Below the pieces are notes generated by a model, which made no database searches, had not been told where the DNA came from, and saw only the letters and a list, made by a program, of their open reading frames with translations. 64,000 bases of DNA, from positions 5,429,001 through 5,493,000 of the forward strand of contig NZ_CP160403.1 of the NCBI RefSeq assembly GCF_040782645.1, written 5' to 3'. How positions within the stretch are numbered: the first letter of the stretch is position 1; each line of letters starts with the position of its first letter. The position numbers were made by a program, and so were the translations under genes. Shown piece by piece: positions 1-64,000 of this stretch. The stretch comes from Streptomyces sp. HUAS ZL42. Lineage in GTDB: Bacteria > Actinomycetota > Actinomycetes > Streptomycetales > Streptomycetaceae.

Positions 1-769
1 CGGCAACGACGGCGACTGGGCCGGTGGGGGGCGCGCGGGAGGCGTTCAGGCCCGGCGCGCGGAGGGCGGATGGCGGTTGTACGGGGAGGCCGACCAGGTG
101 CTGGACGGGCACAGCGCCGGACTCCTCCTGGTCGCCGCCCACACGGGCGGGTTCGCCCGGTCGCGCACGCTCCTGTTCCTCGTCACGGGGGACGCCGAAG
201 GGCTCGTGCGCGTACGGCAGACCGCCCTCGACGCGACCCGGCCGCGCGCCCGCGTCCAGCTCCGCGATGTCCGGGCCGAGTTGCTCGGCGACGAGCGCGC
301 GGACGTACTGGCCGCCCTGTCCGCCACCGGCGACACCGCCGCCGCCGTCCTCGCCTGCGAGGCCGTCGGGGCCGCCGACCGGGTGCTGGAGCGGACCGTC
401 GAGTACGTCGGACAGCGCGAGCAGTTCGGGCGGGCGATCGGATCCTTCCAGGCGGTGAAGCACCAGCTGGCCGACGTGTACGTCCAGGTGCAGGCGGCGC
501 GCTCGGCGGCGTACTACTCCGCCTGGGCGACGGCACACACGGAACGGGTCGGCGGGCTCGCGCTCGCCCAGGCCCTTGAGGCGCTGCGGACCGCCGCCGG
601 GGAGGCGATCCAGCTGCACGGCGGCATCGGTTTCACCTGGGAACACGAGGCCCACCTGTACTTCAAGCGGGCCGCGGGCGACGAACTGCTCTTCGGGCCG
701 GTCCACCGGCTGCGCGCGCACGCGGCCGACACGGCCCGGCTCTTCGAACTGCCGGAGGTGACGGTGTGA
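1..769 (+). CDS. acyl-CoA dehydrogenase, C-terminal part (5' end outside window)
   Basis: The gene enters from the left edge; the first complete codon is at base 2 and about 255 residues are visible. Acyl-CoA dehydrogenases are FAD enzymes that introduce the alpha-beta double bond in acyl-CoA thioesters. The C-terminal helical domain is recognisable from GQREQFGRAIGSFQAVKH and from QLHGGIGFTWEHEAHLYFKR, the segment that normally follows the FAD/acyl site. The middle part (VLDGHSAGLLLVAA) fits the beta-domain. The stop codon overlaps the GTG of the next gene (GTGA), so the two are translationally coupled. It fits the CoA-ester catabolic genes further on, but the N-terminus, catalytic base and promoter cannot be seen. 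Confidence 0.88.
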   Translation, partial: GNDGDWAGGGRAGGVQARRAEGGWRLYGEADQVLDGHSAGLLLVAAHTGGFARSRTLLFLVTGDAEGLVRVRQTALDATRPRARVQLRDVRAELLGDERADVLAALSATGDTAAAVLACEAVGAADRVLERTVEYVGQREQFGRAIGSFQAVKHQLADVYVQVQAARSAAYYSAWATAHTERVGGLALAQALEALRTAAGEAIQLHGGIGFTWEHEAHLYFKRAAGDELLFGPVHRLRAHAADTARLFELPEVTV

Positions 770-1254
770 TCGGCGAACGCGTGGTGCAGAGAGTGTCCTC
801 GACGCGGACCTTCGCGAAGGTCGCGCCCCATGTCATTCCCGCGCTCGACCGCGCCGTACACCGCCTCACCCGCGGAAAGGTGCTGCTCAGCGCACAGATG
901 CTGCCGGGGGTGATCCTGACCTCGACCGGAGCGAGAAGCGGACAGGCGCGGCGCACGCCGCTCGCCTGCATGCCGGAGGACGACGGGCGGAGCTGGCTGC
1001 TCATCGGCTCCAACTTCGGACGGACCGGCCACCCCGCCTGGACCCACAATCTCCTCGCCCACCCCGACGCCGAGATCAGCTGGAAGGGCGCGGACATCCC
1101 CGTCGCGGCCCGGCTTCTCGAGGGCGAGGAGCGGGCCGCCGCCTGGAAGGCGGTGCTGGCCTTCTGGCCGCCGTACGCGACGTACCAGGCGCGGGTGGAC
1201 CGCGAGATACGGCTGTTCCGGATCACGCCTCTACAGCGCCGCCGGCCCCTGTAG
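766..1254 (+). CDS. nitroreductase family deazaflavin-dependent oxidoreductase
   Basis: A 162-residue protein of the Ddn / F420H2-dependent reductase family (split beta-barrel fold). The core runs from VILTSTGARSGQARRTPLAC through WLLIGSNFGRTGHPAWTHNLLAHPDAEISW, the usual family signature for binding the deazaflavin. These proteins reduce enones, quinones or nitro compounds using F420H2. It starts at a GTG that overlaps the stop of the acyl-CoA dehydrogenase, so it is probably in the same operon and may act on the same substrate. Its 3' end overlaps the convergent LysE gene by 24 bases. F420 use is inferred from family; fbiC lies in the same window. Cofactor preference could instead be FMN. 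Confidence 0.85.
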   Translation: MIGERVVQRVSSTRTFAKVAPHVIPALDRAVHRLTRGKVLLSAQMLPGVILTSTGARSGQARRTPLACMPEDDGRSWLLIGSNFGRTGHPAWTHNLLAHPDAEISWKGADIPVAARLLEGEERAAAWKAVLAFWPPYATYQARVDREIRLFRITPLQRRRPL

Positions 1255-1869
1255 CGTCGCCAGTCGCTCCACCAGCAGAACCGCGCCGATGCCGAGCATC
1301 GCCGCCCCCGACGTCCGGGTCACCGCGCGGGCCGCCACGGGCCGGGCGTGCAGCACCGCCCGGGCCCCCACGCCGACCGCCAGATAGACGGCGGCGCAGC
1401 ACACCATGTGCAGCAGGCCCATTGCGGCGGTCTGCGCGGCGACCGGAAGGTGCGCACCTGCGACGGAGAGGAACTGGGGCAGCACCGAGAGGTAGAGCAG
1501 CAGACCCTTGGGGTTCAGGCCGCTGATCGTGGCGCCGCGCAGGAAGACGCGCGCACCGCCCGAGGCCACGGCTTCCCCTGCCTGTGGCGCGCCCGGCCTG
1601 CGCAGCACCCCCCACCCCAGCCACACCAGATATCCCGCCCCGGCCACCGTCAGCGCGGTGAGCAGCCCCGGTGACCCGGCGACCAGGACCGCGAGCCCGG
1701 CCACGGCGAGCACCGTGTGGAGTGCGTAGCCCGCGACCAGCCCCGCCACGGCGGCCCCCACCGACCGCCCGCGCAGCCCCGCGGCGATCACGTACGCCCA
1801 GTCCGCGCCCGGCACGCACACCAGCAGCAGATCCACGGCGAGGAAAGAAATCAGCGTTCCCGAGTTCAT
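1231..1869 (-). CDS. LysE family amino-acid/metabolite exporter
   Basis: A 212-residue inner-membrane protein with about six hydrophobic segments. It has the LysE/RhtB N-terminal pattern (FLAVDLLLVCVPGADWAYVIAAG) and a GLNPKGLLLYLSVLPQFL segment typical of the family's middle helices. LysE proteins export amino acids or related metabolites. The ATG at 1869 is preferred because the family signature begins right after it; an upstream in-frame extension to 1953 would overlap the divergent regulator. It is transcribed divergently from an Lrp/AsnC regulator 82 bases away, the standard arrangement in which the regulator controls the exporter in response to its substrate. The substrate is unknown. 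Confidence 0.88.
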   Translation of the reverse strand: MNSGTLISFLAVDLLLVCVPGADWAYVIAAGLRGRSVGAAVAGLVAGYALHTVLAVAGLAVLVAGSPGLLTALTVAGAGYLVWLGWGVLRRPGAPQAGEAVASGGARVFLRGATISGLNPKGLLLYLSVLPQFLSVAGAHLPVAAQTAAMGLLHMVCCAAVYLAVGVGARAVLHARPVAARAVTRTSGAAMLGIGAVLLVERLATLQGPAAL

Positions 1870-1940
1870 GTGGGGGACATTAGGCGCGATTGCCTCGAAG
1901 GTGTTCCCGAAGTTTTCCCTCATCGGCCCGATGTGGGGGA
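1868..1940. promoter_or_regulatory. divergent lysE/lrp promoter region with a 10-bp direct repeat
   Basis: The short gap between the LysE gene and the divergent Lrp/AsnC gene contains the same ten bases, ATGTGGGGGA, at 1868-1877 and 1931-1940. Lrp-type octamers often bind phased repeats over tens of bases, so these are candidate contacts. Function is inferred; the left copy also includes bases of the LysE start codon. Confidence 0.3.
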
Positions 1941-1951
1941 AGATCTGCCCC

Positions 1952-2404
1952 ATGGATGACGTGGACCGGAAGATTCTTGCCGAGCTGCAGCAGGACGGGC
2001 GGCTGACCGTGACCGAGCTGGCCGGGCGGGTGCGGCTGAGCGTCTCGCCCTGTCACCGGCGGCTGCGGGAGCTGGAGCGGTCGGGGGCGATCAGCGGATA
2101 CCGGGCGGTCGTGGAGCCGGCCGCGGTCGGGCTGACCTTCGAGGCGCTCGTCTTCGTCTCGATGCGGCAGGAGGACCGGGACACGGTCGCCGAGTTCGAG
2201 CGTGCGGTGAGCGAGGTGGAGTACGTGCTGGAGGCGCAGCGGCTGTTCGGGGACCCGGACTATCTGCTCCGGGTGGCCACCGCCGACCTCGCCGCCTTCC
2301 AGCGGCTGTACGACGAGCGCCTCGCCACCCTGCCGGGCGTGCAGCGGCTGACGTCCACGCTGGTGATGAAGCACGTGGTCAAGGACCGTCCGCTGCCCGC
2401 GTAG
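1952..2404 (+). CDS. Lrp/AsnC family transcriptional regulator
   Basis: A 150-residue regulator with an N-terminal winged-helix domain (DDVDRKILAELQQDGRLTVTE, then SVSPCHRRLRELERSGAI as recognition helix) and a C-terminal RAM/AsnC ligand domain (residues about 65-145, ending LPGVQRLTSTLVMKHV). Family members bind amino acids and regulate metabolism or export genes. The ATG at 1952 places the DDVDRKIL motif at the N-terminus as in homologs; the longer reading from 1868 runs through the divergent promoter. It is the probable controller of the neighbouring LysE exporter and of itself. Confidence 0.92.
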   Translation: MDDVDRKILAELQQDGRLTVTELAGRVRLSVSPCHRRLRELERSGAISGYRAVVEPAAVGLTFEALVFVSMRQEDRDTVAEFERAVSEVEYVLEAQRLFGDPDYLLRVATADLAAFQRLYDERLATLPGVQRLTSTLVMKHVVKDRPLPA

Positions 2405-2408
2405 CGCA

Positions 2409-2451
2409 GCAGGCGGTGACCCACCGGGGGATCCGGTGAACCACCGCCTGC
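2409..2451. terminator. hairpin after the Lrp gene
   Basis: A 10-bp perfect stem (2409-2418 with 2442-2451) encloses a 23-base loop between the convergent Lrp and TetR genes. It has no T-tract, which is usual for Streptomyces terminators. It could serve both directions. Confidence 0.5.
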
Positions 2452-2510
2452 AAGACAGGACTTGGGGCCGCGAGGGCCGAACGCGGTTGTTGCCGCGGGC
2501 TGCTCCCGGG

Positions 2511-3158
2511 CTACTTGGTCGGCTTCTTGCCGGTGATGCCCAGATGCACGAGCAGCGCCAGGTTCGGCTTGAGTTCAGCCTGCTTGACGCCCCACGTCTG
2601 GAAGCCCTTCTGGTGCGAGGCGACGGCCGCGAGCATCGCGACCAGCGAACCCGCGACGGCGGCCGGGTTCACGTCCTTGTCGACCCTGCCCTTGGCCTGC
2701 AACTCGGCGATGGAGTCCACGAGGGAGTTGTTCACCGAGTTCAGGATCTTCATTCGGATCTTGTAGAAGCGCTTGTCGCCCTCGGCGGCCCCGAGGTCGA
2801 CCACGCGCAGGATGGCGTCATTCTTGCGCCAGAACTCCAGGAATCCGTCGACGAGTTCCTGCGCGGTCTGCCAGCCGGCCTTGCCGACCCAGCTGCGGCC
2901 CTCGAGCAACTCGGTCAACCCGGCGCCCTCGGCGGCCATTTGCTCGGCGATCTCCAGGACGGCACCTTCGACGTCCGGGAAGTACTGGTAGAAGGTGGCG
3001 GGCGAAGTGCCCGCCTTCCGGGCGACATCGATGACCTTGACGTCCCGGTAGGGGGAGGAGCTGAGCATCTCGCTGAGGCAGTCGAGCAGCTTCTGCCGGG
3101 TCGCCTGCCCACGCCGACCGGCCACCCGGCCGTCGACGGTACGCACTTGTCCTGTCAT
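2511..3158 (-). CDS. TetR family transcriptional regulator (candidate regulon repressor)
   Basis: A 215-residue TetR-type protein. The N-terminal helix-turn-helix covers about residues 18-65 (KVIDVARKAGTSPATFYQYF is the turn and recognition helix). The C-terminal ligand domain is all-helical and not assignable to a known effector. Its start codon lies inside the 15-base element CTGTC-N5-GTCAG (3152-3166), which differs by one arm base from the perfect CTGAC-N5-GTCAG repeats at the promoters of the catabolic genes in this window. That suggests autoregulation and makes this the best local candidate for the shared repressor. The link is inferred from operator similarity only; TetR genes outside the window are alternatives. 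Confidence 0.92.
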   Translation of the reverse strand: MTGQVRTVDGRVAGRRGQATRQKLLDCLSEMLSSSPYRDVKVIDVARKAGTSPATFYQYFPDVEGAVLEIAEQMAAEGAGLTELLEGRSWVGKAGWQTAQELVDGFLEFWRKNDAILRVVDLGAAEGDKRFYKIRMKILNSVNNSLVDSIAELQAKGRVDKDVNPAAVAGSLVAMLAAVASHQKGFQTWGVKQAELKPNLALLVHLGITGKKPTK

Positions 3159-3166
3159 GCCGTCAG
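3152..3166. promoter_or_regulatory. imperfect CTGAC-N5-GTCAG operator over the TetR start
   Basis: CTGTC (3152-3156), ATGCC, GTCAG (3162-3166): nine of ten arm bases match the perfect repeats elsewhere. It covers the ATG of the TetR gene, a position suited to autorepression. Confidence 0.5.
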
Positions 3167-3281
3167 CTTACCGAGGGGTGATCGGAGCGCGATTCGGCCG
3201 ACTGCAAATGGGGTGCACGGGTGCCGTGGGGCTGGTGTGCCTGGTCCTGCGCGGTGCGCAAGACGCCGCTAGTTTGACGGT

Positions 3282-4016
3282 ATGGCCGAAAACAGGGCAT
3301 CCGCAGAGGGAGCGGGATACGGAGAGGGCGTCCCGTGCTGGGTGGACGCGCAGCTTCCCGACGTGGAGGCGGGCAAGCGGTTCTACGGTGAGCTCTTCGG
3401 GTGGGCCTTCGAGGACGCGTACGACTCCACCGTATGGGCCCTGCTGGACGGCGAACCCGTCGCCGCGCTCGCCCACAAGACGGACGGCCGCATGCCCACC
3501 GTCTGGACCGTGTACTTCGCGACGAGGGACGTGGCGGAACTGGCCCGCCGGATCCGCGCGGCCGACGGCCAGGTCTTCAGCGGACCCCTGCCGGTCGGCG
3601 ATCTGGGCACCGCCGCCCTCGCCGCCGACCCCGAGGGTGCCGTCTTCGGACTCTGGCAGGCGCAGGGCCACCCCGGATTCGGCCGGCGGCAGGAGCCGGG
3701 CGCCTTCGCCTGGGCGCAGCTCTACGCCCGGGACATCGCCACCGCCAACACCTTCTACGGCACCCTCTTCCACGAGGCCCTCTTCGGGCCCGACGCCGAG
3801 CCCGACTTCGGCCGCGCCCCCGTCTCCGACTTCTTCCCGGCCGAGATGCCGCCCCATTTCCTCGTCCACTTCGGCGTCGAGGACTGCGAGGAGGCACTCG
3901 GGACGGTGAACCGGCTCGGCGGGCGCGTCCAGGCGGGACCCTTCGAGGCCTCGTACGGAACGGTGGCCGTCGTCACGGACAATCAAGGTGCGTCGTTCGC
4001 GGTGCTGCAGCGCTGA
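3282..4016 (+). CDS. VOC family protein with two glyoxalase-like domains
   Basis: A 244-residue protein containing two vicinal-oxygen-chelate domains: about residues 15-120 (CWVDAQLPDVEAGKRFYGEL start) and 130-244 (FAWAQLYARDIATANTFYGTL start, closing with TDNQGASFAVLQ). This duplicated form is common in Streptomyces and is related to the hydroxylase/glyoxalase group that handles antibiotics or small ketoaldehydes. No activity can be named. There is no obvious ribosome-binding site before the ATG, and a TAGTTT box lies six bases upstream, so the transcript may be leaderless. It lies between the TetR gene and afsK. Confidence 0.88.
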   Translation: MAENRASAEGAGYGEGVPCWVDAQLPDVEAGKRFYGELFGWAFEDAYDSTVWALLDGEPVAALAHKTDGRMPTVWTVYFATRDVAELARRIRAADGQVFSGPLPVGDLGTAALAADPEGAVFGLWQAQGHPGFGRRQEPGAFAWAQLYARDIATANTFYGTLFHEALFGPDAEPDFGRAPVSDFFPAEMPPHFLVHFGVEDCEEALGTVNRLGGRVQAGPFEASYGTVAVVTDNQGASFAVLQR

Positions 4017-4204
4017 GGCGTTCCGGTTGCGACGCGTTTGCCCTGGTATGGGGTGAGACACCCTTGTTGTCCCCGGGTTCGCAACCACGCGTCCGGCCAG
4101 GAAGAATCGGGGTGCGTGCCGCCATGGCGGTGCGGTGGTGAGACGCTGCACGGGGTCGCGTACATATGTGGGTGACGCGGCTCGTACGGGGAGGTGGCAG
4201 GCAA

Positions 4205-6565
4205 GTGGTGGATCAGCTGACACAGCACGATCCGCGCAGGATCGGGCCGTTCGAGGTGCTGGGACGGCTGGGTGCCGGCGGCATGGGGCTGGTCTATCTC
4301 GCGCGCTCGGCGTCCGGCCGGCGCGTGGCGATCAAGACGGTCCGTACGGAACTCGCCGAGGACCAGCTGTTCCGTGTCCGCTTCACCCGTGAGGTGGAGG
4401 CGGCCAGGGCGGTCTCCGGCTTCTACACGGCGGCCGTGGTCGACGCCGACCCCCGTGCGGCCGTGCCCTGGCTGGCCACCGCGTACGTCCCCGCGCCCTC
4501 GCTCGAGGAGATAGTGAACGAGTGCGGGCCGCTCCCGGCCCAGGCGGTGCGCTGGCTCGCGGCGGGCGTGGCGGAGGCGCTGCAGTCGATCCACGGTGCC
4601 GGGCTGGTGCACCGGGACCTCAAGCCGTCGAACGTGCTCGTCGTCGAGGACGGCCCCCGCGTGATCGACTTCGGCATAGCGTCCGGCGTCTCGAACACGC
4701 GTTTGACGATGACGAACGTCGCCGTCGGAACGCCCGCCTACATGTCGCCCGAGCAGGCGAAGGACTCCCGCAGCGTGACCGGGGCGAGCGACGTCTTCTC
4801 GCTCGGCTCCATGCTGGTCTTCGCCGCCACCGGACACCCGCCCTTCCACGGGGCCAACCCGGTCGAGACGGTCTTCATGCTGCTGCGCGAGGGCCCCGAC
4901 CTGGAGGGCCTCCCGGACGAGCTCCGGCCGCTCATCGAGTCCTGTATGCAGATGGAGGCCGCCGGCCGCCCCAACCCTGCGGACCTCCAGGCCCAGCTCG
5001 CCCCGCATCTCTTCGGCTCCGGCTCCGACGACAGCGGTACGGCGTCGGCGTGGCTGCCCGAGCGCGCGGTGGGCCTCATCGAGTCGCGCCGCGGCGGCCG
5101 CCCCGCGGTCAAGCCCGCCGGGGGCCCCCGCAGCGGCGGCGGCCGCCCCGCCGTACCGCCCCCGCCCTCACGCGACCCCGTCCTCCCGGCCCCGTATCCC
5201 GCGCCCCTGCCGGTCGGCGCGCCCGACACCGGCCCCGTGCGGCTGGCGGGCGCGGCGGTGCCGATCGGGCCCGGCCCGCGCGTCGCCGACGCCCGCGCGG
5301 CCGCCGTGAAGGCGCCCCCGCCGGAGGCCGGCCTGGTCGCCTCCTGGTCAAGGCCCCGCCCCGGAGTCAACGGCACAGACCCCGCCGTGGGCCCTGCCGT
5401 ACCGGCGCCGCAGCCCGTGCCCCCGGAGACGGCGGCCGGCTGGCGGCCCTGGCGCTTCCGCATGTCCAACGACGTCTGGGGCACCCCCGAGGTCGCGGAC
5501 GACCTCGTCTACGTCACCTCCTTCGAGGTGCACGCGCTGGACGTGGCGACCGGCCGCCGTCGCTTCAAGACGCGGGACGTGGCCTGGTCGATGGCGGTGT
5601 CGGAGGGCCGTATCCACGCCTCCGACGGCCCCACGCTGTTCGCGCTGGAGGCCCGCGAGGGCGCCGATCTGTGGCGGCTGTCGACGGACGCCTGGGTGTA
5701 CTCGCTCAAGGCAGACCGGGGCACGGTCGTCACCGGCACGCGCGGCGGCGGAGTCCAGGCCTGGGAGGCCTCGGGCGGCCAGAAGCTGTGGGAGATCACC
5801 GGCTGCCAGACGGACTTCGAGTCCCCGGAGGCAGGCCCGGCCGTCCACGAGGGCACGGTGTACGTCTGGCAGGACGCCCGCCTGCGCGCCCTGGACGCCC
5901 GGACGGGTGACGAGCGCTGGTCCTACCCGATCGGCGACGCGGCCTCCTGCGGCGGAGTCCCGGTCCGCGTGACCCACGGCCCGGACGGGTACGTGTACCT
6001 GTCCGCCGGGGCGCGCGTCCTGGCGGTCGACGTGGCGAGCGGCATGGTGCGCTGGCACTTCGAGGCCCCGGCCGTCTTCCTCTCCCCGCCCACCTTCGTG
6101 CCCGGCCCCGCCGTGACGGGCGGCGGCGTCTACCTGGCCGACTACCTCGGCACGGTGTACGCCCTCGACGCCACCGACGGCCGCGACCGCTGGCGCATCG
6201 CCACGGAGTCCCGGGCGTCCGTCGAACCGGTCCTGGTGGCCGCGGGCCATGTCCACGTGGGCAGCGGCAAGGGCCTCTACACCCTGGACGCCGTCACGGG
6301 CACGCCCAAGTGGCGCTTCCAGGCGGGCGGCGACATCGTGGGCGCCCCGGCGGTGGCGGAGGGCCGTATCCACTTCGGCTCGACGGACCACCTGCTGTAC
6401 ACGCTGAAGGCCGACGACGGCCGGCTGCGGTGGAAGCTGGCGACCGGCGGCGAGATCACCGGATCGCCGGTGGTGAAGGACGGCGTCGTGTACGCGTGCA
6501 GCAAGGACCGCTGTGTGTACGCGCTCGACGCGGAGAAGGGGACCGGTACGGCGCGGACCGCCTGA
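4205..6565 (+). CDS. afsK: AfsK serine/threonine protein kinase with C-terminal beta-propeller
   Basis: A 786-residue eukaryotic-type kinase. The glycine loop GRLGAGGMG is near residues 20-28, the ATP lysine is in VAIKTV, HRDLKPSN is near 136, DFG is present and GTPAYMSPEQ closes the activation segment. A Pro-rich linker follows, then from about residue 412 repeated WR/WK...AVDxxxG segments forming a PQQ-like beta-propeller. This is the architecture and near-exact N-terminus (VDQLTQHDPRRIGPFE) of Streptomyces AfsK, which autophosphorylates and phosphorylates AfsR. GTG 4205 was chosen because GGAGG lies 10 bases upstream; GTG 4208 is also possible. AfsR and AfsS are encoded at 11.4-15 kb, so the cascade is in one locus but is interrupted by catabolic genes. 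Confidence 0.96.
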   Translation: MVDQLTQHDPRRIGPFEVLGRLGAGGMGLVYLARSASGRRVAIKTVRTELAEDQLFRVRFTREVEAARAVSGFYTAAVVDADPRAAVPWLATAYVPAPSLEEIVNECGPLPAQAVRWLAAGVAEALQSIHGAGLVHRDLKPSNVLVVEDGPRVIDFGIASGVSNTRLTMTNVAVGTPAYMSPEQAKDSRSVTGASDVFSLGSMLVFAATGHPPFHGANPVETVFMLLREGPDLEGLPDELRPLIESCMQMEAAGRPNPADLQAQLAPHLFGSGSDDSGTASAWLPERAVGLIESRRGGRPAVKPAGGPRSGGGRPAVPPPPSRDPVLPAPYPAPLPVGAPDTGPVRLAGAAVPIGPGPRVADARAAAVKAPPPEAGLVASWSRPRPGVNGTDPAVGPAVPAPQPVPPETAAGWRPWRFRMSNDVWGTPEVADDLVYVTSFEVHALDVATGRRRFKTRDVAWSMAVSEGRIHASDGPTLFALEAREGADLWRLSTDAWVYSLKADRGTVVTGTRGGGVQAWEASGGQKLWEITGCQTDFESPEAGPAVHEGTVYVWQDARLRALDARTGDERWSYPIGDAASCGGVPVRVTHGPDGYVYLSAGARVLAVDVASGMVRWHFEAPAVFLSPPTFVPGPAVTGGGVYLADYLGTVYALDATDGRDRWRIATESRASVEPVLVAAGHVHVGSGKGLYTLDAVTGTPKWRFQAGGDIVGAPAVAEGRIHFGSTDHLLYTLKADDGRLRWKLATGGEITGSPVVKDGVVYACSKDRCVYALDAEKGTGTARTA

Positions 6566-6743
6566 CACGGCGGTCCCGGTCCCGGGACGGCCGTCGTACC
6601 GGGCGCACGGAAGGGGTTCCAGACGGCGGCCGTCGCTGCGGGGAGCGGCCCTGTCCGCCGCTCTCACCCCAGACGCTACGCCGGGTACGCGGTCGTCGCC
6701 ACGCAGTGACATGATCGTGACAGCAGCTGCATAGAGTGACGGC

Positions 6744-7277
6744 ATGCATCTACGGGGACGTGGGCTCAAGTTCACAGCGGTGACGGCGATGGTGGTCCTG
6801 GCACTGACCGGATTCTCGACGGGACGCGGTCACGGCACCAAGCACGACAGCGACGGGAGCGGCGGCGGCTGCAGCAGCTCGAGCCAGGACCACGACAGCT
6901 CGTCGTCGACGTCCGGGGGTTCCTCCTCGGGGTCGGGCTCGTACCACGACGATGACGACTACGACGACACCAGTGGCTCCGGCAGTTCGTCCGGGGAGAC
7001 CGCCACGACCGCGGATGCCGCCGACGTCGAGGTGGTGGAGTGCGCGACGAAGGACGACCCGGCCGCGAAGTTCGATGTCACCAACCGCAACGACCGGGAC
7101 GGCACCTTCAAGGTCGACATCGCCTTCAAGGACGCGAGCGGCGCCACCGTCGAAGAGCGAGGTATGGAGGTGGAGGTGGCCGCGGGGAGTACGGTGACGG
7201 TGGGCATGAAGCTGTCCTCGGCCGACGCGGCCAAGGTGGCCCACTGCGACGCGGACCCGGTGGCACCGCCGGTGTGA
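6744..7277 (+). CDS. secreted Ser/Asp-rich protein of unknown function
   Basis: A 177-residue protein with an N-terminal hydrophobic signal segment (about residues 9-25), then a low-complexity region of Ser, Gly, Asp and His to about residue 85, then a compact C-terminal domain (residues 95-170, VEVVECATKDDPAAKFDVTN, with a second Cys in VAHCDADP). The C-terminal part resembles a small extracellular beta-sandwich of the FxLYD type: alternating strands and a conserved two-Cys pair. It lies directly downstream of afsK, in the place a small gene occupies between afsK and afsS in S. coelicolor (from memory). No role in AfsK signalling is shown by the sequence. Confidence 0.75.
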   Translation: MHLRGRGLKFTAVTAMVVLALTGFSTGRGHGTKHDSDGSGGGCSSSSQDHDSSSSTSGGSSSGSGSYHDDDDYDDTSGSGSSSGETATTADAADVEVVECATKDDPAAKFDVTNRNDRDGTFKVDIAFKDASGATVEERGMEVEVAAGSTVTVGMKLSSADAAKVAHCDADPVAPPV

Positions 7278-7297
7278 ACCGGCCCTAGGGGCCTGCC

Positions 7298-8071
7298 CTA
7301 GCGGATGCGGGGCTCGGCGGTCGTCCGTCCGGCGAACAGTTCCGCCTGCCGTTCGGTCGGCAGGTTTCCCAGCGCGATGAGGTGCGGTGCCTGGGCGAAC
7401 GCCTGGGCGCGGGCGGCCTCCTGGGCCGCCCACAGCGCGCGCACGGTGCCCTGGACACCCTCCGCCGGATAGCCGGCGATGACGGTGGCGCAGTGCACGG
7501 CCGCCTCCACCGCGCCACCCGGCTCGGTGAGTTCGGAGACCAGCCCGATCTGGTGCGCCCGCCGGGCGGACATCCGCTCGGCGGTCCCCATCAGCATCAT
7601 CCGCGCCGCCTCCCCGAACGGCATCCGCTGCGCCATGAGCACGGACTCGTACGCGCTGACCATGCCGTAGGTGGTGTGCGGGTCGAAGAAGGAAGCGGTC
7701 GTGTCCGCGACGATGAACTCGCACTCCCCGAGCAGATAGAAGGCACCCCCACAGGCCATTCCCCGCACCGCGGCGACGACCGGCTTCCACAGGTCGTTCG
7801 CCTTCGGCCCGATCCGGAGCAGCGGATCGTCCTGCATGTAGGGCGAGTTGGGCTGCGGCACCACCACGTCCCGGTCGAGCCCGGTGCAGAACGCCCGCTC
7901 CCCGGCGCCGGTGAGCACGACGGCCCGTACGGAGTCGTCGAAGCGCAACCCACGCCAGGTGTCCGCGAGTTCCCGCGCCGTCTCGAGGTCGACGGCGTTC
8001 AGCCTGGCCGGCCGGTCGAGGGTGACGACGGCGACACCGGTGTCCTTGTCGGCGGTCAGACGCAGGCTCAT
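7298..8071 (-). CDS. enoyl-CoA hydratase/isomerase family protein
   Basis: A 257-residue crotonase-fold protein. The N-terminal core (GVAVVTLDRPARLNAVD) and the oxyanion-hole region (VVAAVRGMACGGAFYLLGEC) are clear; the usual catalytic Glu region follows in the FFDPHTTYGMVSAYES segment. Such enzymes hydrate 2-enoyl-CoA or catalyse related isomerisations. The ATG at 8071 overlaps the stop of the DUF35 gene (ATGA), so the order thiolase-like, DUF35, hydratase forms one operon read leftwards. That operon's promoter region carries two perfect CTGAC-N5-GTCAG elements. The substrate is unknown. Confidence 0.92.
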   Translation of the reverse strand: MSLRLTADKDTGVAVVTLDRPARLNAVDLETARELADTWRGLRFDDSVRAVVLTGAGERAFCTGLDRDVVVPQPNSPYMQDDPLLRIGPKANDLWKPVVAAVRGMACGGAFYLLGECEFIVADTTASFFDPHTTYGMVSAYESVLMAQRMPFGEAARMMLMGTAERMSARRAHQIGLVSELTEPGGAVEAAVHCATVIAGYPAEGVQGTVRALWAAQEAARAQAFAQAPHLIALGNLPTERQAELFAGRTTAEPRIR

Positions 8072-8484
8072 GGGCGCTCCAGAACCCACTGGGGAAGGCC
8101 GTTGCCGTCGAAGACGACCTGCACCCTGGCCCCGATGCGGATGCGCTCGACGGGAAGGGAGCCGAGAGCCGCTCCGGGCTCGGCGACGAGATTGCCGACC
8201 AGCCGTATGCGCGGAGCCTCGGCCAGCTCGACCACGACCACGTTGTACGGCGCCTGCTCCGCGTAGTCGGGAAGCAGCGGCGGATGGGGGACGACGTACG
8301 ACCAGACACGGCCGTGCCCCGACACCGGCCGCCACTCGCCGTCGAAGGACTGGCAGTGGGGGCAGCACGGCCGTGGCGGGAAGCGGAGTTCCCCGCAGTC
8401 GGCGCAGGCCTGGACACGGAGCTCGCCCCGGGCGGCGTACCGCCAGAAGGGAGCGCCGTCGGAATCGGCGACGGGAGTCAGCAT
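8068..8484 (-). CDS. Zn-ribbon OB-fold protein (DUF35), partner of the thiolase-like protein
   Basis: A 138-residue DUF35 protein. The N-terminal rubredoxin-like zinc ribbon has Cys pairs in ACADCGELRFPPRPCCPHC, followed by the OB-fold (GRVWSYVVPHPP to RVQVVFDG). DUF35 proteins bind acyl-CoA or form complexes with thiolase-like enzymes; in steroid side-chain degradation the DUF35 part of ChsH2 is required by the aldolase Ltp2. ATG 8484 is preferred over the TTG at 8493 because a GAGGAG lies nine bases before it. It is sandwiched by overlapping genes, thiolase-like upstream and hydratase downstream, supporting a physical complex. Confidence 0.9.
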   Translation of the reverse strand: MLTPVADSDGAPFWRYAARGELRVQACADCGELRFPPRPCCPHCQSFDGEWRPVSGHGRVWSYVVPHPPLLPDYAEQAPYNVVVVELAEAPRIRLVGNLVAEPGAALGSLPVERIRIGARVQVVFDGNGLPQWVLERP

Positions 8485-8489
8485 CGCAC

Positions 8490-9638
8490 TCAACTCCTCA
8501 GCAGCAGGGCGGACGTGGGGACTCCCTCGCCCGCCGTGACGAGACAGGTGGCGGCACCCGGCACCTGGGCGGTACTGGTACCCCGCAGCTGCTTCACCCC
8601 TTCGTTGATGAGGTTGAAGCCGTGCACATAGGCCTCGCTCAGCCCGCCCCCGCCGGTGTTGACGGGCAGCCGCCCGCCGATCTCGAGCGCGCCCCCTTCG
8701 GTGAAGGCCCCGCCCTCACCGCGGCCGCAGAAGCCGTAGCCCTCCAGGGAGAGCGGTACGAGGGGGGTGAAAGCGTCGTAGATCTGGGCGACGTCCACAT
8801 CCTGTGGAGTGAGGTCGGCGTGCTTCCACAGATGGCGGGCGGCGGTCCAGGCGGGTCCGGTGAGGGGGTCGTCGTTCCAGTAGTTGACCATGCCGTGGTG
8901 CTGGGCGGGCAGGCCCTGGGCGGCGGAGTGGACGTAGACGGGGGTGCGGCGGCAGTCGCGCGCGCGTTCCCGGCTGACGATCACGCAGGCCAGCGCCCCG
9001 TCCGTCTCGAGGCAGTTGTCGAAGAGGCAGAGCGGCTCGCTGATCCATCGGGAGGTCATGTACATCTCGCGGGTCAGGGGGCGTTCGTACATGACGGCGG
9101 CCGGGTTCTGGTTGGCGCGGTTGCGGCAGGCGAGGGCGACGTTGAAGAGGTGGTCGCGGGTGGCGCCGTACTCGTGCATGTACCGGCGCGCCAGCATGGC
9201 TATCTCGTCGGCGGGCCGCAGGAGTCCGAAGGGCCGGGTCCACTGGGCGGGGGTGGGGAGCTGGACGGCGGTGTCGGTCCAGGGGCGTGGCCCCGACCCC
9301 CGCTTCCGGGACCGCCAGGCGACCCCGACCGTCGCCTGCCCGGCGGCGATGGCGGTGGCGAGATGCGCGACCGTGGCACAGGAGCCGCCCCCGCCGTAGG
9401 GGACGCGGCTGAAGAAGGTGAGGTCACCGAAGCCGACGGCCTTGGCGAGCTCCACCTCGTCGGTCTCCTCCATGGTGTAGGAGGCGAGGGCGTCGACCTC
9501 GCCGGGCGCGATGCCGGCGTCGTCGAGGGCGGCGAGGACGGCACGGCAGGCGAGGGTCTTCTCGTCCTCGTCGAGATGTCTGGCGAAGGGGGTCTGGCCG
9601 ATGCCGACGATGGCGGTGGCGTCCTTGAGTCCGGCCAT
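8490..9638 (-). CDS. thiolase-like lipid-transfer protein / possible retro-aldolase
   Basis: A 382-residue thiolase-fold protein of the SCP-x/lipid-transfer subgroup. It starts LKDATAIVGIGQTPFAR, has a GGGGSCATVAHLA segment at the nucleophile position, and carries LSEAYVHG where classical thiolases have the GHP motif. Replacement of GHP by a Y-x-H-G type segment occurs in non-thiolytic members such as the aldolase Ltp2, so cleavage of a beta-hydroxyacyl-CoA rather than thiolysis is plausible. ATG 9638 follows GGAGG by seven bases. It is the first gene of an operon with DUF35 and enoyl-CoA hydratase, and is divergent from the ligase at 9732. Confidence 0.9.
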   Translation of the reverse strand: MAGLKDATAIVGIGQTPFARHLDEDEKTLACRAVLAALDDAGIAPGEVDALASYTMEETDEVELAKAVGFGDLTFFSRVPYGGGGSCATVAHLATAIAAGQATVGVAWRSRKRGSGPRPWTDTAVQLPTPAQWTRPFGLLRPADEIAMLARRYMHEYGATRDHLFNVALACRNRANQNPAAVMYERPLTREMYMTSRWISEPLCLFDNCLETDGALACVIVSRERARDCRRTPVYVHSAAQGLPAQHHGMVNYWNDDPLTGPAWTAARHLWKHADLTPQDVDVAQIYDAFTPLVPLSLEGYGFCGRGEGGAFTEGGALEIGGRLPVNTGGGGLSEAYVHGFNLINEGVKQLRGTSTAQVPGAATCLVTAGEGVPTSALLLRS

Positions 9639-9667
9639 GCGCACACCTCCATGCTGCTGAAGGGCTG

Positions 9668-9682
9668 CTGACAGGCCGTCAG
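9668..9682. promoter_or_regulatory. CTGAC-N5-GTCAG operator, copy 1
   Basis: Perfect inverted repeat CTGAC AGGCC GTCAG in the gap between the divergent thiolase-like and acyl-CoA ligase genes, 30 bases upstream of the thiolase-like start. A second copy follows 27 bases away, so two repressor dimers could sit on roughly the same face of the helix. Confidence 0.8.
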
Positions 9683-9694
9683 GGTACAGCTAAT

Positions 9695-9709
9695 CTGACG
9701 GGTAGTCAG
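9695..9709. promoter_or_regulatory. CTGAC-N5-GTCAG operator, copy 2
   Basis: Perfect inverted repeat CTGAC GGGTA GTCAG, 23 bases upstream of the GTG of the acyl-CoA ligase. With copy 1 it fills most of the 93-base divergent promoter, so one factor could control both directions. Confidence 0.8.
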
Positions 9710-9731
9710 CTACGGGGTTGGGAGGCGTGCT

Positions 9732-11309
9732 GTGCGCGGTGATCTGGAGTGGGGCAGCGTTCCGGGACTCGTCCGGTCCGCGGCCGAGCGCTATCCGGCC
9801 GTCGAGGCGGTGGTGGAGGGCCGTACCCGGATCTCGTACGCGGAGCTCGGCGCCCGTGTCGAGCGGTCGGCGGCGGCCTGCGTCGCAGGCGGCATCGCCC
9901 CGGGCGACCGGGTCGGGATCTGGGCCCCGAACACGCTGGACTGGATCGTGGCCGCGCTGGGCGCGGTCTCAACGGGCGCGGTGCTCGTCCCGATCAACAC
10001 CCGCTTCAAGGGCGCGGAGGCGGCGGACGTGCTGCGCCGTAGCAGGGCCCGGCTGCTGTTCGTGACCGGCACTTTCCTCGGCACGTCGTACGTGGCCTCG
10101 CTGCGCCGCGCGGTCGCGGAGGGGCCGGGGCTGCCGGATCTGGAGCAGGTGGTGGTGCTGTCGGACGACGCACCGGCCGACTACCGCACCTGGAAGGACT
10201 TTCTGGCGGGCGGGGACGGGGTCGGCGAGGCGGAGGTCCGGGCGCGCGCCTCGGCGGTGCAGGGCTCCTGGCCGTCGGACATCGTCTTCACGTCCGGTAC
10301 GACGGGCCGTCCCAAGGGTGCGGTGATCACCCACGCGCAGACGCTGCGGGCGTACGAAGTCTGGTGCGACCTGGCCGGCTTGAGGCAGGGCGACCGCTAT
10401 CTCATCGTGAACCCCTTCTTCCACACGTTCGGCTACAAGGCCGGAGTGATCGCCTGTCTGATGCGCGGCGCGACGATGATCCCGCAGCCGGTGTTCAACG
10501 TCGGCACGGCGCTCGCGAACATCTCGGCGGAACGGGTGTCGGTGCTGCCGGGCCCGCCGACCCTCCACCAGTCGCTGCTGGACCACCCGGCGCGGGACAC
10601 GCACGATCTGTCGGCCCTGCGGCTGGTGGTGACGGGCGCGGCGGTGGTGCCGTTGCAGCTGGTGGAGCGGTTGCGCGGGGAGCTGGGTGTGGAGACGGTC
10701 CTGACCGCGTACGGCCTCTCGGAGGCGAGCGGCATCGTGACGATGTGTCGGCGCGGAGACCCGCTGCCGGTGATCGCCTCGACGTCCGGGCGGGCGATAC
10801 CCGGCACGGAGGTGCGAGTCGAGGCGCCGGTCGGCGAGCCCGGCGAGGTGCTGGTCCGGGGCTTCAACGTCATGCGCGGCTACTACGAGGACGAGACGGC
10901 GACCGCCGAGGTCCTCACACCGGACGGCTGGCTGCGCACGGGCGACGTGGGCGTCCTGGACGAGGCGGGCAACCTCCGCATCACCGACCGCATCAAGGAC
11001 ATGTTCATCGTCGGCGGCTTCAACGCGTACCCCGCGGAGATCGAGCAACTCCTGGGCCTCCACCCGGACGTGGCCGACGTGGCGGTCATCGGCGTACCGG
11101 ACGCCCGGCTCGGCGAGGTCGGCAAGGCGTACGTGGTACGGCGGCAGGGATCGGTACTCACCGCTGACGACCTGATCGCCTGGGCCCGACGCGAGATGGC
11201 CAACTACAAGGTCCCGCGGTCGGTGGAGTTCGTGGGGGAGCTGCCTCGGAACGCGAGCGGGAAAGTGGTGAAGGGGGAGTTGCGGGGGAGCGCCGAGCGT
11301 CGTCCGTGA
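9732..11309 (+). CDS. acyl-CoA ligase (FadD3-like, AMP-binding)
   Basis: A 525-residue adenylating enzyme. It has the P-loop FTSGTTGRPKGAVITH, the YGLSEASG motif, the TGDVGVLDEAGNLRITDR hinge and the C-terminal GKVVKGELR lysine region (NASGKVVKGEL). It converts a carboxylic acid to its CoA thioester with ATP. Overall pattern resembles the actinobacterial FadD3 group, whose characterised member activates a propionate-bearing steroid C/D-ring fragment; that assignment is a family guess. GTG 9732 has GGAGG six bases upstream. Twin CTGAC-N5-GTCAG operators precede it. It is convergent with afsS and separated from it by two strong hairpins. Confidence 0.93.
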   Translation: MRGDLEWGSVPGLVRSAAERYPAVEAVVEGRTRISYAELGARVERSAAACVAGGIAPGDRVGIWAPNTLDWIVAALGAVSTGAVLVPINTRFKGAEAADVLRRSRARLLFVTGTFLGTSYVASLRRAVAEGPGLPDLEQVVVLSDDAPADYRTWKDFLAGGDGVGEAEVRARASAVQGSWPSDIVFTSGTTGRPKGAVITHAQTLRAYEVWCDLAGLRQGDRYLIVNPFFHTFGYKAGVIACLMRGATMIPQPVFNVGTALANISAERVSVLPGPPTLHQSLLDHPARDTHDLSALRLVVTGAAVVPLQLVERLRGELGVETVLTAYGLSEASGIVTMCRRGDPLPVIASTSGRAIPGTEVRVEAPVGEPGEVLVRGFNVMRGYYEDETATAEVLTPDGWLRTGDVGVLDEAGNLRITDRIKDMFIVGGFNAYPAEIEQLLGLHPDVADVAVIGVPDARLGEVGKAYVVRRQGSVLTADDLIAWARREMANYKVPRSVEFVGELPRNASGKVVKGELRGSAERRP

Positions 11310-11331
11310 GCGCGGAGGCGGGCAGCACGGC

Positions 11332-11361
11332 GACGGGGCCGAGCTTTCGCTCGGCCCCGTC
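11332..11361. terminator. strong hairpin between the ligase gene and afsS
   Basis: A perfect 13-bp G/C-rich stem (11332-11344 with 11349-11361) with a TTTC tetraloop, located between convergent genes. Expected to stop transcription from both sides. Confidence 0.75.
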
Positions 11362-11373
11362 CGGACGTATCCC

Positions 11374-11407
11374 GGCCGCGGCGGCTCCCCTCCGGGCCGC
11401 CGCGGCC
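11374..11407. terminator. second hairpin between the ligase gene and afsS
   Basis: A perfect 12-bp stem (11374-11385 with 11396-11407) with a 10-base loop, immediately beside the first hairpin. Together they insulate the catabolic operon from afsS. Confidence 0.65.
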
Positions 11408-11426
11408 GATCCCCGTGTGTGGAGGC

Positions 11427-11609
11427 TTACTTCGTCGGCTTGAAGGGCTCCGACGTGGCGTGCAGGTCCTTGGTCTCGATGGGCTCTTCGGTGGCGTGCA
11501 GGTCCTGGGGCGTCACGTCCGCGTCCGTGGCGTGCAGGTCCTCGGTGGTGACCTCGCCGTCCGTGGTGCCGGTGGCGTGCAGGTCCTGCGGCTTGAGCTC
11601 GTCGCTCAT
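11427..11609 (-). CDS. afsS: AfsS, small sigma-like regulatory protein with four DLHAT repeats
   Basis: A 60-residue acidic protein made of four repeats of (Q/E/K)-DLHAT, with DLHAT at residues 9, 24, 36 and 48. Size, repeat style and position directly downstream of afsR identify it as AfsS, the small pleiotropic activator of antibiotic production whose transcription is switched on by AfsR in S. coelicolor. GGGGAG lies eight bases before the ATG. It has no signal peptide, membrane segment or known DNA-binding fold. The gap upstream holds a PhoP/AfsR-like direct repeat on the same strand. How AfsS acts is unknown; the exact DLHAT repetition suggests a multivalent binding peptide. Confidence 0.9.
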   Translation of the reverse strand: MSDELKPQDLHATGTTDGEVTTEDLHATDADVTPQDLHATEEPIETKDLHATSEPFKPTK

Positions 11610-11794
11610 GTGCTCAACTCCCCTTGAGGCGGTTCAAGTACGTGGACTAGGCGGGGCCCGTCCGGCCACTCCCCCGAGGGTGGCCGGACGGGCCGCCTGG
11701 GCCGCTCACCCTGGTTGGCAGGTGCGAGGGCCTCCGCAGTGACCCGTCTGCCCCCCGACGCGACGGATCGACTGAGTCGAGCATGGCCTGCGGC

Positions 11795-11812
11795 GATAAA
11801 CGAATGATGAAC
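11795..11812 (-). promoter_or_regulatory. PhoP/AfsR-like direct repeat upstream of afsS
   Basis: On the minus strand GTTCATC (11812-11806) and GTTTATC (11801-11795) are spaced exactly 11 bases, the unit length of Streptomyces PHO boxes (GTTCACC-type). In S. coelicolor the afsS promoter is bound by AfsR and PhoP at overlapping sites. The repeat lies about 186 bases before the afsS ATG. Assignment is by pattern, not by experiment. Confidence 0.5.
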
Positions 11813-11831
11813 GCCTCGACCAGGGCCGACC

Positions 11832-12083
11832 GGGCCTGTCCGGCGGATCAAGTCGCAGGGAAGCCGCGGCATCCATGCAGCGCCGGTGAGCGGGGCGATG
11901 GGGGTGCCCCCGCGCGAGGTTGTTCGAGCGTGGGGGAGCGTGCAGTTGCAAGGCGGAGGAGGGAGCCGACGCGGAGCGACGGGGGTCCCTCCCGCTCGAG
12001 CGGAGTCGAGAGTGGGGGAGACCGACGACAACGCGGCGGATGTGCGTGCCGGGCCCCGCGTCCGCGGCATGATCCGCTGGACG
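11832..12083. repeat. composite intergenic repeat region between afsS and afsR
   Basis: This non-coding stretch holds several Streptomyces-type dispersed elements. Bases 11832-11860 recur inverted at 24202-24230 with one mismatch. Bases 12020-12083 recur inverted at 58945-59005 with a few mismatches. Between them are two imperfect hairpin blocks rich in GGGGG/CCCCC and CTCGAGCGG-type loops (about 11896-11940 and 11983-12020). No open reading frame here looks coding. It lies downstream of afsR and upstream of the afsS promoter elements. Confidence 0.6.
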
Positions 12084-12094
12084 GACCCCAGGAC

Positions 12095-15052
12095 TCAAGC
12101 GGCCCGGACGGGGGCCAGCAGCGCGCGCACCTCCACGGCCTCCGGTGAGCCCAGCTCCTCGTAGATCCGCAGCGCTTCCTGCCAGCAGACCTGGGCGCGG
12201 CCGAGTTGGCCGATGCCGGTGAGGGCGCGTCCGAGGACGGTCAGGACGTTCCCGCGCCGCCACTCCCCGCCGATGCCGCGCAGCACGGTCAGCGCCATCT
12301 CGGCCTTGGTCGCGGCCTCGGCGGGGCGTCGTGCGGCCAGGTCGACCTCGGCCAGGCGGAAGTGGGTCATGCCCTCCCACAGGCGCTGGCGGCTGTCGCG
12401 GAAGACCTCCAGGGCCTCGTGGAGCCTGGCGGCCGCCGCGTCCAGTTCGCCGCCCTGGGTGAGGGCAAGGCCGAGTGCGTAGCGGCCGTTGGCGCCCCGC
12501 ATGGAGTTGCCCATGGCGTCGTAGATGTCGATGCCCTGCTGTGCCAGCGCGACGGCGCTTCTCGTCCGCCCCGTCGCGAGGTGGATCCGGGAGAGGTTGC
12601 ACAGGGCGCTCGCCTCGCCGGGCCGGTCTCCCAGGGTGCGGAAGTGCTCGATGGCCTGGGAAAGGTGTTCCTCTCCGTCACCGTGGCGGTTCTGGTAGAG
12701 CGCGATGATGCCGCGCGCGTTGCTGGCCCAGCAGACGGGCAGCAGGTCGTCGGTCTCCCGGGCCAGGAGGGTGACGCGCTCGGCTGCCCGGTCGGCCAGC
12801 TCGAAGCGGCCGCCGACATGCCGGACGGACACCAGGGTCGTCAGGGCCCGCACCTCCGCCCGGGGAACGCCGAACGACTGGGACGCCTCCAGCAGGGCGA
12901 GGGCGGTCGCCTCGTATTCCTTGGAGTTCGCCCCGGACTCCGAGAGGTCGTGTGCGGCCCACAGCAGATCGATGGCCCTCGGCAGGGCCTCCTTCCGGCC
13001 CGCGGACTGCCGCACGCAGGCCAGCAGGCAGATCGCCTCGGCGTAGAGCCAGTCCTGCGCCTGGTGCCGGTTCCCGAAGGCCAGCCCGGGATACGCCGTG
13101 TGCTGCAGGTGGTCCACCAGCCGGTCCCCCGGCCGCTCGATCGCGTAGACGCCCGCCGCGGTCGCCAGGTAGAAGTCCAGCAGCCGCGAGAGCGCCGCCT
13201 CTCGTTCCCTCGGCGGCCACTCGTCCCGTTCCGCGCAGGCACGCGCGTAGAGCCGGACCAGATCGTGGTAGCGGTAGCGGCCGGGCGCCGCCGACTCCAG
13301 CAGCGACGTGTCCACCAGGGCCTCCAGCAGGTCCTCGGTGTCCTCCACGGGCAGGTCGAGGACCGCCGCGGCCGCCGCCAGCGAGATGTCCGGCCCGTCC
13401 GCCAGCCCGAGCAGCCGGAACGCGCGCGCCTGCGCGGGCTCCAGCTGGCCGTAGCCGAGCTCGAAGGTCGCCTTGACCGCCAGGTCGCCGGCCTGGAGTT
13501 CGTCCAGGCGGCGGCGCTCGTCCGCGAGCTTCGCCGCCAGCACGGAGACCGTCCAGGTACGGCGGGCGGCCAGGCGCGACGCCGCGATGCGGATCGCCAG
13601 CGGCAGGAAGCCGCACGCCGCCACCACGTCCAGCGCGGCCTCCCGCTCGGCCGCGACCCGTTCCTCGCCCACGATCTTCGTGAACAGCTGCAGCGCCTCG
13701 TCCGGGGACATCACGTCCAGGTCCACCAGGTGCGCCCCGGCCAGGTCCACCATCCGCACCCGGGACGTGATCAGCGCCGCGCAGCCCTCCGTGCCGGGCA
13801 GCAGGGGCCGTACCTGTGCCGCGTCCCGCGCGTTGTCGAGGAGCACCAGGACCCGGCGGCCGTCGAGGACCGACCGGTACAGCGCCGACCGTTCCTCCAG
13901 GGAGTCCGGGATCGCGGAGTCGGCCGTGCCCAGGGCACGCAGGAACGACCCCAGCACCGTCTCCGGTTCCGCGGCCCTCGGCCCCGCCCCCTGGAGGTCG
14001 ACGTAGAGCTGCCCGTCCGGGAACGAGCCCCGCGCCTGGTGCGCCACGTGCACGGCCAGCGTCGTCTTGCCCACGCCGCCGATGCCCGCCAGCGCCGACA
14101 CCGCCATCACCCGGCCCTCGGCCGACGCCAGCACCTCGCCCAGCTCGGACACGAAGGACACGCGGCCCGTGAAGTCCGGGACCGTCGCCGGAAGTTGCGC
14201 GGGGCGCACCGGCGCGGCGGCCGGCTCCGCCTTCGGGGCCGACGGTTCCGCGAGGCCCGGGTCCGCCTGCAGGATGCGCTGCTGCAGCTCGCGCAGACCG
14301 GGGCGCGGGTCCACGCCCAGCTCGTCCGCCAGCAGCCGCCGTGTGTCCGCGTAGACCGCCAGCGCCTCCGCCTGGCGGCCGGAGCGGTACAGCGCCAGCA
14401 TCAGCAGCTCGCGCAGCCGCTCCCGCAGCGGGTGCGCCGCCGTCAGCGCCGTCAGCTCGGACACCGCCTCCGCGTGGCAGCCCTGCTCCAGATCCATGTC
14501 CAGGCGGGATTCGAGGAGTTGCAGCCGCCACTCCTCGAGCCGGACCCGCTGGGCCTCCGCGTACGCGCCCGGGACCCCGGCCAGCGTCTCCCCGTCCCAC
14601 AACGCCAGCGCCCGGCCCAGTACCTCCCGCGCATGGCACAGGTCCCCGGCGTTCTTCGCCTTCTCCGCCTCCGTCGCCAGGTCCTGTGCGACGGCGAGGT
14701 CGAGGGCGCCCTCGCCCAGCGAACGGATCGCGTACCCGCCCGACTCGCTCACCAGCACGCCCGGGTCCAGCACCTTCCGCAGCCGGGACGCGTAGGTCCG
14801 CACCGCCGCCAGCGCCTGCGACGGCGGCTCCTCGCCCCACAGCGCGTCGATCAGCTCCGCCGCCGTCGCCGTCCGGCCCTCGCGCAGCAGCAGCGCGGCC
14901 AGCAGGGCCCGTTGCTGGGGGGAACCCGTGGCCAGCGGCTCCTCGCCGCGCCAGGCCCGCACCGGACCGAGCAGGCTGAAGCGCAGCTCCGCCGGCTCCT
15001 CGGAGGAGCCGGGACGCCTCTGCTCCGGCACGCGCGGTTCACCGTCCACCAT
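12095..15052 (-). CDS. afsR: AfsR, SARP-type NTPase transcriptional activator
   Basis: A 985-residue regulator with AfsR layout: N-terminal OmpR-type winged helix (about 30-100), bacterial transcriptional activation domain (about 105-250), NB-ARC ATPase with Walker A GIGGVGKTTLA near 322 and VLVLLDNARD as Walker B, and a C-terminal TPR array (about 700-980). AfsR is phosphorylated by AfsK and other kinases and activates afsS. ATG 15052 is preferred since GGGGGA lies five bases before it and homologs start with the same VDG..RVPEQRR segment; in-frame starts at 15070 and 15079 exist. The divergent gap to the amidohydrolase contains a CTGAC-N5-GTCAG operator 183 bases from this start. Confidence 0.97.
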   Translation of the reverse strand: MVDGEPRVPEQRRPGSSEEPAELRFSLLGPVRAWRGEEPLATGSPQQRALLAALLLREGRTATAAELIDALWGEEPPSQALAAVRTYASRLRKVLDPGVLVSESGGYAIRSLGEGALDLAVAQDLATEAEKAKNAGDLCHAREVLGRALALWDGETLAGVPGAYAEAQRVRLEEWRLQLLESRLDMDLEQGCHAEAVSELTALTAAHPLRERLRELLMLALYRSGRQAEALAVYADTRRLLADELGVDPRPGLRELQQRILQADPGLAEPSAPKAEPAAAPVRPAQLPATVPDFTGRVSFVSELGEVLASAEGRVMAVSALAGIGGVGKTTLAVHVAHQARGSFPDGQLYVDLQGAGPRAAEPETVLGSFLRALGTADSAIPDSLEERSALYRSVLDGRRVLVLLDNARDAAQVRPLLPGTEGCAALITSRVRMVDLAGAHLVDLDVMSPDEALQLFTKIVGEERVAAEREAALDVVAACGFLPLAIRIAASRLAARRTWTVSVLAAKLADERRRLDELQAGDLAVKATFELGYGQLEPAQARAFRLLGLADGPDISLAAAAAVLDLPVEDTEDLLEALVDTSLLESAAPGRYRYHDLVRLYARACAERDEWPPREREAALSRLLDFYLATAAGVYAIERPGDRLVDHLQHTAYPGLAFGNRHQAQDWLYAEAICLLACVRQSAGRKEALPRAIDLLWAAHDLSESGANSKEYEATALALLEASQSFGVPRAEVRALTTLVSVRHVGGRFELADRAAERVTLLARETDDLLPVCWASNARGIIALYQNRHGDGEEHLSQAIEHFRTLGDRPGEASALCNLSRIHLATGRTRSAVALAQQGIDIYDAMGNSMRGANGRYALGLALTQGGELDAAAARLHEALEVFRDSRQRLWEGMTHFRLAEVDLAARRPAEAATKAEMALTVLRGIGGEWRRGNVLTVLGRALTGIGQLGRAQVCWQEALRIYEELGSPEAVEVRALLAPVRAA

Positions 15053-15234
15053 CGGGGTCCCCCTAGGCATCCTCAACAACTACGTTAGTTTGCCTTGTTC
15101 AGGGCGACTGCGTCAGCCGGGGGAGACGCCGATCACAGGCACTGCGCAGCTGGGCGCACGGGATATCACAAGGCCCTCACACGCTCTCCGCACAGTTCCG
15201 CGCAGATGCGAGCATCACCAGCGCTTCCGCGTAG

Positions 15235-15249
15235 CTGACGCACCGTCAG
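15235..15249. promoter_or_regulatory. CTGAC-N5-GTCAG operator, copy 3
   Basis: Perfect inverted repeat CTGAC GCACC GTCAG (also CTGACG-N3-CGTCAG), 12-21 bases before the amidohydrolase start codons and inside the divergent afsR promoter region. Its position at the core promoter favours repression. Confidence 0.8.
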
Positions 15250-15270
15250 ATCAGCGCTACCGTGGCGGAC

Positions 15271-16497
15271 ATGGAGACCCATGAGACCTTCCCGCTGATC
15301 ATCTCCGTCGACGACCACACCGTCGAACCCCCGAACGTCTGGCAGGACCGCCTCCCGAAGAAGTTCCTGGACACCGGTCCGCGCACGGTCCGCGCGCCAC
15401 TGAAGGAGATGACCTTCCTCGGGGGCCGCTTCAAGCCCGTCATGGGCACTCCCGGCAGCGACGACGGCCCGCTCGGCGACTGGTGGGTCTACGAGGACCT
15501 CCACCGCCCCCTCACCCGCCTCGACACCGCGGTCGGCTACAGCAGGGACGAGATCAAGCTCGAGATCATCACCTACGAGCAGATGCGGCCCGGTTCGTAC
15601 GACGTGCCCGCCCGCCTCGCCGACATGGACGTCAACCACGTCCAGTCGGCCCTCTGCTTCCCCACCTTCCCCCGCTTCTGCGGCCAGACCTTCACCGAGG
15701 CCGAGGACCACGAGCTGGGCATGCTCTGCATCCGGGCCTACAACGACTGGATGGTGGAGGAGTGGTGCGGGCCGGACGCGCGGGGCCGGCTCATCCCCCT
15801 CACCCTCATCCCCCTCTGGGACGCCGAGCTGGCGGCACAGGAGGTCCGGCGCAACGCGGCCCGCGGCGTGCGCGCCGTCGCCTTCTCCGAGATACCCCCG
15901 CACCTCGGCCTGCCCTCCGTCCACACCGACGACTGGGACCCCTTCCTCGCGGCCTGCGCCGAGACCGGCACGGTCATCGCCATGCACATCGGCTCCAGCA
16001 GCCGTATGCCCTCCACCTCCGCCGACGCCCCGCCCGCCGTCGGCTCCACCATCACCTTCGCCAACTGCTGCTTCTCGATGGTGGACTGGCTGATGAGCGG
16101 CAAGTTCGAGCGCTTCCCCGGCCTCAAGGTCATGTACGCCGAGGGGCAGATCGGGTGGATCCCCTACATCCTCGAGCGCGCCGACGTGGTGTGGGAGGAG
16201 AACCGCGGCTGGGGCGGCGTCGCCGACAAGGTCCACCGGCCGCCCTCCGAGCTGTTCGCCGAGCATGTGTACGGCTGTTTCTTCGACGACGCCTTCGGGC
16301 TGCGGAACCTCGACTCCATCGGGGTCGGCAACGTGCTGTACGAGACCGACTACCCCCACTCCGACTCCACCTGGCCGAAGTCCCGCGAGGTCGGCGAGGC
16401 CCAGATGGGGCACCTGGACCCGGAGGTGGTGGAGCGGATCGTCCGGACGAACGCCATCGAGCTGCTGGGACTCACCCCCGAAGGACTGTGGCGGTGA
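15271..16497 (+). CDS. amidohydrolase (ACMSD-like metal-dependent hydrolase)
   Basis: A 408-residue amidohydrolase-2 family protein. It begins LIISVDDHTVEPPNVW (in place of the usual DxH metal motif this subgroup has D-D-H), contains VIAMHIGSSSRMPS with a metal-ligand His and ends with a YETDYPHSDSTWP segment carrying the catalytic Asp. Members decarboxylate or hydrolyse C-C or C-N bonds; actinobacterial steroid and lipid clusters commonly include this type, with unknown reaction. Either GTG 15262 or ATG 15271 could be the start; neither has a clear ribosome-binding site. First gene of a run of three overlapping or closely spaced genes controlled from operator copy 3. Confidence 0.88.
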   Translation: METHETFPLIISVDDHTVEPPNVWQDRLPKKFLDTGPRTVRAPLKEMTFLGGRFKPVMGTPGSDDGPLGDWWVYEDLHRPLTRLDTAVGYSRDEIKLEIITYEQMRPGSYDVPARLADMDVNHVQSALCFPTFPRFCGQTFTEAEDHELGMLCIRAYNDWMVEEWCGPDARGRLIPLTLIPLWDAELAAQEVRRNAARGVRAVAFSEIPPHLGLPSVHTDDWDPFLAACAETGTVIAMHIGSSSRMPSTSADAPPAVGSTITFANCCFSMVDWLMSGKFERFPGLKVMYAEGQIGWIPYILERADVVWEENRGWGGVADKVHRPPSELFAEHVYGCFFDDAFGLRNLDSIGVGNVLYETDYPHSDSTWPKSREVGEAQMGHLDPEVVERIVRTNAIELLGLTPEGLWR

Positions 16498-17417
16498 CCG
16501 CCCTCTCGTACGGCATGCAGCTCCCCGTCCAGTCCCAGAGCACGATCTACGCCGAGCCCTGGGAGGCCGCCGCCGGTCCCGACGACCTGGTCGCCATCGC
16601 CCGGGTCGCCGACCGCTCCGGCTTCGGTTACCTCGCGAGCTGCGACCACGTGGCCATCCCGCGCCGGCTCGCCTCCGCGATGAGCACGGTCTGGTACGAC
16701 CCCGTCGCCACGCTCGCGTATGTGGCGGCTGTGACCGAGCGGGTGCGGCTGCTCAGTCACGTGGCCGTGGTCGGACTGCGGCATCCGCTCCTGACCGCCA
16801 AGCAGTACGCCACCCTCGACCACCTCAGCAAGGGGCGGCTGATCCTCGGGGTCGGGGCCGGACATGTGCAGGAGGAGTTCGAGGCGCTGGGAGTGGACTT
16901 CCGGCAGCGCGGTGCCGTGCTCGACGAGTGCGTCGACGCCCTGCGGGCCGCCCTCGGCCCGGACGAGTTCCCCGAACACCACGGCAAGTTCTACGACTTC
17001 GAGGGACTCGGCCAGCGCCCCAGGCCGGCCCAGCGGCACGTCCCCCTCTGGGTCGGCGGCTCCTCACCCGCCGCCGTGCGCCGGGCCGCGCTCAAGGGCG
17101 ACGGGTGGCTCCCGCAGGGAGACCCGCGGGACCGGCTGCCCGAGCAGATCGCCCGCATCAGGCGGCTGCGGACCGAGGCAGGCATCGATGAGCCGCTGAC
17201 CATCGGCGCCATCACCGAGCCGTTGTACGTCGGCACACCCGCCTGGGACGTCGGCCGGCGCACCCTCACGGGCCCCGCGGACGCACTCGCCGAGTCCCTG
17301 CGGGCGTACCGCGCGATGGGCGTGCACCAGATCCAGGTGCGGTTCCGCTGCCGGAGCCGCACCGAACTCACCGACCAGATGGCGGCCTTCGGCGCCGAAG
17401 TGGCGCCCGACCTCTGA
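16494..17417 (+). CDS. LLM class F420-dependent oxidoreductase
   Basis: A 307-residue luciferase-like monooxygenase superfamily protein (TIM barrel). The pattern YGMQLPVQSQSTIYAEPWE, then DHVAIPRR, LSHVAVVGLRHPLLTAKQ, LDHLSKGRLILGVGAGH is that of the F420-dependent reductase subgroup. It likely oxidises an alcohol or reduces an enone with F420. Its GTG overlaps the amidohydrolase stop (GTGA) and the SDR begins 10 bases after its end, so the three form an operon. Cofactor choice is inferred from family resemblance and from the fbiC gene nearby. Confidence 0.9.
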   Translation: MTALSYGMQLPVQSQSTIYAEPWEAAAGPDDLVAIARVADRSGFGYLASCDHVAIPRRLASAMSTVWYDPVATLAYVAAVTERVRLLSHVAVVGLRHPLLTAKQYATLDHLSKGRLILGVGAGHVQEEFEALGVDFRQRGAVLDECVDALRAALGPDEFPEHHGKFYDFEGLGQRPRPAQRHVPLWVGGSSPAAVRRAALKGDGWLPQGDPRDRLPEQIARIRRLRTEAGIDEPLTIGAITEPLYVGTPAWDVGRRTLTGPADALAESLRAYRAMGVHQIQVRFRCRSRTELTDQMAAFGAEVAPDL

Positions 17418-17427
17418 GGAGTACCGC

Positions 17428-18204
17428 ATGGGCAAGCTCGACGGACGAGTCGTCCTCGTCACCGGCGCCGCACGCGGCCAGGGGGAGCGGGAGGCCCGGC
17501 TGTTCAGGCAGGAGGGGGCCGAGGTCGTGGTCGCCGACGTCCTCGACGACCAGGGCGCGGCCCTCGCCGAGGAGATCGGCGCGCTCTTCGTCCACCTCGA
17601 CGTGGGCCGGGAGGCCGACTGGCGCTCCGCCGTCACCGCGGCCAAGAGGGCGTACGGCCGCATCGACGGGCTGGTCAACAACGCGGGCATCCTGCGCTTC
17701 AACTCGCTCGTCGACACACCGCTCGACGAGTTCATGCAGGTCGTCCAGGTCAACCAGGTCGGCTGCTTCCTCGGCGTCAGGACCCTCGCGCCGGTGATCG
17801 CCGCCGCGGGCGGCGGGACGATCGTCAACACCGCCTCGTACACCGGCGTGACCGGCATGGCCGCAGTGGGCTCCTACGCGGCGACCAAGCACGCGATCCT
17901 CGGCCTCACCCGCGTCGCCGCCCTGGAACTGGCGCACCAGAACATACGCGTCAACGCCATGTGCCCCGGCGCCATCGACACCGCGATGTCCAACCCCTCC
18001 CAGCTCGACCCGGACGCGGACGCCGGCGAGACCTCGCAGGCCCTGGACGCGCTCTATCGCAAGCTGGTGCCGCTCGGCCGGATCGGGAGGCCGGAGGAGG
18101 TGGCCCGGCTGGCGCTCTTCCTCACCTCCGAGGAGTCCTCCTACATCACCGGGCAGCCGTTCGTGATCGACGGAGGGTGGCTGGCCGGGGTTTCGGTTCT
18201 CTGA
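17428..18204 (+). CDS. SDR family oxidoreductase (hydroxysteroid dehydrogenase-like)
   Basis: A 258-residue classical short-chain dehydrogenase. It has the NAD(P) motif VTGAARGQGEREA at residues about 11-22, NNAGI, the catalytic Ser in NTASYTGVTG, YAATK with Tyr and Lys, and the closing PFVIDGGW. The N-terminal VTGAARGQG and the overall length are those of 3-alpha/20-beta-hydroxysteroid dehydrogenase-like SDRs, which oxidise or reduce secondary alcohols; the true substrate is not known. A GAGGAG lies before the ATG. Its stop codon is within operator copy 4, so the following gene starts a new transcription unit. Confidence 0.92.
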   Translation: MGKLDGRVVLVTGAARGQGEREARLFRQEGAEVVVADVLDDQGAALAEEIGALFVHLDVGREADWRSAVTAAKRAYGRIDGLVNNAGILRFNSLVDTPLDEFMQVVQVNQVGCFLGVRTLAPVIAAAGGGTIVNTASYTGVTGMAAVGSYAATKHAILGLTRVAALELAHQNIRVNAMCPGAIDTAMSNPSQLDPDADAGETSQALDALYRKLVPLGRIGRPEEVARLALFLTSEESSYITGQPFVIDGGWLAGVSVL

Positions 18205-18215
18205 CGCATCGTCAG
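18201..18215. promoter_or_regulatory. CTGAC-N5-GTCAG operator, copy 4
   Basis: Perfect repeat CTGAC GCATC GTCAG that overlaps the stop codon of the SDR gene. It forms a pair with copy 5, 62 bases downstream, ahead of the LLM oxidoreductase gene. Confidence 0.75.
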
Positions 18216-18262
18216 GTATTGACGGTGCATGCCCGCGGTGCCACAGTCGGCCGCAAGCAAAT

Positions 18263-18277
18263 CTGACGGTGTGTCAG
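18263..18277. promoter_or_regulatory. CTGAC-N5-GTCAG operator, copy 5
   Basis: Perfect repeat CTGAC GGTGT GTCAG, 26 bases upstream of the TTG start of the LLM oxidoreductase. It marks this as a separate regulated promoter. Confidence 0.8.
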
Positions 18278-18302
18278 AAGAGACTGGGGACGGTGACTCT
18301 CC

Positions 18303-19421
18303 TTGGAATTCGGGCTGTTTGTACAGGGATACGTGGGCAAGCGCGCCGAGACCGACCCGCTCGCCGAGCACAAGGCGCTGATGGAGGAGACCGAGTACGT
18401 CATCCAGGCGGACCGGTCCGGCTTCAAGTACGCCTGGGCGTCCGAGCACCACTTCCTGGAGGAGTACTCCCACCTCTCGGCCAACGACGTCTTCCTCGGC
18501 TACCTCGCCCACGCGACGGAACGCATCCACCTCGGGTCGGGGATCTTCAACCCCCTCGCCCAGGTCAACCACCCGGTGAAGGTCGCCGAGAAGGTCGCCA
18601 TGCTCGACCACCTCTCCAAAAACCGCTTCGAGTTCGGGTCCGGCCGCGGCGCCGGCTCCCACGAGATCCTCGGCTTCCTCCCGGGCGTGACGGACATGAA
18701 CTACACCAAGGAGATCTGGGAGGAGACGATCGCCGAGTTCCCCAAGATGTGGCTGCAGGACGAGTACGCCGGCTTCCAGGGCAAGCACTGGCAGCTGCCG
18801 CCGCGCAAGATCCTGCCCAAGCCGTACGGCAGGTCGCACCCCGCGATGTGGTACGCGGCCGGATCGCCGCCGTCGTACGCCATGGCCGCGAAGAAGGGGC
18901 TCGGGGTGCTCGGCTTCAGCATCCAGAAGGTGTCCGACATGGAGTGGGTGCTCGAGCAGTACAAGACGGCGATCGTGAACGCCGAGCCGATCGGGGACTT
19001 CGTCAACGACAACGTGATGGTGACGACGACGGCGATCTGTGCGCCCACGCACGACGAGGCGATCTCCATTGCCGTGAACGGCGGGCTGCACTATCTGCCC
19101 TCGCTGGTGTTCCGGTACCACGACACCTTCCCGCGGCCCGAGGGATTCCCCGTGTGGCCGGAGACGCTGCCCGAGTACACGGCCGAGTTCGTCGAACTCC
19201 TCGTGGAGGAGGAGCTGCTGATCTGCGGCGACCCGGACGAGGTGCTGCGGCAGTGCAAGCGGTGGGAGCAGGCGGGAGCCGATCAGTTGAGTTTCGGGCT
19301 GCCGGTGGGGGTGCCGAAGGAGGAGACGCTGCAGACGATTCGGCTGATCGGGGAGCACGTGATTCCGAAGATCGATACGGATCCTGTGCATCGGACTACG
19401 CGGTTCCGTCAGGCCGCTTGA
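18303..19421 (+). CDS. LLM class flavin-dependent oxidoreductase
   Basis: A 372-residue bacterial-luciferase-like protein, longer than the F420 type upstream and more like the FMN-dependent group (EFGLFVQGYVGKRAE start, AWASEHHFLEEYSHLS with the conserved H-H, LDHLSKNRFEFGSGRGAG). Members oxygenate or desaturate organic substrates. The TTG start is forced because an in-frame stop lies at 18294. Two operators precede it. The downstream amidohydrolase is 98 bases away behind a dispersed repeat, so cotranscription is possible but not certain. Confidence 0.88.
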   Translation: MEFGLFVQGYVGKRAETDPLAEHKALMEETEYVIQADRSGFKYAWASEHHFLEEYSHLSANDVFLGYLAHATERIHLGSGIFNPLAQVNHPVKVAEKVAMLDHLSKNRFEFGSGRGAGSHEILGFLPGVTDMNYTKEIWEETIAEFPKMWLQDEYAGFQGKHWQLPPRKILPKPYGRSHPAMWYAAGSPPSYAMAAKKGLGVLGFSIQKVSDMEWVLEQYKTAIVNAEPIGDFVNDNVMVTTTAICAPTHDEAISIAVNGGLHYLPSLVFRYHDTFPRPEGFPVWPETLPEYTAEFVELLVEEELLICGDPDEVLRQCKRWEQAGADQLSFGLPVGVPKEETLQTIRLIGEHVIPKIDTDPVHRTTRFRQAA

Positions 19422-19423
19422 TC

Positions 19424-19478
19424 GCCGTCGCGGGGTGCGGGCCGTTCGTGGCTGGTCGCGCAGTTCCCCGCGCCCCTT
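19424..19478. repeat. dispersed Streptomyces intergenic repeat
   Basis: This 55-base segment (containing GTGGCTGGTCGCGCAGTTCC) is a sequence type I recognise as repeated many times between Streptomyces genes. It can fold through GCGGGG near 19429 with CCCCGC near 19468 and may act as a terminator for the LLM gene. Copy number cannot be checked here. Confidence 0.55.
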
Positions 19479-19519
19479 GAGGTAGATCCACTGCGCCGGG
19501 ATTCAGGGAGGCAAGGCCC

Positions 19520-21250
19520 ATGCTCGATCACGTCATCAAGGGGGCGACCGTCGTCGACGGGACGGGAGCGCCCGCCTGCACTGCGGACGTCGGTATCCGG
19601 GAGGGCCGAATCGCCGCCGTCGGGACCATCACCGAAGAGTCCCGTACCACCGAGGACGCCACCGGACTCGTCCTCGCCCCCGGCTTCGTCGACCCCCACA
19701 CCCACTACGACGCGCAGCTCTTCTGGGACCCGTACGCCACTCCCTCCCTGAACCATGGAGTGACCACGGTCGCGGCCGGGAACTGCGGGTTCACCCTCGC
19801 GCCCCTGAATCCCGCACGCCCCGAGGACGCCGACTACACCCGCCGCATGATGTCCAGGGTGGAGGGCATGTCCCTGGTCGCGCTGGAGGAGGGCGCGCCC
19901 TGGAGCTGGCACGGATTCGGGGAGTACCTGGACGCACTGGAGGGCCGGATCGCCGTCAACGCGGGCTTCATGGTGGGGCACTGTGCCCTGCGGCGTTACG
20001 TGATGGGCCCGGACGCGGTGGGCGGGCGGCCGAGCGACGAGCAGCTCGCGGAGATCGTCCAGTTGCTCCACGAGGCGATGGACGCGGGTGCCTGGGGCTT
20101 CTCCACCACGCAGTCGACGACACACTCCGACGGTGACGGGCGGCCGGTGGCGTCGAGGCACGCCGAGCCGGCGGAGCTGCTCGCGCTCTCGAAGGCGGTC
20201 GGCGAGCACGAGGGCACGCAGATCGAGGCGATCGTCGCGGGATGCTTGGACCAGTTCAGCGACGCGGAGATCGACCTGTTCGTGGAGATGAGCGCGACCG
20301 CGGGACGCCCCCTGAACTGGAACGTCCTGACCATCGACGCGACCGTGCCCGAGCGTGTGCCCCGGCAGCTGACGGCCAGCGAGCGGGCGCGGAAGGCGGG
20401 CGGCCGGGTGGTGGCCCTGACCATGCCGATCCTCACCCCGATGAACATGTCCCTGGGCACGTTCTGCGCGCTGAACCTGATCCCGGGATGGGGGCCGGTC
20501 CTCGGCCTTCCGGTCCCGGAACGGATCGAGCGGCTCCGCGACCCCTCCGTGCGCGCGGAGATGCTGAGGCGGGCCGACTCGAAGGAGGCGGGCGTCTTCC
20601 GGCGGCTGGCGAACTTCGGGCGGTACGTCATAGGCGACACGTACAGCCCGCAGAACGAGGGCCTCACCGGACGGGTCGTGGGCGACATCGCGGCGGAACG
20701 CGGCCAGGACCCCTTCTCCTGCCTGGTGGAGATCTGCGCGGCCGACGACCTGCGTACCGTCCTGTGGCCGATGCCCACCGACAACGACCCGGCGTCCTGG
20801 GCGCTGCGGGCCGAGACCTGGCAGCACGAGGACGTGCTGCTCGGCGGCTCCGACGCGGGCGCGCACCTGGACCGCATGTGCGGAGCCCCCTACACGACAC
20901 GCTTCATCGGCGACTGTCTGCGCGGCCGGAGGCTGGTGGGCCTGGAACAGGCGGTGAAGATGCTGACGGACGACCCGGCGCGGCTGTTCGGGCTGCGCGG
21001 CCGGGGCCGGATCGAGGAGGGCTTCCATGCGGACCTGGTCCTCTTCGACCCGGAACGGATCGACGCCGGCAAGGCCACCCTGGTGCACGACCTGCCGGGT
21101 GAGAGTCCGCGGCTGGACTCCCGGGCGATCGGGGTGCGGGCCGTGTGGGTCAACGGGGTGGAGGCGATGCGGGACGACGTGGTGACGGGCGCCGTGCCGG
21201 GGAAGGTGCTGCGCTCCGGGCGGGACACCGAGACGGTGAGCACGAAGTGA
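19520..21250 (+). CDS. D-aminoacylase family amidohydrolase
   Basis: A 576-residue amidohydrolase of the N-acyl-D-amino-acid deacylase group. It has the metal motif GFVDPHTHYDAQ (His 60 and 62), a MVGHCALRRYVMG segment, the GGSDAGAHLDRM motif late in the barrel and a C-terminal beta-domain (HADLVLFDPERID). Reported activities in this family include deacylation of D-amino acids, but many members in lipid or steroid neighbourhoods have no assigned reaction. GGGAGG precedes the ATG. Its stop overlaps the GTG of the aldehyde dehydrogenase, so they are coupled. Confidence 0.88.
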   Translation: MLDHVIKGATVVDGTGAPACTADVGIREGRIAAVGTITEESRTTEDATGLVLAPGFVDPHTHYDAQLFWDPYATPSLNHGVTTVAAGNCGFTLAPLNPARPEDADYTRRMMSRVEGMSLVALEEGAPWSWHGFGEYLDALEGRIAVNAGFMVGHCALRRYVMGPDAVGGRPSDEQLAEIVQLLHEAMDAGAWGFSTTQSTTHSDGDGRPVASRHAEPAELLALSKAVGEHEGTQIEAIVAGCLDQFSDAEIDLFVEMSATAGRPLNWNVLTIDATVPERVPRQLTASERARKAGGRVVALTMPILTPMNMSLGTFCALNLIPGWGPVLGLPVPERIERLRDPSVRAEMLRRADSKEAGVFRRLANFGRYVIGDTYSPQNEGLTGRVVGDIAAERGQDPFSCLVEICAADDLRTVLWPMPTDNDPASWALRAETWQHEDVLLGGSDAGAHLDRMCGAPYTTRFIGDCLRGRRLVGLEQAVKMLTDDPARLFGLRGRGRIEEGFHADLVLFDPERIDAGKATLVHDLPGESPRLDSRAIGVRAVWVNGVEAMRDDVVTGAVPGKVLRSGRDTETVSTK

Positions 21251-22698
21251 GCGACGGGCAGCGGCTGTTCGTCGGTGGCGCGTGGGTGGAGCCGGACGGC
21301 GGCCACTACCAGGTGGTCGACCCGGCGACCGAGGAGACCGTCGGGTGGGCACCGGAGGCCTCGCGGGATCAGGTGCACGCGGCCTGCGCCGCGGCCCGCG
21401 AGGCCTTCGGACCGTGGTCGGGCACCGCGCCGGAGGAACGGGCGGCGGTGCTGGCACGCACGGCGGAGATCATCGGAGAGCGCTTCCTGCCGTACGCCGA
21501 CCTGGCCCGGGCGGAGACCGGGGCGACGACCGGGACGGCGCGCGGCATGCAGGTGGGCGTCGGGGCCGCCCGCTTCCGTCGGTACGCGCGCGTGGAGCCC
21601 GCCGAGTGGGCGATCCCGCCGCAGATCAACGAGGCCGGCCCGATGGGGAGGGCGGGCGTGATGGGCGCCCTCGCCCTGCGGCAGCCCGTCGGGGTCGTCA
21701 CCTGCATCACGTCGTACAACAACCCGTGGGCCAACCCCGCCGGAAAGATCGCACCGGCGCTGGCGATGGGCAACACGGTGGTGGTGAAACCGGCTCCGCA
21801 GGACCCGCTGTCGGTCTACCGCATGGCGGAGGCCCTCGAGGCGGCGGGCGCCCCGCCGGGAGTGGTGAACGTGGTCTCGGGCCGTTCGGCCGAGGTCGGC
21901 GAGGCGGCCGTGGACTCACCGGACGTCGACATGGTCAGCTTCACGGGATCGACGGCGGTGGGACAGCGCATCGCCGAGGTGTGCGGCCGGGCGATGAAAC
22001 GCCAGCTGATGGAGCTGGGCGGCAAGGGCGCGGCGGTCGTCTTCGACGACGCGGACATCGGGTCGGCGGTGGCGGGGATCGGCACGACGTTCTCGTTCTA
22101 CAGCGGACAGATCTGCACGGCGCCGACGAGGGTGCTGGCGCAGCGGGGCGTCTACGACCGCCTGGTCGAACAACTGGCGGCGTACGCACGCCGGTTGAAG
22201 GTGGGCGACCCGCGCGAGCCGGACACGGTGGTGGGCCCGGTGATCTCGGCGGCGCACCGCGACCGGGTGGAGTCGTACGTCGAACTGGGCCGCAAGGAGG
22301 GCGCGGTGGTCGTCACCGGCGGCGAACGGCCGTCGGCCGACCGGGGTTTCTACGTCGGCCCCACTCTCCTCGCCGACTGCACGAACGACATGCGCGTGGC
22401 CCGGGAGGAGATCTTCGGCCCGGTGGTGTCCGTCATCCCCTTCGACGAGGAGGACGAGGGCGTGGCCCTCGCCAACGACACCGACTACGGCCTCATCGAC
22501 TATGTCTGGTCGGCCGACGTCGCCCGAGCCTTCCGCGTCGCCCGCCGACTGCGGGCCGGCGGCGTCGGCATCAACACGGTCGGCCGCAACATGGAGGCAC
22601 CGTTCGGCGGCTTCAAGAAGAGCGGGGTGGGCCGGGACGTGGGCTCGTACGCCCTGCACGCGTACAGCGAGGTGCAGGCGATCGTGTGGCCGGGGTGA
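21247..22698 (+). CDS. aldehyde dehydrogenase family protein
   Basis: A 483-residue NAD(P)-dependent aldehyde dehydrogenase. Visible motifs are the cofactor-binding VVKPAPQDPLSVYRMA, the general base Glu in LMELGGKGAAVVF, the catalytic Cys in YSGQICTAPTRVL and the C-terminal EIFGPVVSVIPFD and NMEAPFGGFKKSGVG. It oxidises an aldehyde to an acid, or to an acyl product in cluster context. It starts at a GTG overlapping the previous stop (GTGA). The gene is convergent with the reductase at 22725. Confidence 0.93.
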   Translation: MSDGQRLFVGGAWVEPDGGHYQVVDPATEETVGWAPEASRDQVHAACAAAREAFGPWSGTAPEERAAVLARTAEIIGERFLPYADLARAETGATTGTARGMQVGVGAARFRRYARVEPAEWAIPPQINEAGPMGRAGVMGALALRQPVGVVTCITSYNNPWANPAGKIAPALAMGNTVVVKPAPQDPLSVYRMAEALEAAGAPPGVVNVVSGRSAEVGEAAVDSPDVDMVSFTGSTAVGQRIAEVCGRAMKRQLMELGGKGAAVVFDDADIGSAVAGIGTTFSFYSGQICTAPTRVLAQRGVYDRLVEQLAAYARRLKVGDPREPDTVVGPVISAAHRDRVESYVELGRKEGAVVVTGGERPSADRGFYVGPTLLADCTNDMRVAREEIFGPVVSVIPFDEEDEGVALANDTDYGLIDYVWSADVARAFRVARRLRAGGVGINTVGRNMEAPFGGFKKSGVGRDVGSYALHAYSEVQAIVWPG

Positions 22699-22724
22699 GG
22701 GCGCTCAGGACCCGCTGACCGGCG

Positions 22725-23120
22725 TCAGCCGTCCAGATCCACCCGCACCGTCAGCAGCCCCGTGCCGAGCACCCGGACCGCGGCGCTGTTGAAGCGGGGC
22801 AGGGAACGCAGGCGGGCGATCGGGTCGTCGTCGCGGAGAAGATGGGCCGTGCCCGTGTGCCACCGTCCCCGGATCCGCACCCGCACCCGCGGATCGGCCT
22901 TGATGTTGCGGACGTACTGCGACCGCTCGCCGAACTCCGAGACCAGCCAGAAAGAGTCGCCGACGCGCCGGCCGCCCACCGGGGTCCGGCGCGGCACACC
23001 TGAGACACGGCCCGTGGTCTCCAGGACCGTCTGCAGGGGGATCCGGCGCAGCACCGGGTTGCCGACGCGACGCTGGAAGGTGGTGGCAGCACGGAACCTG
23101 AGGTCGGCGAGGCGGGACAT
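22725..23120 (-). CDS. nitroreductase family deazaflavin-dependent oxidoreductase
   Basis: A 131-residue Ddn-type protein: VLETTGRVSGVPRRTPVGGR, SFWLVSEFGERSQYVRNIKA and DPRVRVRIRGRWHTGTA match the F420-binding split-barrel pattern. It is shorter than the family member at 766. Probable F420H2-dependent reductase. The ATG at 23120 was chosen because upstream in-frame sequence falls within the divergent nuclease gene. Convergent with the aldehyde dehydrogenase. Confidence 0.85.
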   Translation of the reverse strand: MSRLADLRFRAATTFQRRVGNPVLRRIPLQTVLETTGRVSGVPRRTPVGGRRVGDSFWLVSEFGERSQYVRNIKADPRVRVRIRGRWHTGTAHLLRDDDPIARLRSLPRFNSAAVRVLGTGLLTVRVDLDG

Positions 23121-23228
23121 CGTCAGTGGGCTCCTTGTTTCTCGTGATTCCCCGTGGGAGCGGTGGGACGGTCGAACGGTTGCTTCAATGGTCCCCGACG
23201 CGGCGTGAACGAGAGCGGGTGGCTGCGA

Positions 23229-24056
23229 ATGCGGGTCGTGACCTGGAACCTGTGGTGGCGCTTCGGGCCCTGGGAAGCGCGCCAGAAGGCGATCCTCGCC
23301 GCCCTGCGCGAACTGCGCCCCGATGTCGTCGGACTGCAGGAGGTGTGGGCCGCGGGCGGCGAGAACCTCGCCGAGTGGCTCGCCGCCGAACTCGGCCTGC
23401 ACTGCGCCTGGGCCCCCTCGCACGCGCCGCAGCGCTGGCAGCGGCGGATCGGGGACGCCACGGTCGGCATCGGCAACGCCGTGCTGAGCAGATGGCCGAT
23501 CGTGGCCCGCGAGGTGCTGCCGCTGCCCGCGCCGGAGGACATCGACGACGGACGCCTCGCCCTGTACACCCGCCTGGCCGGCCCGGCGTACGAGGTCCCG
23601 TTCTTCACCACCCACCTGACCTCGCCCCTGCGTGCCTCGGCGGTACGCCGCCGCCAGGTCACCGCACTCGCCGAGTTCGTCTCCCGGCACCGCGGCGACG
23701 GCCCCTTCCCGCCCGTCGTCACCGGCGACTTCAACGCCTGGCCCGACTCCGACGAGATCCGCCTCTTCGGCGGCTACAAGACCGCCCCGGCCGTCCCCGG
23801 CCAGGTCCTCTTCGACGCCTGGGAGTACGCCGACCCGTCCGCCCCCTCCGCCACCTGGGACGCGGCGAACCCGTACGCCGCGGCCGCCGGTTGGCCGAGT
23901 GTACGGGTCGACTACATCCACGTGGCCCCGCCCGGCCCGGCCGGCCTCGGCCGCGTGCGAGCGGTACGGCGGGCGGGCGACGGCCCCGTGGACGGGGTCT
24001 GGCCGTCGGACCATGCGGCGGTCGTCGCGGACCTGACGGACGAGGCCGCCGGCTGA
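23229..24056 (+). CDS. endonuclease/exonuclease/phosphatase family protein
   Basis: A 275-residue EEP-fold phosphodiesterase. It begins RVVTWNLWWR, has the Glu metal ligand in VVGLQEVWA, FFTTHLTS with the catalytic His, PVVTGDFNAWPDSDE with the Asp/Asn pair and ends with VRVDYIHV and WPSDHAAVVADL. Substrates in this family range from nucleic acids to phospholipids; none can be chosen here. No signal peptide. The ATG is preceded by GGGTGG; GTG 23205 is an alternative. Confidence 0.9.
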   Translation: MRVVTWNLWWRFGPWEARQKAILAALRELRPDVVGLQEVWAAGGENLAEWLAAELGLHCAWAPSHAPQRWQRRIGDATVGIGNAVLSRWPIVAREVLPLPAPEDIDDGRLALYTRLAGPAYEVPFFTTHLTSPLRASAVRRRQVTALAEFVSRHRGDGPFPPVVTGDFNAWPDSDEIRLFGGYKTAPAVPGQVLFDAWEYADPSAPSATWDAANPYAAAAGWPSVRVDYIHVAPPGPAGLGRVRAVRRAGDGPVDGVWPSDHAAVVADLTDEAAG

Positions 24057-24201
24057 CCGGACCAGCGCCCGCCAAGGCCGCGGCCCCCGGCCTGAACGCC
24101 TCCCGCCGGGTCGGGCTCAAGTGGCCGGTGTCCTACCTCGACCCGTGGACACGACCGTGTGCGAGCCGTGTGATCCGGTCATGGAGGCGACGGTCCCGGG
24201 G

Positions 24202-24230
24202 CCCTGCGACTTGATCCGCCGGACGGGCCC
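24202..24230 (-). repeat. second copy of the 29-base dispersed repeat
   Basis: The reverse complement matches 11832-11860 in 28 of 29 bases. It lies in the 173-base gap between the convergent EEP nuclease and CehA genes and touches the CehA stop codon. Confidence 0.55.
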
Positions 24231-25810
24231 TAACCGCCCAAAAACACCGGGTTCGTGAACGCCGCCATCGCCCCCGGCAACGGCCCCACCGCAGTCTCGT
24301 GCCGCAACTCCGCCCGTACGTACGCCGCGTACGCCGCAGTCGTACGCCACTCCACGACCCCCGCCCCCGACACCGGCAACGGCGCGCTCGTGAACAGCAC
24401 CCCCTGATCGGTCACGAACCGCACCGTGCAGCGAGGCGCGCCCGTGGCCTCCAGCCGGGCCGTGACCGGCGTGTCCCGGTCGACCCGCAGCCGCTCTCCG
24501 ATACCGGCGTGCTCGCCCTGCCCGCCCGAAACCGTGAACGCGAGCGAGACGTTCCTCGACTCGGCGACGTACGACCGCCCGGCGCGGAGGCCCTCCTGGA
24601 CCGCCTCCCGGGTCAGGTCGTCGGCGAGCACCACCGTCTGCGGCAGCCCCACCACGTCCGGGGCCCGGTGCGCGTCGCTGCCGCCCATCGCCGGGATCCA
24701 GGCACGGCCGTGACGGACCGACGCGACCAGCATGTTGTCCCACTCCGCGAGCGTCACCTCGTCGTCCGGCGTGTACGGCCCGTTCCACACCTCGACCGCG
24801 TCCGCCTCGCCGAAGCCGAACTTCCAGTTGCAGCCGATGCAGGTGGCATGCGGGTGAGCGGGGACGACGAGACCGCCCGCGCTGCGGATCCGGTGGGCGA
24901 ACCGGCCGAAGCGGTTGTCGCGGGCCCGGTACCGCCAGTCCACGAAGGTGCCGGGGTCCGTGCCCAGCGCCAGCACATGGCCGTTGCGCGTCGTGACCTC
25001 CTCGCCCAGCAGCACCAGCAGGTCGTCCCCGGCCACATCCGCCCAATGCGCGTGCCCCGCATGGGTGTTGTGCTCCGACGTGTTGATGAAGTCCAGCCCC
25101 GCCGCCCGCGCCAGCGCCGCGATCTCGGCGGGGGTGCGGCGGCCGTCGGAGTACCAGGAGTGGAGATGGCAGTCGCCCCGGTACCAGGCCCGGCCCCGTC
25201 CCTCGGCGCGGGAGGGCGGGTAGGTCCGCTCGACGGCCGTCCCCGGCTCCCCGTACGTCAGCGTGATCGTGATCTCGTACGCCAGCCCCTGGGGCGACAC
25301 CGTGTACGGCCCCAGCGCGATGTGCCACGTACCCTCCCGCACCGGCCCCGGCACATACCCCGGCGTGGCCTCGTCCGCCCGGACGAAGAACTCGGTCCTT
25401 GCGCCCCCCGACCAGCCCCGGAAGCCCTCCCCGCCGAGTTCCGTACCGCGCTCGTCGAAGAGGCCGATGTCGAGGGCGTTGCCCGGCGTCCCGGTCGGCA
25501 CGGCCGGCCTGTCGTAGGTGTACGCGACCCTGATCTCCCGCACTCCGGACGGGACTTCGACGGGGACGTACACGAAGTCCGGCGAGCCGGCCGGCAGCGT
25601 GCCCCGTACCGTCCTCGTCTCCCGGTCCCGGCCCGCGGCCGAAGCGAAGCTCACGCCTTCCAACGTAAGGCCGGCCGCGGCGCCCGTCACGAACAGAGCG
25701 AGTCGACCGGAAGCGTGATGCCGACCAGCCGGTATGGACAGAACGGTGCCTGAACGGCACCAGTGCCACCGTGTAACGACCTGCCGAGAGGAGGAATCGG
25801 GCGTCCCCAC
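24230..25810 (-). CDS. CehA/McbA family metallohydrolase (PHP domain)
   Basis: A 526-residue protein. After an N-terminal beta-rich domain (to about residue 215) comes a PHP metallohydrolase with the HxH motif in RGDCHLHSWYSDG, then NTSEHNTHAG, PAHPHATCIG and GGSDAHRAPD. CehA-type enzymes hydrolyse esters or carbamates with a dinuclear metal site, but most Streptomyces members are uncharacterised. The N-terminus contains a weak hydrophobic stretch (about 33-57), not a convincing Tat or Sec signal. GTG 25810 is the first start in frame; a later start is possible. Divergent from fbiC with a 32-base gap. Confidence 0.85.
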   Translation of the reverse strand: MGTPDSSSRQVVTRWHWCRSGTVLSIPAGRHHASGRLALFVTGAAAGLTLEGVSFASAAGRDRETRTVRGTLPAGSPDFVYVPVEVPSGVREIRVAYTYDRPAVPTGTPGNALDIGLFDERGTELGGEGFRGWSGGARTEFFVRADEATPGYVPGPVREGTWHIALGPYTVSPQGLAYEITITLTYGEPGTAVERTYPPSRAEGRGRAWYRGDCHLHSWYSDGRRTPAEIAALARAAGLDFINTSEHNTHAGHAHWADVAGDDLLVLLGEEVTTRNGHVLALGTDPGTFVDWRYRARDNRFGRFAHRIRSAGGLVVPAHPHATCIGCNWKFGFGEADAVEVWNGPYTPDDEVTLAEWDNMLVASVRHGRAWIPAMGGSDAHRAPDVVGLPQTVVLADDLTREAVQEGLRAGRSYVAESRNVSLAFTVSGGQGEHAGIGERLRVDRDTPVTARLEATGAPRCTVRFVTDQGVLFTSAPLPVSGAGVVEWRTTAAYAAYVRAELRHETAVGPLPGAMAAFTNPVFLGG

Positions 25811-25830
25811 CGCCCTGATCAGCTCGAACG

Positions 25831-25836
25831 TATGCT
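25831..25836 (+). promoter_or_regulatory. -10 element for a leaderless fbiC transcript
   Basis: TATGCT lies six bases before the fbiC ATG and there is no ribosome-binding site between them. This is the spacing of leaderless actinobacterial promoters. No good -35 is visible. Confidence 0.5.
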
Positions 25837-25842
25837 CAAAGA

Positions 25843-28428
25843 ATGACGACTTCCGCGACCTCCGGAACCGGCCCCACCGAGAACTCCATGCGTCGCGCCC
25901 TCAAACGCGCCCGTGACGGCGTCGCCCTCGACGTCTCCGAGGCGGCCGTCCTGCTCCAGGCCCGCGGCGAGGCCCTCGAGGACCTCGCCGCGTCCGCCGC
26001 ACGGGTGCGGGACGCGGGCCTCGAGGCCGCCGGCCGGCCCGGCGTCATCACGTACTCGAAGAGTGTCTTCATCCCCTTGACCCGGTTGTGCCGGGACAAG
26101 TGTCACTACTGCACCTTCGTCACCGTTCCCGGGAAGCTCAGGCGGGCCGGGCACGGGATGTTCATGTCCCCCGACGAGGTCCTCGACATCGCCCGCAAGG
26201 GCGCCTCGCTGGGCTGCAAGGAAGCCCTCATCACCCTCGGCGACAAACCCGAGGACCGCTGGCCGGAGGCGCGGGAGTGGCTGGACGCGCACGGCTACGA
26301 CGACACCATCGCCTACGTCCGCGCCATCTCGGTCCGGATCCTCGAGGAGACGGGGCTGCTGCCCCACCTCAACCCGGGCGTCATGACGTGGACCGACTTC
26401 CAGCGGCTCAAGCCCGTCGCGCCGAGCATGGGGATGATGCTGGAGACCACCGCGACCCGGCTGTGGTCCGAGCCCGGCGGCCCCCACCACGGCTCCCCGG
26501 ACAAGGAGCCGGCCGTGCGCCTGCGCGTCCTCGAGGACGCCGGCCGCTCCTCCGTCCCCTTCACCTCGGGCATCCTCATCGGCATCGGCGAGACGTACGA
26601 GGAGCGCGCCGAGTCCCTCTTCGCCCTCCGGAAGATCTCCCGCGCCCACCACGGCGTCCAGGAACTGATCATCCAGAACTTCCGCGCCAAGCCGGACACG
26701 GCCATGCGCGGCATGCCCGACGCGGAACTCGACGAGCTGGTCGCCACCGTGGCCGTCGCCCGCCACGTCATGGGCCCGTCCGCCTGTCTGCAGGCCCCGC
26801 CCAACCTGGTCGACTCCGAGTACGAGCGGCTCATCGCCGCCGGCATCGACGACTGGGGCGGGGTGTCGCCGCTGACCATCGACCACGTCAACCCCGAACG
26901 CCCCTGGCCGCAGATCGAGGAGCTGGCCGCGCGCTCCCGCGCCGCCGGCTTCGAGCTGCGGGAACGGCTGTGCGTGTACCCGGAGTTCGTGCAGCGCGGC
27001 GAGCCCTGGCTGGACCCGCGGCTGCGACCGCACGTACGGGCGCTCGCGGACCCGGAGACGGGGCTCGCGCGACCGGACGCCGTCGTCGAGGGGCATCCGT
27101 GGCAGGAGCCGGAGGAGGCCTTCGAGTCCTCCGGGCGTACGGACCTGCACCGCACCATCGACACCGAGGGCCGTACGTCCGACCGCCGCGACGACTTCGA
27201 CGAGGTGTACGGCGACTGGGGCGCCCTGCGCGAGGCGGCCGCCCCCGGCATGGTGCCCGAGCGCATCGACACGGACGTACGGGCGGCGCTGGCCACGGCG
27301 GCCGACGACCCCACGAAGCTGACCGACGAGGAGGCGCTGGCGTTGCTGCACGCCGACGGCCCGGCCCTCGACGCGCTCACCCGCATCGCGGACGACGTGC
27401 GCAGGGCGGCGGTCGGCGACGACGTGACGTACATCGTCACGCGGAACATCAACTTCACCAACGTCTGCTACACGGGCTGCCGTTTCTGCGCCTTCGCGCA
27501 GCGCCGCACCGACGCCGACGCCTACACGCTCTCCCTGGAGCAGGTCGCCGAGCGTGCCCAACAGGCCTGGGACGTGGGCGCGGTGGAGGTCTGCATGCAG
27601 GGCGGCATCCATCCGGACCTGCCCGGCACGGCGTACTTCGACATCGCGAAGGCGGTGAAGGAGCGGGTTCCCGGCATGCACGTGCACGCCTTCTCCCCGA
27701 TGGAGGTCGTCAACGGCGCGACGAGGACGGGTCTTTCGATCCGCGAGTGGCTGACGGCGGCCAAGGAGGCCGGGCTCGACACGATCCCGGGCACGGCGGC
27801 CGAGATCCTCGACGACGAGGTCCGCTGGGTCCTGACCAAGGGCAAGCTGCCGACGGCGACCTGGATCGAGGTGATCACGACGGCGCACGAGCTGGGCATC
27901 AGGTCGAGCTCGACGATGATGTACGGCCATGTGGACCAGCCGAGGCACTGGCTCGGCCATCTGCGCACGCTGTCCCGGATCCAGCGACAGACGGGCGGTT
28001 TCACGGAGTTCGTCACCCTCCCCTTCATCCACACCAACGCGCCGGTGTACCTGGCGGGGATCGCCCGCCCGGGCCCGACGACCCGCGACAACCGTGCGGT
28101 GACGGCGATGGCGAGGCTGTTGCTGCACCCGTGGATCCCCAACATCCAGACCAGCTGGGTGAAGCTGGGCACGGAGGGCGCGGCGGAGATGCTCCGCTCC
28201 GGGGCGAACGACCTGGGCGGCACGCTGATGGAGGAGACGATCTCGCGGATGGCGGGTTCGTCCTACGGCTCGTACAAGTCGGTCAAGGACCTGGTCGCGG
28301 TGGCGGAGGCGGCCGGGCGGCCGGCGAAGCCGCGTACGACGGTGTACGGCGAGGTGCCGGAGGAGCGGCAGCGGGTGGCGGCGGCCTCGGACGGGCATCT
28401 GCCGGAGCTGCTGCCGGTGCTGGACTGA
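25843..28428 (+). CDS. fbiC: bifunctional FO synthase CofG/CofH (coenzyme F420 biosynthesis)
   Basis: An 861-residue fusion of two radical-SAM halves. The CofG half has C-x3-C-x2-C as CRDKCHYC (Cys 83, 87, 90). The CofH half has CYTGCRFC (Cys 542, 546, 549). The enzyme joins tyrosine with the 5-amino-6-ribitylamino uracil intermediate to form FO, the deazaflavin chromophore of F420. Length and fusion are those of actinobacterial FbiC. It would supply the cofactor for the Ddn-type and F420-type LLM enzymes encoded in this window. The transcript is probably leaderless. Confidence 0.97.
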
Positions 28429-28456
28429 GCGGCGGGGGGCTCACAGTACGATGATC

Positions 28457-28477
28457 GGACCCCTGCTGGAGGGGTCC
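28457..28477. terminator. hairpin after fbiC
   Basis: A 7-bp stem (28457-28463 with 28471-28477, GGACCCC/GGGGTCC) with a 7-base loop, between fbiC and the next gene. It may end fbiC transcription or attenuate read-through. Confidence 0.45.
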
Positions 28478-28494
28478 CGTAGCTGAGGAGATGC

Positions 28495-29064
28495 GTGCCC
28501 GTGCCTGCCCTACGGCTTCCCTCGTGGGCCTGGGTCACCGGCCTGACCGTGGGAGCGGTCGCCGCGGTCACCGTCCTGGCCGTACAGGCCGATCGGGGGC
28601 CGCATCCCACGGCCACGGCGGCCCGGCCGAGCGCCTCGGCGTCCGCGAGCACGCAGCCGACGCCCACGAAGTCCACCGCACCGGCCGCCGTGCCCGACGG
28701 ATCGGGCACGGGACGCCGCATCGTCTACTCGCTCGGGCAGCACCGGGTGTGGCTGGTGGACGCGAGCGACGCCGCCGGCCGCACGTTCACCGTCTGGCCC
28801 GGCACGGTGAGCCCCGAACCCGGCACCTACACCGTCTCCACGCGCAAGGACGCGACGACGGGCTCCGACGGCGTGCAGATCGAGCACATCGTCTACTTCA
28901 CCGCCAAGTCCGGTGTGAACATCGCCTTCTCCAACGCCGTCGACGGCTCCTCGCCGCCACCGGCGTCCGGCGTGCAGACGGGCGGCATCCGCATGCCCAA
29001 GGCGGACGGGACGGCCCTGTGGTCCTTCGGAACGACGGGGACGAAGGTGACGGTGGTCAGGTAG
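28495..29064 (+). CDS. membrane-anchored L,D-transpeptidase-like protein lacking catalytic Cys and His
   Basis: A 189-residue protein: one N-terminal membrane segment (about 11-30), a Ser/Thr/Pro/Ala linker to about 68, and a YkuD-like domain (about 72-188: RIVYSLGQHRVWLVD, TVWPGTVSPEPGTYTVST, then TGGIRMPKADGTALW and TGTKVTVVR). YkuD enzymes form or break 3-3 peptidoglycan crosslinks using Cys in SHGCIR. Here the equivalent is TGGIR, so Cys is Gly and the neighbouring His is also missing; the upstream His site reads VNIAFS. It probably binds rather than processes the cell wall. GAGGAG precedes both GTG 28495 and GTG 28501. Confidence 0.78.
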   Translation: MPVPALRLPSWAWVTGLTVGAVAAVTVLAVQADRGPHPTATAARPSASASASTQPTPTKSTAPAAVPDGSGTGRRIVYSLGQHRVWLVDASDAAGRTFTVWPGTVSPEPGTYTVSTRKDATTGSDGVQIEHIVYFTAKSGVNIAFSNAVDGSSPPPASGVQTGGIRMPKADGTALWSFGTTGTKVTVVR

Positions 29065-29403
29065 CCGACTCCGGCACACGCAGCGGCAGTTGGACGACCA
29101 GCAGCACGACCCCGCTCCCCGAGGAGCTACTCGGTGGGCACTGCCTCGAAGTAGCGTCGCGTGGTCCCCGGTGCCTCGGCCTCCAGCTCGCCTCCATCCC
29201 TTCGCTGCCTCGTTCGTTGAGAATCGCAGGCGCCGTTCCCCGCCCACCGGCGGCGGGGCGACGGGGCGGAGAGCACGGACCGCAAGCCATCGAGCTGCTC
29301 AACGAGAGGGAGTCGACCAAACATCCGTACCGCCTACCATGATCAGTGGCTCCCACAAGCCGCGTTGGCCGCAAGCGGGAGCTCCTGCCCGTGGGCGCCA
29401 AGG
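29065..29403. other. intergenic region without recognisable content
   Basis: About 340 bases between the L,D-transpeptidase-like gene and the convergent NUDIX gene. I see no coding frame with Streptomyces codon bias, no RNA gene and no long repeat. Confidence 0.5.
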
Positions 29404-29904
29404 TCAGGGCCGCGCTGCCCGGAACGCGAGATACCGGCCGAAGGCTTCGTGGCTGTCGGGGGTGAAGCGCCACTCCCGCAGGGCCCGCCGCAGCTCCGGC
29501 TCGGTCAGCCAGCCGTGCCAGGCGACCTCATCAGGGTCGGGGACCACGGCGTCCGGCACCACGGCTTCGTGCATGCCGAGCCAGTGAGGACTCAGACCGC
29601 TGCGGTTGATGAACGCGAACAGCAAGCGCACCGGCACACGAACGCCCAGCTCCTCGGCCAGTTCCCGGGCCGCTGCCTGTTCATAGGACTCGCCGACTTT
29701 CACCGCGCCTCCGACCACGGCCTCGTAGTGCCCGGGAAACCGCAACAGCTGCTCCGACCGCCGGTGGATGAGAACCCGACCTCGCCCATCCCGGCACACC
29801 GTCGAAGCGATCCGGTGCAGCCAACCTTCCTGGACGGCCTGCCGACGGCCGACCACCCCCAGCACACGGCCCTGATCGTCGACACGTTCCACCAGTTCAT
29901 CCAT
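29404..29904 (-). CDS. NUDIX hydrolase
   Basis: A 166-residue protein with a complete Nudix box, GGAVKVGESYEQAAARELAE plus ELGV, at about residues 66-89. The N-terminal ERVDDQGRVLGVVGR segment is typical of isopentenyl-diphosphate-isomerase-like and related Nudix proteins found in actinobacteria; the hydrolysed substrate (a nucleoside diphosphate derivative) is not predictable. ATG 29904 has AAGG eight bases upstream; the GTG at 29928 is a longer alternative. Confidence 0.9.
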   Translation of the reverse strand: MDELVERVDDQGRVLGVVGRRQAVQEGWLHRIASTVCRDGRGRVLIHRRSEQLLRFPGHYEAVVGGAVKVGESYEQAAARELAEELGVRVPVRLLFAFINRSGLSPHWLGMHEAVVPDAVVPDPDEVAWHGWLTEPELRRALREWRFTPDSHEAFGRYLAFRAARP

Positions 29905-30026
29905 GAGGCACACCTTGACAGAGTCCACCGACAGGCTGCCCCGACGCCGAACCGGCGCTCATCGTCCCCGCCTGGCCCGGGTCATAACGGCCCGAGACGC
30001 CTTTCAGACTCGCTTTGCGGCGTAGG

Positions 30027-30215
30027 TCAGTGTCCGGTTGCGTAGGTGACGAACGTGGCCCACGAGTCGTCCGTGAACGCGAGCCGTGCGCCGTCTCGGT
30101 CCTTGGAGTCGCGTACGTGGACGGTGGCGTCGGCGGGGGCTATGGCGACCTCGACGCACTCAGGACCGTCGTTGCTGCTGTAGCTGCTCTTGAACCACTC
30201 AAGCGCGGAGGTCAT
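30027..30215 (-). CDS. DUF397 protein, set 1
   Basis: A 62-residue DUF397 protein: WFKSSYSSNDGPECVEVA, then VRDSKDRDGARLAF and SWATFVTYA. DUF397 proteins are small partners of XRE-DUF5753 regulators and act with them in Streptomyces development and antibiotic control. The ATG overlaps the regulator's stop (ATGA), so the two are translated together. Confidence 0.9.
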   Translation of the reverse strand: MTSALEWFKSSYSSNDGPECVEVAIAPADATVHVRDSKDRDGARLAFTDDSWATFVTYATGH

Positions 30216-31024
30216 GTCTCTTCTCCCATTACTTTCCCGATGAAGGCCAGTGACTCCCGGGGTGTCAGAGCCTGCGCCCGGATCATTCCATAGCGCATCT
30301 CCAGGATCTGGACTTCCCGGGGATCACTGATCACACGGTTGTACAGCTGGCCCTCCGAGTGTCCCAGCGTCTTACCGTCTCGGAGTTTCAGCAGCTGAAG
30401 CGGGCCGCCCATACCCGCGTGGTCCTCTCGATCCGTGGGCATCACCTGGATCTCGACGTGGCGCAACTTGCTGATCTCAAGCAGATGTTCGAGCTGTTGT
30501 CGCAGCAGCATTCTGCCCCCGATGGGCCTGCGGAGCGTCACCTCTTCCAGGACGAATGTGAGAAGCGGCGGGGGTACACGCTCGAAGACGCGCTGCCGTG
30601 CCACGCGGGCTGAGACGTGGCGGTCGATCTCGTCCTCAGTGAATGCGGGCCGCCGCCTCCCGTACAACGCCCGTGCGTACTCCGGCGTCTGGAGCAGGCC
30701 ATGCATGTTGTGGTTGGCGTACGCCCCCAACTCCACCGCCTCGTCCTCCAGCTTCGCCAGATCCCGCACCTTCTTCGGATACCGGGCCCGCTCCACGTCC
30801 TCCTTCATCGCGGAGAGCTTCCCGCCCGCGCCCAGGACCTCATCGGCCTTGTCCAGGAAGTCCGGCTTGGGAATCCGCCGGCCCCGTTCCACCGACGAGA
30901 CCATCTCCCCTCCGTATCCGATCGCGTCCCCGAGCTCTGCCTGCGTCAGCCCGGCCGGCTCACGCCACATCTTGATCTGCCGACCGACCGTCCTGAGTAC
31001 GGCCGCTGCTTCCTCGTCCTCCAC
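30212..31024 (-). CDS. XRE family regulator with DUF5753, set 1
   Basis: A 270-residue protein with an N-terminal helix-turn-helix (about 9-65: IKMWREPAGLTQAELGDAIG, VSSVERGRRIPK) and a C-terminal DUF5753 domain (LLQTPEYARALYGRR to ILEMRYGMIRAQAL). This is the WhiJ-like regulator class. GTG 31024 has GGGAGGGG five bases upstream; the longer frame to 31066 lacks such a site. It forms an operon with the DUF397 gene and is divergent from an ATP-binding anti-sigma-like gene, the standard three-gene Streptomyces arrangement. Confidence 0.9.
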   Translation of the reverse strand: MEDEEAAAVLRTVGRQIKMWREPAGLTQAELGDAIGYGGEMVSSVERGRRIPKPDFLDKADEVLGAGGKLSAMKEDVERARYPKKVRDLAKLEDEAVELGAYANHNMHGLLQTPEYARALYGRRRPAFTEDEIDRHVSARVARQRVFERVPPPLLTFVLEEVTLRRPIGGRMLLRQQLEHLLEISKLRHVEIQVMPTDREDHAGMGGPLQLLKLRDGKTLGHSEGQLYNRVISDPREVQILEMRYGMIRAQALTPRESLAFIGKVMGEET

Positions 31025-31137
31025 CTTCGCCCCTCCCGTCGTACGAGCCGTACGGACCGGCCCCACGTCCGGACAGTCACGGTCCGTACTGGGGTCGTTG
31101 CTGTTCAGCGTAGGTACGCGTGGCCACGCTGGGTGAC

Positions 31138-31572
31138 ATGAGCCAGGAATCCCTCACCCAAGTAACCCTCGCTGCCCACCACTTCACGGTTCAGTTGTCC
31201 GCCACTCGAAGAGGTGCCCGACTCGCACGGCTGCTCACAGAACGTCAACTCTGTGAGTGGGGCATGCCCTTTGAGGACGCGGTACAGGTCGTTGCCGAAC
31301 TGAGCTCGAATGCCGTGCTCCATGGACGCGTCAGGGGACGGGACTTCCGGCTGGTGCTCCGGCTGCATACCGACGGCACCCTCCGTATCGAGGTGACCGA
31401 CGCCCGAGGCGACCGGGTGCCGCGTATCCCGGACTCGGTCGCCGTGGACGCGGAATCGGGCCGTGGGCTGCGACTGGTGGCGGCGTACGCGGACCGCTGG
31501 GGCGTCGACGAGGCTCCGCCCAACTGCAAGACGGTGTGGGCCGAACTGGCGCCGGATCGCGCGGATCAGTGA
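31138..31572 (+). CDS. ATP-binding protein (HATPase_c, anti-sigma-factor-like)
   Basis: A 144-residue histidine-kinase-type ATPase domain without a kinase dimerisation region. The N-box is AVQVVAELSSNAVLHGR and the G-box is DAESGRGLRLVAAYADRWGV. Proteins of this size are SpoIIAB/RsbW-like and often lie beside XRE/DUF397 pairs, where they are thought to be part of a partner-switching module. ATG 31138 was chosen; GTG 31120 is also in frame. Divergent from the XRE gene. Confidence 0.88.
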   Translation: MSQESLTQVTLAAHHFTVQLSATRRGARLARLLTERQLCEWGMPFEDAVQVVAELSSNAVLHGRVRGRDFRLVLRLHTDGTLRIEVTDARGDRVPRIPDSVAVDAESGRGLRLVAAYADRWGVDEAPPNCKTVWAELAPDRADQ

Positions 31573-31810
31573 CCCGGCCTCGCCCGAGGCCAAAGACAAA
31601 GAACCGGGGAAAGAACCAACCGCCCCACCCAGCCCGTCACCAACGCGCCCCTGGTCACCCGGTCGAGTGATGGCGTTCAATTCGGCTGGCTGTCGGCGAA
31701 TTGGTCGGGCAGCGTCAGCCTCGACAGACAACCGCACACATGAAACGGCCCCCGCCGGGACGCCAATCCCGAACGAGGGCCTGTTCACCGAGGAAGAAGA
31801 GAGCTTCCCG

Positions 31811-32635
31811 ATGACTGAGCAGCAGCTTAGCGCGCACGCGCGCCCCCGGTCCGCCCGTTCCCGCCTCGGAGTTGGCCACGTGGACGAACGCCACGACGAA
31901 GAGTTCACGGTCGTCGGAAACCACCTCGCCCAACACCCCGACCTGTCGCTGACGGCCATCGGCCTGGCGGTCCACATCCAGTCGCTTCCGACCGGAACCC
32001 TCGTCGGGATCAAGACCCTTGCGGCCAAGTTCCCCGAGGGCGAGACGCGGATCGCCTCGGCCCTGAGGGAGCTGGAGAAGCACGGCTACCTGTCCCGCAC
32101 CAAGGAGCGACTGCCGACGGGACGGATCGTGACGCGTACGACCTCGTACAACAAGCCCCAGAAGCGCACGGCCCACGCGACACCCGCTCCCCGGCGCGAA
32201 CCGGCCCCGGACCCCAAGGAGCCGGAACATCCGGCCCCGGTCGCGCCGCTGCCCGCCCCGGACCTGCCCATCCACCGCACCGCCCGCAACGTCCTCGTGG
32301 GACTCCGCGCCCGCGACCCCCGCCTCCACCTCGCCGAGCGCGACGTACACCGCCTCGCCCCCGCCGTGGCCGCCTGGCTGGAGCGAGGCGTAGCCCCCGA
32401 CGACGTACAGCGAACGCTCGCGGCCGGGCTTCCGCCGGAAGGTGTACGCCACCCGGTGGGCTTCCTGGCCCACCGCCTTACCGCCCTCCTGCCTCCACCC
32501 CTCGAGCCCGTGCCGGAGGCCGCCCGCCCCGACCCCCTCCAGAACTGCGACGGCTGCGACCGTGCGTTCCGTGCCCCGCAGCCAGGCAACTGCCGCGACT
32601 GCCGTGCGACCCGGTTGTCCGGCGCGGCGGCGTAG
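31811..32635 (+). CDS. winged-helix DNA-binding protein with C-terminal zinc ribbon
   Basis: A 274-residue protein. Residues about 30-105 form a replication-initiator/MarR-like winged helix (LSLTAIGLAVHIQSLPTG, TRIASALRELEKHGYLSRT). A Pro-rich linker follows, then a helical segment and a C-terminal CDGCDRAF...GNCRDC zinc ribbon. This architecture is frequent in Streptomyces accessory and regulatory loci; its targets are unknown. The 238 bases upstream contain no other gene. Confidence 0.8.
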   Translation: MTEQQLSAHARPRSARSRLGVGHVDERHDEEFTVVGNHLAQHPDLSLTAIGLAVHIQSLPTGTLVGIKTLAAKFPEGETRIASALRELEKHGYLSRTKERLPTGRIVTRTTSYNKPQKRTAHATPAPRREPAPDPKEPEHPAPVAPLPAPDLPIHRTARNVLVGLRARDPRLHLAERDVHRLAPAVAAWLERGVAPDDVQRTLAAGLPPEGVRHPVGFLAHRLTALLPPPLEPVPEAARPDPLQNCDGCDRAFRAPQPGNCRDCRATRLSGAAA

Positions 32636-32734
32636 AGACGGGAACCGAGCCCCATGACAAGCGCTGCCCGAGCACCGCGCCACCGACTCCGCCGGTACCG
32701 TACGACGACCGAGCCCCCCGCACCGGAGGTCACC

Positions 32735-33082
32735 GTGAGCGCCCAGACCGACGGCCCGAACGGACCGCTGATCCCCATGCCCGAACTCACCCCGGACGCC
32801 CTGCGGGCAGCGGTCATGCGCATCGCGTCGAGCCGGGTCCCGGCCCTCACGCAGCACCTCTTCGAGGCCACGACAAATGCTCAGCAGACGCAGAGCCTTG
32901 CACCGCTGCGAGCCTTCGTGCACTCCTGGGCGGTGTTCGTGGCGATCGAACGGCATCCGGAACGCGCCGCCCGGCTGCGTGAGCTGGAGCGGATCGTGGA
33001 CGCGGGGGAGCAGGACCCGGCAGAGGCCATCGCTGAGATCCAGGCGATCCGGAAGGCGGCCGAGGCGGAGGCTGGGCTGTGA
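32735..33082 (+). CDS. small conserved protein (DUF6247-like)
   Basis: A 115-residue, mainly helical protein: PMPELTPDALRAAVMRIASS, FVHSWAVFVAIERHPERAAR, then a Glu/Ala-rich tail. GGAGG lies five bases before GTG 32735, which decides the start over the ATG at 32654. It resembles a Streptomyces family (I recall it as DUF6247) that is paired with a small downstream gene in a toxin-antitoxin-like order. Its stop overlaps the start of such a downstream frame. Confidence 0.65.
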   Translation: MSAQTDGPNGPLIPMPELTPDALRAAVMRIASSRVPALTQHLFEATTNAQQTQSLAPLRAFVHSWAVFVAIERHPERAARLRELERIVDAGEQDPAEAIAEIQAIRKAAEAEAGL

Positions 33083-33207
33083 CGGATTGGGCATGGGACT
33101 ACAACCCGAGTGCCGAGTACGTCACCGGCGGGCGCGGTTTCATCAGCTTTCTGGCCGTACCACGCCATGAGTGCGTCTACTCCTGCAATGTCACCTGGGA
33201 CGGGTGA
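33079..33207 (+). pseudogene. 42-residue remnant of the DUF6247 partner gene
   Basis: A short frame starts at GTG 33079, overlapping the previous stop. It encodes a DWAWDYNPSAEYV start and a FISFLAVPRHECVYSCNVTW end. From memory, full partners of this family are about 100 residues with the same two ends, so the middle seems deleted. It may still be translated. The identification rests on recalled family pattern, so confidence is low. Confidence 0.4.
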
Positions 33208-33330
33208 TAACTGACCTCCCGGGACCACTTCGGCACACCTCACATACCATTCCGCCCCCTGAACCGACCGTTCCCGGTCGATTACAGTGGCGAACGTCGT
33301 ACGTGCGGACGGTGCCCTTGGGAGGTCTTG

Positions 33331-34455
33331 GTGGGTGCGACAGCCGGCGCCGTCTGGGGCCGTACCGAGCAGCAGGACTTCCGCAGCCGGGTGCGCGGCA
33401 CGCTGCTCGGCGCTGCTGTCGGGGACGCGCTCGGGGCGCCCGTCGACGGGCCCGCCCTCGACGTGATCAGGGAGACGTACGGCGCGGAGGGCGTCGTCGA
33501 CCTCGCCCCCGCCTACGGACGGCGTGGCGTCGTCACCCACCTCACCCAGCTCACCCTGTTCACCGTGGACGGGCTGATCCGCGCCCAGGTCCGCCGCGAC
33601 ACCGGCGCCTGGCACCCGCCGACCGATCTGCACCGGGCGTATCTGCGCTGGGCCGCCACCCAGCACGACTGGGGCCCCGACGAGCGCCGCAAGGACGACG
33701 GCTGGCTGGCACGCGAGGAGTGGCTGTACGCCCGGCGGGATCCGCCCCGGGCCCTGCTGCTCGGCCTGGGCGACGAGACCATGGGCACGCTGGACGCGCC
33801 CAAGAACCCCGGCGAGCTCGGCCCCGAGGCGGCCGCCCGCTCCGCCCCCTTCGGGCTGCTCGTCGGCTGGGAGCCGCAACTGGTGGCGCAGCTGGCCGTG
33901 GAGTGCGCGGCCCAGACCCACGGCCACCCCACCGCCTGCCTCGCGGCGGGCGGGTACGCCGTCGTCGTACACGCGCTGGCCCTCGGAGAGAACCTCGACG
34001 CGGCCGTGCAGCGCGCGCTCGCCCTCCTCGCCGCCCGGCCCGGTCACCAGCCCGTGTCGGACGCCCTCCAGCATGCGCTGGGCGCCGTACGGCAGGGGAT
34101 ACCGACTCCGGCCAGGGTGGAGGAACTCGCCGGAAACGGTACGGCGGACGGGGTGCTGGCGGCCGCCGTGTACTGCGCCCTCGTCGCGGAGGACGTCCGC
34201 CACGGTCTGCGCCTGGCCGTGAACCATTCCGGCCCCTCCGCCACGACCGCCGCCCTGACCGGCGGCCTGCTCGGCGCCCTCCACGGCGAGACGGCCCTCC
34301 CCCCGGCCTGGCTGGCCGAGCTGGAGGGCCGGCCCACCGTCCTGGAACTGGCGGACGACTTCGCGATGGAGATGACCCAGGGCCCGGCTCTGCACGGCCC
34401 CGCAGGGGCATCGCCGGGCTGGCTGGCACGATATCCGCGGGGCGGGACGGGCTGA
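33331..34455 (+). CDS. ADP-ribosylglycohydrolase family protein
   Basis: A 374-residue DraG-like protein. The N-terminal VRGTLLGAAVGDALGAPVDG holds the first family motif; LTQLTLFTVDGLIRA, AARSAPFGLLVG and AVNHSGPSATTAALTGGLLGALHG are later conserved parts. DraG enzymes remove ADP-ribose from proteins using two Mg ions. The usual Asp-Asp pair after GDS(T) in the C-terminal metal motif reads NHSGPSATTA here, so activity may be altered. GGAGG is five bases before GTG 33331. Confidence 0.85.
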   Translation: MGATAGAVWGRTEQQDFRSRVRGTLLGAAVGDALGAPVDGPALDVIRETYGAEGVVDLAPAYGRRGVVTHLTQLTLFTVDGLIRAQVRRDTGAWHPPTDLHRAYLRWAATQHDWGPDERRKDDGWLAREEWLYARRDPPRALLLGLGDETMGTLDAPKNPGELGPEAAARSAPFGLLVGWEPQLVAQLAVECAAQTHGHPTACLAAGGYAVVVHALALGENLDAAVQRALALLAARPGHQPVSDALQHALGAVRQGIPTPARVEELAGNGTADGVLAAAVYCALVAEDVRHGLRLAVNHSGPSATTAALTGGLLGALHGETALPPAWLAELEGRPTVLELADDFAMEMTQGPALHGPAGASPGWLARYPRGGTG

Positions 34456-34719
34456 TTCGCGTCCAGCCGCGGGCGCGGGCTGAGGGGACGGGTTTCGCCC
34501 CCGCCGCCCCTACCCGTCCCCTCCCAGGGGCTCCGCCCCTTCGACCCCGATCGGCCTGAACGGCCTCGTCCTCAAACGCCGGACGGGCTGAGTTCCGTCC
34601 AGCCGCGGGCATGCGTGCCTCCCCCACTGCCTTAAGGGCGTGGGAGGGTGGGCGCGGGCGGCACCCCGGTAGCGCCGGGTTGCGCGGCCCACCTCAGGCC
34701 CGCACCAACCCCCCGCACC
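34456..34719. repeat. dispersed Streptomyces repeats between convergent genes
   Basis: This non-coding gap consists of typical Streptomyces intergenic elements: about 34490-34595 (with GGCTCCGCCCC and GGCCTGAACGGCCTCGTCC) and a 45-base element at 34648-34692 that recurs at 45861-45905. Self-complementary ends suggest transcription termination between the convergent ADP-ribosylglycohydrolase and symporter genes. Confidence 0.55.
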
Positions 34720-36297
34720 TCACAACCCCGCGTCGTTCTTCACCGGCGACGCATCCGCGGCCCCGCCCACCGGAACCGGGATCGCCGCAGCCGCCCCGTC
34801 CCCGTCCGAGTTGATCCGCTCGATGATCGCCAGGCGCTCCGGCGTGTCCTCCGGCTTCAGGAACCCGACGAGGACGTACAGCACGAGCGACACCGCCAGC
34901 GGCACCGACACCTGGTACTGCAACGGCACCCCACCGTCGACGTTCCAGCTGATCGGATAGTTGACCAGCCAGAAGGCCAGCAACCCCATCGACCAGCTCA
35001 CCAGCGCAGCCGTCGGCCCCGACCGCCGGAACGGCCGCAGCAGCCCCAGCATCATCGGAATCGCCATCGGCCCCATCAACCCGGCCACCCACCTGATGAC
35101 GACGGTGATGATGTCCTTGAACGTCGGCGAGTTCACCTGCGTCGCCGCGGCCATGGACAGCCCGAGGAACACGACGGTGGTCACCCGCGCCGCGAGCAGG
35201 CCCGAACGCTGACTCCAAGCCCGCGCCCGCGCCCACACCACCGGCGCACAGTCCCGTGTGAACACCGCGGCGATCGCGTTCGCGTCCGACGAGCACATCG
35301 CCATCGTGTGCGAGAAGAACCCGACGATGACCAGCCCCAACAGCCCGTGCGGCAGCAGCTGTTCGGTCATCAGGGCGTACGAGTCCGAGCCGTCCGTCTT
35401 CTGCGACGTGACCAGCAGCGGCGACATCCACATGGGGAAGAACAGCACGAGCGGCCACACCAGCCACAGCACGGCCGACAGCCGCGCCGACCGCTCCGCC
35501 TCACGCGGGGTCGCCGTGGCCATGTACCGCTGCGCCTGGTTGAGCATGCCGCCGTTGTACTCGAAGAGCTTGATGAAGAGGAACGCGAGCAGGAAGACCG
35601 TCCCGTACGGCCCCACCAGCGGCTTCCCATGCCCCTGCAGCGCCGGCTCGTCCCACGCTCCGAGGAACCCGATGCCCTTGTCGTTCAGTTTGAGTACGAC
35701 GGCCACGAACATCGCGATTCCGGCGAGGAGTTGGATGACGAACTGGCCCAACTCCGTCAGCGCGTCCGCCCACAGGCCGCCGATCGTGCAGTAGACGGCG
35801 GTGATCGCACCGGTGATGAGGATGCCCTGGTTCAGCGATATACCCGTGAAGACGGACAGCAGCGTCGCGATGGCGGCCCACTTCGCGCCCACGTCCACGA
35901 TCTTCAGCAGCATCCCGGACCAGGCCAACGCCTGCTGCGTGGCCAGGTTGTAACGGTTCTTCAGATATTCCAGCGGGGACGCCACACGCAGCCGCGACCG
36001 CAGCCGGTTGATACGCGGCGCGAACAGCTTCGACCCGATGGCGATGCCCAGGGCGATCGGGAAGGACCAGGTCACGAAGGACGTCACGCCGTAGCTGTAG
36101 GCGATGCCCGCGTACCCGGTGAACATCACCGCGCTGTAGCCCGACATGTGGTGCGAGATGCCGGACAGCCACCACGGCATCTTCCCGCCCGCCGTGAAGA
36201 AGTCGCTGACGTCGTCCACCCGCTTGTGCGACCAGACGCCGATCGCGACCATCACACCGAAGTAGCCGATGAGCACGGCCCAGTCGAGACCGTTCAT
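34720..36297 (-). CDS. sodium:solute symporter family protein
   Basis: A 525-residue integral membrane protein with about 13 hydrophobic segments, in the SSS family (LDWAVLIGYFGVMVAIGVWS start; GYSAVMFTGYAGIAYSYG; ATLLSVFTGISLNQGILITG). SSS proteins take up sugars, amino acids or related solutes with Na+. The FTAGGKMPWWLSGISHHMSG segment is the conserved first intracellular region. ATG 36297 has a purine-rich AGGGGG a few bases upstream. The cargo is not predictable; the closest feel is the glucose/galactose-type group. Confidence 0.9.
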   Translation of the reverse strand: MNGLDWAVLIGYFGVMVAIGVWSHKRVDDVSDFFTAGGKMPWWLSGISHHMSGYSAVMFTGYAGIAYSYGVTSFVTWSFPIALGIAIGSKLFAPRINRLRSRLRVASPLEYLKNRYNLATQQALAWSGMLLKIVDVGAKWAAIATLLSVFTGISLNQGILITGAITAVYCTIGGLWADALTELGQFVIQLLAGIAMFVAVVLKLNDKGIGFLGAWDEPALQGHGKPLVGPYGTVFLLAFLFIKLFEYNGGMLNQAQRYMATATPREAERSARLSAVLWLVWPLVLFFPMWMSPLLVTSQKTDGSDSYALMTEQLLPHGLLGLVIVGFFSHTMAMCSSDANAIAAVFTRDCAPVVWARARAWSQRSGLLAARVTTVVFLGLSMAAATQVNSPTFKDIITVVIRWVAGLMGPMAIPMMLGLLRPFRRSGPTAALVSWSMGLLAFWLVNYPISWNVDGGVPLQYQVSVPLAVSLVLYVLVGFLKPEDTPERLAIIERINSDGDGAAAAIPVPVGGAADASPVKNDAGL

Positions 36298-36457
36298 GAG
36301 CCCCCTTCCAGGGTCCGCCGCCAGGGTCAGGCATGTGAACTCTGGGTTCGGTGGCATGCGCACGGCAAGGAAGGGGTAGGTCAAGAGGGGGTAAAATAGT
36401 TCCGCGCGGTGACCTGAGTTTACGTATATGAACTCCAGGTTGGCTGAAAAGAACAGG

Positions 36458-37243
36458 TCAGCGCATCAGCTCCCCGGCGTTCACCAGCAGCGACTGCCCG
36501 GTGATGGCGCGCGCCCGGTCCGAGGCGAGGAACACCGCCGCATCCGCGACATCCCCGTCCGTGGCCAGATCCGGCAGGGCCATCCGCTCGGTGAGCCGCC
36601 CCAGCACCTCACCCTCCGGCACCCCCTCCGTCTGCGCGCTGAACTGCACATACGCCTGGACCGGCGGCCCCCACATCCACCCCGGCAGCACGGTGTTGAC
36701 CCGGATCCGGTGCGGCCCGAGCTCCCGCGCCAGCGAGTACATCGCGCTCGTCAGCGCCCCTTTGGAGGCCGCGTATGCCGCCTGCCGCACCTGCGAGGGC
36801 GCGGCGACCGCCGACTGGGTCCCGATGAAGACGACCGACCCCCCGCACACCTTCAACGCCGGCAGGCAGGCCCGTGTCATCCGCAGCGTCCCCAGCAGAT
36901 TGACGTCGATCACGGACTGCCAGGTCGCGAAGTCGGCGTCCGCGAGCCCGCCGAAGTAGGAGTCCCACGCCGCCACATGCACCACGGCGTCGATACCCCC
37001 GAACCGCTCCCGCGCCAGCCCCGCCAGCGCCTCGCACTGCCCCTCGTCGGTGATGTCGGTCGCCCGGTACGCCGTGCGCGCCCCGTCCGGATCGATCTCG
37101 GCGGCACTCTTGGCGAGGTTGGCCTCGGTCCGGGCCCCGAGCACGGCATTCCCTCCGTCCCGTACGACGGCGGCCGCGACCCGGTGGCCGAGCCCGGCCC
37201 CGACCCCCGATACGACGACGGTCTTGCCCGCGAGCAGTGACAT
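36458..37243 (-). CDS. SDR family oxidoreductase
   Basis: A 261-residue SDR: cofactor motif VVSGVGAGLGHRVA near residues 10-22, VNLLGT, catalytic Ser in FIGTQSAVAAP, YAASK and RVNTVLPGWMWGP, and the C-terminal TGQSLLVNAG. The glycine motif (SGVGAGLG) is slightly unusual but intact. GGGAGGG lies five bases before the ATG. Operator copy 6 sits 36 bases upstream, in the divergent promoter shared with the protein at 37338, so it belongs to the CTGAC-N5-GTCAG set. Confidence 0.9.
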   Translation of the reverse strand: MSLLAGKTVVVSGVGAGLGHRVAAAVVRDGGNAVLGARTEANLAKSAAEIDPDGARTAYRATDITDEGQCEALAGLARERFGGIDAVVHVAAWDSYFGGLADADFATWQSVIDVNLLGTLRMTRACLPALKVCGGSVVFIGTQSAVAAPSQVRQAAYAASKGALTSAMYSLARELGPHRIRVNTVLPGWMWGPPVQAYVQFSAQTEGVPEGEVLGRLTERMALPDLATDGDVADAAVFLASDRARAITGQSLLVNAGELMR

Positions 37244-37278
37244 CGGATCCCTCCCCGGCCTCAGGGCTGGCGCATTAT

Positions 37279-37293
37279 CTGACGGAGCGTCAG
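37279..37293. promoter_or_regulatory. CTGAC-N5-GTCAG operator, copy 6
   Basis: Perfect repeat CTGAC GGAGC GTCAG in the 94-base divergent gap between the SDR and the unknown protein at 37338. It lies 36 and 45 bases from the two start codons, so one dimer could control both. Confidence 0.8.
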
Positions 37294-37337
37294 AGTATGG
37301 GCGACCGCAGGAGGAAGGAAGAGAAAGGGGAGCGCTC

Positions 37338-38183
37338 ATGCCGACCGACGACGACACGCGCAGCGAGGTCTACGCCGAGCTGGCCGCCGTGGGCCCGTAC
37401 GGTGTCCGCCCCGGCCACGCCCTGATCACCATGGTGGAGCCGCACCTGGGCCACGAGTACGCCTACAACCGCTGGTACGAGGACGACCACTACTACGCCG
37501 GCGCGATGGCCATGCCCTGGATGTACGCGGGCCGCCGCTGGGTCGCCACCCGCGACCTCCAACTCCTGCGCTACCCGGAGAAGTCGGCGATAGCCCAGCC
37601 CGTGACCGCCGGCTGTTACATCTCCACGTACTGGATCACGGCCGGCCGGTACGCCGACCACATGAAGTGGACCGTCGCCATCAACAAGCGCCTCAACCGC
37701 GACGCCCGCGTCTACCAGGACCGTACCCACGTCTTCACGGCGTTCCAGGACCACGAGACGACGGTCTACCGGGACGGCGCGGCGGGCCCGCGGGACTTCC
37801 ACGCCCTCGACCACCCGTACGCGGGCCTGGTGGTGGAGGTGCTCGACGCGGACTCTCCCGAACAGCGCACGCAACTCCTCGAGTGGCTCCGCTCCCGCCA
37901 CCTCCCGAAGCGCGTCGCGGGCTCACCTGCCGCCATGGTCACGGTGTTCCGCCCGACCCCCCTCCCCGGCGACCGCATGACGTACGTCAAGCAGGTGGAG
38001 GGCGTGGACACCCGCCTCACGCTGCTCTGGTTCCTGGAGGCGGATCCGAGGGAGTGCTGGGAGTCCCACTTCACGGACCTGGGCCGGGAGGTCGAGGAGT
38101 CGGGGCTGGGAAAGGTGGAACTGGTGGCCCCGTTCATCCCGACGATCCCGGGAACGGACCGCTATGTGGCGGAGCTGAGGTGA
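37338..38183 (+). CDS. conserved protein of unknown function in the CTGAC regulon
   Basis: A 281-residue soluble protein, no signal or membrane segment. It is rich in aromatic residues (HEYAYNRWYEDDHYYAGAM, MPWMYAGRRWVATRDLQLL, DRMTYVKQVEGVDTRL). The repeated H-x-Y-x-x-R-W-Y/F and R-H-L-P segments suggest two ferredoxin-like halves, as in dimeric alpha-beta barrel proteins of the EthD type. I recall similar proteins beside actinobacterial lipid or steroid genes, without assigned function. The start has GGGGAG upstream. It shares operator copy 6 with the divergent SDR. Confidence 0.8.
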   Translation: MPTDDDTRSEVYAELAAVGPYGVRPGHALITMVEPHLGHEYAYNRWYEDDHYYAGAMAMPWMYAGRRWVATRDLQLLRYPEKSAIAQPVTAGCYISTYWITAGRYADHMKWTVAINKRLNRDARVYQDRTHVFTAFQDHETTVYRDGAAGPRDFHALDHPYAGLVVEVLDADSPEQRTQLLEWLRSRHLPKRVAGSPAAMVTVFRPTPLPGDRMTYVKQVEGVDTRLTLLWFLEADPRECWESHFTDLGREVEESGLGKVELVAPFIPTIPGTDRYVAELR

Positions 38184-38261
38184 CGCGCCAAGTCCCCCTC
38201 ATCCAACCGAGTCCGGGCGGGTGACTTCACAGCCGACCGAGTCACCCGCACCGACCGACGA

Positions 38262-40127
38262 TCACCGCAGCTCATCAGGGCAAGGAGTCCCCCGAGGCAC
38301 GCCATACGGCGCCGCCAACCGATACGTCCCCGCCCGCGGAGCGACCAGCATCGTCCACTTGTCCCCCTTCGCATCCTCCTCCGTCTCGAACAGACACCCG
38401 TTCAGGTTCTCGTACGTCTTCGGCGTGCCCTCGGCCCGCTCCTTGGACTCGTCCGTCTCCCGCGGCGGGTCCAGCTTCTTGCCCTCCGCGTCGACGATGC
38501 TCAGCCACGGCGAGTACGGGATGCGGACGAGGATCCGTCCCGGCTCGCTCACATCCATCGTCACCTCGGTCTGCCCGAGCCGCTCGACGACCGCGTTCGG
38601 CTCGGCGAGCGGCGTCGGATCGGTCACCCGGAACAGCTGCCAGTTCGCGTCGCCCCAGATCTGCTTCAGATACGGCATGCCCCGCTGGACCAGCTCCCGC
38701 TCCCGCTGTCCACCGTCGCCGTCCGGCTCGTCCTTGGGCAGCACGACGAAGTGCACGGCCCACCGCTTGAGCCACTCGTGGTAGTTCGCCGAGTTGAGCG
38801 TGTCGTCGTAGAAGAGCGGGTTGCGCTCCATGTCGGCCTGGCGGTTCCAGCCGCGGGCCAGGTTGACGTAGGGGGAGAGCGCGGAGGCCTCGCGGTGGGA
38901 GCGGGCCGGTACGACCTCGACGCGGCCCTTCTCCGCGCCGACCTCCTGCAGTTCGTTGACGAGCGGAGCCAGCTCGCGCGCCCAGGACGCCGCCGGGGTC
39001 GTATGGACGACGTCGTCGACCGACTTGAAGCCGATCCAGGTGCCGAACGCGACCAGGGACAGCACGATCGCGTACCACTTGCGGCTGCGCGGCACGGCGA
39101 ACGGCAGCGCGGCCGTGAGCACCACACCGGCGAACAACATCGCGAGCCGTGTGATGTTGGAACCGATCTGGGAGCTGACGATCCACACCCCCAGGACCGC
39201 AAGGCCGTACACCGCCGCCGTGATCCGTACGGTCTTCCAGTCGCGCGGTACGACGGCGAAGACGACGGCCGAGAACAGCAGCGGCAGTATCGCCGAGCCG
39301 AAGGACATCGGCTGGGTTCCGGAGAAGGGGAACATCAAGGCGGACACCGCGACGACCGCGGTCGGGCCCAGCCCCAGCGCCCATGCGCCCGGACGCCGCT
39401 TCTGGAGGAACAGCGCGACGGCCACCAGGCCCACGAACAGGCCCGCGACCGGCGACGACATCGTGGCGAGCGCGGCGAGCGGCGCCGCGCACAGCGCCTT
39501 CGCCCACCGCTTGTGGCGCCAGCGGTGCGGCCAGCAGAAGACGACCGCCACCGCCGCGAGCGCGAACATCGTGCCCAGGCCGTACGTCACACGCCCCGAC
39601 ACCGCGTTGCAGAGGAACGCGAAGACGCCCGCCAGCGCCGGCCACACGGGATCCCTTACCGGACGGCTGCGCACCAGCACCAGCGTCAGCAGGGCAGCGG
39701 AGATCGTCCCCGCGATCATCATCGTCGTACGGACGCCCAGCACCGACATCAGGTACGGCGACACCATGCTGTACGACACCGGGTGCATACCGCCGTACCA
39801 GGCCAGGTTGTACGCCGAGTCCGGGTACCGGCCGACGAACTCGGCCCAGGCGTCCTGCGCCGCGAGATCGCCACCACTGTTCGCGAACGTGAAGAACCAG
39901 ACGACGTGGAGCGCGCCGGCGAGGCCGGTGGCGAAGAGGACGGGATGATGCCGGGTCCACGCGCGCGGGGCGGCGAGGACACCGGCGAGTCTGGATGCGC
40001 CGTCCGGGTGGTCAGTGCCGTCGGTCCCGTGGTCGTCGCCTCTGGGCCCCGCGGGCAGCCGTATTCGCGGGCCGGTGTCCGGGCCCGGACCGGTGTCGTC
40101 GGCGCGTGTCGGCTCCGCAGTGGCCAC
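38262..40127 (-). CDS. multi-pass membrane protein with extracytoplasmic C-terminal domain
   Basis: A 621-residue protein. After a charged N-terminus (to about 55) come about 10-11 hydrophobic segments (residues 60-390), then a soluble domain of about 230 residues (SYHREASALSPYVN-like region, NYHEWLKRWAVHFVVLP, GRILVRIPYSPWLSIVDAEG). The topology and the late soluble part are like GT-C glycosyltransferase-type or exopolysaccharide membrane proteins, but no catalytic motif is certain. Sits downstream of the D-Ala-D-Ala carboxypeptidase on the same strand behind a hairpin. A cell-envelope role is inferred from context. Confidence 0.82.
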   Translation of the reverse strand: MATAEPTRADDTGPGPDTGPRIRLPAGPRGDDHGTDGTDHPDGASRLAGVLAAPRAWTRHHPVLFATGLAGALHVVWFFTFANSGGDLAAQDAWAEFVGRYPDSAYNLAWYGGMHPVSYSMVSPYLMSVLGVRTTMMIAGTISAALLTLVLVRSRPVRDPVWPALAGVFAFLCNAVSGRVTYGLGTMFALAAVAVVFCWPHRWRHKRWAKALCAAPLAALATMSSPVAGLFVGLVAVALFLQKRRPGAWALGLGPTAVVAVSALMFPFSGTQPMSFGSAILPLLFSAVVFAVVPRDWKTVRITAAVYGLAVLGVWIVSSQIGSNITRLAMLFAGVVLTAALPFAVPRSRKWYAIVLSLVAFGTWIGFKSVDDVVHTTPAASWARELAPLVNELQEVGAEKGRVEVVPARSHREASALSPYVNLARGWNRQADMERNPLFYDDTLNSANYHEWLKRWAVHFVVLPKDEPDGDGGQRERELVQRGMPYLKQIWGDANWQLFRVTDPTPLAEPNAVVERLGQTEVTMDVSEPGRILVRIPYSPWLSIVDAEGKKLDPPRETDESKERAEGTPKTYENLNGCLFETEEDAKGDKWTMLVAPRAGTYRLAAPYGVPRGTPCPDELR

Positions 40128-40238
40128 CTGAAGGCACTCTCCCCGTGTCCCGTTTTCTGTTCTTGGCCGCGTCCCGTTCGCTCACGCTTCACGGCCGCTT
40201 CCCGAGCGACCGGCCACCTGTCCCGATTCGTGACGCTA

Positions 40239-40292
40239 GCACGCACCCCGCCGGGGGGAACCCTCGCGGAGCTCCGCCGGCGGGGTGCGTGC
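40239..40292. terminator. hairpin after the D-Ala-D-Ala carboxypeptidase gene
   Basis: A perfect 16-bp stem (40239-40254 with 40277-40292) with a 22-base loop in the gap between the carboxypeptidase gene and the membrane protein gene. Strong candidate terminator or read-through control. Confidence 0.7.
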
Positions 40293-40312
40293 GTACGGAC
40301 TCGACGCAGGCG

Positions 40313-43168
40313 TCAGGAGACGCGGGTCAGCTTGTCCGTGAAGCCCGGCTCGAGCAGATCCTTCTCCAGCGCTACCGGGACCTGCACGGCGCCGTTGGTG
40401 CCGTCGCCGACGGTGAGCGTGCCCACCTTGGTGCCGGACGCGGCGGAGTGCGGCAGCTCGTCCGCCTCGAACGACAGCTTCACCTCGAGCCCGGCCCAGC
40501 CGACCGCCGCCACGTCCTTGGTGACCACGACGGGGGTGTGGCCGCCGAGCTTGTCGTCCACGTAGCCGACGACGTCGCCCTTCTTCAGGATCTTCGCCGA
40601 AGTGATCGCGTCCTGCGCGGCGAGCAGCGCGGTCTTGCTGACGGCGTTGACCGTGTCGATGATCGGAATGGTGTGCTGGCCGAGGATCGCGCCGATCAGC
40701 GTGACGGTCTGACCGCCGACCTCCTTGGTCGCGGCGAACAGCAGGTTGCCGCCGGCCTTGGTGGTGCTGCCGGTCTTGATGCCGAGGGCGTTGTTGTAGG
40801 GGACGAGCGTGTTGTAGTTGCGGTGCTTCATGCCGGACGGGTCGATCCACTCCGGCAGCTTGGTGATGTCCATCAGGGCCTGGATCTTCACCAGCTCGTT
40901 GCCCAGCTTCACCTGGTCCTGCGCGGTGGAGACGGTGGTCTCCTTCAGACCGGACGCGTCGGTGTACGTCGTGTTCGTCATCCCGAGCTCCTTGGCGGTG
41001 TCGTTCATCTTCTTGATGAACGCCGCCTCGGTGCCCGCGTCCCAGCGGGCCAGCAGCCGCGCGATGTTGTTGGCGGACGGGATCATGATCGCCGACAGCG
41101 CCTGCTTCTCGGTGAGCTTGTCGTTCTCCTTGACCGTGTAGAGGGTGGACTCGCCGTCCTTGTAGTAACCGCCCTCCTTCTCGGCGGTCGCGTCGACGGT
41201 GATGCTCGGACCCTCCTCACCCGGCTTCAGCGGGTGGTCCTTCAGCACGACGTACGCGGTCATGGCCTTGGCCACGGAGCCGATGGCCACCGGCGTCTGC
41301 TTGCCGAAGCTGCCCATCGTGCCGATGCCGTTGACGTCCATCCAGCCCTGGCCCTCGCTCGGCCAGGGCAGGTCGACCTTGGCGCCGTCGAACGTGTACG
41401 AGTCGTCGGCGGTGAGGGTGAGCGCGGGGGCGGGGAGGGGGCGTACGGCCTGCGCGATCGCAAACACGATCGCGAGCAGGATGACCAGGGGGGTCCAGAT
41501 CTTGATGCGCCGGGCCAGGGTCCGCAGGGGCGTCGGCGGGGGCGGCGGCGTGTTGGTCAGCTCCGCCAGCAGGTCCAGCGGGGGCTTCGGCGGGAGCGGC
41601 TGCTGAGCGGTGCGCTCCGGGCCGACCTGCGGGATGGCGGCGGTGGCTTCGGCCGGCTTCGGCGCGCGGGGCGACGGGTCGTCGAGGGGCTTCAGCGCGA
41701 CGAACCTGCTGGTGCGCTCCGCTGCGGGAACGTCGGGAGCGGCGGGAGCTCCGGGCTTGGGTGCCCTGTCCTGCGGGGCCTTGTCCTGGGGGGCCTTGTC
41801 CTGCGGGGCCTTGTCCTGGGGGGGCTTGGTGGCGCCGCCCAGCTTCAGCATGGTGGTGGGCTGGTCGACGGCGGGCTTCGCGGGGCGGGGGGCCTTGAAG
41901 ACGGCGGTGGGCTGGTCGACGGGGTGGGCGTCCTCGGCTTCGCCTTCGGCCGGTTCGTTCCCACCCGCACCACCCGTGCTGCTTTCGTCGTCGGGTGCGG
42001 GTGGCCCCTGTGGGGCGTCCTCGCCGTCGGCGGCCTGCGGGTCCGCGCCAGTGGTCCTGTCGCCTGCGGCGGACTCGGGCCCGTTGTCCGTCTCCGAGTC
42101 CTCCGGGGCCGAGCCGGCGTCCCCGTCCGACTCCTCCGCGGCGGGTTCCGTGTCCGTGTCGGAGCTGTGCGTGGTCTTCGCGGCGTCGCTCTGTGAGTCC
42201 TGCGAGGTCGTTTCCGTCTCGGTCTTCGAGCCCTCTGCGGCGGGTTCCGTGTCCGTGTCAGAGCTCTGTGAGTCCTGCGAGGCCGGTTTCGTCTCGGTCT
42301 TGGAGTCCTCTGCGGCGGCCTCCGTGTCCGTGTCGGAGCCCTGCGTGGTCTTCGCGGCGTCGCTCTGCGAGTCCTGCGAGGCCGGTTTCGTCTCGGTCTT
42401 GGAGTCCTCTGCGGCGGCCTCCGTGTCCGTGTCGGAGCCCTGCGTGGTCTTCGCGGCGTCGCTCTGCGAGTCCTGCGAGGCCGTTTCCGTCTCGGTCTCC
42501 GAGTCCACCGCGGTCTGCCCGGTGTTCGTCCTCGAGTCCACCGCGGCCGGCTCAGCGTCCTGCTTCGAGTCCGCCGGGGCCGAGTCGGTGTCGGTGTCCG
42601 CGTCCTTCGCGGCCGGCTTCGCGTCCTCCACGGTCTGCCCGGCGTCCTTCTCCGGCGCCTTCTCGGCCGCGGTGCTCACCCAGGCCGCCACGGCCGCGCG
42701 CAGGCGGGCGTCGTCCGCCGGGTCGGGCTTGGCGGTGGCGGGGGCCTTCTCAGCCTTCTCCGGTGTTTCCTCCGCGTCGGAGGGCTTCACGGCGTCCTGG
42801 GCGTCCTCGGGGCCCCGGGAGTCCCCTGCGTCCGCCTGAGCGGGCTCCTCGGCCTGTTCGCGTTCCTCGGTCAGCGTCCGGATCGAGAGCACCTGCGTCG
42901 CCGTGTCCACGCCCCTGCGCGACGCGGACGACGACTGCTCGCCCTCCCGCTTCACCGCCAGACGAGGATCGCGCACCTCGCCCCTGGCCTCGGGAACCGG
43001 ACCCGCGCTCCCCGACGTCGGTTCTGCCGACGACTCGCGCTGCTTCGACCTGTCGGGGGACTCGCCCGCCACCGATGCCTCCTTCATGCGCCGCGCGCGC
43101 CTCCGCGCGCTACCGAACCAACCGTGAACCGTCGCCCGGAACCCCGCCCATGGCGCTGTCCGAACCAT
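40313..43168 (-). CDS. D-alanyl-D-alanine carboxypeptidase with long acidic repeat-rich cytoplasmic tail
   Basis: A 951-residue protein. Residues 1 to about 550 are low-complexity, acidic and Ala/Ser/Thr/Pro-rich, with 33-residue near-exact repeats (about 216-346) and four PQDKA/PQDRA units. A membrane helix lies near 554-575. The extracytoplasmic C-terminus is a low-molecular-mass PBP with SVAK near 630, SAN near 696 and KTG near 796, which trims the terminal D-Ala from peptidoglycan stem peptides. Typical enzymes of this class are about 400 residues, so more than half is extra. ATG 43168 is used; ATG 43087 is possible. A GPP34 gene is divergent. Confidence 0.93.
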   Translation of the reverse strand: MVRTAPWAGFRATVHGWFGSARRRARRMKEASVAGESPDRSKQRESSAEPTSGSAGPVPEARGEVRDPRLAVKREGEQSSSASRRGVDTATQVLSIRTLTEEREQAEEPAQADAGDSRGPEDAQDAVKPSDAEETPEKAEKAPATAKPDPADDARLRAAVAAWVSTAAEKAPEKDAGQTVEDAKPAAKDADTDTDSAPADSKQDAEPAAVDSRTNTGQTAVDSETETETASQDSQSDAAKTTQGSDTDTEAAAEDSKTETKPASQDSQSDAAKTTQGSDTDTEAAAEDSKTETKPASQDSQSSDTDTEPAAEGSKTETETTSQDSQSDAAKTTHSSDTDTEPAAEESDGDAGSAPEDSETDNGPESAAGDRTTGADPQAADGEDAPQGPPAPDDESSTGGAGGNEPAEGEAEDAHPVDQPTAVFKAPRPAKPAVDQPTTMLKLGGATKPPQDKAPQDKAPQDKAPQDRAPKPGAPAAPDVPAAERTSRFVALKPLDDPSPRAPKPAEATAAIPQVGPERTAQQPLPPKPPLDLLAELTNTPPPPPTPLRTLARRIKIWTPLVILLAIVFAIAQAVRPLPAPALTLTADDSYTFDGAKVDLPWPSEGQGWMDVNGIGTMGSFGKQTPVAIGSVAKAMTAYVVLKDHPLKPGEEGPSITVDATAEKEGGYYKDGESTLYTVKENDKLTEKQALSAIMIPSANNIARLLARWDAGTEAAFIKKMNDTAKELGMTNTTYTDASGLKETTVSTAQDQVKLGNELVKIQALMDITKLPEWIDPSGMKHRNYNTLVPYNNALGIKTGSTTKAGGNLLFAATKEVGGQTVTLIGAILGQHTIPIIDTVNAVSKTALLAAQDAITSAKILKKGDVVGYVDDKLGGHTPVVVTKDVAAVGWAGLEVKLSFEADELPHSAASGTKVGTLTVGDGTNGAVQVPVALEKDLLEPGFTDKLTRVS
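41770..41824. repeat. tandem repeat coding PQDKA units
   Basis: A short in-frame tandem repeat (15-base period, four units) in the carboxypeptidase gene, coding APQDK/APQDR in the cytoplasmic tail. Confidence 0.75.
42130..42520. repeat. 99-base in-frame tandem repeats in the carboxypeptidase gene
   Basis: Two almost identical 99-base units start near 42302 and 42401, with shortened and diverged copies on both sides. Each codes a 33-residue acidic unit containing SQDSQSDAAKTTQGSDTDTE. The high identity points to recent copy-number change by slippage or unequal crossover. Confidence 0.85.
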
Positions 43169-43312
43169 GTACCAGTGTCCTGTGTGAGGGCTTGGCTCCT
43201 GCGGTAGACGAGAACGACATACCTGCCGGTTCCCTCACAAAGAGGTCACGCACCCTCGACAGACCAATGTGAGAGGGGTCACCCTGTCTTTCATCCACGC
43301 GGGGAGGCATGG

Positions 43313-44065
43313 ATGGGCAGGAGCCGCAGAACACTTCCGGAGGAGCTTCTGCTGCTGGCACTGGACCCGGCCACGGGTACCACTGCGCAGCCGCAGTCGC
43401 TCGACCTCGGTCTGGCCGGAGCACAGCTAGTGGAGCTGGCGCTGGCCGGACGGATAGCCCCAGACGGGGATCGTATCGCCGTGGTGGCACCACGGCCGAC
43501 TGGAGATCCAACTTTGGACTGTGCGTTGGAGTTGCTGCGCAGGCGCGGCGCTCCCGTACGGGCTGTTCACTGGATCGGCGGGCCCCGGCTGGGGCTCCGT
43601 CAGACCTACCTCTCGCATCTCGAGCGGTGCGGCATGGTTGCTGCCGTACCGGGCCAGATGTGCGGAGTGCTGCCGACGACTCGCTACCAGGCGACGGACA
43701 CCGAAATCAGCCGGGAGATCAGGGCCCGGCTGGATTCCGCGATCCGCACCGGCGTGCCGCCGGACCCGCGGACCGCGGCGCTCGCCGCCCTCGCGCACGC
43801 GGTGGGTCTCGGCAAGCACCTGTACCCGGGCAACGAGGGACGGTCGTCCCGCTCCCGGTTGCGCGATCTGATCAGGCACGACCCCATGGGCGGTCTCGTC
43901 GCGCACGCCGTGATGGACGTCCAGAACGGTGCGGCGGCCCAACCGCGCCGCAGCCAGGCGACGGCAGGCCGTCCGGCCCCCGGAGCCAGGCCGGCATCGG
44001 AACCCGCTCGTGGCGTTCCGGTGCAACCGCGCCGCGGATCCATGGCGCGCGTCGTGGCCCACTGA
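43313..44065 (+). CDS. GPP34 (GOLPH3-like) family protein
   Basis: A 250-residue helical protein with the GPP34 opening LPEELLLLALDPATG, then AGAQLVELALAGRI and AALAALAHAVGLGKHLYPG. In eukaryotes GOLPH3 binds phosphatidylinositol-4-phosphate; bacterial relatives are abundant in Streptomyces with unknown role. The C-terminal 50 residues are Pro/Ala/Arg-rich and probably disordered. Divergent from the carboxypeptidase. Confidence 0.9.
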   Translation: MGRSRRTLPEELLLLALDPATGTTAQPQSLDLGLAGAQLVELALAGRIAPDGDRIAVVAPRPTGDPTLDCALELLRRRGAPVRAVHWIGGPRLGLRQTYLSHLERCGMVAAVPGQMCGVLPTTRYQATDTEISREIRARLDSAIRTGVPPDPRTAALAALAHAVGLGKHLYPGNEGRSSRSRLRDLIRHDPMGGLVAHAVMDVQNGAAAQPRRSQATAGRPAPGARPASEPARGVPVQPRRGSMARVVAH

Positions 44066-44280
44066 GCCGGAGTCCCACGACAGCAAGACCCGTTCGGGAG
44101 CCGCGCGGCCGCGCGGGGTGGTGGAACGGTACGCCTGGCACGGCGTACGCCCACCGCCCCGCGCGGACGCATGTACGGACACCCCGGCGCAACCGCCCGC
44201 ATTCGGCCACCGTGCCCCGAACTGGCGCGTACCTGCCGCATATCCAACGTTTCCCAGCGGTAGTAAGCACCTTGGTGGCA

Positions 44281-44298
44281 ATCTGCTCAACAGCAGAT
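44281..44298. promoter_or_regulatory. palindrome upstream of XRE gene, set 2
   Basis: ATCTGCT CAAC AGCAGAT, a perfect 7+4+7 inverted repeat, 48 bases before the XRE start codon and close to the expected promoter. Candidate autoregulatory operator. Confidence 0.5.
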
Positions 44299-44345
44299 AC
44301 GCAAAGTAGAGGCATGCAAGACATGCGGCCGGAGGTGCACGTCCC

Positions 44346-45203
44346 GTGGCGTCCAATGTCAACCCCACTGTCAGGCGACGCCGGCTGGGCCAGGAGCTGC
44401 GCCGGCTCCGTGAGCTCAAGGGCATGACGGCCGAGGAGGTGGCCGAGCGGCTGCTGGTGTCACAGTCGAAGATCAGCCGCCTCGAGAACGGCCGGCGCAG
44501 CATCAGCCAACGCGACGTCCGTGACCTGTGCGGAGTGTACGAGGTCGAGGACCAGCGCATCGTCGAGTCGCTGATGCAGATGGCGAAGGACTCGCGCCAG
44601 CAGGGCTGGTGGCACGCTTTCGGGGACATTCCCTACAGCGTGTACATCGGCCTGGAGACCGACGCGGAGTCACTGCGGGTCTACGAGCCCCAGATCGTCA
44701 GCGGGCTGCTGCAGACGCGGCCGTACGCCGAAGCCATCATTCAGGGGGCGTTGCCCGAGACCTCGGCGGCGGAGATCGACAAGCGGGTCGAGGTGCGTAT
44801 CCGCAGGCAGGAACGGATCGGCACGGAGAACAACCCGCTTCGGCTGTGGGCGGTGCTGGACGAGGCGTCCCTGCGCCGGGTGGTGGGGAGCCGGCAGGTC
44901 ATGCGTGAGCAGCTGGAGCATCTCGTCGAGATCACCCGGCTTCCGCACATCACGGTGCAGGTGCTGCCGTTCGAGGTGGGGGCGCATCCGGGGATCAACG
45001 GCCAGTACGCGATCCTGGAGTTCGCCGACGCGGCCGACTCGAGCGTGGTGTACATCGAGGGCGTCACCAGCGACCTGTACCTGGAGAAGGCGCACGATGT
45101 GCAGAAGTACACGGTGATGTACGAGCACTTGAGGGCCCAGGCGCTGAACGTGGATCAGTCGCGTCAGCTCATCGAGGATGTCGCGAAGGAGTACGCACGC
45201 TGA
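44346..45203 (+). CDS. XRE family regulator with DUF5753, set 2
   Basis: A 285-residue protein. The helix-turn-helix spans about 12-68 (LRELKGMTAEEVAERL, SQSKISRLENGRRSIS), followed by DUF5753 (WWHAFGDIPYSVYIGLE to YEHLRAQALNVDQS). It probably corresponds to the S. coelicolor SCO4441 regulator, part of an XRE/DUF397 pair that stimulates antibiotic production; this ortholog assignment is from memory of gene order. The GTG at 44346 follows GGAGG by about 11 bases. A DUF397 gene follows after 227 bases with its own inverted repeat. Confidence 0.9.
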   Translation: MASNVNPTVRRRRLGQELRRLRELKGMTAEEVAERLLVSQSKISRLENGRRSISQRDVRDLCGVYEVEDQRIVESLMQMAKDSRQQGWWHAFGDIPYSVYIGLETDAESLRVYEPQIVSGLLQTRPYAEAIIQGALPETSAAEIDKRVEVRIRRQERIGTENNPLRLWAVLDEASLRRVVGSRQVMREQLEHLVEITRLPHITVQVLPFEVGAHPGINGQYAILEFADAADSSVVYIEGVTSDLYLEKAHDVQKYTVMYEHLRAQALNVDQSRQLIEDVAKEYAR

Positions 45204-45332
45204 GCCCAAGTCGGTTGAGCGGGCGGGATCTTACACCCCTGATGCGCTTGACTGGAAGACTCACCTGGAATATGCCATCCGGTCGAGTGAATGCGTGCTC
45301 CGAATGAAGGGGTCGGCGAGTAGCGTCGATCA

Positions 45333-45356
45333 CGCCAACGATCAAAAACGTTGGCG
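45333..45356. promoter_or_regulatory. inverted repeat upstream of DUF397 gene, set 2
   Basis: CGCCAACG-N8-CGTTGGCG, with an A-rich centre, lies between the XRE gene and its DUF397 partner, 75 bases before the latter's ATG. A TTGACT-17-TATGCC promoter-like pair lies upstream at 45249-45277. It may be an operator or an attenuator hairpin. Confidence 0.5.
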
Positions 45357-45430
45357 CGATCCGTACCGCGAAGCCCGATGGGGCCGGTGGTGCGGCGTCA
45401 GCAACTCAGCAACTCGCCACCGGAGCAAAC

Positions 45431-45622
45431 ATGGCAATCCTGCAGGGCGCCACGGAAACGTGGACGAAGTCTTCCTACTCCACGGGCAACGGAGCATGCG
45501 TCGAGGTCAAGTCCCCGTCCACGGCCGCGCTGGCCGTACGCGACTCCAAGGTCCCCGAGGGCCCCACGCTGGCCTTCCCCACCGACGCCTGGAACGCCTT
45601 CGTGGCATCGGTCAAGGCGTAG
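45431..45622 (+). CDS. DUF397 protein, set 2
   Basis: A 63-residue DUF397 protein (TWTKSSYSTGNGACVEVKSP, AVRDSKVPEGPTLAFP, AWNAFVASVK). Partner of the XRE-DUF5753 regulator upstream. Unlike set 1 it is not overlapped with the regulator but has its own upstream region with an inverted repeat and a promoter-like sequence. Confidence 0.9.
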   Translation: MAILQGATETWTKSSYSTGNGACVEVKSPSTAALAVRDSKVPEGPTLAFPTDAWNAFVASVKA

Positions 45623-45720
45623 GGGAATCGACAACTGCACAAGCACCGCAAAGGAGCCCTCTCGACCAGCCCGCCGTCCTTGCCGAGGGGGCTCGGCTTG
45701 TGCAACGCGACTCCGTCAGC

Positions 45721-45850
45721 CCGCGGGCGCGTACGACGCCCGGCCCCGCGTTGATCCGCGGGTGCGTACGGCGCCGGGCTCACGCGTTGGTCCGCGGGCG
45801 CCTACGGCGCTCAGCCCCCGCGTCGGTCCGCGGGCACGCGTGCCGCCTGG
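45721..45850. repeat. 36-base tandem repeats
   Basis: CCGCGGG marks the start of units at 45721, 45756, 45792 and 45828, a period of 35-36 bases with diverged interiors (TGCGTACGGCGC-like cores). Non-coding as far as I can tell. It lies downstream of the DUF397 gene. Confidence 0.65.
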
Positions 45851-45860
45851 GGCGGCACGG

Positions 45861-45905
45861 GTGGGCGCGGGCGGCACCCCGTCAGCGCCGGGTTGCGCGA
45901 CCCAC
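45861..45905. repeat. second copy of the 45-base dispersed repeat
   Basis: Matches 34648-34692 over 45 bases with three or four differences. Its ends (GTGGG and CCCAC) are complementary. Located between the tandem repeats and the MerR gene; the rest of 45623-45972 holds nothing else I recognise. Confidence 0.65.
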
Positions 45906-45972
45906 CCCGCGTCCACCCCAACACGGGCACCTCTGCGCCGACCCGCACGCCGGAGCCCGCACCAACCCCGCC

Positions 45973-46842
45973 CTAGCCGCCGGCAGGCCCCCGCACCGGA
46001 AACGCCACATCACACACCGCATCCTCCGCCCCGGCCGCATCCCACTCCGCGAAGTACACCTCCCTGCACGGCCCGTCGTACGACAGCCCCTCCCCCCGGA
46101 TCCACTCCTCCACCGCCTCGAACGCCGCAAGGATCTGCGGATGAGCCACCTGAGCCTTCGTGATCCGCGTGTACGCGAGACGCCGAGCCGGCTCCACCCG
46201 CACCCCCGTCTCCCATCCCCGCCCACGCTGCCGCTCCAGCCAGGCCCGAGCAGCCGCCTCGTCGGCGACGGGCACGCACGCCTCCGCGGGCCCGTCGCTC
46301 TCCATCGACACCTCGGAGTGGTACACGACGTACGGCGCGGCGACCGTGCCCCCGCACTCCCGCGCAGCCTCCTCCAACCGCCCCAGCGACGCCCCGATCC
46401 ACGCCGGCAACTCGTCCGCCAGCGTGTGCCGCGTCTCGGTGATCATCACCTGCTCGGGCACGTCGACCGTCTCGACCACGAACTTCCCGTACATCTCGGT
46501 GCTCCTCCCGGACAACCGTCCACGGAGGTACTCGGCGAGCGTCCGCTGCCCCGCCACCCGCGTCTCGACGTCCGCCCAGTACGCCGCGATCCGGTCGGCC
46601 GCCTCGCCGCCGTCCCGCGCCTCGACCACCTCGGCGATCCGCGCGAGCGGCATGTCCAGCCGGCGCAGCATCGCCACGAGCCGCGCGCGTTCCACCTGGC
46701 GGGCCCGGTAGTAGCGGTAGCCGCTGACCTCGTCGACGTGCGCCGGGGCCAGCAGTCCGAGACGGTCGTACAGCCGCAGGGCCTTGGCCGAAAGCCGGGC
46801 CCGCGCGGCGAACGCCCCGATGGTGAGCAGCTCGTCGTCCAC
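45973..46842 (-). CDS. MerR family regulator with GyrI-like effector domain
   Basis: A 289-residue protein. The MerR winged helix is at residues about 4-70 (TIGAFAARARLSAKALRLYD, VSGYRYYRARQVERA). A coiled-coil helix and a GyrI-like/AraC effector-binding domain (VMITETRHTLADE to REVYFAEWD) follow, as in BmrR/TipA-type multidrug sensors. GGAGGA lies seven bases before GTG 46842, favouring it over the GTG at 46896. Probable drug- or ligand-responsive activator with no obvious target beside it. Confidence 0.88.
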   Translation of the reverse strand: MDDELLTIGAFAARARLSAKALRLYDRLGLLAPAHVDEVSGYRYYRARQVERARLVAMLRRLDMPLARIAEVVEARDGGEAADRIAAYWADVETRVAGQRTLAEYLRGRLSGRSTEMYGKFVVETVDVPEQVMITETRHTLADELPAWIGASLGRLEEAARECGGTVAAPYVVYHSEVSMESDGPAEACVPVADEAAARAWLERQRGRGWETGVRVEPARRLAYTRITKAQVAHPQILAAFEAVEEWIRGEGLSYDGPCREVYFAEWDAAGAEDAVCDVAFPVRGPAGG

Positions 46843-46915
46843 CCCGTCATCCTCCGTCACCGGGCGGCTCCTCCGCCCGGTGACAAGGACGCTCACCCTT
46901 GACCCAAGGGCAAGG

Positions 46916-47422
46916 TCAACCCGCCAGCTGGGCCTCCACCGCGGCCACGATCTCCGCCGCCTCCGGCTCCGTCTGCGGCGAGAAGCGGGCGACGACCGAG
47001 CCGTCCCGCCCGATCAGGAACTTCTCGAAGTTCCAGCGGATGTCCCCGCTGTGTCCCTCGGCGTCCGCGAAGCCGACGAGCCGCTCGTACAGCGCGTGCC
47101 GGCCCTCCCCGTTCACCTCGACCTTCTCGGTCATCGGGAAGGTCACGCCGTACGTGGCCGAGCAGAACTCGGCGATCTCCTCGGCGTTGCCGGGCTCCTG
47201 CCCGAGGAACTGGTTGCACGGCACGCCGAGCACGGTGAAGCCCTGCGCGGTGTAGCGCTCGTGGAGCCGTTCCAGCCCGGAGTACTGCGGGGTCAGCCCG
47301 CACTTGGAGGCCACGTTCACGATGAGCACGGCCTTGCCCGCGTACTGCGAGAGGCCCGCGGAACCGCCCTGGAGGGCATCGATGTCGACGTCGAGGGGAG
47401 AGGCACTGGCATCTGTAGTCAT
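46916..47422 (-). CDS. glutathione peroxidase family thiol peroxidase
   Basis: A 168-residue GPx with the peroxidatic Cys at residue 41 in VNVASKCGLTPQY, the second motif GVPCNQFLGQEPG (Gln of the triad and a possible resolving Cys) and WNFEKFLIGRDG with the Trp. Bacterial Cys-type members reduce peroxides using thioredoxin or mycothiol-linked reductants. Its ATG overlaps the stop of the truncated ArsR frame upstream (ATGA), suggesting it was once in the same operon. Confidence 0.94.
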   Translation of the reverse strand: MTTDASASPLDVDIDALQGGSAGLSQYAGKAVLIVNVASKCGLTPQYSGLERLHERYTAQGFTVLGVPCNQFLGQEPGNAEEIAEFCSATYGVTFPMTEKVEVNGEGRHALYERLVGFADAEGHSGDIRWNFEKFLIGRDGSVVARFSPQTEPEAAEIVAAVEAQLAG

Positions 47423-47766
47423 GAGCGGATGCTAACGCCGGCGGATGAAGCCCTCCTTGCGGCCTCCCGGCCCCCGGAACACCCCACCCCGGCCTCCGCC
47501 TCACTCCCGGCCGTCACCGTCGCACCCCCGGACGCGGCCACCGTCACACCCCCGGACGCCGTCACCGTCACACCCCCCGACGCCGCCACCGTCGCACCCC
47601 CGGACGCCTCCACCAGCACGTCCCCCGCCGCCGCCGTCCGCACGTACAGCACCGACCGCCCCGCCCGCCGCCGCTCCACCAGCCCCGCGTCCAGCAGCAC
47701 CCGCAGATGCCGTCCGACCGGCCCGAGCCCCTGCCCGGTCACGGCGACCAGCTGGGTCGTGCTCAT
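47419..47766 (-). pseudogene. ArsR-type regulator, N-terminally truncated
   Basis: The frame starts with MSTTQLVAVTGQGLGPVGRH then LRVLLDAGLVERRRAGRSVLYVRT, the winged-helix end of an ArsR-type repressor. Everything that normally precedes it (about 250 residues in the Streptomyces regulators of this kind) is missing. The C-terminus is a 24-base tandem repeat (47514-47610) coding VTVAASGGVTVTASGG. It is head-to-head with a truncated MFS gene, so a deletion probably removed both 5' ends. Confidence 0.65.
47514..47610. repeat. 24-base tandem repeats in the ArsR remnant
   Basis: About four units of a 24-base sequence (GCACCCCCGGACGC-type core) code the Gly/Val/Thr/Ala repeat at the end of the ArsR remnant. 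Growth of the repeat fits loss of selection on this gene. Confidence 0.7.
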
Positions 47767-47768
47767 GC

Positions 47769-48536
47769 GGGGCCGGGCTCATGCAGATCGCCGGGTATGC
47801 GACGGGTGGCGTCCTGGTGACCGTCCTCTCCCCGCGCACCACGCTGCTGCTCGCGACGCTGCTCTACGCGATCGCGTCCGCGGGCCTTCGTCTGGGTCTG
47901 ACGCCCCGCCCGCCCCGCGCGGCCGGCCGTCCGTCGGTCGCGGCGACCTGGCGCACCAACGCCCTGCTGTGGTCGTCCCGCCCGCGCCGCCTCGTCCTCC
48001 TCGGCCCGTGGATCCCCAACGGCCTGGTGGTCGGCTGCGAGTCCCTGTTCGTGTCGTACGACCCCGGTGCCGCGGGCGCGCTCTTCGCGTGCGCGACGCT
48101 GGGCATGCTGGCCGGGGACGTGACCGTGGGCCGTCTGCTCCCGTCCGCCCTGCGCCCCCGTCTCGCCACGCCCCTGCTGCTCCTGGCCGCGCCGTACACG
48201 CTCTTCGCGCTGCACCCGGCGCTGCCGGTCGCCGCCGTCTGCGCGGCGCTGGCTTCCGTCGGCTTCGCCGCGAGCCTGGTCCAGCAGGAGCGGCTGATCG
48301 CCCTCACCCCGGACGAACTGAGCGGCCACGCACTGGGGTTGCACTCGGCCGGGATGCTGACCATGCAGGGCGTCGGCGCCGCCCTGGCGGGAACGGCGGC
48401 CCAACTCACCTCGCCCGCCACGGCGATGACCGCCACGGCGATGACCGCGACGGCGGCGGCGTCGGCCGGGGTGACGCTCGTCCTGGCGGTGGCAGACAGG
48501 CGGACGACGGCACAGGCCACGCAGCTGCCGCGGTGA
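47769..48536 (+). pseudogene. MFS transporter, N-terminally truncated
   Basis: About 250 residues with six or seven hydrophobic segments (LMQIAGYATGGVLVTVLSP, TTLLLATLLYAIASAGLRL, VGCESLFVSYDPGAAGALFA, then LATPLLLLAAPYTLFALHP). Full MFS exporters are near 400 residues with 12 helices, so the first four or five are missing. Similarity begins abruptly at GAGLMQ just after the ArsR remnant. An 8-base direct repeat, GCTCATGC, at 47761-47768 and 47777-47784 lies at the presumed joint. A new ATG at 47781 could still be used. Confidence 0.65.
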
Positions 48537-48746
48537 GCCCACGGCCGGCGCCCGTCGTGCGTAGGGGGCGCGCACCTTTTTACGCACTACCGCTCGAATG
48601 TCGCGAAACGGCAACAGTGCTTTCGTGCGTCACGGGAGTTGTTGAAGCCTTGGGGGCGAATTGCGGGGGAAGTGTGAACATCGCTTTGTCATTCCGGCTG
48701 CCCGCGTTCCCGCACCACCCGACGAACCGAAAGGACACGACGACCC

Positions 48747-48905
48747 ATGTACGGAAAAGGGACTCTGGCGCAGACCGGTGTCGGCTTCACCATTCTGGGT
48801 GTCTCGGCATCCATCAGCCTCGTGGCGGCCGCCGCAGTGGCCCTGATCGTCGCCGGAGGACTCGCCTACCGCTACGCCACCAGGAACAAGCGGTATGCCG
48901 GCTGA
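48747..48905 (+). CDS. 52-residue single-span membrane peptide
   Basis: A short ORF with an AAAGGA site about 11 bases upstream. The product has an N-terminal YGKGTLAQTGVGFTILGV segment, a long hydrophobic helix (about 14-40) and a basic tail ending RYATRNKRYAG. The glycosyltransferase ATG (48895) lies inside its last codons, an 11-base overlap in another frame, so the two are translationally coupled. Likely a small membrane partner of the glycosyltransferase. I do not recognise the family. Confidence 0.7.
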   Translation: MYGKGTLAQTGVGFTILGVSASISLVAAAAVALIVAGGLAYRYATRNKRYAG

Positions 48906-50283
48906 GCGTCCCAGGTCCTTACGCAAGGCACTGCAGACGGCGGCCACCGTGATGGTGATGGGAGCGGTGGCCGCCTGGGCCGCCGCGACCCATTCCGTCA
49001 ATCACGTCTCCGGTGTCTTCCTCGGGATCTACTACATCCTGCTCACGGCGTCGGTCCTGCTGTACATGGCCCTCGCCGCGTTCCCCCTGCGCAGTCGCTA
49101 CAAGCGCGCGGCCCCGGGAAGCGTCGTCGCCATCATCCCTTCGTACAACGAAGAGAACATGGAGGGCCTGCACGCCACGGTCCGCTCCCTGATCGACCAG
49201 TCCCGGCCGGTGGCGGCGATCCACGTCGTCGACGACGGATCGACCGTCCCCGTGGTGCCCTTCGACCACCCGCTCGTCACCTGGCACCGCCGGCCCAACG
49301 GCGGCAAACGGGCCGCCCAGGCCACGGCGATCGAGCACATACGGCGAAACGGCCAGTCCTTCGACTACGTGCTGACCGTCGACTCGGACTCCGAGGTCCA
49401 CAAGGACGCCGTATGGCAGATGCTCCGGGTCATGAACGACAGGCGGGTCCAGGCCTGCACGGGGACCGTCCTGGTGCGCAACCGGCACGCGAGCCTGCTC
49501 GCCCGCCTGTCCGACCTCAACCTCTTCATCTTCTGCGTGCTCAGCCGCGGGCTGCGCTCCGCCCTCGGGGTCGTCAACCCCACCTCGGGGGCGCTGTCGA
49601 TGTACCGGGCGCCCGTACTCTTCGACAACCTCGGCCACTACCTGGCCTCCGGAAAGGACGGCGACGACCGCCAGCTGTGCGACTACGCCCTGATGCGCGG
49701 CCGGGTGGTCTCCGTGCCGCGCGCCTACGTCACCACCGACATGCCCGACACCGTCAAGGGCACCTACCGGCAGCGCCTGCGCTGGGGCAAGTCGGGCTGG
49801 CGGTTCATCCCCTGGGAACTGACCAACCTGCCCACGGCCTCCCTGGCGACCCGGCTGATCGAGGTCTGCACGGAAGCCCTGCTGCCCGTGCTGTATCTCG
49901 GCCTCGCCGCCAACGTCTGGCGCACCGGAAGCGCGGACTTCCTGCCCCACGCCTTCGCGACGGCCGCCGTGTTCATGCTGGCCGAGACGCTCTTCTACGC
50001 GATCCTGAGACCGGGCCTGAGCTTTGCCGAACGCCTGGCGGCTCCGCTGCTGGTGCCCTGCTACACGCTGATGATGTTCTTCGTCGTGTACCCGGCAAAG
50101 TACTGGTCCATCACGAAGATCAAGTCGGACGCCTGGCACACCCGTGAACCCTCCGCGCAGGCGCCGCCCGCCCACGGCCGCCACCGGGTCGGCCCCCGCC
50201 CGCCGGCCCCGGCCAAGCTTCTGGACCCCGACACGGAAAGGACCCTGGAGACGACCCTGACGATCCGCACGCGCCCCCTGTGA
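48895..50283 (+). CDS. glycosyltransferase family 2 (hyaluronan/chitin synthase-like)
   Basis: A 462-residue membrane protein with two N-terminal helices, a GT2 domain (IIPSYNEENMEGLHATVRSL, VVDDGST, TVDSDSEV with the DxD, SGKDGDDRQL with the catalytic Asp, YRQRLRWGKSGW with the QxxRW motif) and three or four C-terminal helices. These are the motifs of processive beta-glycan synthases such as NodC and HasA. It probably polymerises and extrudes an N-acetylhexosamine-containing or similar glycan. Coupled to the small membrane peptide upstream. Confidence 0.92.
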   Translation: MPAERPRSLRKALQTAATVMVMGAVAAWAAATHSVNHVSGVFLGIYYILLTASVLLYMALAAFPLRSRYKRAAPGSVVAIIPSYNEENMEGLHATVRSLIDQSRPVAAIHVVDDGSTVPVVPFDHPLVTWHRRPNGGKRAAQATAIEHIRRNGQSFDYVLTVDSDSEVHKDAVWQMLRVMNDRRVQACTGTVLVRNRHASLLARLSDLNLFIFCVLSRGLRSALGVVNPTSGALSMYRAPVLFDNLGHYLASGKDGDDRQLCDYALMRGRVVSVPRAYVTTDMPDTVKGTYRQRLRWGKSGWRFIPWELTNLPTASLATRLIEVCTEALLPVLYLGLAANVWRTGSADFLPHAFATAAVFMLAETLFYAILRPGLSFAERLAAPLLVPCYTLMMFFVVYPAKYWSITKIKSDAWHTREPSAQAPPAHGRHRVGPRPPAPAKLLDPDTERTLETTLTIRTRPL

Positions 50284-50364
50284 CGGCGGACGCGGGCGCC
50301 GAGCGGCCACTGCCCGGCGCCCCGTCGCGTTGCAGCCTGTCCAGCGGTCGGCAGAGACTGGACC

Positions 50365-51171
50365 ATGGGCGAATACGTGGAGCTCTCCGGCGTCAGGACC
50401 TGGTACGAGGCCGAGGGCGACGGCGACCCGTTGCTCCTCCTGCACGGCGGCTTCTGCACGAACGAGACGTGGGGCGCCCAGCGCCCCGACCTCGTGGCGA
50501 AGTACCGCGTGTACCTCCCGGAGCGCCGCGCACACGGGCACACACCCGACACCGACGGGCCGCTCTCCTACCAGGTCATGGCCGACGACACCGTCCGCTT
50601 CCTCGACTCGGTCGTCGGCGGCCCCGCCCACCTCGTCGGCTGGAGCGACGGCGGGATCGTCGCCCTGCTCGTCGCCATCGCCCGCCCGGACCTGGTCCGG
50701 AAGGTCGTGGCCATGGGAGCCAACTTCCGCCCGACCCCGGAGATCGTGGCCGATCCCGCGCTGCTCGGCCACTTGACCCCGGACTCTCCCGATCTGGTGC
50801 CGTTCCGCGAGATGTACGCAGCGGTCACGCCCGACGGTCCCGACCACTGGCGGGTCGTGGCGGGCAAGATGTTCGAGATGTTCTCCACGCAGCCGACGAT
50901 TCCCCCGGAGGATCTGGCCCGCATCAGCACGCCCACGCTCGTCCTGGTCGGCGACGACGACATGATGACGCTCGAACACACAATTGATCTCTATCGCGCG
51001 ATCCCCGACTCCGAACTGGCCGTCGTCCCCGGAACCTCCCACGCACTGCCGATGGAGAAGCCGGCCGAGGTCAACCGGATCATCCTCGACTTCCTCGCGA
51101 ACGAACCGGTCCCGACGATGCTTCCCGTACGGCGTGCCCATGCGACGGCCGCGGGCGGCGGCCCGGCGTAA
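50365..51171 (+). CDS. alpha/beta hydrolase
   Basis: A 268-residue alpha/beta hydrolase. LLLLHGGFCTN gives the oxyanion hole, GWSDGG the nucleophile (Ser94), VGDDD the acid and GTSHALP the His. The Asp following the nucleophile Ser is common in haloperoxidase/lactonase-like members. Convergent with the TROVE gene, only four bases apart. No substrate can be named. Confidence 0.92.
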   Translation: MGEYVELSGVRTWYEAEGDGDPLLLLHGGFCTNETWGAQRPDLVAKYRVYLPERRAHGHTPDTDGPLSYQVMADDTVRFLDSVVGGPAHLVGWSDGGIVALLVAIARPDLVRKVVAMGANFRPTPEIVADPALLGHLTPDSPDLVPFREMYAAVTPDGPDHWRVVAGKMFEMFSTQPTIPPEDLARISTPTLVLVGDDDMMTLEHTIDLYRAIPDSELAVVPGTSHALPMEKPAEVNRIILDFLANEPVPTMLPVRRAHATAAGGGPA

Positions 51172-51175
51172 CACC

Positions 51176-52864
51176 TCACACCGAGTTGCTGCTCGTACTC
51201 GCCTCCCACGGCCACCGCGCGCTCTCTCCGGACTCCAGCAGCGGGATCAGGCGGAACGCCGCGTCGCCGAGACCGCCGAAGGTGTACCGGCGGGGGCCGG
51301 GGGCGTTGTGCCCCTTGGCGTAGCCGGCCAGGTTCCAGGTGTAGACGGGGACGTGTGCCGGGACCACGTGGAGCGGCTTGATCCAGGGCCTCATGTTGGC
51401 CTGTTCGTCGGTGACGAGGACGACCCGGTCGTGCTGCGCGTAGTGCCGGATGAGCGCTCCCGCGGTGTCCGTGCCCCCGAGGCCGTGGAACCGGTCCAGC
51501 GCCCGCAGGACGGACTCGCCGGGCTCCAGCGCGATCGGCAGGCTGTGGCTGCCGAACTCCACGAGGTCGGCCCGCTCGGCCCGCAGCGCCAGCGCGGTGC
51601 CGAAGACGGCCGCGGAGTCGGCCCGGTTGAGCTGGGTCATGGCACTGGGCAGGTCGAACATCGAGCCCGACCGGTCCACCAGGATCAGCGTCCGCCCAGG
51701 CAGTGCGGGCACGTTGGCGAGGGAGTGCCCGAGGGCCGTCTCCAGAGCGTCCTCCCAGCGCCGCGACGGCACGTTGCGGTGGGCGGCCAGGTAGCGGAAG
51801 GGGAACTGGCGGGAACGCGCCACCTCGGCCGGGTCCGAGATCCGGCGGGCCACCTCGGCGGCCACCCGGTCGTTGACCCCTGCGAGGTCGAAGTTGCGCA
51901 GGTTGCGCACGAGCGCCATCGGCCCCATCGACGGGATCACGGCCTCCCACACCGCGGCGTCCAGCGGCCCCTGAAGCCATCCCGCCAGCGCCTCCCAGGT
52001 CATCCCGGCCGCGGCCAGCCGCTCGGCCCCGCCCGGCCCGGTGACCAGCGCGTACCGTTCGCCGACCGGTACGTCCATGAGCGCGCGGTGCGCGGCGAGG
52101 AGCGGTTCAGCGGCCGGAGGTACGGCCCGGTCGGGACGGTGACGCCGGTCCAGGGCGTACTGGAACACCGCTCCCTGCCAAGGCCGTTCGGGAGCCGGAG
52201 CGGGGTGGGTCAGCTCTATGACGTCGCCGAAGCGGAAGCCGTGCGATCCGGTGTCGTACTTGAGCAGCGCGCGACCGGTGTAGAGGCGGCGCACGGCGTC
52301 GGCGATCCCGCGCTTGACGGGCTGCGGCAGCCTCCGCCCGTACCGGGAGGTCCAGTACGCCAGCAACTCCCCGGGCTCGTCGGCCCGTTGCAGTACGGCG
52401 TCCACGGCCTGCCGCGAGAAGCCGACGGCCCCCGCCTCCACCCGGCCCCGGACGAACTCGGCCGCGCCCACCACGGACGCCGTCCGCATGTGCGCCTCGG
52501 TGCGCAGCCAGCGCAGCAGACCGAGTGTCCACTCCGGATCGCTGACGGCGAGCCGGCGGACCAGTCGCGCGTAGCGTTCGTCGCGGGCCTCGGCGCTCTC
52601 GTAGAAGCTGTTGTGGCCCACCATGTTGGCCACGGCCAGCACGAAGAGCTCGGACTTGGGCCCCCGGTCGTACCCGCCGCGCTGGTGATTCGTGGCGTAC
52701 GGCAGGCGGAGAGCCGCCGGCCGGCCGTGCCCGGAAGCCGTGACGATCCACTGGCCGTGGGTGGAGAGCGAGGAAGTCGCTCCGCCTGCGGTCAAGCCCG
52801 GTATCTCGGCGTGGATCTCACTCCTGGCCTCGGCCTTGGCCCGCTGACGGTTGAACTGGGTCAT
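51176..52864 (-). CDS. TROVE domain protein (bacterial Ro60/Rsr)
   Basis: A 562-residue Ro60-like protein: the N-terminal TROVE HEAT-repeat ring (to about 375; SELFVLAVANMVGHNSFYES, ALVRNLRNFDLAGV) and a C-terminal vWA-like domain with a MIDAS motif TLILVDRSGSMFD, HGLGGTDTAGAL and LVTDEQAN. Bacterial Ro binds Y RNAs and assists RNA processing or turnover, in some species with PNPase. AGGGGGA lies seven bases before ATG 52864. A Y RNA gene is usually nearby; see the intergenic entry. Confidence 0.93.
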   Translation of the reverse strand: MTQFNRQRAKAEARSEIHAEIPGLTAGGATSSLSTHGQWIVTASGHGRPAALRLPYATNHQRGGYDRGPKSELFVLAVANMVGHNSFYESAEARDERYARLVRRLAVSDPEWTLGLLRWLRTEAHMRTASVVGAAEFVRGRVEAGAVGFSRQAVDAVLQRADEPGELLAYWTSRYGRRLPQPVKRGIADAVRRLYTGRALLKYDTGSHGFRFGDVIELTHPAPAPERPWQGAVFQYALDRRHRPDRAVPPAAEPLLAAHRALMDVPVGERYALVTGPGGAERLAAAGMTWEALAGWLQGPLDAAVWEAVIPSMGPMALVRNLRNFDLAGVNDRVAAEVARRISDPAEVARSRQFPFRYLAAHRNVPSRRWEDALETALGHSLANVPALPGRTLILVDRSGSMFDLPSAMTQLNRADSAAVFGTALALRAERADLVEFGSHSLPIALEPGESVLRALDRFHGLGGTDTAGALIRHYAQHDRVVLVTDEQANMRPWIKPLHVVPAHVPVYTWNLAGYAKGHNAPGPRRYTFGGLGDAAFRLIPLLESGESARWPWEASTSSNSV

Positions 52865-53148
52865 GCAGTGGTCCCCCTGGCGGCAAAAGCGCCTCCCGAG
52901 ATCAAGAAGGGCACCGGTGTGTGTTTTCGACAGGAAGTAACCGGGTCCCGGCGCATCGGGAGGCGTCGCACCGGACGCTATCCGGCCCGGCTCGTTCACG
53001 CATCCGAATTATCGTGGCCGATCCGCACCCTTCCGTTACCTGAGGCACCCTTGACAGCGTGCGTGCTGTTTCGCGACGTTTGAGCCTGACCGTCGGTTCG
53101 GATCTGCGGACGGCGCGTCATGGGGGATACAGGGGGGAGCGGTCGCCC
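52865..53148. other. divergent region between the Ro60 gene and a FemAB-like gene
   Basis: About 284 bases with no coding frame. On the minus strand GATAAT near 53009 could be a -10. G/C-rich stem-forming segments lie around 52940-52990. This is where a Y RNA would be expected, but I cannot identify the tRNA-like arm or the conserved Ro-binding stem with certainty. Confidence 0.3.
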
Positions 53149-54339
53149 ATGCGATCCACGAGCACAGACATCACGATCCACAGACCTCAGGAGCTGAGCG
53201 CCTCGCTGCGGCGGGCCTGGCACCGGGCGATGGACGAGTCGCCCGACTACGCCAACCCGTTCCTGGCACCGGAGTTCGCGGCCGGCGTCGGCACGTACCG
53301 GGGCGGGGCGCGGGTGGCGGTGCTGCACCAGGACGGGGAGGCCGTGGGCTTCTTCCCGTACGAGCGCACCTCCTTCGGCGTCGGCCGGGCCATCGGCCTC
53401 GGCCTCTCCGACTGCCAGGCCCTGGTGCACCGCCCCGGGGTCACGTGGGACACCGGGGAACTGCTGCGGGCCTGCAGGCTGTCGGTGTTCGAGTTCGACC
53501 ATCTCGTCGAGGAGCAGAAGCCCTTCGGCAGGTACGTCACGGGGACGTTCGCCTCGCCGGTGATCGACCTCAAGGACGGCGGCGACACCACCTACGCGGA
53601 GTGGCTGCGCCGCGCGTACCCGGGGATCGCCAAGACGACGCTGAAGAAGGAACGCCGGCTGGGGCGGGACCTGGGCGAGATGCGGTTCGTCTACGACGAG
53701 CGCGACCCGAAGGTGCTGCGCACGCTCATGCACTGGAAGTCCGCCCAGTACCGCCGGACCGGACGGATGGACCGGTTCGCGCGCCCGTGGATCGTGGATC
53801 TGGTGGACCATCTCTTCCAGGTCCGCGAGGAGCACTTCACCGGCGTCCTGTCCGTCGTCTACGCCGGTGACCGGCCGGTGGCCGCCCACTTCGGGCCGAC
53901 GTCGCGCACGGTGTTCGGGGCCTGGTTCACCGCGTACGACCCCGAACTCCGCTACTACTCGCCCGGGCTGATCATGCACCTGCGGATGGCGGAGGCCGCG
54001 GGCCGGGAGGGCGTGCGGCTCATGGACCTGGGGCGCGGCGACAAGGAGTGGAAGGACTGGCTCAAGACCCGTGAGCTGCGGGTGGGCGAGGGCTTCGCGA
54101 CCCGCCCTCACCCGGTGGCCGCGGCACACCGGCTGTGGCGCAGACCGGTGCGCGGCCTGCGGAACACCGTCCTGGCCCATCCCAGCCTGCGGGACCCGGC
54201 CGACCGCCTGCTGAAGACGGTCGGGACGCTGCGGTCGGAGGGCTGGGCGGGGGCCGCGGGGCGGCGCCCGGAGTCCCGGGGCGGACGGGCGGGATCCGAG
54301 AGCGGGCGGACCGGTGGAGCGGCGCCCCGCGCACGCTGA
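53149..54339 (+). CDS. GNAT/FemAB-like acyltransferase (BioF2-like)
   Basis: A 396-residue double-GNAT protein. Residues about 20-120 hold PYANPFLAPEFAAGVG-like and VAVLHQDGEAVGFFPYER segments; the second GNAT (about 200-310) has VVYAGDRPVAAHFGP, YYSPGLIMHLRMAEAA and LMDLGRGDKEWKDWL. This is the CelD/BioF2-like family found with polysaccharide or cell-wall genes, transferring an acyl or aminoacyl group. GGGGGGAG is about nine bases before ATG 53149. The last 60 residues are disordered and Arg/Gly-rich. Confidence 0.88.
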   Translation: MRSTSTDITIHRPQELSASLRRAWHRAMDESPDYANPFLAPEFAAGVGTYRGGARVAVLHQDGEAVGFFPYERTSFGVGRAIGLGLSDCQALVHRPGVTWDTGELLRACRLSVFEFDHLVEEQKPFGRYVTGTFASPVIDLKDGGDTTYAEWLRRAYPGIAKTTLKKERRLGRDLGEMRFVYDERDPKVLRTLMHWKSAQYRRTGRMDRFARPWIVDLVDHLFQVREEHFTGVLSVVYAGDRPVAAHFGPTSRTVFGAWFTAYDPELRYYSPGLIMHLRMAEAAGREGVRLMDLGRGDKEWKDWLKTRELRVGEGFATRPHPVAAAHRLWRRPVRGLRNTVLAHPSLRDPADRLLKTVGTLRSEGWAGAAGRRPESRGGRAGSESGRTGGAAPRAR

Positions 54340-54456
54340 GCAGGGCAGCTCATGCCGCCGGTGCCGGTGACGGCGACGTGGAGAGCGGCCCGGGGGTGCC
54401 GGGCGCACACTGGAGACAGAAGCCCAGGCTCATGAGCCCGAGCGTGGAGGTGAGCC

Positions 54457-54888
54457 ATGAGCACCCTCGAAGAACACGTCGACGTGGGGGTCCCGATCGA
54501 CCAGGCCTGGGACAGCCTCCACCGCGTGGAGAACTATCCGCGCTTCGTGGCCGGAGTACGCGGCGCCCGTACGGAGGCGCAGGGCCGAGCGCATCTCGAC
54601 GTCGAGGCCGGCGGCCGGACCCGTGCACTCGACGCCGAGGTCTCCGACCGCAGAGGGGAACGCGTGATGGAGTGGCACACCACGGGCGCCCCCGACCTCT
54701 CGGGTTCCTTCTCGCTGCAGCAGATCGACCGGAACCAGACCCGGGTCCAGGCACGCGTCGAGTACGACCCGGACACCGTCAGGGAGACCTTCGGCGGCCC
54801 GAAGGGATTCGCCCAGGCCAACGCGATCGAACGGCTCGTACGCAGCGATCTGGAGCAGTTCAAGGAGTACGTGGAACAGGGGCGGTGA
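54457..54888 (+). CDS. SRPBCC family protein (polyketide cyclase/dehydrase-like)
   Basis: A 143-residue START-like protein: TLEEHVDVGVPIDQAWDSLH, RVENYPRFVAGV, RVMEWHTTGAPDLSGSFSL and a C-terminal helix DLEQFKEYVEQG. The RxxEHV...AWDxxxxxEnyPrFv pattern matches the Coq10/cyclase subgroup that forms a hydrophobic cavity. Function unknown. A GAGGTGAG sequence lies before the ATG. Confidence 0.9.
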   Translation: MSTLEEHVDVGVPIDQAWDSLHRVENYPRFVAGVRGARTEAQGRAHLDVEAGGRTRALDAEVSDRRGERVMEWHTTGAPDLSGSFSLQQIDRNQTRVQARVEYDPDTVRETFGGPKGFAQANAIERLVRSDLEQFKEYVEQGR

Positions 54889-54953
54889 GCGGGCCCCTCG
54901 CCCGATGCCGCGTCGCTGCCTGATGCCGCGTGCTGCCTGATGCCGCGTCGCGG

Positions 54954-56003
54954 TCACAGCACCTCCACTTCCACGCACGGGGCCGGGTTGCAGCCGTATC
55001 CCTGCCGGTTCCACGGCGCCTGCAGCGGCTGGGTGTGTCCGCCCGTGTCGGTTGCGCGGGCGGTCAGCCGGTGCGGGCCGGCCCGTAGCGGGGCCCAGGG
55101 CAGCGACCAGGCGGTCCATGCGTACGGGCCGGTCGCCGGCTCGAGCGTGGCATCCCGCCAGCTGCCCTCGTCGATGCGCACCTGGACCCGCTCCACGGGT
55201 ACGCCGCCACCCGACCACGCGCGCCCGCGGATGGCGATCGCGGCTCCCCGGCGCAGCGTCGCCCCAGCGGCCGGCGCGGTGATCATCGATTTCACCCGGA
55301 TCGCGGTGACCGGACCGTCGGGAGTGCCGCGGGAGTCCAGGTAGACGTACTCGTCCGTCTGGAGGGGGCCGGCGAACGGTTCGACGACGGCCCTCGCATC
55401 GATCAGCCACTTCACGTCCGAGACGCCGTACCGGCCGGGGACGACGAGCCGGACGGGCGCACCGTGCTGGGGCGACAGGGGCGCACCGTTCATGCCGGTC
55501 GCCAGGAGGGTGTCGGGGTGCAGGGCCTCCGCGATCGGGAGGCTGCGTTCGAAGGCCACCCACCGCCCGTGCAGTTCGCCGCTGTCGGCTCCGGTGAACA
55601 CGAACTCCGCCACGTCGGGCCGGACGCCGGCCCGCGCGGCGACGGTGCGGAAGGGCACGCCCGTGAACCGCGCGCAGCCCACCGCCCGGTCTCCCCACGG
55701 CAGCCCCGGCGGCCGGGGCCTCATCAGGCCGCGCCCGTTGCCCGCGCACTCCAGCACGACGTCGAGTTCCCGCCCGGCCATGGCCAGCAGCTCGTCGTAC
55801 CCGATGTCGCACGCGGCCCTCACCGCCCCGCCGACGCGCAGCCGCCACCGACGTGGGTCCAGGTACGGGACCCCGAAGTGGTCGCGTACGAAGAACGCGC
55901 CGACGGGTGTGATCGGCTCGGCCAGCGCCGCTGCCGGCGTCTGGGCGCAGTACGGCTCGGCCGTGACCGTCTCGGGCGTCCAGCGGAAGGTCGTCCTGGT
56001 CAT
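54954..56003 (-). CDS. sulfite oxidase-type molybdopterin oxidoreductase
   Basis: A 349-residue protein with the Moco domain (about 30-230; PVGAFFVRDHFGVP, LECAGNGR with the Mo-ligand Cys 86, RFTGVPFRTV, HGAPVRLVVPGRYGVSDVKW) and the C-terminal Mo-co dimerisation domain (about 240-349). Family reactions are sulfite oxidation or oxygen-atom transfer. There is no signal peptide and no heme domain, unlike typical YedY or sulfite oxidases. GGAGG is eight bases before ATG 56003. Confidence 0.92.
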   Translation of the reverse strand: MTRTTFRWTPETVTAEPYCAQTPAAALAEPITPVGAFFVRDHFGVPYLDPRRWRLRVGGAVRAACDIGYDELLAMAGRELDVVLECAGNGRGLMRPRPPGLPWGDRAVGCARFTGVPFRTVAARAGVRPDVAEFVFTGADSGELHGRWVAFERSLPIAEALHPDTLLATGMNGAPLSPQHGAPVRLVVPGRYGVSDVKWLIDARAVVEPFAGPLQTDEYVYLDSRGTPDGPVTAIRVKSMITAPAAGATLRRGAAIAIRGRAWSGGGVPVERVQVRIDEGSWRDATLEPATGPYAWTAWSLPWAPLRAGPHRLTARATDTGGHTQPLQAPWNRQGYGCNPAPCVEVEVL

Positions 56004-56075
56004 CGCACTCACCTCCGCGCCGCTATCTCGAATGTATGTCCGAGTGACTGGTGGCGCGATTCCGGCGGGCGGATC

Positions 56076-56534
56076 TCAGTCCGCCGCGGCCGCCGACAGG
56101 AGCTCCTCGAGCTTGTCGAGGCTCTGACTCCAGCCCTCCTCGTGAAGAACGCGACGCCGCTCGGTGGCGAAGTCGCCCTGGGCCAGAACCAACTCGGCCC
56201 GCTCACGGCCGATGTCGCGAAGCGACAGCACGACCACCGTCTCCCGGTCCTCGGGATCGGGCTCCTCCCACCGGAACGTGTAGGACAGGCGTTCCGGAGG
56301 GTCGATCTCGAGGAATTCCCCCGCCAGGTGGAACAGCTCGCCCTCCGGAGGCTGCATCGCGATCCGATAGCCACCGCCGGGCCGAAGGTCGCTTTCCACA
56401 CTCGGAACGGCGAACCCGGCAGGACCCCACCACTTCGCGAGTTCCTCCGGTTCGGTCAACGCCCGGAAAACGACCGTGCGCGGTGCATGGAAGACACGCT
56501 GCAGACGTACTCTCAGCTCGCTCTCGGCGGTCAT
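56076..56534 (-). CDS. SRPBCC/AHSA1 domain protein
   Basis: A 152-residue START-like protein of the AHSA1 group: LRVRLQRVFHAPRTVVFRAL, KWWGPAGFAVPSVE, LRPGGGYRIAMQPPEG and a C-terminal GWSQSLDKLEELL helix. These bind hydrophobic ligands or modulate other proteins; no specific role is known. AGAGG six bases before the ATG. It follows the AbiEii-like gene on the same strand by 44 bases, so read-through is possible. Confidence 0.9.
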   Translation of the reverse strand: MTAESELRVRLQRVFHAPRTVVFRALTEPEELAKWWGPAGFAVPSVESDLRPGGGYRIAMQPPEGELFHLAGEFLEIDPPERLSYTFRWEEPDPEDRETVVVLSLRDIGRERAELVLAQGDFATERRRVLHEEGWSQSLDKLEELLSAAAAD

Positions 56535-56578
56535 GACGAACCTCTTTCGGGGGGCGGTTCCCTGGCTGGGGCTGAGCG

Positions 56579-57286
56579 TCACTCCTCCTCCGGAGGAGAC
56601 GACTCGATGAGACGTTCTGCGATGTCGTCCGCCCATTCCTGCGCCCACCTGCGGAGCTCCGCGACGGCCCGGTCGTCGAGCCCGTAGGCGGTGAACTCCC
56701 TGTCGTCGATCCAGTCCGCGCCGGTGAGGCGCGCCTGGAGGTCGGTCAGGTCGAGCGTGTCGCGGGCGTGGCGCCGCCCCAGTTCCTCGAGTTCGGGGTG
56801 GCTCCAGTGCTCCGAGGCGGCGTGGACGTCGATGAGGTCGCGGGCCAGGCCGCGGTCGGCCAGGGCGCGGACCCTGGTGCCGACGAGGTCTTCGAAGGAG
56901 AGGGTCAGGCCGAGTTCCGTGAGCACCGGGGGGCGCCAGAGCACCTCCTTGAAGACGTAGACCTCGCACGCCTCACCGAGGGCCGGGTCGGCGACGATCA
57001 GCCGGGCGGAGAGCGGGTCCGTCTCCAGGCTCCGGACGACCCATCCGCGTTCCTCCAGCCCGGTCCGGACCGTGCCGGCGATGTCCGCCATCCCCGCCGG
57101 GTTCTCGGTGGCGACGTCCACGCCCTGGCTGACACGGTCCACGAGGCCGTGTGCCTGGGCCGCGTAACCGCCGGTGAGCGCGAGTGGGTAGTCCGTGCCC
57201 ACGGCGAGGATGTCGGTCAGCAGGCGTCGGTGCAGCTCGGGCGGTTCCGGGGACAGGTCGGGGGGCGGTTCCGGCGGGGAGGACAT
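56579..57286 (-). CDS. AbiEii-like nucleotidyltransferase with altered DxD motif
   Basis: A 235-residue protein of the nucleotidyltransferase AbiEii/AbiGii type: ALTGGYAAQAHGLVDR, then VSQGVDVATEN where the family has S-x-D-(I/L)-D, LSARLIVADPALGEACEVYV and LAADRGLARDLIDVH-like C-terminal parts. The first metal-binding Asp is Gly here, so catalysis is doubtful. It lies 19 bases after tgmB in the same direction and has no AbiEi-type antitoxin neighbour. It may be a defunct toxin or a repurposed binding protein. Confidence 0.78.
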   Translation of the reverse strand: MSSPPEPPPDLSPEPPELHRRLLTDILAVGTDYPLALTGGYAAQAHGLVDRVSQGVDVATENPAGMADIAGTVRTGLEERGWVVRSLETDPLSARLIVADPALGEACEVYVFKEVLWRPPVLTELGLTLSFEDLVGTRVRALADRGLARDLIDVHAASEHWSHPELEELGRRHARDTLDLTDLQARLTGADWIDDREFTAYGLDDRAVAELRRWAQEWADDIAERLIESSPPEEE

Positions 57287-57305
57287 GACCTGATCATGGC
57301 CTGCG

Positions 57306-58262
57306 TCACCAGTGGCTCGTGGGAGCGAAACGATCCGTCTTGGGCTGTGACAGCCACTGCGCGACGGCCTTCGCGATCGGCTGTCCGGTCTCCAGTTCGA
57401 CGAAGCCGAACTGGCCGCCCTGGTTGCACTCCAGGAACCACCAGATGCCGTCCTCGTCCTCGGCGAAGTCGAAGGCGGCGTACGCCAGTCCGCCGAGGGC
57501 GACGTACTCGTGCACCGACTTGCCTATGCGTTCGGGTACCGGGACCGCTTCCCAGGCGTGCTCGGTGTCGCCGTAGCGACCGTCGACCTGCCCCGGCTCG
57601 GCCCTCTTCCGCGCGGCGAACATCCGGGCGCCGACGCAGGTCAGACGGATGTCGGCACGTTTGGGTACGTACTTCTGCAGCAGGGCGGGACCGGCCGCGA
57701 CGGCGGAGAAGTCCGCGTCGGGCCCGATCAGCGTGGCGGGCAGGGCCAGCCCGGGATCGTCGGGCGGCGGCCCGGAGGCGGACTTCACCACCACCTCCCC
57801 GTGTTCCTCCGCGAACTGCTGTGCCAGCCGCGGTGCGGTGGTGAAGACGGTCGGCGGTACGGCGAAGCCGCTGAGGTGGGCGATCCTCAACTGCCATGGT
57901 TTCAGGCGGGCCTGCTCGGCGTTGCGCGGATGGTTCATCCATCGCGTGGAGGCGGAGTGGAGCATTCCGAACAGCGCCTGACGGGTCTCGGCGGTCAGCC
58001 AGGCCGACGGTTGCGCCGCGTGGGCGGCAGGTTCGCCGGGCCTGCGCACCCAGACGGAGCGCAGGCCTCCCATGCTGAGCACATGCCCGTTCACCGACAG
58101 GTGGCCGTCGAAGTCGCCGTGGGCGTACGAGGCGGAGAGCTTGGCCTTGCCCGGGAGGTCTGCAGGGTCGAGCCGCATCACGGGTGTCCCCGCCGTGTGC
58201 AGCTCGGTCACCACCATGTCGGCGGTCACGTCCTCCTCGGACGTGAGGATCAAAACGGTCAT
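57306..58262 (-). CDS. tgmB: ATP-grasp graspetide maturase
   Basis: A 318-residue ATP-grasp ligase of the TgmB/MvdD group. It has the N-terminal domain (VLILTSEEDVTADMVVTELH, VWVRRPGE), the ATP-binding VVVKSASGP and LLQKYVPKRADIRLTCVG segments and the catalytic FAEDEDGIWWFLECNQGGQF motif. It would form ester or amide crosslinks between side chains of the precursor peptide. It follows tgmA by 15 bases on the same strand. The expected methyltransferase (PIMT) of many TgmAB loci is not seen nearby. Confidence 0.92.
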   Translation of the reverse strand: MTVLILTSEEDVTADMVVTELHTAGTPVMRLDPADLPGKAKLSASYAHGDFDGHLSVNGHVLSMGGLRSVWVRRPGEPAAHAAQPSAWLTAETRQALFGMLHSASTRWMNHPRNAEQARLKPWQLRIAHLSGFAVPPTVFTTAPRLAQQFAEEHGEVVVKSASGPPPDDPGLALPATLIGPDADFSAVAAGPALLQKYVPKRADIRLTCVGARMFAARKRAEPGQVDGRYGDTEHAWEAVPVPERIGKSVHEYVALGGLAYAAFDFAEDEDGIWWFLECNQGGQFGFVELETGQPIAKAVAQWLSQPKTDRFAPTSHW

Positions 58263-58277
58263 ACGTTCACCGGTCGT

Positions 58278-58469
58278 TCAGTCGTCGAAGTGCGTCGCCG
58301 AACCGGCGGTGGACGTGGTCGTGCCGGCCGCCAGGAGGAGCTCCCGATCGCTGACGGCCGGGCGGCCGTCGGGAAGCACGTTCAGCTGCCGTGCCGCGTC
58401 GAACCGGTACGGCGGCACCACGGTCGTAAGCCCACTGCGGTAGGCGTAGTTGAGGGTGAAGGGTCGCAC
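58278..58469 (-). CDS. tgmA: graspetide precursor peptide
   Basis: A 63-residue peptide matching the putative ATP-grasp target family. The leader contains FTLNYAYRSG and the conserved LNVLPDGRPAVSD (residues 29-41). The core is GTTTSTAGSATHFDD (49-63), with Thr/Ser hydroxyl donors and the terminal Asp62-Asp63 as acceptors. GGAGG lies six bases before the GTG start. Two abutting inverted repeats lie upstream. Product: a side-chain-macrolactonised peptide; ring pattern unknown. Confidence 0.92.
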   Translation of the reverse strand: MRPFTLNYAYRSGLTTVVPPYRFDAARQLNVLPDGRPAVSDRELLLAAGTTTSTAGSATHFDD

Positions 58470-58492
58470 TTGAAACCTCCGCGGTCACACGT

Positions 58493-58529
58493 GACTGAGT
58501 ACAGTCCCTTACGTGCTCCTTGCGTAAGG
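58493..58529. promoter_or_regulatory. paired inverted repeats upstream of tgmA
   Basis: GACTG-N4-CAGTC (58493-58506) abuts CCTTACG-N9-CGTAAGG (58507-58529), 24-60 bases before the tgmA start. They occupy the likely promoter and are candidate regulator sites. Confidence 0.5.
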
Positions 58530-58591
58530 AATTCATCACTTTCCGCCACATCGGGGTGAAGGTCATCACATTGACCGCGCGCGGGGTTTGA

Positions 58592-58798
58592 ACTCCGAAG
58601 ACCCTGCTCGCCCTGCGGGAGGCCGCTGAACGGTTACGGGGCGGGCCCACCGCGGCGGTACGCGACCCGCGGCTCTTCGAGGAGTTCTGCCGGCGCCAGG
58701 TGGACGCGGTGATGCGTTTCGTGGCCCGCGAAGTGGTGCAGGGGGATCAAGCGCGACGCGTTCCGGTTGCAGGCCCATGGCGGTCTGTGTGGTCGTGA
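58592..58798 (+). pseudogene. fragment of an ECF-type sigma factor gene, copy 1
   Basis: An open frame with no good start codon translates to LREAAERLRGG, DPRLFEEFCRRQVDAVMRFV, then loses similarity and stops. The F-x-E-F-x-R-R-x-V-D-A-V-x-R-F-V-A pattern is the start of sigma region 2 in many Streptomyces ECF factors. The remainder (region 2.4 and region 4) is missing. Confidence 0.45.
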
Positions 58799-58889
58799 CA
58801 GCGCGCGAAGCGTCCGGGTAAGGCGAGTTGGACACCCGATCGGGCGGAGCCACAGTCCCTGGTCTGCGGATTCCGGTGTCTTGAACCCC

Positions 58890-58944
58890 TGCACCACCCG
58901 GCGGGACGCCGTCGTGATGCGTTTCGTGGCCAGGCGCGTCGACC
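58890..58944 (+). pseudogene. fragment of an ECF-type sigma factor gene, copy 2
   Basis: Codes RRDAVVMRFVARRVDP, very close to copy 1; the 18 bases at 58709-58726 recur exactly at 58914-58931. Similarity ends where the dispersed repeat begins (58945). Confidence 0.4.
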
Positions 58945-59005
58945 CGTCCGGCGGACCATGCCGCAGACGCGGGGCCTGCGCCCATCTGCGGCGTTGTCAT
59001 CGGTC
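58945..59005 (+). repeat. inverted copy of the 12020-12083 dispersed repeat
   Basis: Matches the reverse complement of 12020-12083 (GCGGACCATGCCGC, GACGCGGGGCC, GCGTTGTCATCGGTC parts) with several differences. The rest of 58799-59314 apart from the debris listed holds no convincing gene. Confidence 0.55.
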
Positions 59006-59314
59006 GCCGACACTCTCGGCTTCGCCGTCGGGCCGGCGCAGCGCCACCGACGGATACCGCGCCGGCTGACCGGCCCGGGAGCGATCAGCTATTCGATCTG
59101 CCTCGTGCATCCGGTGCTGCCGGCGGGGACCGACGGCATGATCGGCCGATGACCGGGCCGGACATGGGGACGGCAGCCGGCAGACCGCGCCACTGGGGCC
59201 TCCCGGCGCTCGGACGGACTTCACATCCCCGAGCTGCCGAGAGGCCCTGCCTCGATGACGGACCCTGACGCGGTCACCCGCCCAGGAACCCCATCGCTTC
59301 CTTACGTCCCCCGG

Positions 59315-59656
59315 TCAGGCCTTCTTGTCGACGACCTTCATGTTGTACGGGAAACCGGAGGAGCCGCAGTTGAGCGTTGCCGCCTTCTCCACGCCGCGGG
59401 TGCGGTAACCGGGAGTGCCCTTGTAGGGGCCCCGCGCGCCACCCGGTCCACCGCACCAGGCCTCGACGTTCCACGTGCCGTTGCCCGAGCTGCACCAGCC
59501 CACGGCCACATGCTCGTTCGTATGCGACACGTACGCACTGCAGCCGGACGGCCCGACAGCCGCATGCGCCGACGGCGCTACGCCGAACGTCACGCCCGCG
59601 GCCAGGAAACCTATCGCCGAAGCGGTAGTTCCGAACTTCTTGAGTGTGCTGGTCAT
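59315..59656 (-). CDS. small secreted Cys-containing protein
   Basis: A 113-residue protein with a clear Sec signal peptide (about 1-33, cleavage after AHA). The mature part, about 80 residues, has four Cys (GCSAY, GWCSS, AWCGG, NCGSS), aromatic- and Gly-rich segments and a Lys-rich end. Likely an extracellular protein with two disulfides, like Streptomyces inhibitor or lectin-like small domains; no family recognised. GGGAGGG lies just three bases before the ATG, shorter than ideal. Confidence 0.78.
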   Translation of the reverse strand: MTSTLKKFGTTASAIGFLAAGVTFGVAPSAHAAVGPSGCSAYVSHTNEHVAVGWCSSGNGTWNVEAWCGGPGGARGPYKGTPGYRTRGVEKAATLNCGSSGFPYNMKVVDKKA

Positions 59657-59856
59657 GCACCCTCCCCGTCTTAACGATCTTCCAACCCGTGAGAACTTAG
59701 TCGGACACGTGTACGAGCGCGTCCTACCGAAGGATGAACAGAACAGGGCACCTGTTGGTGTATCGATCACTGGAACGTGTGCTCCGCGCATGTACTCGGC
59801 CAGAGCTGAGTACTTCCGCTCTGGTCGCTGATCCGGTGAGCCGCGACGCTTGGGAC

Positions 59857-60261
59857 ATGCGCCAAGGACTGATGAAACCCGTTCCCCAGCTGTTGCCGAT
59901 CCTCGTGCTGGCTGGGATGTCACTAGCGGCATGGGCGGCCTGGCTGGGCTGGGACCAGCAGCGTGACGTGCACCCTGACGGTACGACGACCGGCCCGTAC
60001 GAGGCTTGGCAGGTGATCGGCCTGGGGCTGACCCTGCTGATACCGGTGTACTGGGCGGCATCCCGACGCCACGTCGCAGGCGCTGTGCTCGGCAGCACGG
60101 CAGGCCTGACCATTGCCGCCTACTACGACTGGTCGGACGATGCCAGCGGCCTCTTCATGGTCGGCGTGGGGATGGTCATGATGGGAACCCTCGTCGTGAC
60201 CGCCGGCGTCACCGCAGTGATCGCCGCTGCGAAACGAGACGGACGACGCGCCGGAGCTTGA
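59857..60261 (+). CDS. small integral membrane protein of unknown function
   Basis: About 134 residues with four hydrophobic helices (PQLLPILVLAGMSLAAWAAW, WQVIGLGLTLLIPVYWA, HVAGAVLGSTAGLTIAAYY, LFMVGVGMVMMGTLVVTAGV) and a short basic tail. No family recognised. The start is uncertain: ATG 59857, ATG 59872 (AAGGA closer) or 59734. Divergent from the secreted protein. Confidence 0.65.
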   Translation: MRQGLMKPVPQLLPILVLAGMSLAAWAAWLGWDQQRDVHPDGTTTGPYEAWQVIGLGLTLLIPVYWAASRRHVAGAVLGSTAGLTIAAYYDWSDDASGLFMVGVGMVMMGTLVVTAGVTAVIAAAKRDGRRAGA

Positions 60262-60368
60262 CGGCACGTACGATCCGGCCGCTCGACCAGCCCGGTCCGA
60301 GGTGACCCTCGGTCCACCTCACCTTTCCGGTCAGTAAAGTCGACTGCACCGTGCGAGGGGGGAAGGCA

Positions 60369-60923
60369 GTGGGCACCTACCAGCAGACCGTCGTGGACCT
60401 GGACGCCTCAGCTGAGGAGGCGGTTGCGTGGGGCCGGCGCGGCAGGAACTGGCTGGAGGCGGAAGGGTACGTCCGCCCGGTGCAGTGGCGGGACGGTGTG
60501 GTGCATCTGGCCGGGCCGCGCTGGCGAGAGGCCGTCGACCTGGTTCCCTGGGACTGGCGTGCCCGGATCAAGGAGTTGGAGGAGGAGCCCGGCGACGAGC
60601 TGCGGGTCGTTACGGGTCGTACGGTCTTCTGCGGCGGCCAGGGCGATTCCCCTTCCGCGATCTGCCCCCGCTGCCGGAACGCCACCTCCACCTGGTCCAG
60701 CGCGGCCATCGACACGTGGTACACCACGGGCGCCGCTGATCTCGACTGCCCGGCTTGCGCCCATCGCACGCCGCTTCCCGACTGGGAGTGGACCAGCGAC
60801 TACTTCGCCTTCGCCCACGTAGGCTTCCGGTTCGACGACTGGCCACCCCTTCACCCGCACTTCACAGCCCTCTTCGGACGCGCGCTGGGCCACCGCATCC
60901 GAGTGGTCGCGGGGAAGATGTGA
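60369..60923 (+). CDS. zinc-ribbon-containing protein of unknown function
   Basis: A 184-residue soluble protein with two CxxC pairs (ICPRCRN and DCPACAH, about 35 residues apart), suggesting one structural zinc site. The flanks are Trp-rich (DWRARIKELEEEP, DWEWTSDYFAFAHVGFRFDDWPP). The GTG at 60369 follows a GGGGGGAAGG site. I have seen similar hypothetical proteins in Streptomyces but no function is assigned. Confidence 0.72.
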   Translation: MGTYQQTVVDLDASAEEAVAWGRRGRNWLEAEGYVRPVQWRDGVVHLAGPRWREAVDLVPWDWRARIKELEEEPGDELRVVTGRTVFCGGQGDSPSAICPRCRNATSTWSSAAIDTWYTTGAADLDCPACAHRTPLPDWEWTSDYFAFAHVGFRFDDWPPLHPHFTALFGRALGHRIRVVAGKM

Positions 60924-61059
60924 ACTGTTCCAGGCGGAAGCGTACGGGACCAGCGGCGCAGGGAAGGGGCCATTCGGCCCTTATGCAGGACGGTCGGCTG
61001 AAGTAACGATCAACGTGAAGGCAAGATTCCTGATCCACCGTCCGAACGGGGGTGTGATC

Positions 61060-61542
61060 ATGAACAGGACCAGCGGCGCGCTTACGCCTGCTCAAGACAC
61101 CTCCTGGCGTTATTTCGGTCGGCACTACCTCGAGATGGTGGCGGCGATGCTGGTGGGCATGGCCGTTCTGGGACCGGTTTGGAGACTGACCTTCTCCCTT
61201 CTCGGACTCTCCGACCTGCGCAACTATTCCGAACTGGTCGCCATCGCGATGGCCACCAATATGACGATCGGAATGTCGGTGTGGATGCGTCATCGGGGTC
61301 ACGGTTGGGCGAGTATCGGAGAGATGGCCGTTGCGATGTACCTGCCCTTCGTGGTCTTGTTCGGCCCGTACTGGGCGGGACTGATGTCCGGCGCAACGAT
61401 GCTGTTCCTCGGGCACATCCTGATGCTCCCGTGCATGTTCGTCATCATGCTGCGCCGGCGTGACGAGTACGCCCAGAACCATCGGCGTCACGGCCGTCAT
61501 CGGGCCCCTGACCAAGAGCCGTCCGAACGACTGGCAGCTTGA
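61060..61542 (+). CDS. small membrane protein of unknown function
   Basis: A 160-residue protein with four hydrophobic helices (YLEMVAAMLVGMAVLGPVW, YSELVAIAMATNMTIGMSVW, MAVAMYLPFVVLFGPYWAG, MLFLGHILMLPCMFVIML) and a basic His/Arg-rich tail. A conserved-looking MRHRGHGW loop is present. GGGGG lies seven bases before ATG 61060. Convergent with the LCP gene; a long hairpin separates them. Confidence 0.75.
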   Translation: MNRTSGALTPAQDTSWRYFGRHYLEMVAAMLVGMAVLGPVWRLTFSLLGLSDLRNYSELVAIAMATNMTIGMSVWMRHRGHGWASIGEMAVAMYLPFVVLFGPYWAGLMSGATMLFLGHILMLPCMFVIMLRRRDEYAQNHRRHGRHRAPDQEPSERLAA

Positions 61543-61557
61543 GTTCTGCCGCCATGG

Positions 61558-61599
61558 GACGGGCCGGGCCTGGAGGAAATCCTCCAGGCCCGGCCCGTC
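61558..61599. terminator. long bidirectional terminator hairpin
   Basis: A 20-base arm (61558-61577) is perfectly complementary to 61580-61599, with two central bases. It separates the convergent membrane protein and LCP genes. The strongest terminator in the window. Confidence 0.85.
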
Positions 61600-61601
61600 A
61601 C

Positions 61602-61636
61602 GCTGGGCCCGGCAGAATTCGAACCCGCGACACCCG
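61602..61636 (-). other. tRNA 3'-end-like segment
   Basis: On the minus strand the segment carries GCGGG-TTCGAAT-TCTGC, a 5-bp T-stem (two G-U pairs) with a perfect T-loop, followed by CGGGCCC-A, like an acceptor 3' arm. No 5' half is present; the expected position falls in the LCP gene. Possible remnant of an integration site. Confidence 0.4.
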
Positions 61637-61641
61637 CCCGG

Positions 61642-62829
61642 TCAGCCCTTCTCCTCGATGCTCACCGGCCGGTCGTTCCTCAACTCGGTGAAGAGCTTCT
61701 TCGCCTTCGCCGCGTCCCACTTCACGGCGCTGCCCCTTGACGTGTCGACTCCGAGGGTGGCCACGGGAACGTTGAGCTGCCTGCCGTCTCCGGACGAAAC
61801 GCTCCGCATCGCCCGGAACAGCGAGACGAGCGTGCGCAGGTCCGTGTCCTTGTCCACCACGAGGGTGTTCAGCGCCGCGTCGAGCAGGGGATACGTCCGG
61901 AACGGATTGAGCGCGGTGCCCGGTGCGGCGGCCTTGTGGGCGAGTGCGGCCAGGAACTTCTGCTGGTTCCTGCTGCGCCCCAGGTCGCCCTGGGCCTCCT
62001 GGTGACGCTGGCGGACGAACGCGAGCGCCTGGGCGCCGTCCAGGGTGTGACAGCCCTTCGTCAGGTCGAGACCCGACTTCTTGTCCCGGACGTTCCGGTC
62101 CACGCACATGTCCACGCCACCGACGGCGTTCACGACACCGACGAAGCCGCCGAAGCCGATCTCCGCGTAGTGGTCGATGCGGATGCCCGTGTTGAGCTCG
62201 ACGGTCCGTACGAGCAGCCGGGCGCCGCCCAGGGAGTAGGCCGCGTTCAGCTTGTTCTTCTCCCGGCGGTGCCACTTGCCGGTGTCGGGGTCGAGGTACG
62301 ACGGGAGGGTCACCCACGAGTCGCGCGGCAGGCTCACCATCGTGGTGCCGTGGGCGCCGGTGTGCAGGAGCATCATCGAGTCGGTTCGGCCGCCGCCGCC
62401 ACCGCCGGCGTGCAGATCCTTCTTGGCCTCCTCGGACAGGCCGTCACGGCTGTCGGAGCCCACGATGAGGTACGTGGTCCCCTTCCCCTGCGGCGGACGG
62501 TCGCCGACGTCGCCGAGGTCGACCGCCCGGTCGAGTTCGAAGTCGGCCCAGGCGTAGGTGCCGCCGCCGGCGAGGAGCAGCGCGCACAGCAGCATCACCA
62601 GCAGACGGGCGATCCGGCGGCGCCGGGTGGGGCGCACCCAGGGCGGTCTGGTCCTGGCGGGCCGGTCGCCTCCCGCGTACCCCGGGGCGGGGCCATACGT
62701 GTCCGACGGCTGCTGCGGGGGCGTCTGAAGCGGAAAGGTCTCCCGTTCCCACTCGTCCCCCGTGATGACCTGCCCCGTGATCACGCGAGGGGTCCGCGCC
62801 CCTTTGTTGTGCCGGTGCCGCTCACTCAT
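61642..62829 (-). CDS. LytR/CpsA/Psr (LCP) family cell-wall glycopolymer ligase
   Basis: A 395-residue protein: cytoplasmic Pro-rich tail, one membrane helix (about 72-95; RRRRIARLLVMLLCALLLAGG) and the LCP domain with TTYLIVGSDSRDG, GGRTDSMMLLH, VSLPRDSWV, NKLNAAYSLGG and ALAFVRQRHQEAQGDLGRSR (conserved Arg residues that bind the polyprenyl phosphate). LCP proteins transfer teichoic-acid-like or other glycopolymers to peptidoglycan. It follows the glycosyltransferase gene by 19 bases, suggesting they make and attach the same polymer. Confidence 0.95.
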   Translation of the reverse strand: MSERHRHNKGARTPRVITGQVITGDEWERETFPLQTPPQQPSDTYGPAPGYAGGDRPARTRPPWVRPTRRRRIARLLVMLLCALLLAGGGTYAWADFELDRAVDLGDVGDRPPQGKGTTYLIVGSDSRDGLSEEAKKDLHAGGGGGGRTDSMMLLHTGAHGTTMVSLPRDSWVTLPSYLDPDTGKWHRREKNKLNAAYSLGGARLLVRTVELNTGIRIDHYAEIGFGGFVGVVNAVGGVDMCVDRNVRDKKSGLDLTKGCHTLDGAQALAFVRQRHQEAQGDLGRSRNQQKFLAALAHKAAAPGTALNPFRTYPLLDAALNTLVVDKDTDLRTLVSLFRAMRSVSSGDGRQLNVPVATLGVDTSRGSAVKWDAAKAKKLFTELRNDRPVSIEEKG

Positions 62830-62848
62830 GGGCCGAACCACTCCCTGA

Positions 62849-64000
62849 TCACCTCGACGACAGCTCCCGTGGGGCGGTCGGCTGTCTGAGCTGCTGGTCG
62901 GCGGCCGTACCGGAGCGCTGCATGCGGTGCCACTTCAGCCGGGTGCCGCCCAGGAAGGCGAACACGGACTGGATGACGACCAGATACATCAGCTGCCGGT
63001 AGACGAAGATCTGGAACGGCATCGACCACAGGGCCCGCAGCTTCTCCCCGTCGAGCCTCAACGCGTAGCCGGCGCAGATCAGTTGGATGACGAGGAAGGC
63101 AAGCCATATCCCGAGCGACTGCACGGGATCGCTGAAGAGCGCCCCGTACAGCGCGAACAGGTCGATGACCGGGGCGATCAGCGGCAGGCACACCTGAAAG
63201 AGCGTCAGGTATGTCAGTCCCCGGCGTGCGAAGCGTCCGGCAGTGCCCACTTCGAGGACGGCTCCGCGGTGCTTCCACATCGCCTGGAGCGTGCCGTAGC
63301 ACCAGCGATAGCGCTGTCGCCACAACTGCCGCAGCGAGGTGGGCACTTCGGTCCAGGCGATGGCCGACTCCTCGTAGACCACCCGCCAGCCGGCCCGCCA
63401 CAGGGCCATCGTGAGGTCGGTGTCCTCGGCGAGGGTGTCCTCGCTGACCCCACCGACGCCCATCAGCGCGTCCCGGCGGAAGGCGCCGATGGCGCCCGGA
63501 ACCGTCGGCATGCACTCCAGCACCTCGAACATCCGCCGGTCGAGGTTGAAGCCGAAGACGTACTCCAGATGCTGCCATCTGCCAAGGAGCCCGCGCCGGT
63601 TGCCGACCTTGGTGTTGCCGCTGACGGCGCCGACGGCCGGGTGCGCGAGCGGCTGGATGAGCCGGTACAGGGCGTCGGGCTCGAAGACGGTGTCGGCGTC
63701 GACCATCACGACCACGTCGTACGAGGCCTGCGCCAGGCCCGTGTTGAGGGCGGCCGCCTTGCCCGAGTTGGGCTGCCGGATCACCCGCACCCGGGGGTCG
63801 TCGATCCACGTCGCGAGGTCCGCCGTCTGATCCGTCGACCCGTCGTCGATCACGATGACCTCGAGATACGGGTGCGTGGACGCGAGCAGCGAGTGGACCG
63901 TGGACTCGATGCCGGCCTCTTCGTTGTACGCCGGTACGAGCACCGTCACGGGGGCGTTGACCTCCCGCAGCCAGGGCGCGCCCGGGCGCAAGCGGGTCAG
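62849..64000 (-). CDS. glycosyltransferase family 2, N-terminus outside window
   Basis: At least 384 residues; the frame stays open to the right edge. GT2 core VTVLVPAYNEEAGIESTV, VIDDGSTDQT, MVDADTVFEPDAL (DxD), SEDTLAEDTDLTMAL (catalytic Asp) and LWRQRYRWCYG (QxxRW), then four C-terminal helices. It is a processive beta-glycan synthase like PgaC/IcaA. Many Streptomyces members are fused to an N-terminal polysaccharide deacetylase; that part would lie beyond the window. LCP gene follows on the same strand. Confidence 0.9.
   Translation of the reverse strand: MTRLRPGAPWLREVNAPVTVLVPAYNEEAGIESTVHSLLASTHPYLEVIVIDDGSTDQTADLATWIDDPRVRVIRQPNSGKAAALNTGLAQASYDVVVMVDADTVFEPDALYRLIQPLAHPAVGAVSGNTKVGNRRGLLGRWQHLEYVFGFNLDRRMFEVLECMPTVPGAIGAFRRDALMGVGGVSEDTLAEDTDLTMALWRAGWRVVYEESAIAWTEVPTSLRQLWRQRYRWCYGTLQAMWKHRGAVLEVGTAGRFARRGLTYLTLFQVCLPLIAPVIDLFALYGALFSDPVQSLGIWLAFLVIQLICAGYALRLDGEKLRALWSMPFQIFVYRQLMYLVVIQSVFAFLGGTRLKWHRMQRSGTAADQQLRQPTAPRELSSR

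Follow-up and report, generated by a model that had tools for sequence, protein, structure and literature searches.

The window, by which we mean the whole 64-kb stretch of DNA analyzed, carries candidate catabolic genes of a Streptomyces genome together with six copies of the dyad CTGAC-N5-GTCAG (Table 1). The best solved relative of the 8490-9638 product is the lipid-transfer protein 6ok1 (E 5e-99), which we take to be Ltp2. No Pfam match (E up to 0.01) and no NCBIfam match (1e-10) was obtained for the 37338-38183 product. Judging from their spacing, the Amidohydro_3 gene (19520-21250) and the aldehyde dehydrogenase gene (21247-22698) probably lie in the same operon.

Table 1. Putative operator sites, their candidate target genes and the proposed regulator gene in the window.
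Feature	Coordinates	Strand	Remarks
TetR A, proposed regulator	2511..3158	-	PF00440 + PF19352; near afsK
9/10 site over TetR A start codon, possible self-control	3152..3166	.	CTGACnnCATGACAG in 80/80 Streptomyces loci
Ltp2-like lipid-transfer / thiolase-type aldolase	8490..9638	-	NCBIfam lipid-transfer protein above cut-off on 8490-9644
Putative operator 1, divergent thiolase / acyl-CoA ligase promoter	9668..9682	.	exact match
Putative operator 2, divergent thiolase / acyl-CoA ligase promoter	9695..9709	.	exact match; 22 bp to start 9732
FadD3-family acyl-CoA ligase	9732..11309	+	NCBIfam NF005801, 801 bits vs cut-off 657
Putative operator before Amidohydro_2 gene, intergenic region common with afsR	15235..15249	.	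exact match
Amidohydro_2 enzyme	15262..16497	+	PF04909
Luciferase-like monooxygenase family enzyme	16494..17417	+	PF00296
SDR dehydrogenase	17428..18204	+	PF13561
Putative distal operator before luciferase-like gene	18201..18215	.	exact match; 117 bp to next called start
Putative proximal operator before luciferase-like gene	18263..18277	.	exact match
Luciferase-like monooxygenase family enzyme	18333..19421	+	PF00296 on longer frame from 18303
Amidohydro_3 enzyme	19520..21250	+	PF07969
Aldehyde dehydrogenase	21247..22698	+	NCBIfam aldehyde dehydrogenase models, below cut-offs, longer frame 21145-22698
SDR dehydrogenase	36458..37243	-	NCBIfam NF005909, 342 bits vs 258
Putative operator between SDR 36458-37243(-) and gene 37338-38183(+)	37279..37293	.	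exact match
Candidate regulon protein without family match	37338..38183	+	relatives in 23/197 genomes

All six copies reported by the initial annotation (starting at 9668, 9695, 15235, 18201, 18263 and 37279) proved to be exact, and its estimate of about 0.06 chance occurrences per 64 kb was correct: the composition of the window (70.9% G+C as measured) yields 0.057. Shuffled sequences (100) contained 0.09 copies on average and one at most. The Poisson probability of at least six copies in the window is about 4e-11 against composition and 1.5e-6 against the genome's own density of the motif. The flanks add agreement in part; the form CTGACG-N3-CGTCAG, said to prevail, was found exactly in only three of the six copies. 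Distances between a site and the called start closest to it range over 12-117 bp. The proposed limit of about 100 bases holds for five of the six sites, which are within 60 bp, and fails for the 18201 site (117 bp), which overlaps the final bases of the SDR gene 17428-18204. The neighbors had been described as CoA/F420-type genes, which does not hold for all of them: the 37279 site is flanked by the SDR gene and the gene whose product matched no family. The F420 label found no support above threshold, as F420/FMN luciferase-like models on 18303-19421 all scored under their cut-offs.

The complete genome (9.87 Mb) contains 52 forward copies of CTGAC-N5-GTCAG, compared with four of the reversed control and an expectation of about 8.8 from composition. 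Fifty of the 52 were mapped on gene calls made in this analysis, and 31 of these fell outside called genes, in a sequence that is 17% non-coding on the same calls (P ~3e-12). Equal frequency inside coding sequence, which would have counted against a regulon, was thus not what the genome-wide check found. Copies of the form CTGAC-R-N3-Y-GTCAG were non-coding in 20 of 26 cases, the remaining copies in 11 of 24; the dyad commonly takes the longer form ATCTGACR-N3-YGTCAGAT. The putative regulon extends beyond 9668-37293: the adjoining 70 kb on the upstream side contain four further perfect sites, and elsewhere in the genome at least eight intergenic perfect sites adjoin similar genes.

Homologous promoters were compared using homologues picked by protein search, with the motif playing no part in the choice. 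The comparison covered 30 of the 58 genomes in which the amidohydrolase had a match and 30 of the 50 in which the thiolase had one. A perfect site was present upstream of the amidohydrolase gene in 21 of the 30 fetched homologues, in four families. For the thiolase the figure was 11 of 30 loci, these being all 11 Streptomyces orthologues, seven of them with the pair spaced by 27 bp; this 9668/9695 pair was found in 49 of the 53 Streptomyces loci that reached far enough. A perfect site preceded the luciferase-like gene in 15 of 27 loci (25 of which have upstream DNA). Its proximal site (18263) was perfect in 11/11 Streptomyces orthologues, all of which also had the distal site (18201) at 9 or 10 of 10 bases, 53-65 bp further upstream. 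Among 23 homologues of gene 37338, ten had a perfect site and four more a 9/10 site; in its 11 Streptomyces orthologues the 37279 site was perfect in ten and 9/10 in one. Overall, 80 Streptomyces loci (1.34 Mb) contained 178 sites against no reversed controls. A 53-row alignment of the 9668/9695 region was discarded as evidence for the arms, since its rows had been chosen by dyads 27 bp apart and the argument would be circular; the bases between the two dyads are also highly conserved in it, and this is independent of the row choice.

Counting against the regulator proposed below, most of the more distant homologues lacked a site. Thiolases at 45-49% identity had none (0/19), two of them coming from genomes of family f14 (families and genomes are named by our own handles) that possess the proposed regulator, TetR A. 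Gene 37338 homologues lacked a site in 8/8 cases from f14 or f2 and in the f18 genome G056, and several luciferase-like genes of f14 had no site. Five genomes with TetR A showed no perfect amidohydrolase site. In G162 and G181 TetR A is only 33-36% identical, G100 has a 9/10 site, and in G130 and G132 the best fetched amidohydrolase homologue is 51-52% identical.

The initial annotation had guessed, without naming it, that a TetR protein reads these sites. To judge from sequence comparisons, the best candidate is TetR A. It matches PF00440 with 26.7 bits (cut-off 24) and PF19352 (TetR_C_38) with 245 bits (cut-off 23.9), and its AlphaFold model (pLDDT 90.5) has an all-helical, EthR-like fold. 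Its recognition helix does not vary among the aligned rows: the HTH segment GTSPATFYQYF is invariant in an alignment of 12 rows from four families and in another of 37 rows. A second TetR gene near the sites, TetR B (L028:4690-5247), was rejected: in 40 hand-picked genomes it was found in just three and TetR A in 29. These two were the only regulators compared for co-occurrence.

Across 197 genomes TetR A was present in 24 of the 25 with at least two strict sites and in 13 of the 172 others (Fisher P 2e-20, kinship ignored). Two genomes of family f13 carry the motif very frequently (296 and 473 copies) for a reason apart from the regulon, so f13 was set aside as support and the test was repeated without it. 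On the same basis, P was 1e-13 without Streptomyces and 6e-9 without Streptomyces and f13. Among the 14 genomes from other genera that have at least two strict sites, 13 possess TetR A, five of them belonging to f13. Within Streptomyces (16 genomes), 11 hold all four tested target genes and have 1-10 strict sites each, and five lack these genes and have 0-2. In two of these five a shorter motif occurred 11 and 18 times (controls 4 and 2).

Enrichment, sites at orthologous promoters and the joint occurrence of motif, targets and TetR gene strongly support the earlier claim that one catabolic regulon is governed through a common operator. These sequence comparisons give good support to a conserved regulon made up of CoA, luciferase-like and Ltp2/ChsH2-type catabolic genes, and the CTGAC-N5-GTCAG repeats very probably serve a single TetR-type repressor, TetR A, as its operators. 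It is unlikely that the regulon is genuine and its sites are read by another regulator, a different TetR or a member of another family. Such a reading would accommodate the five Streptomyces genomes that keep TetR A without the tested targets, and also G150, G152 and G170, which have sites at target promoters and yielded no match to TetR A; these three genomes are fragmented and one of them is 68% complete. At first look the genome itself offered 71 candidate TetR A places, and a tightly co-inherited competitor is conceivable. Against it stand the co-occurrence outside Streptomyces and two features of f14: TetR A adjoins a site-bearing echA20-ipd operon there, and each of the seven TetR A copies fetched from this family has a site (five 9/10, two 10/10) within about 60 bp of the match start. 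Because TetR A persists in all 16 Streptomyces genomes, including those five, it may also have a further job.

TetR regulators frequently carry an operator at the promoter of their own gene, and sites suggesting such self-control were seen elsewhere too. Another Streptomyces set had the self site at 9/10 in 15 of 16 copies; its conservation in Streptomyces carries little weight as evidence, since the whole upstream region is conserved there. In f13, both TetR A copies of genus g44 had the site at 9/10 or 10/10 and the three promoters of genus g13 had none. The single fetched f18 copy (G100) had no site within 100 bp.

The ipd genes allow a comparison with KstR2. We take the Rv numbers of the mycobacterial KstR2 targets to denote the echA20-ipdA-ipdB-ipdC genes. 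In f14 an echA20-ipdA-ipdB-ipdC-like operon has a CTGAC site in front of it in each of the four genomes examined (10/10 in two, 9/10 in two), and no clear KstR2 was found in six f14 genomes. At the ipdA loci of nine Streptomyces, f18 and f4 genomes a 9/10 or 10/10 CTGAC site was present in 0/9. Control of the Streptomyces ipd cluster through CTGAC sites was rejected, since neither the 20 kb examined in the genome under study nor the ipdA loci of five more Streptomyces genomes contained a site of at least 9/10. The echA20-ipd genes are assigned to KstR2 in Nocardioides in the part of PMC7807495 available, and KstR2 controls steroid ring C/D operon genes in mycobacteria according to that of PMC3068626. 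The KstR2 regulon (steroid ring C/D; mycobacteria and rhodococci) resembles the present one in its TetR repressor, its CoA-type catabolic genes and its short palindrome near starts in divergent promoters. However, the KstR2 operator given there is AnCAAGnnCTTGnT (PMC3068626), as against CTGAC-N5-GTCAG here. TetR A matches the genome's own KstR2-like protein weakly (23% over 112 residues, E 8e-4), and the gene for the latter (solved KstR2 4w97, E 5e-58) is separate, inside the ipd cluster that lacks a CTGAC site. TetR A was therefore rejected as KstR2.

KstR likewise exerts TetR control over lipid- and steroid-type catabolism, with a large regulon for lipid/steroid (cholesterol) degradation described in the available parts of PMC1995591 and PMC3068626. 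TetR A was not accepted as KstR: it had no NCBIfam match, the KstR model included (E up to 1e-10), and the f14 genome G036 has a KstR-like protein of its own (180 bits, under the cut-off of 280). The acyl-CoA-responsive TetR protein MftR has another operator core, GGCA-N5-TGCC, according to part of PMC8728441. EthR, a TetR repressor of M. tuberculosis, is the nearest solved fold (the best 24 Foldseek hits, TM 0.74-0.80 by query length) and the best PDB sequence match, the latter for the HTH part only; identity in the Foldseek hits is low, 18-19%.

TetR repressors usually hinder transcription from sites near starts, and in the window five of six sites are close enough to called starts (at most 60 bp) that binding would do so. 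This argues against TetR A acting as an activator, or serving mainly sporulation with the catabolic genes as minor targets, either of which we regard as quite unlikely. What speaks for them is SCO4421 of S. coelicolor, a TetR gene near afsK (SCO4423), as TetR A is, and matched to it by position: it depends on whiA, with promoter activity in spore chains and not in vegetative hyphae (PMC3878966, in part). A point against TetR A as the regulator is that deleting SCO4421 had no phenotypic effect under the conditions tested; its function was called unclear, and the locus numbering of S. coelicolor leaves little space between afsK and afsR for thiolase and ligase genes; in contrast to TetR A, neither operator nor regulon is reported in the available part of that paper (PMC3878966). 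It is very improbable that hairpins resembling terminators, or a dispersed repeat, account for the dyads: their arms could pair into a small stem, and some of the many f13 copies lie between converging genes, but in the genome under study copies by catabolic genes stand upstream of starts, with position and spacing conserved in relatives.

Repression by TetR A could explain as follows the computed sites, with their placement at promoters and their conservation, and the joint presence of regulator, sites and genes. Each CTGAC-N5-GTCAG dyad, at or near a promoter, would be occupied by a TetR A dimer that blocks the catabolic operons. The set blocked would comprise an Ltp2-type aldolase, ChsH2-like partners, acyl-CoA ligases, acyl-CoA dehydrogenases, enoyl-CoA hydratases, luciferase-like enzymes, amidohydrolases, SDRs and an aldehyde dehydrogenase. 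Release would follow binding of a pathway intermediate, most likely the acyl-CoA of a bulky lipid/steroid-like substrate.

The regulon had been called undescribed-looking, and the open-licence literature searched contained no description of it. The exact motif gave no match there, and half-site matches looked unrelated. Titles and the beginnings of abstracts in this literature yielded no regulon description under SCO4421, KstR-type regulators of Streptomyces, kbpA/afsK with TetR, or palindromes of acyl-CoA TetR proteins; three motif strings were absent from the main text of PMC4482099 on mycobacterial TetR regulators.

Tentatively, TetR A might join KstR and KstR2 as a third master regulator of steroid/lipid-type catabolism in Actinomycetia, with an operator of its own. 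Control of the ring C/D ipd operon might have passed to it in f14, where KstR2 would have been lost, and in Streptomyces, where it lies near afsK, afsS and afsR and would be made in spores, it might connect the breakdown of lipids with development and with secondary metabolism. If TetR A is the regulator, actinomycete lipid/steroid catabolism would gain another conserved operator, and the f14 sites point to a regulator swap at the ipd operon between lineages. The regulon would group its target enzymes, several of them without an assigned substrate, for a joint substrate search. An orphan developmental regulator without a deletion phenotype would gain an operator and, in this genome, some 15 promoter regions as candidate targets, and its function would therefore become directly testable.

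The motif CTGAC-N5-GTCAG was found in exactly six copies in the window against a shuffle expectation of 0.09, and their positions (see the table) are those claimed in the initial annotation. The complete genome, a single contig of 9.87 Mb, contains 52 copies versus 4 copies of a reversed control and about 9 expected from the base composition of the window. Fifty of these were mapped; ten lie within 5.36-5.47 Mb, including the six of the window. The possibility that the motif is equally frequent in coding sequence was refuted: 31 of the 50 copies are outside called genes, while the non-coding share of the fetched DNA is 17% by the same home-made gene calls. Of the 26 copies with the form CTGAC-R-N3-Y-GTCAG, 20 were outside genes, compared with 11 of the other 24; some of those 24 are therefore probably chance matches. 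A copy matching nine of the ten fixed bases (9/10) at window positions 63194-63208, within a called gene at 62849-64000 (-), is probably due to chance.

Features of the window and genes located beside motif copies in the Streptomyces sp. HUAS ZL42 genome
Feature	Location	Window coordinates (strand)
CTGAC-N5-GTCAG sites	Window	9668, 9695, 15235, 18201, 18263, 37279
TetR A	Window	2511-3158 (-)
Thiolase, target gene tested	Window	8490-9638 (-)
Amidohydrolase, target gene tested	Window	15262-16497 (+)
Luciferase-like gene, target gene tested	Window	18333-19421 (+)
Gene 37338, target gene tested	Window	37338-38183 (+)
Ltp2-like thiolase and FadD3-family ligase	Window, site-bearing genes	
Amidohydro_2 enzyme, then luciferase-like and SDR genes	Window, site-bearing block	
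Second luciferase-like gene, then Amidohydro_3 and aldehyde dehydrogenase genes	Window, site-bearing block	
SDR and divergent protein of no known family	Window, site-bearing pair	
Luciferase-like genes	Elsewhere, intergenic copies	
FAD-binding dehydrogenase	Elsewhere, intergenic copy	
Protein with ChsH2-type and FAS1-dehydratase domains	Elsewhere, intergenic copy	
AMP-ligases	Elsewhere, intergenic copies	
Amidohydro_2 gene, then acyl-CoA dehydrogenase	Elsewhere, intergenic copy	
CoA-ligase-like protein and enoyl-CoA hydratase with flavin reductase	Elsewhere, intergenic copy	
MaoC dehydratase	Elsewhere, intergenic copy	
Ferredoxin-reductase-like enzyme	Elsewhere, intergenic copy	
PNPOx-like gene and isochorismatase gene	Elsewhere, intergenic copy	
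AMP-ligase with enoyl-CoA hydratase	Elsewhere, intergenic copy	

Another copy in this genome is 404 bp away from a Thiolase_C_1 protein, and some intergenic copies (e.g. 4196548, 4766039, 7570979 and 8936289) have no catabolic-type neighbour. Two site-bearing blocks are separated by a cluster that by eye looks to be of type II polyketide type (fetched loci L028:17588 to L044:17735); it includes ketosynthase-like, acyl-carrier, ketoreductase and monooxygenase genes.

Among 80 named Streptomyces loci that surround TetR A (1.34 Mb in all), 178 sites were found versus 0 reversed controls, and the 27-bp spacing of the first two window sites is kept in 49 of the 53 loci reaching far enough. Homologues of four target genes were picked by protein search, so these tests were not selected by motif. 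The amidohydrolase has a match in 58 of 197 class genomes (E 1e-40); 30 of these loci were fetched and 21, including the 18 most similar, have a perfect upstream site; such sites occur in families f1 (Streptomyces), f14, f18 and f4. Perfect sites precede the luciferase-like gene in 15 of 27 loci (11/11 in Streptomyces) and gene 37338 in 10 of 23 (10/11 in Streptomyces), with 9/10 sites in four more. All 11 Streptomyces thiolase orthologues have a perfect site, seven of them the 27-bp pair; none was found in 19 homologues of 45-49% identity. Thus close orthologues retain the site, and with two of the four genes it also extends to some distant orthologues.

TetR A contains PF00440 and PF19352 domains. 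At least two strict TCTGAC-N5-GTCAGA sites are present in 25 of the 197 genomes, of which 24 have TetR A, compared with 13 of the other 172 (five in Streptomyces, eight in f4, f18 and f22). Fisher tests, in which shared ancestry is ignored, gave P values of 2e-20 for all genomes, 1e-13 without Streptomyces and 6e-9 without Streptomyces and f13. Two genes were covered, TetR A and TetR B (a second TetR near the sites), and the TetR A pattern is repeated across several families. The HTH segment of TetR A is invariant across aligned rows, and all seven fetched f14 copies have a 9/10 or 10/10 site within about 60 bp of the match start. Its AlphaFold model (mean pLDDT 90.5) resembles EthR. We propose TetR A as the probable regulator acting at these sites. 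Two of its relatives are labelled by source, one as Mycobacteriales bacterium and the other as Frankiales bacterium.

Two f13 genomes (G012 and G085) contain 296 and 473 CTGAC-N5-GTCAG copies versus 3 and 7 controls; some f13 copies (e.g. L074-L076) are between converging genes and some inside called genes. This abundance does not look like a regulon pattern.

In two f14 genomes (G036 and G140) TetR A adjoins an SDR, a site and echA20-ipdA-ipdB-ipdC-like genes; two others, G013 and G109, have TetR A within about 3 kb of ipdA on one contig, with a 9/10 site. IpdA was assigned from the solved relatives 6co6 and 6con, which we take to be IpdAB structures, and the genes beside it carry putative names, some given by resemblance. 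A search of six f14 genomes for a KstR2-like gene yielded only one weak match (32%). Such a gene was found in 6/8 Streptomyces, 4/4 f18 genomes and the one f4 genome tested. In the HUAS ZL42 genome it accompanies ipd-type steroid ring C/D genes at 7.32-7.33 Mb (L259:6291-11865), a cluster with no CTGAC site. The ipd divergent promoter has CCAAACnTTTGTTAGG in two Streptomyces genomes, which differs from the mycobacterial KstR2 dyad. In the f18 genome G111, the dyad core of the published KstR2 operator (PMC3068626) precedes the ipd genes and also the KstR2-like gene. With CTGAC sites at the ipd operons of these f14 genomes and a KstR2-like gene or dyad elsewhere, the data point to a possible swap of the regulator at ipd genes between lineages. 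In G111 two proteins with identical first 60 residues and opposite orientation (L261:4020-4385 and 11406-11771) bracket genes of regulon type.

SCO4421, the S. coelicolor positional counterpart of TetR A, is reported to depend on whiA and to be active in spore chains; deleting it reportedly gave no phenotype (PMC3878966). Site 15235 is located in the intergenic region common to afsR and the amidohydrolase gene (15053-15262), and the regulator might therefore also touch afsR. Five of 16 Streptomyces genomes (G089, G123, G133, G153 and G163) have none of the four target genes at the cut-offs used, yet keep TetR A at 83-88% identity; in two of these the shorter motif still occurs 11 and 18 times, versus 4 and 2 controls. 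Because TetR A is kept where the four targets are absent, either a smaller target set is left in these genomes or TetR A has another role.
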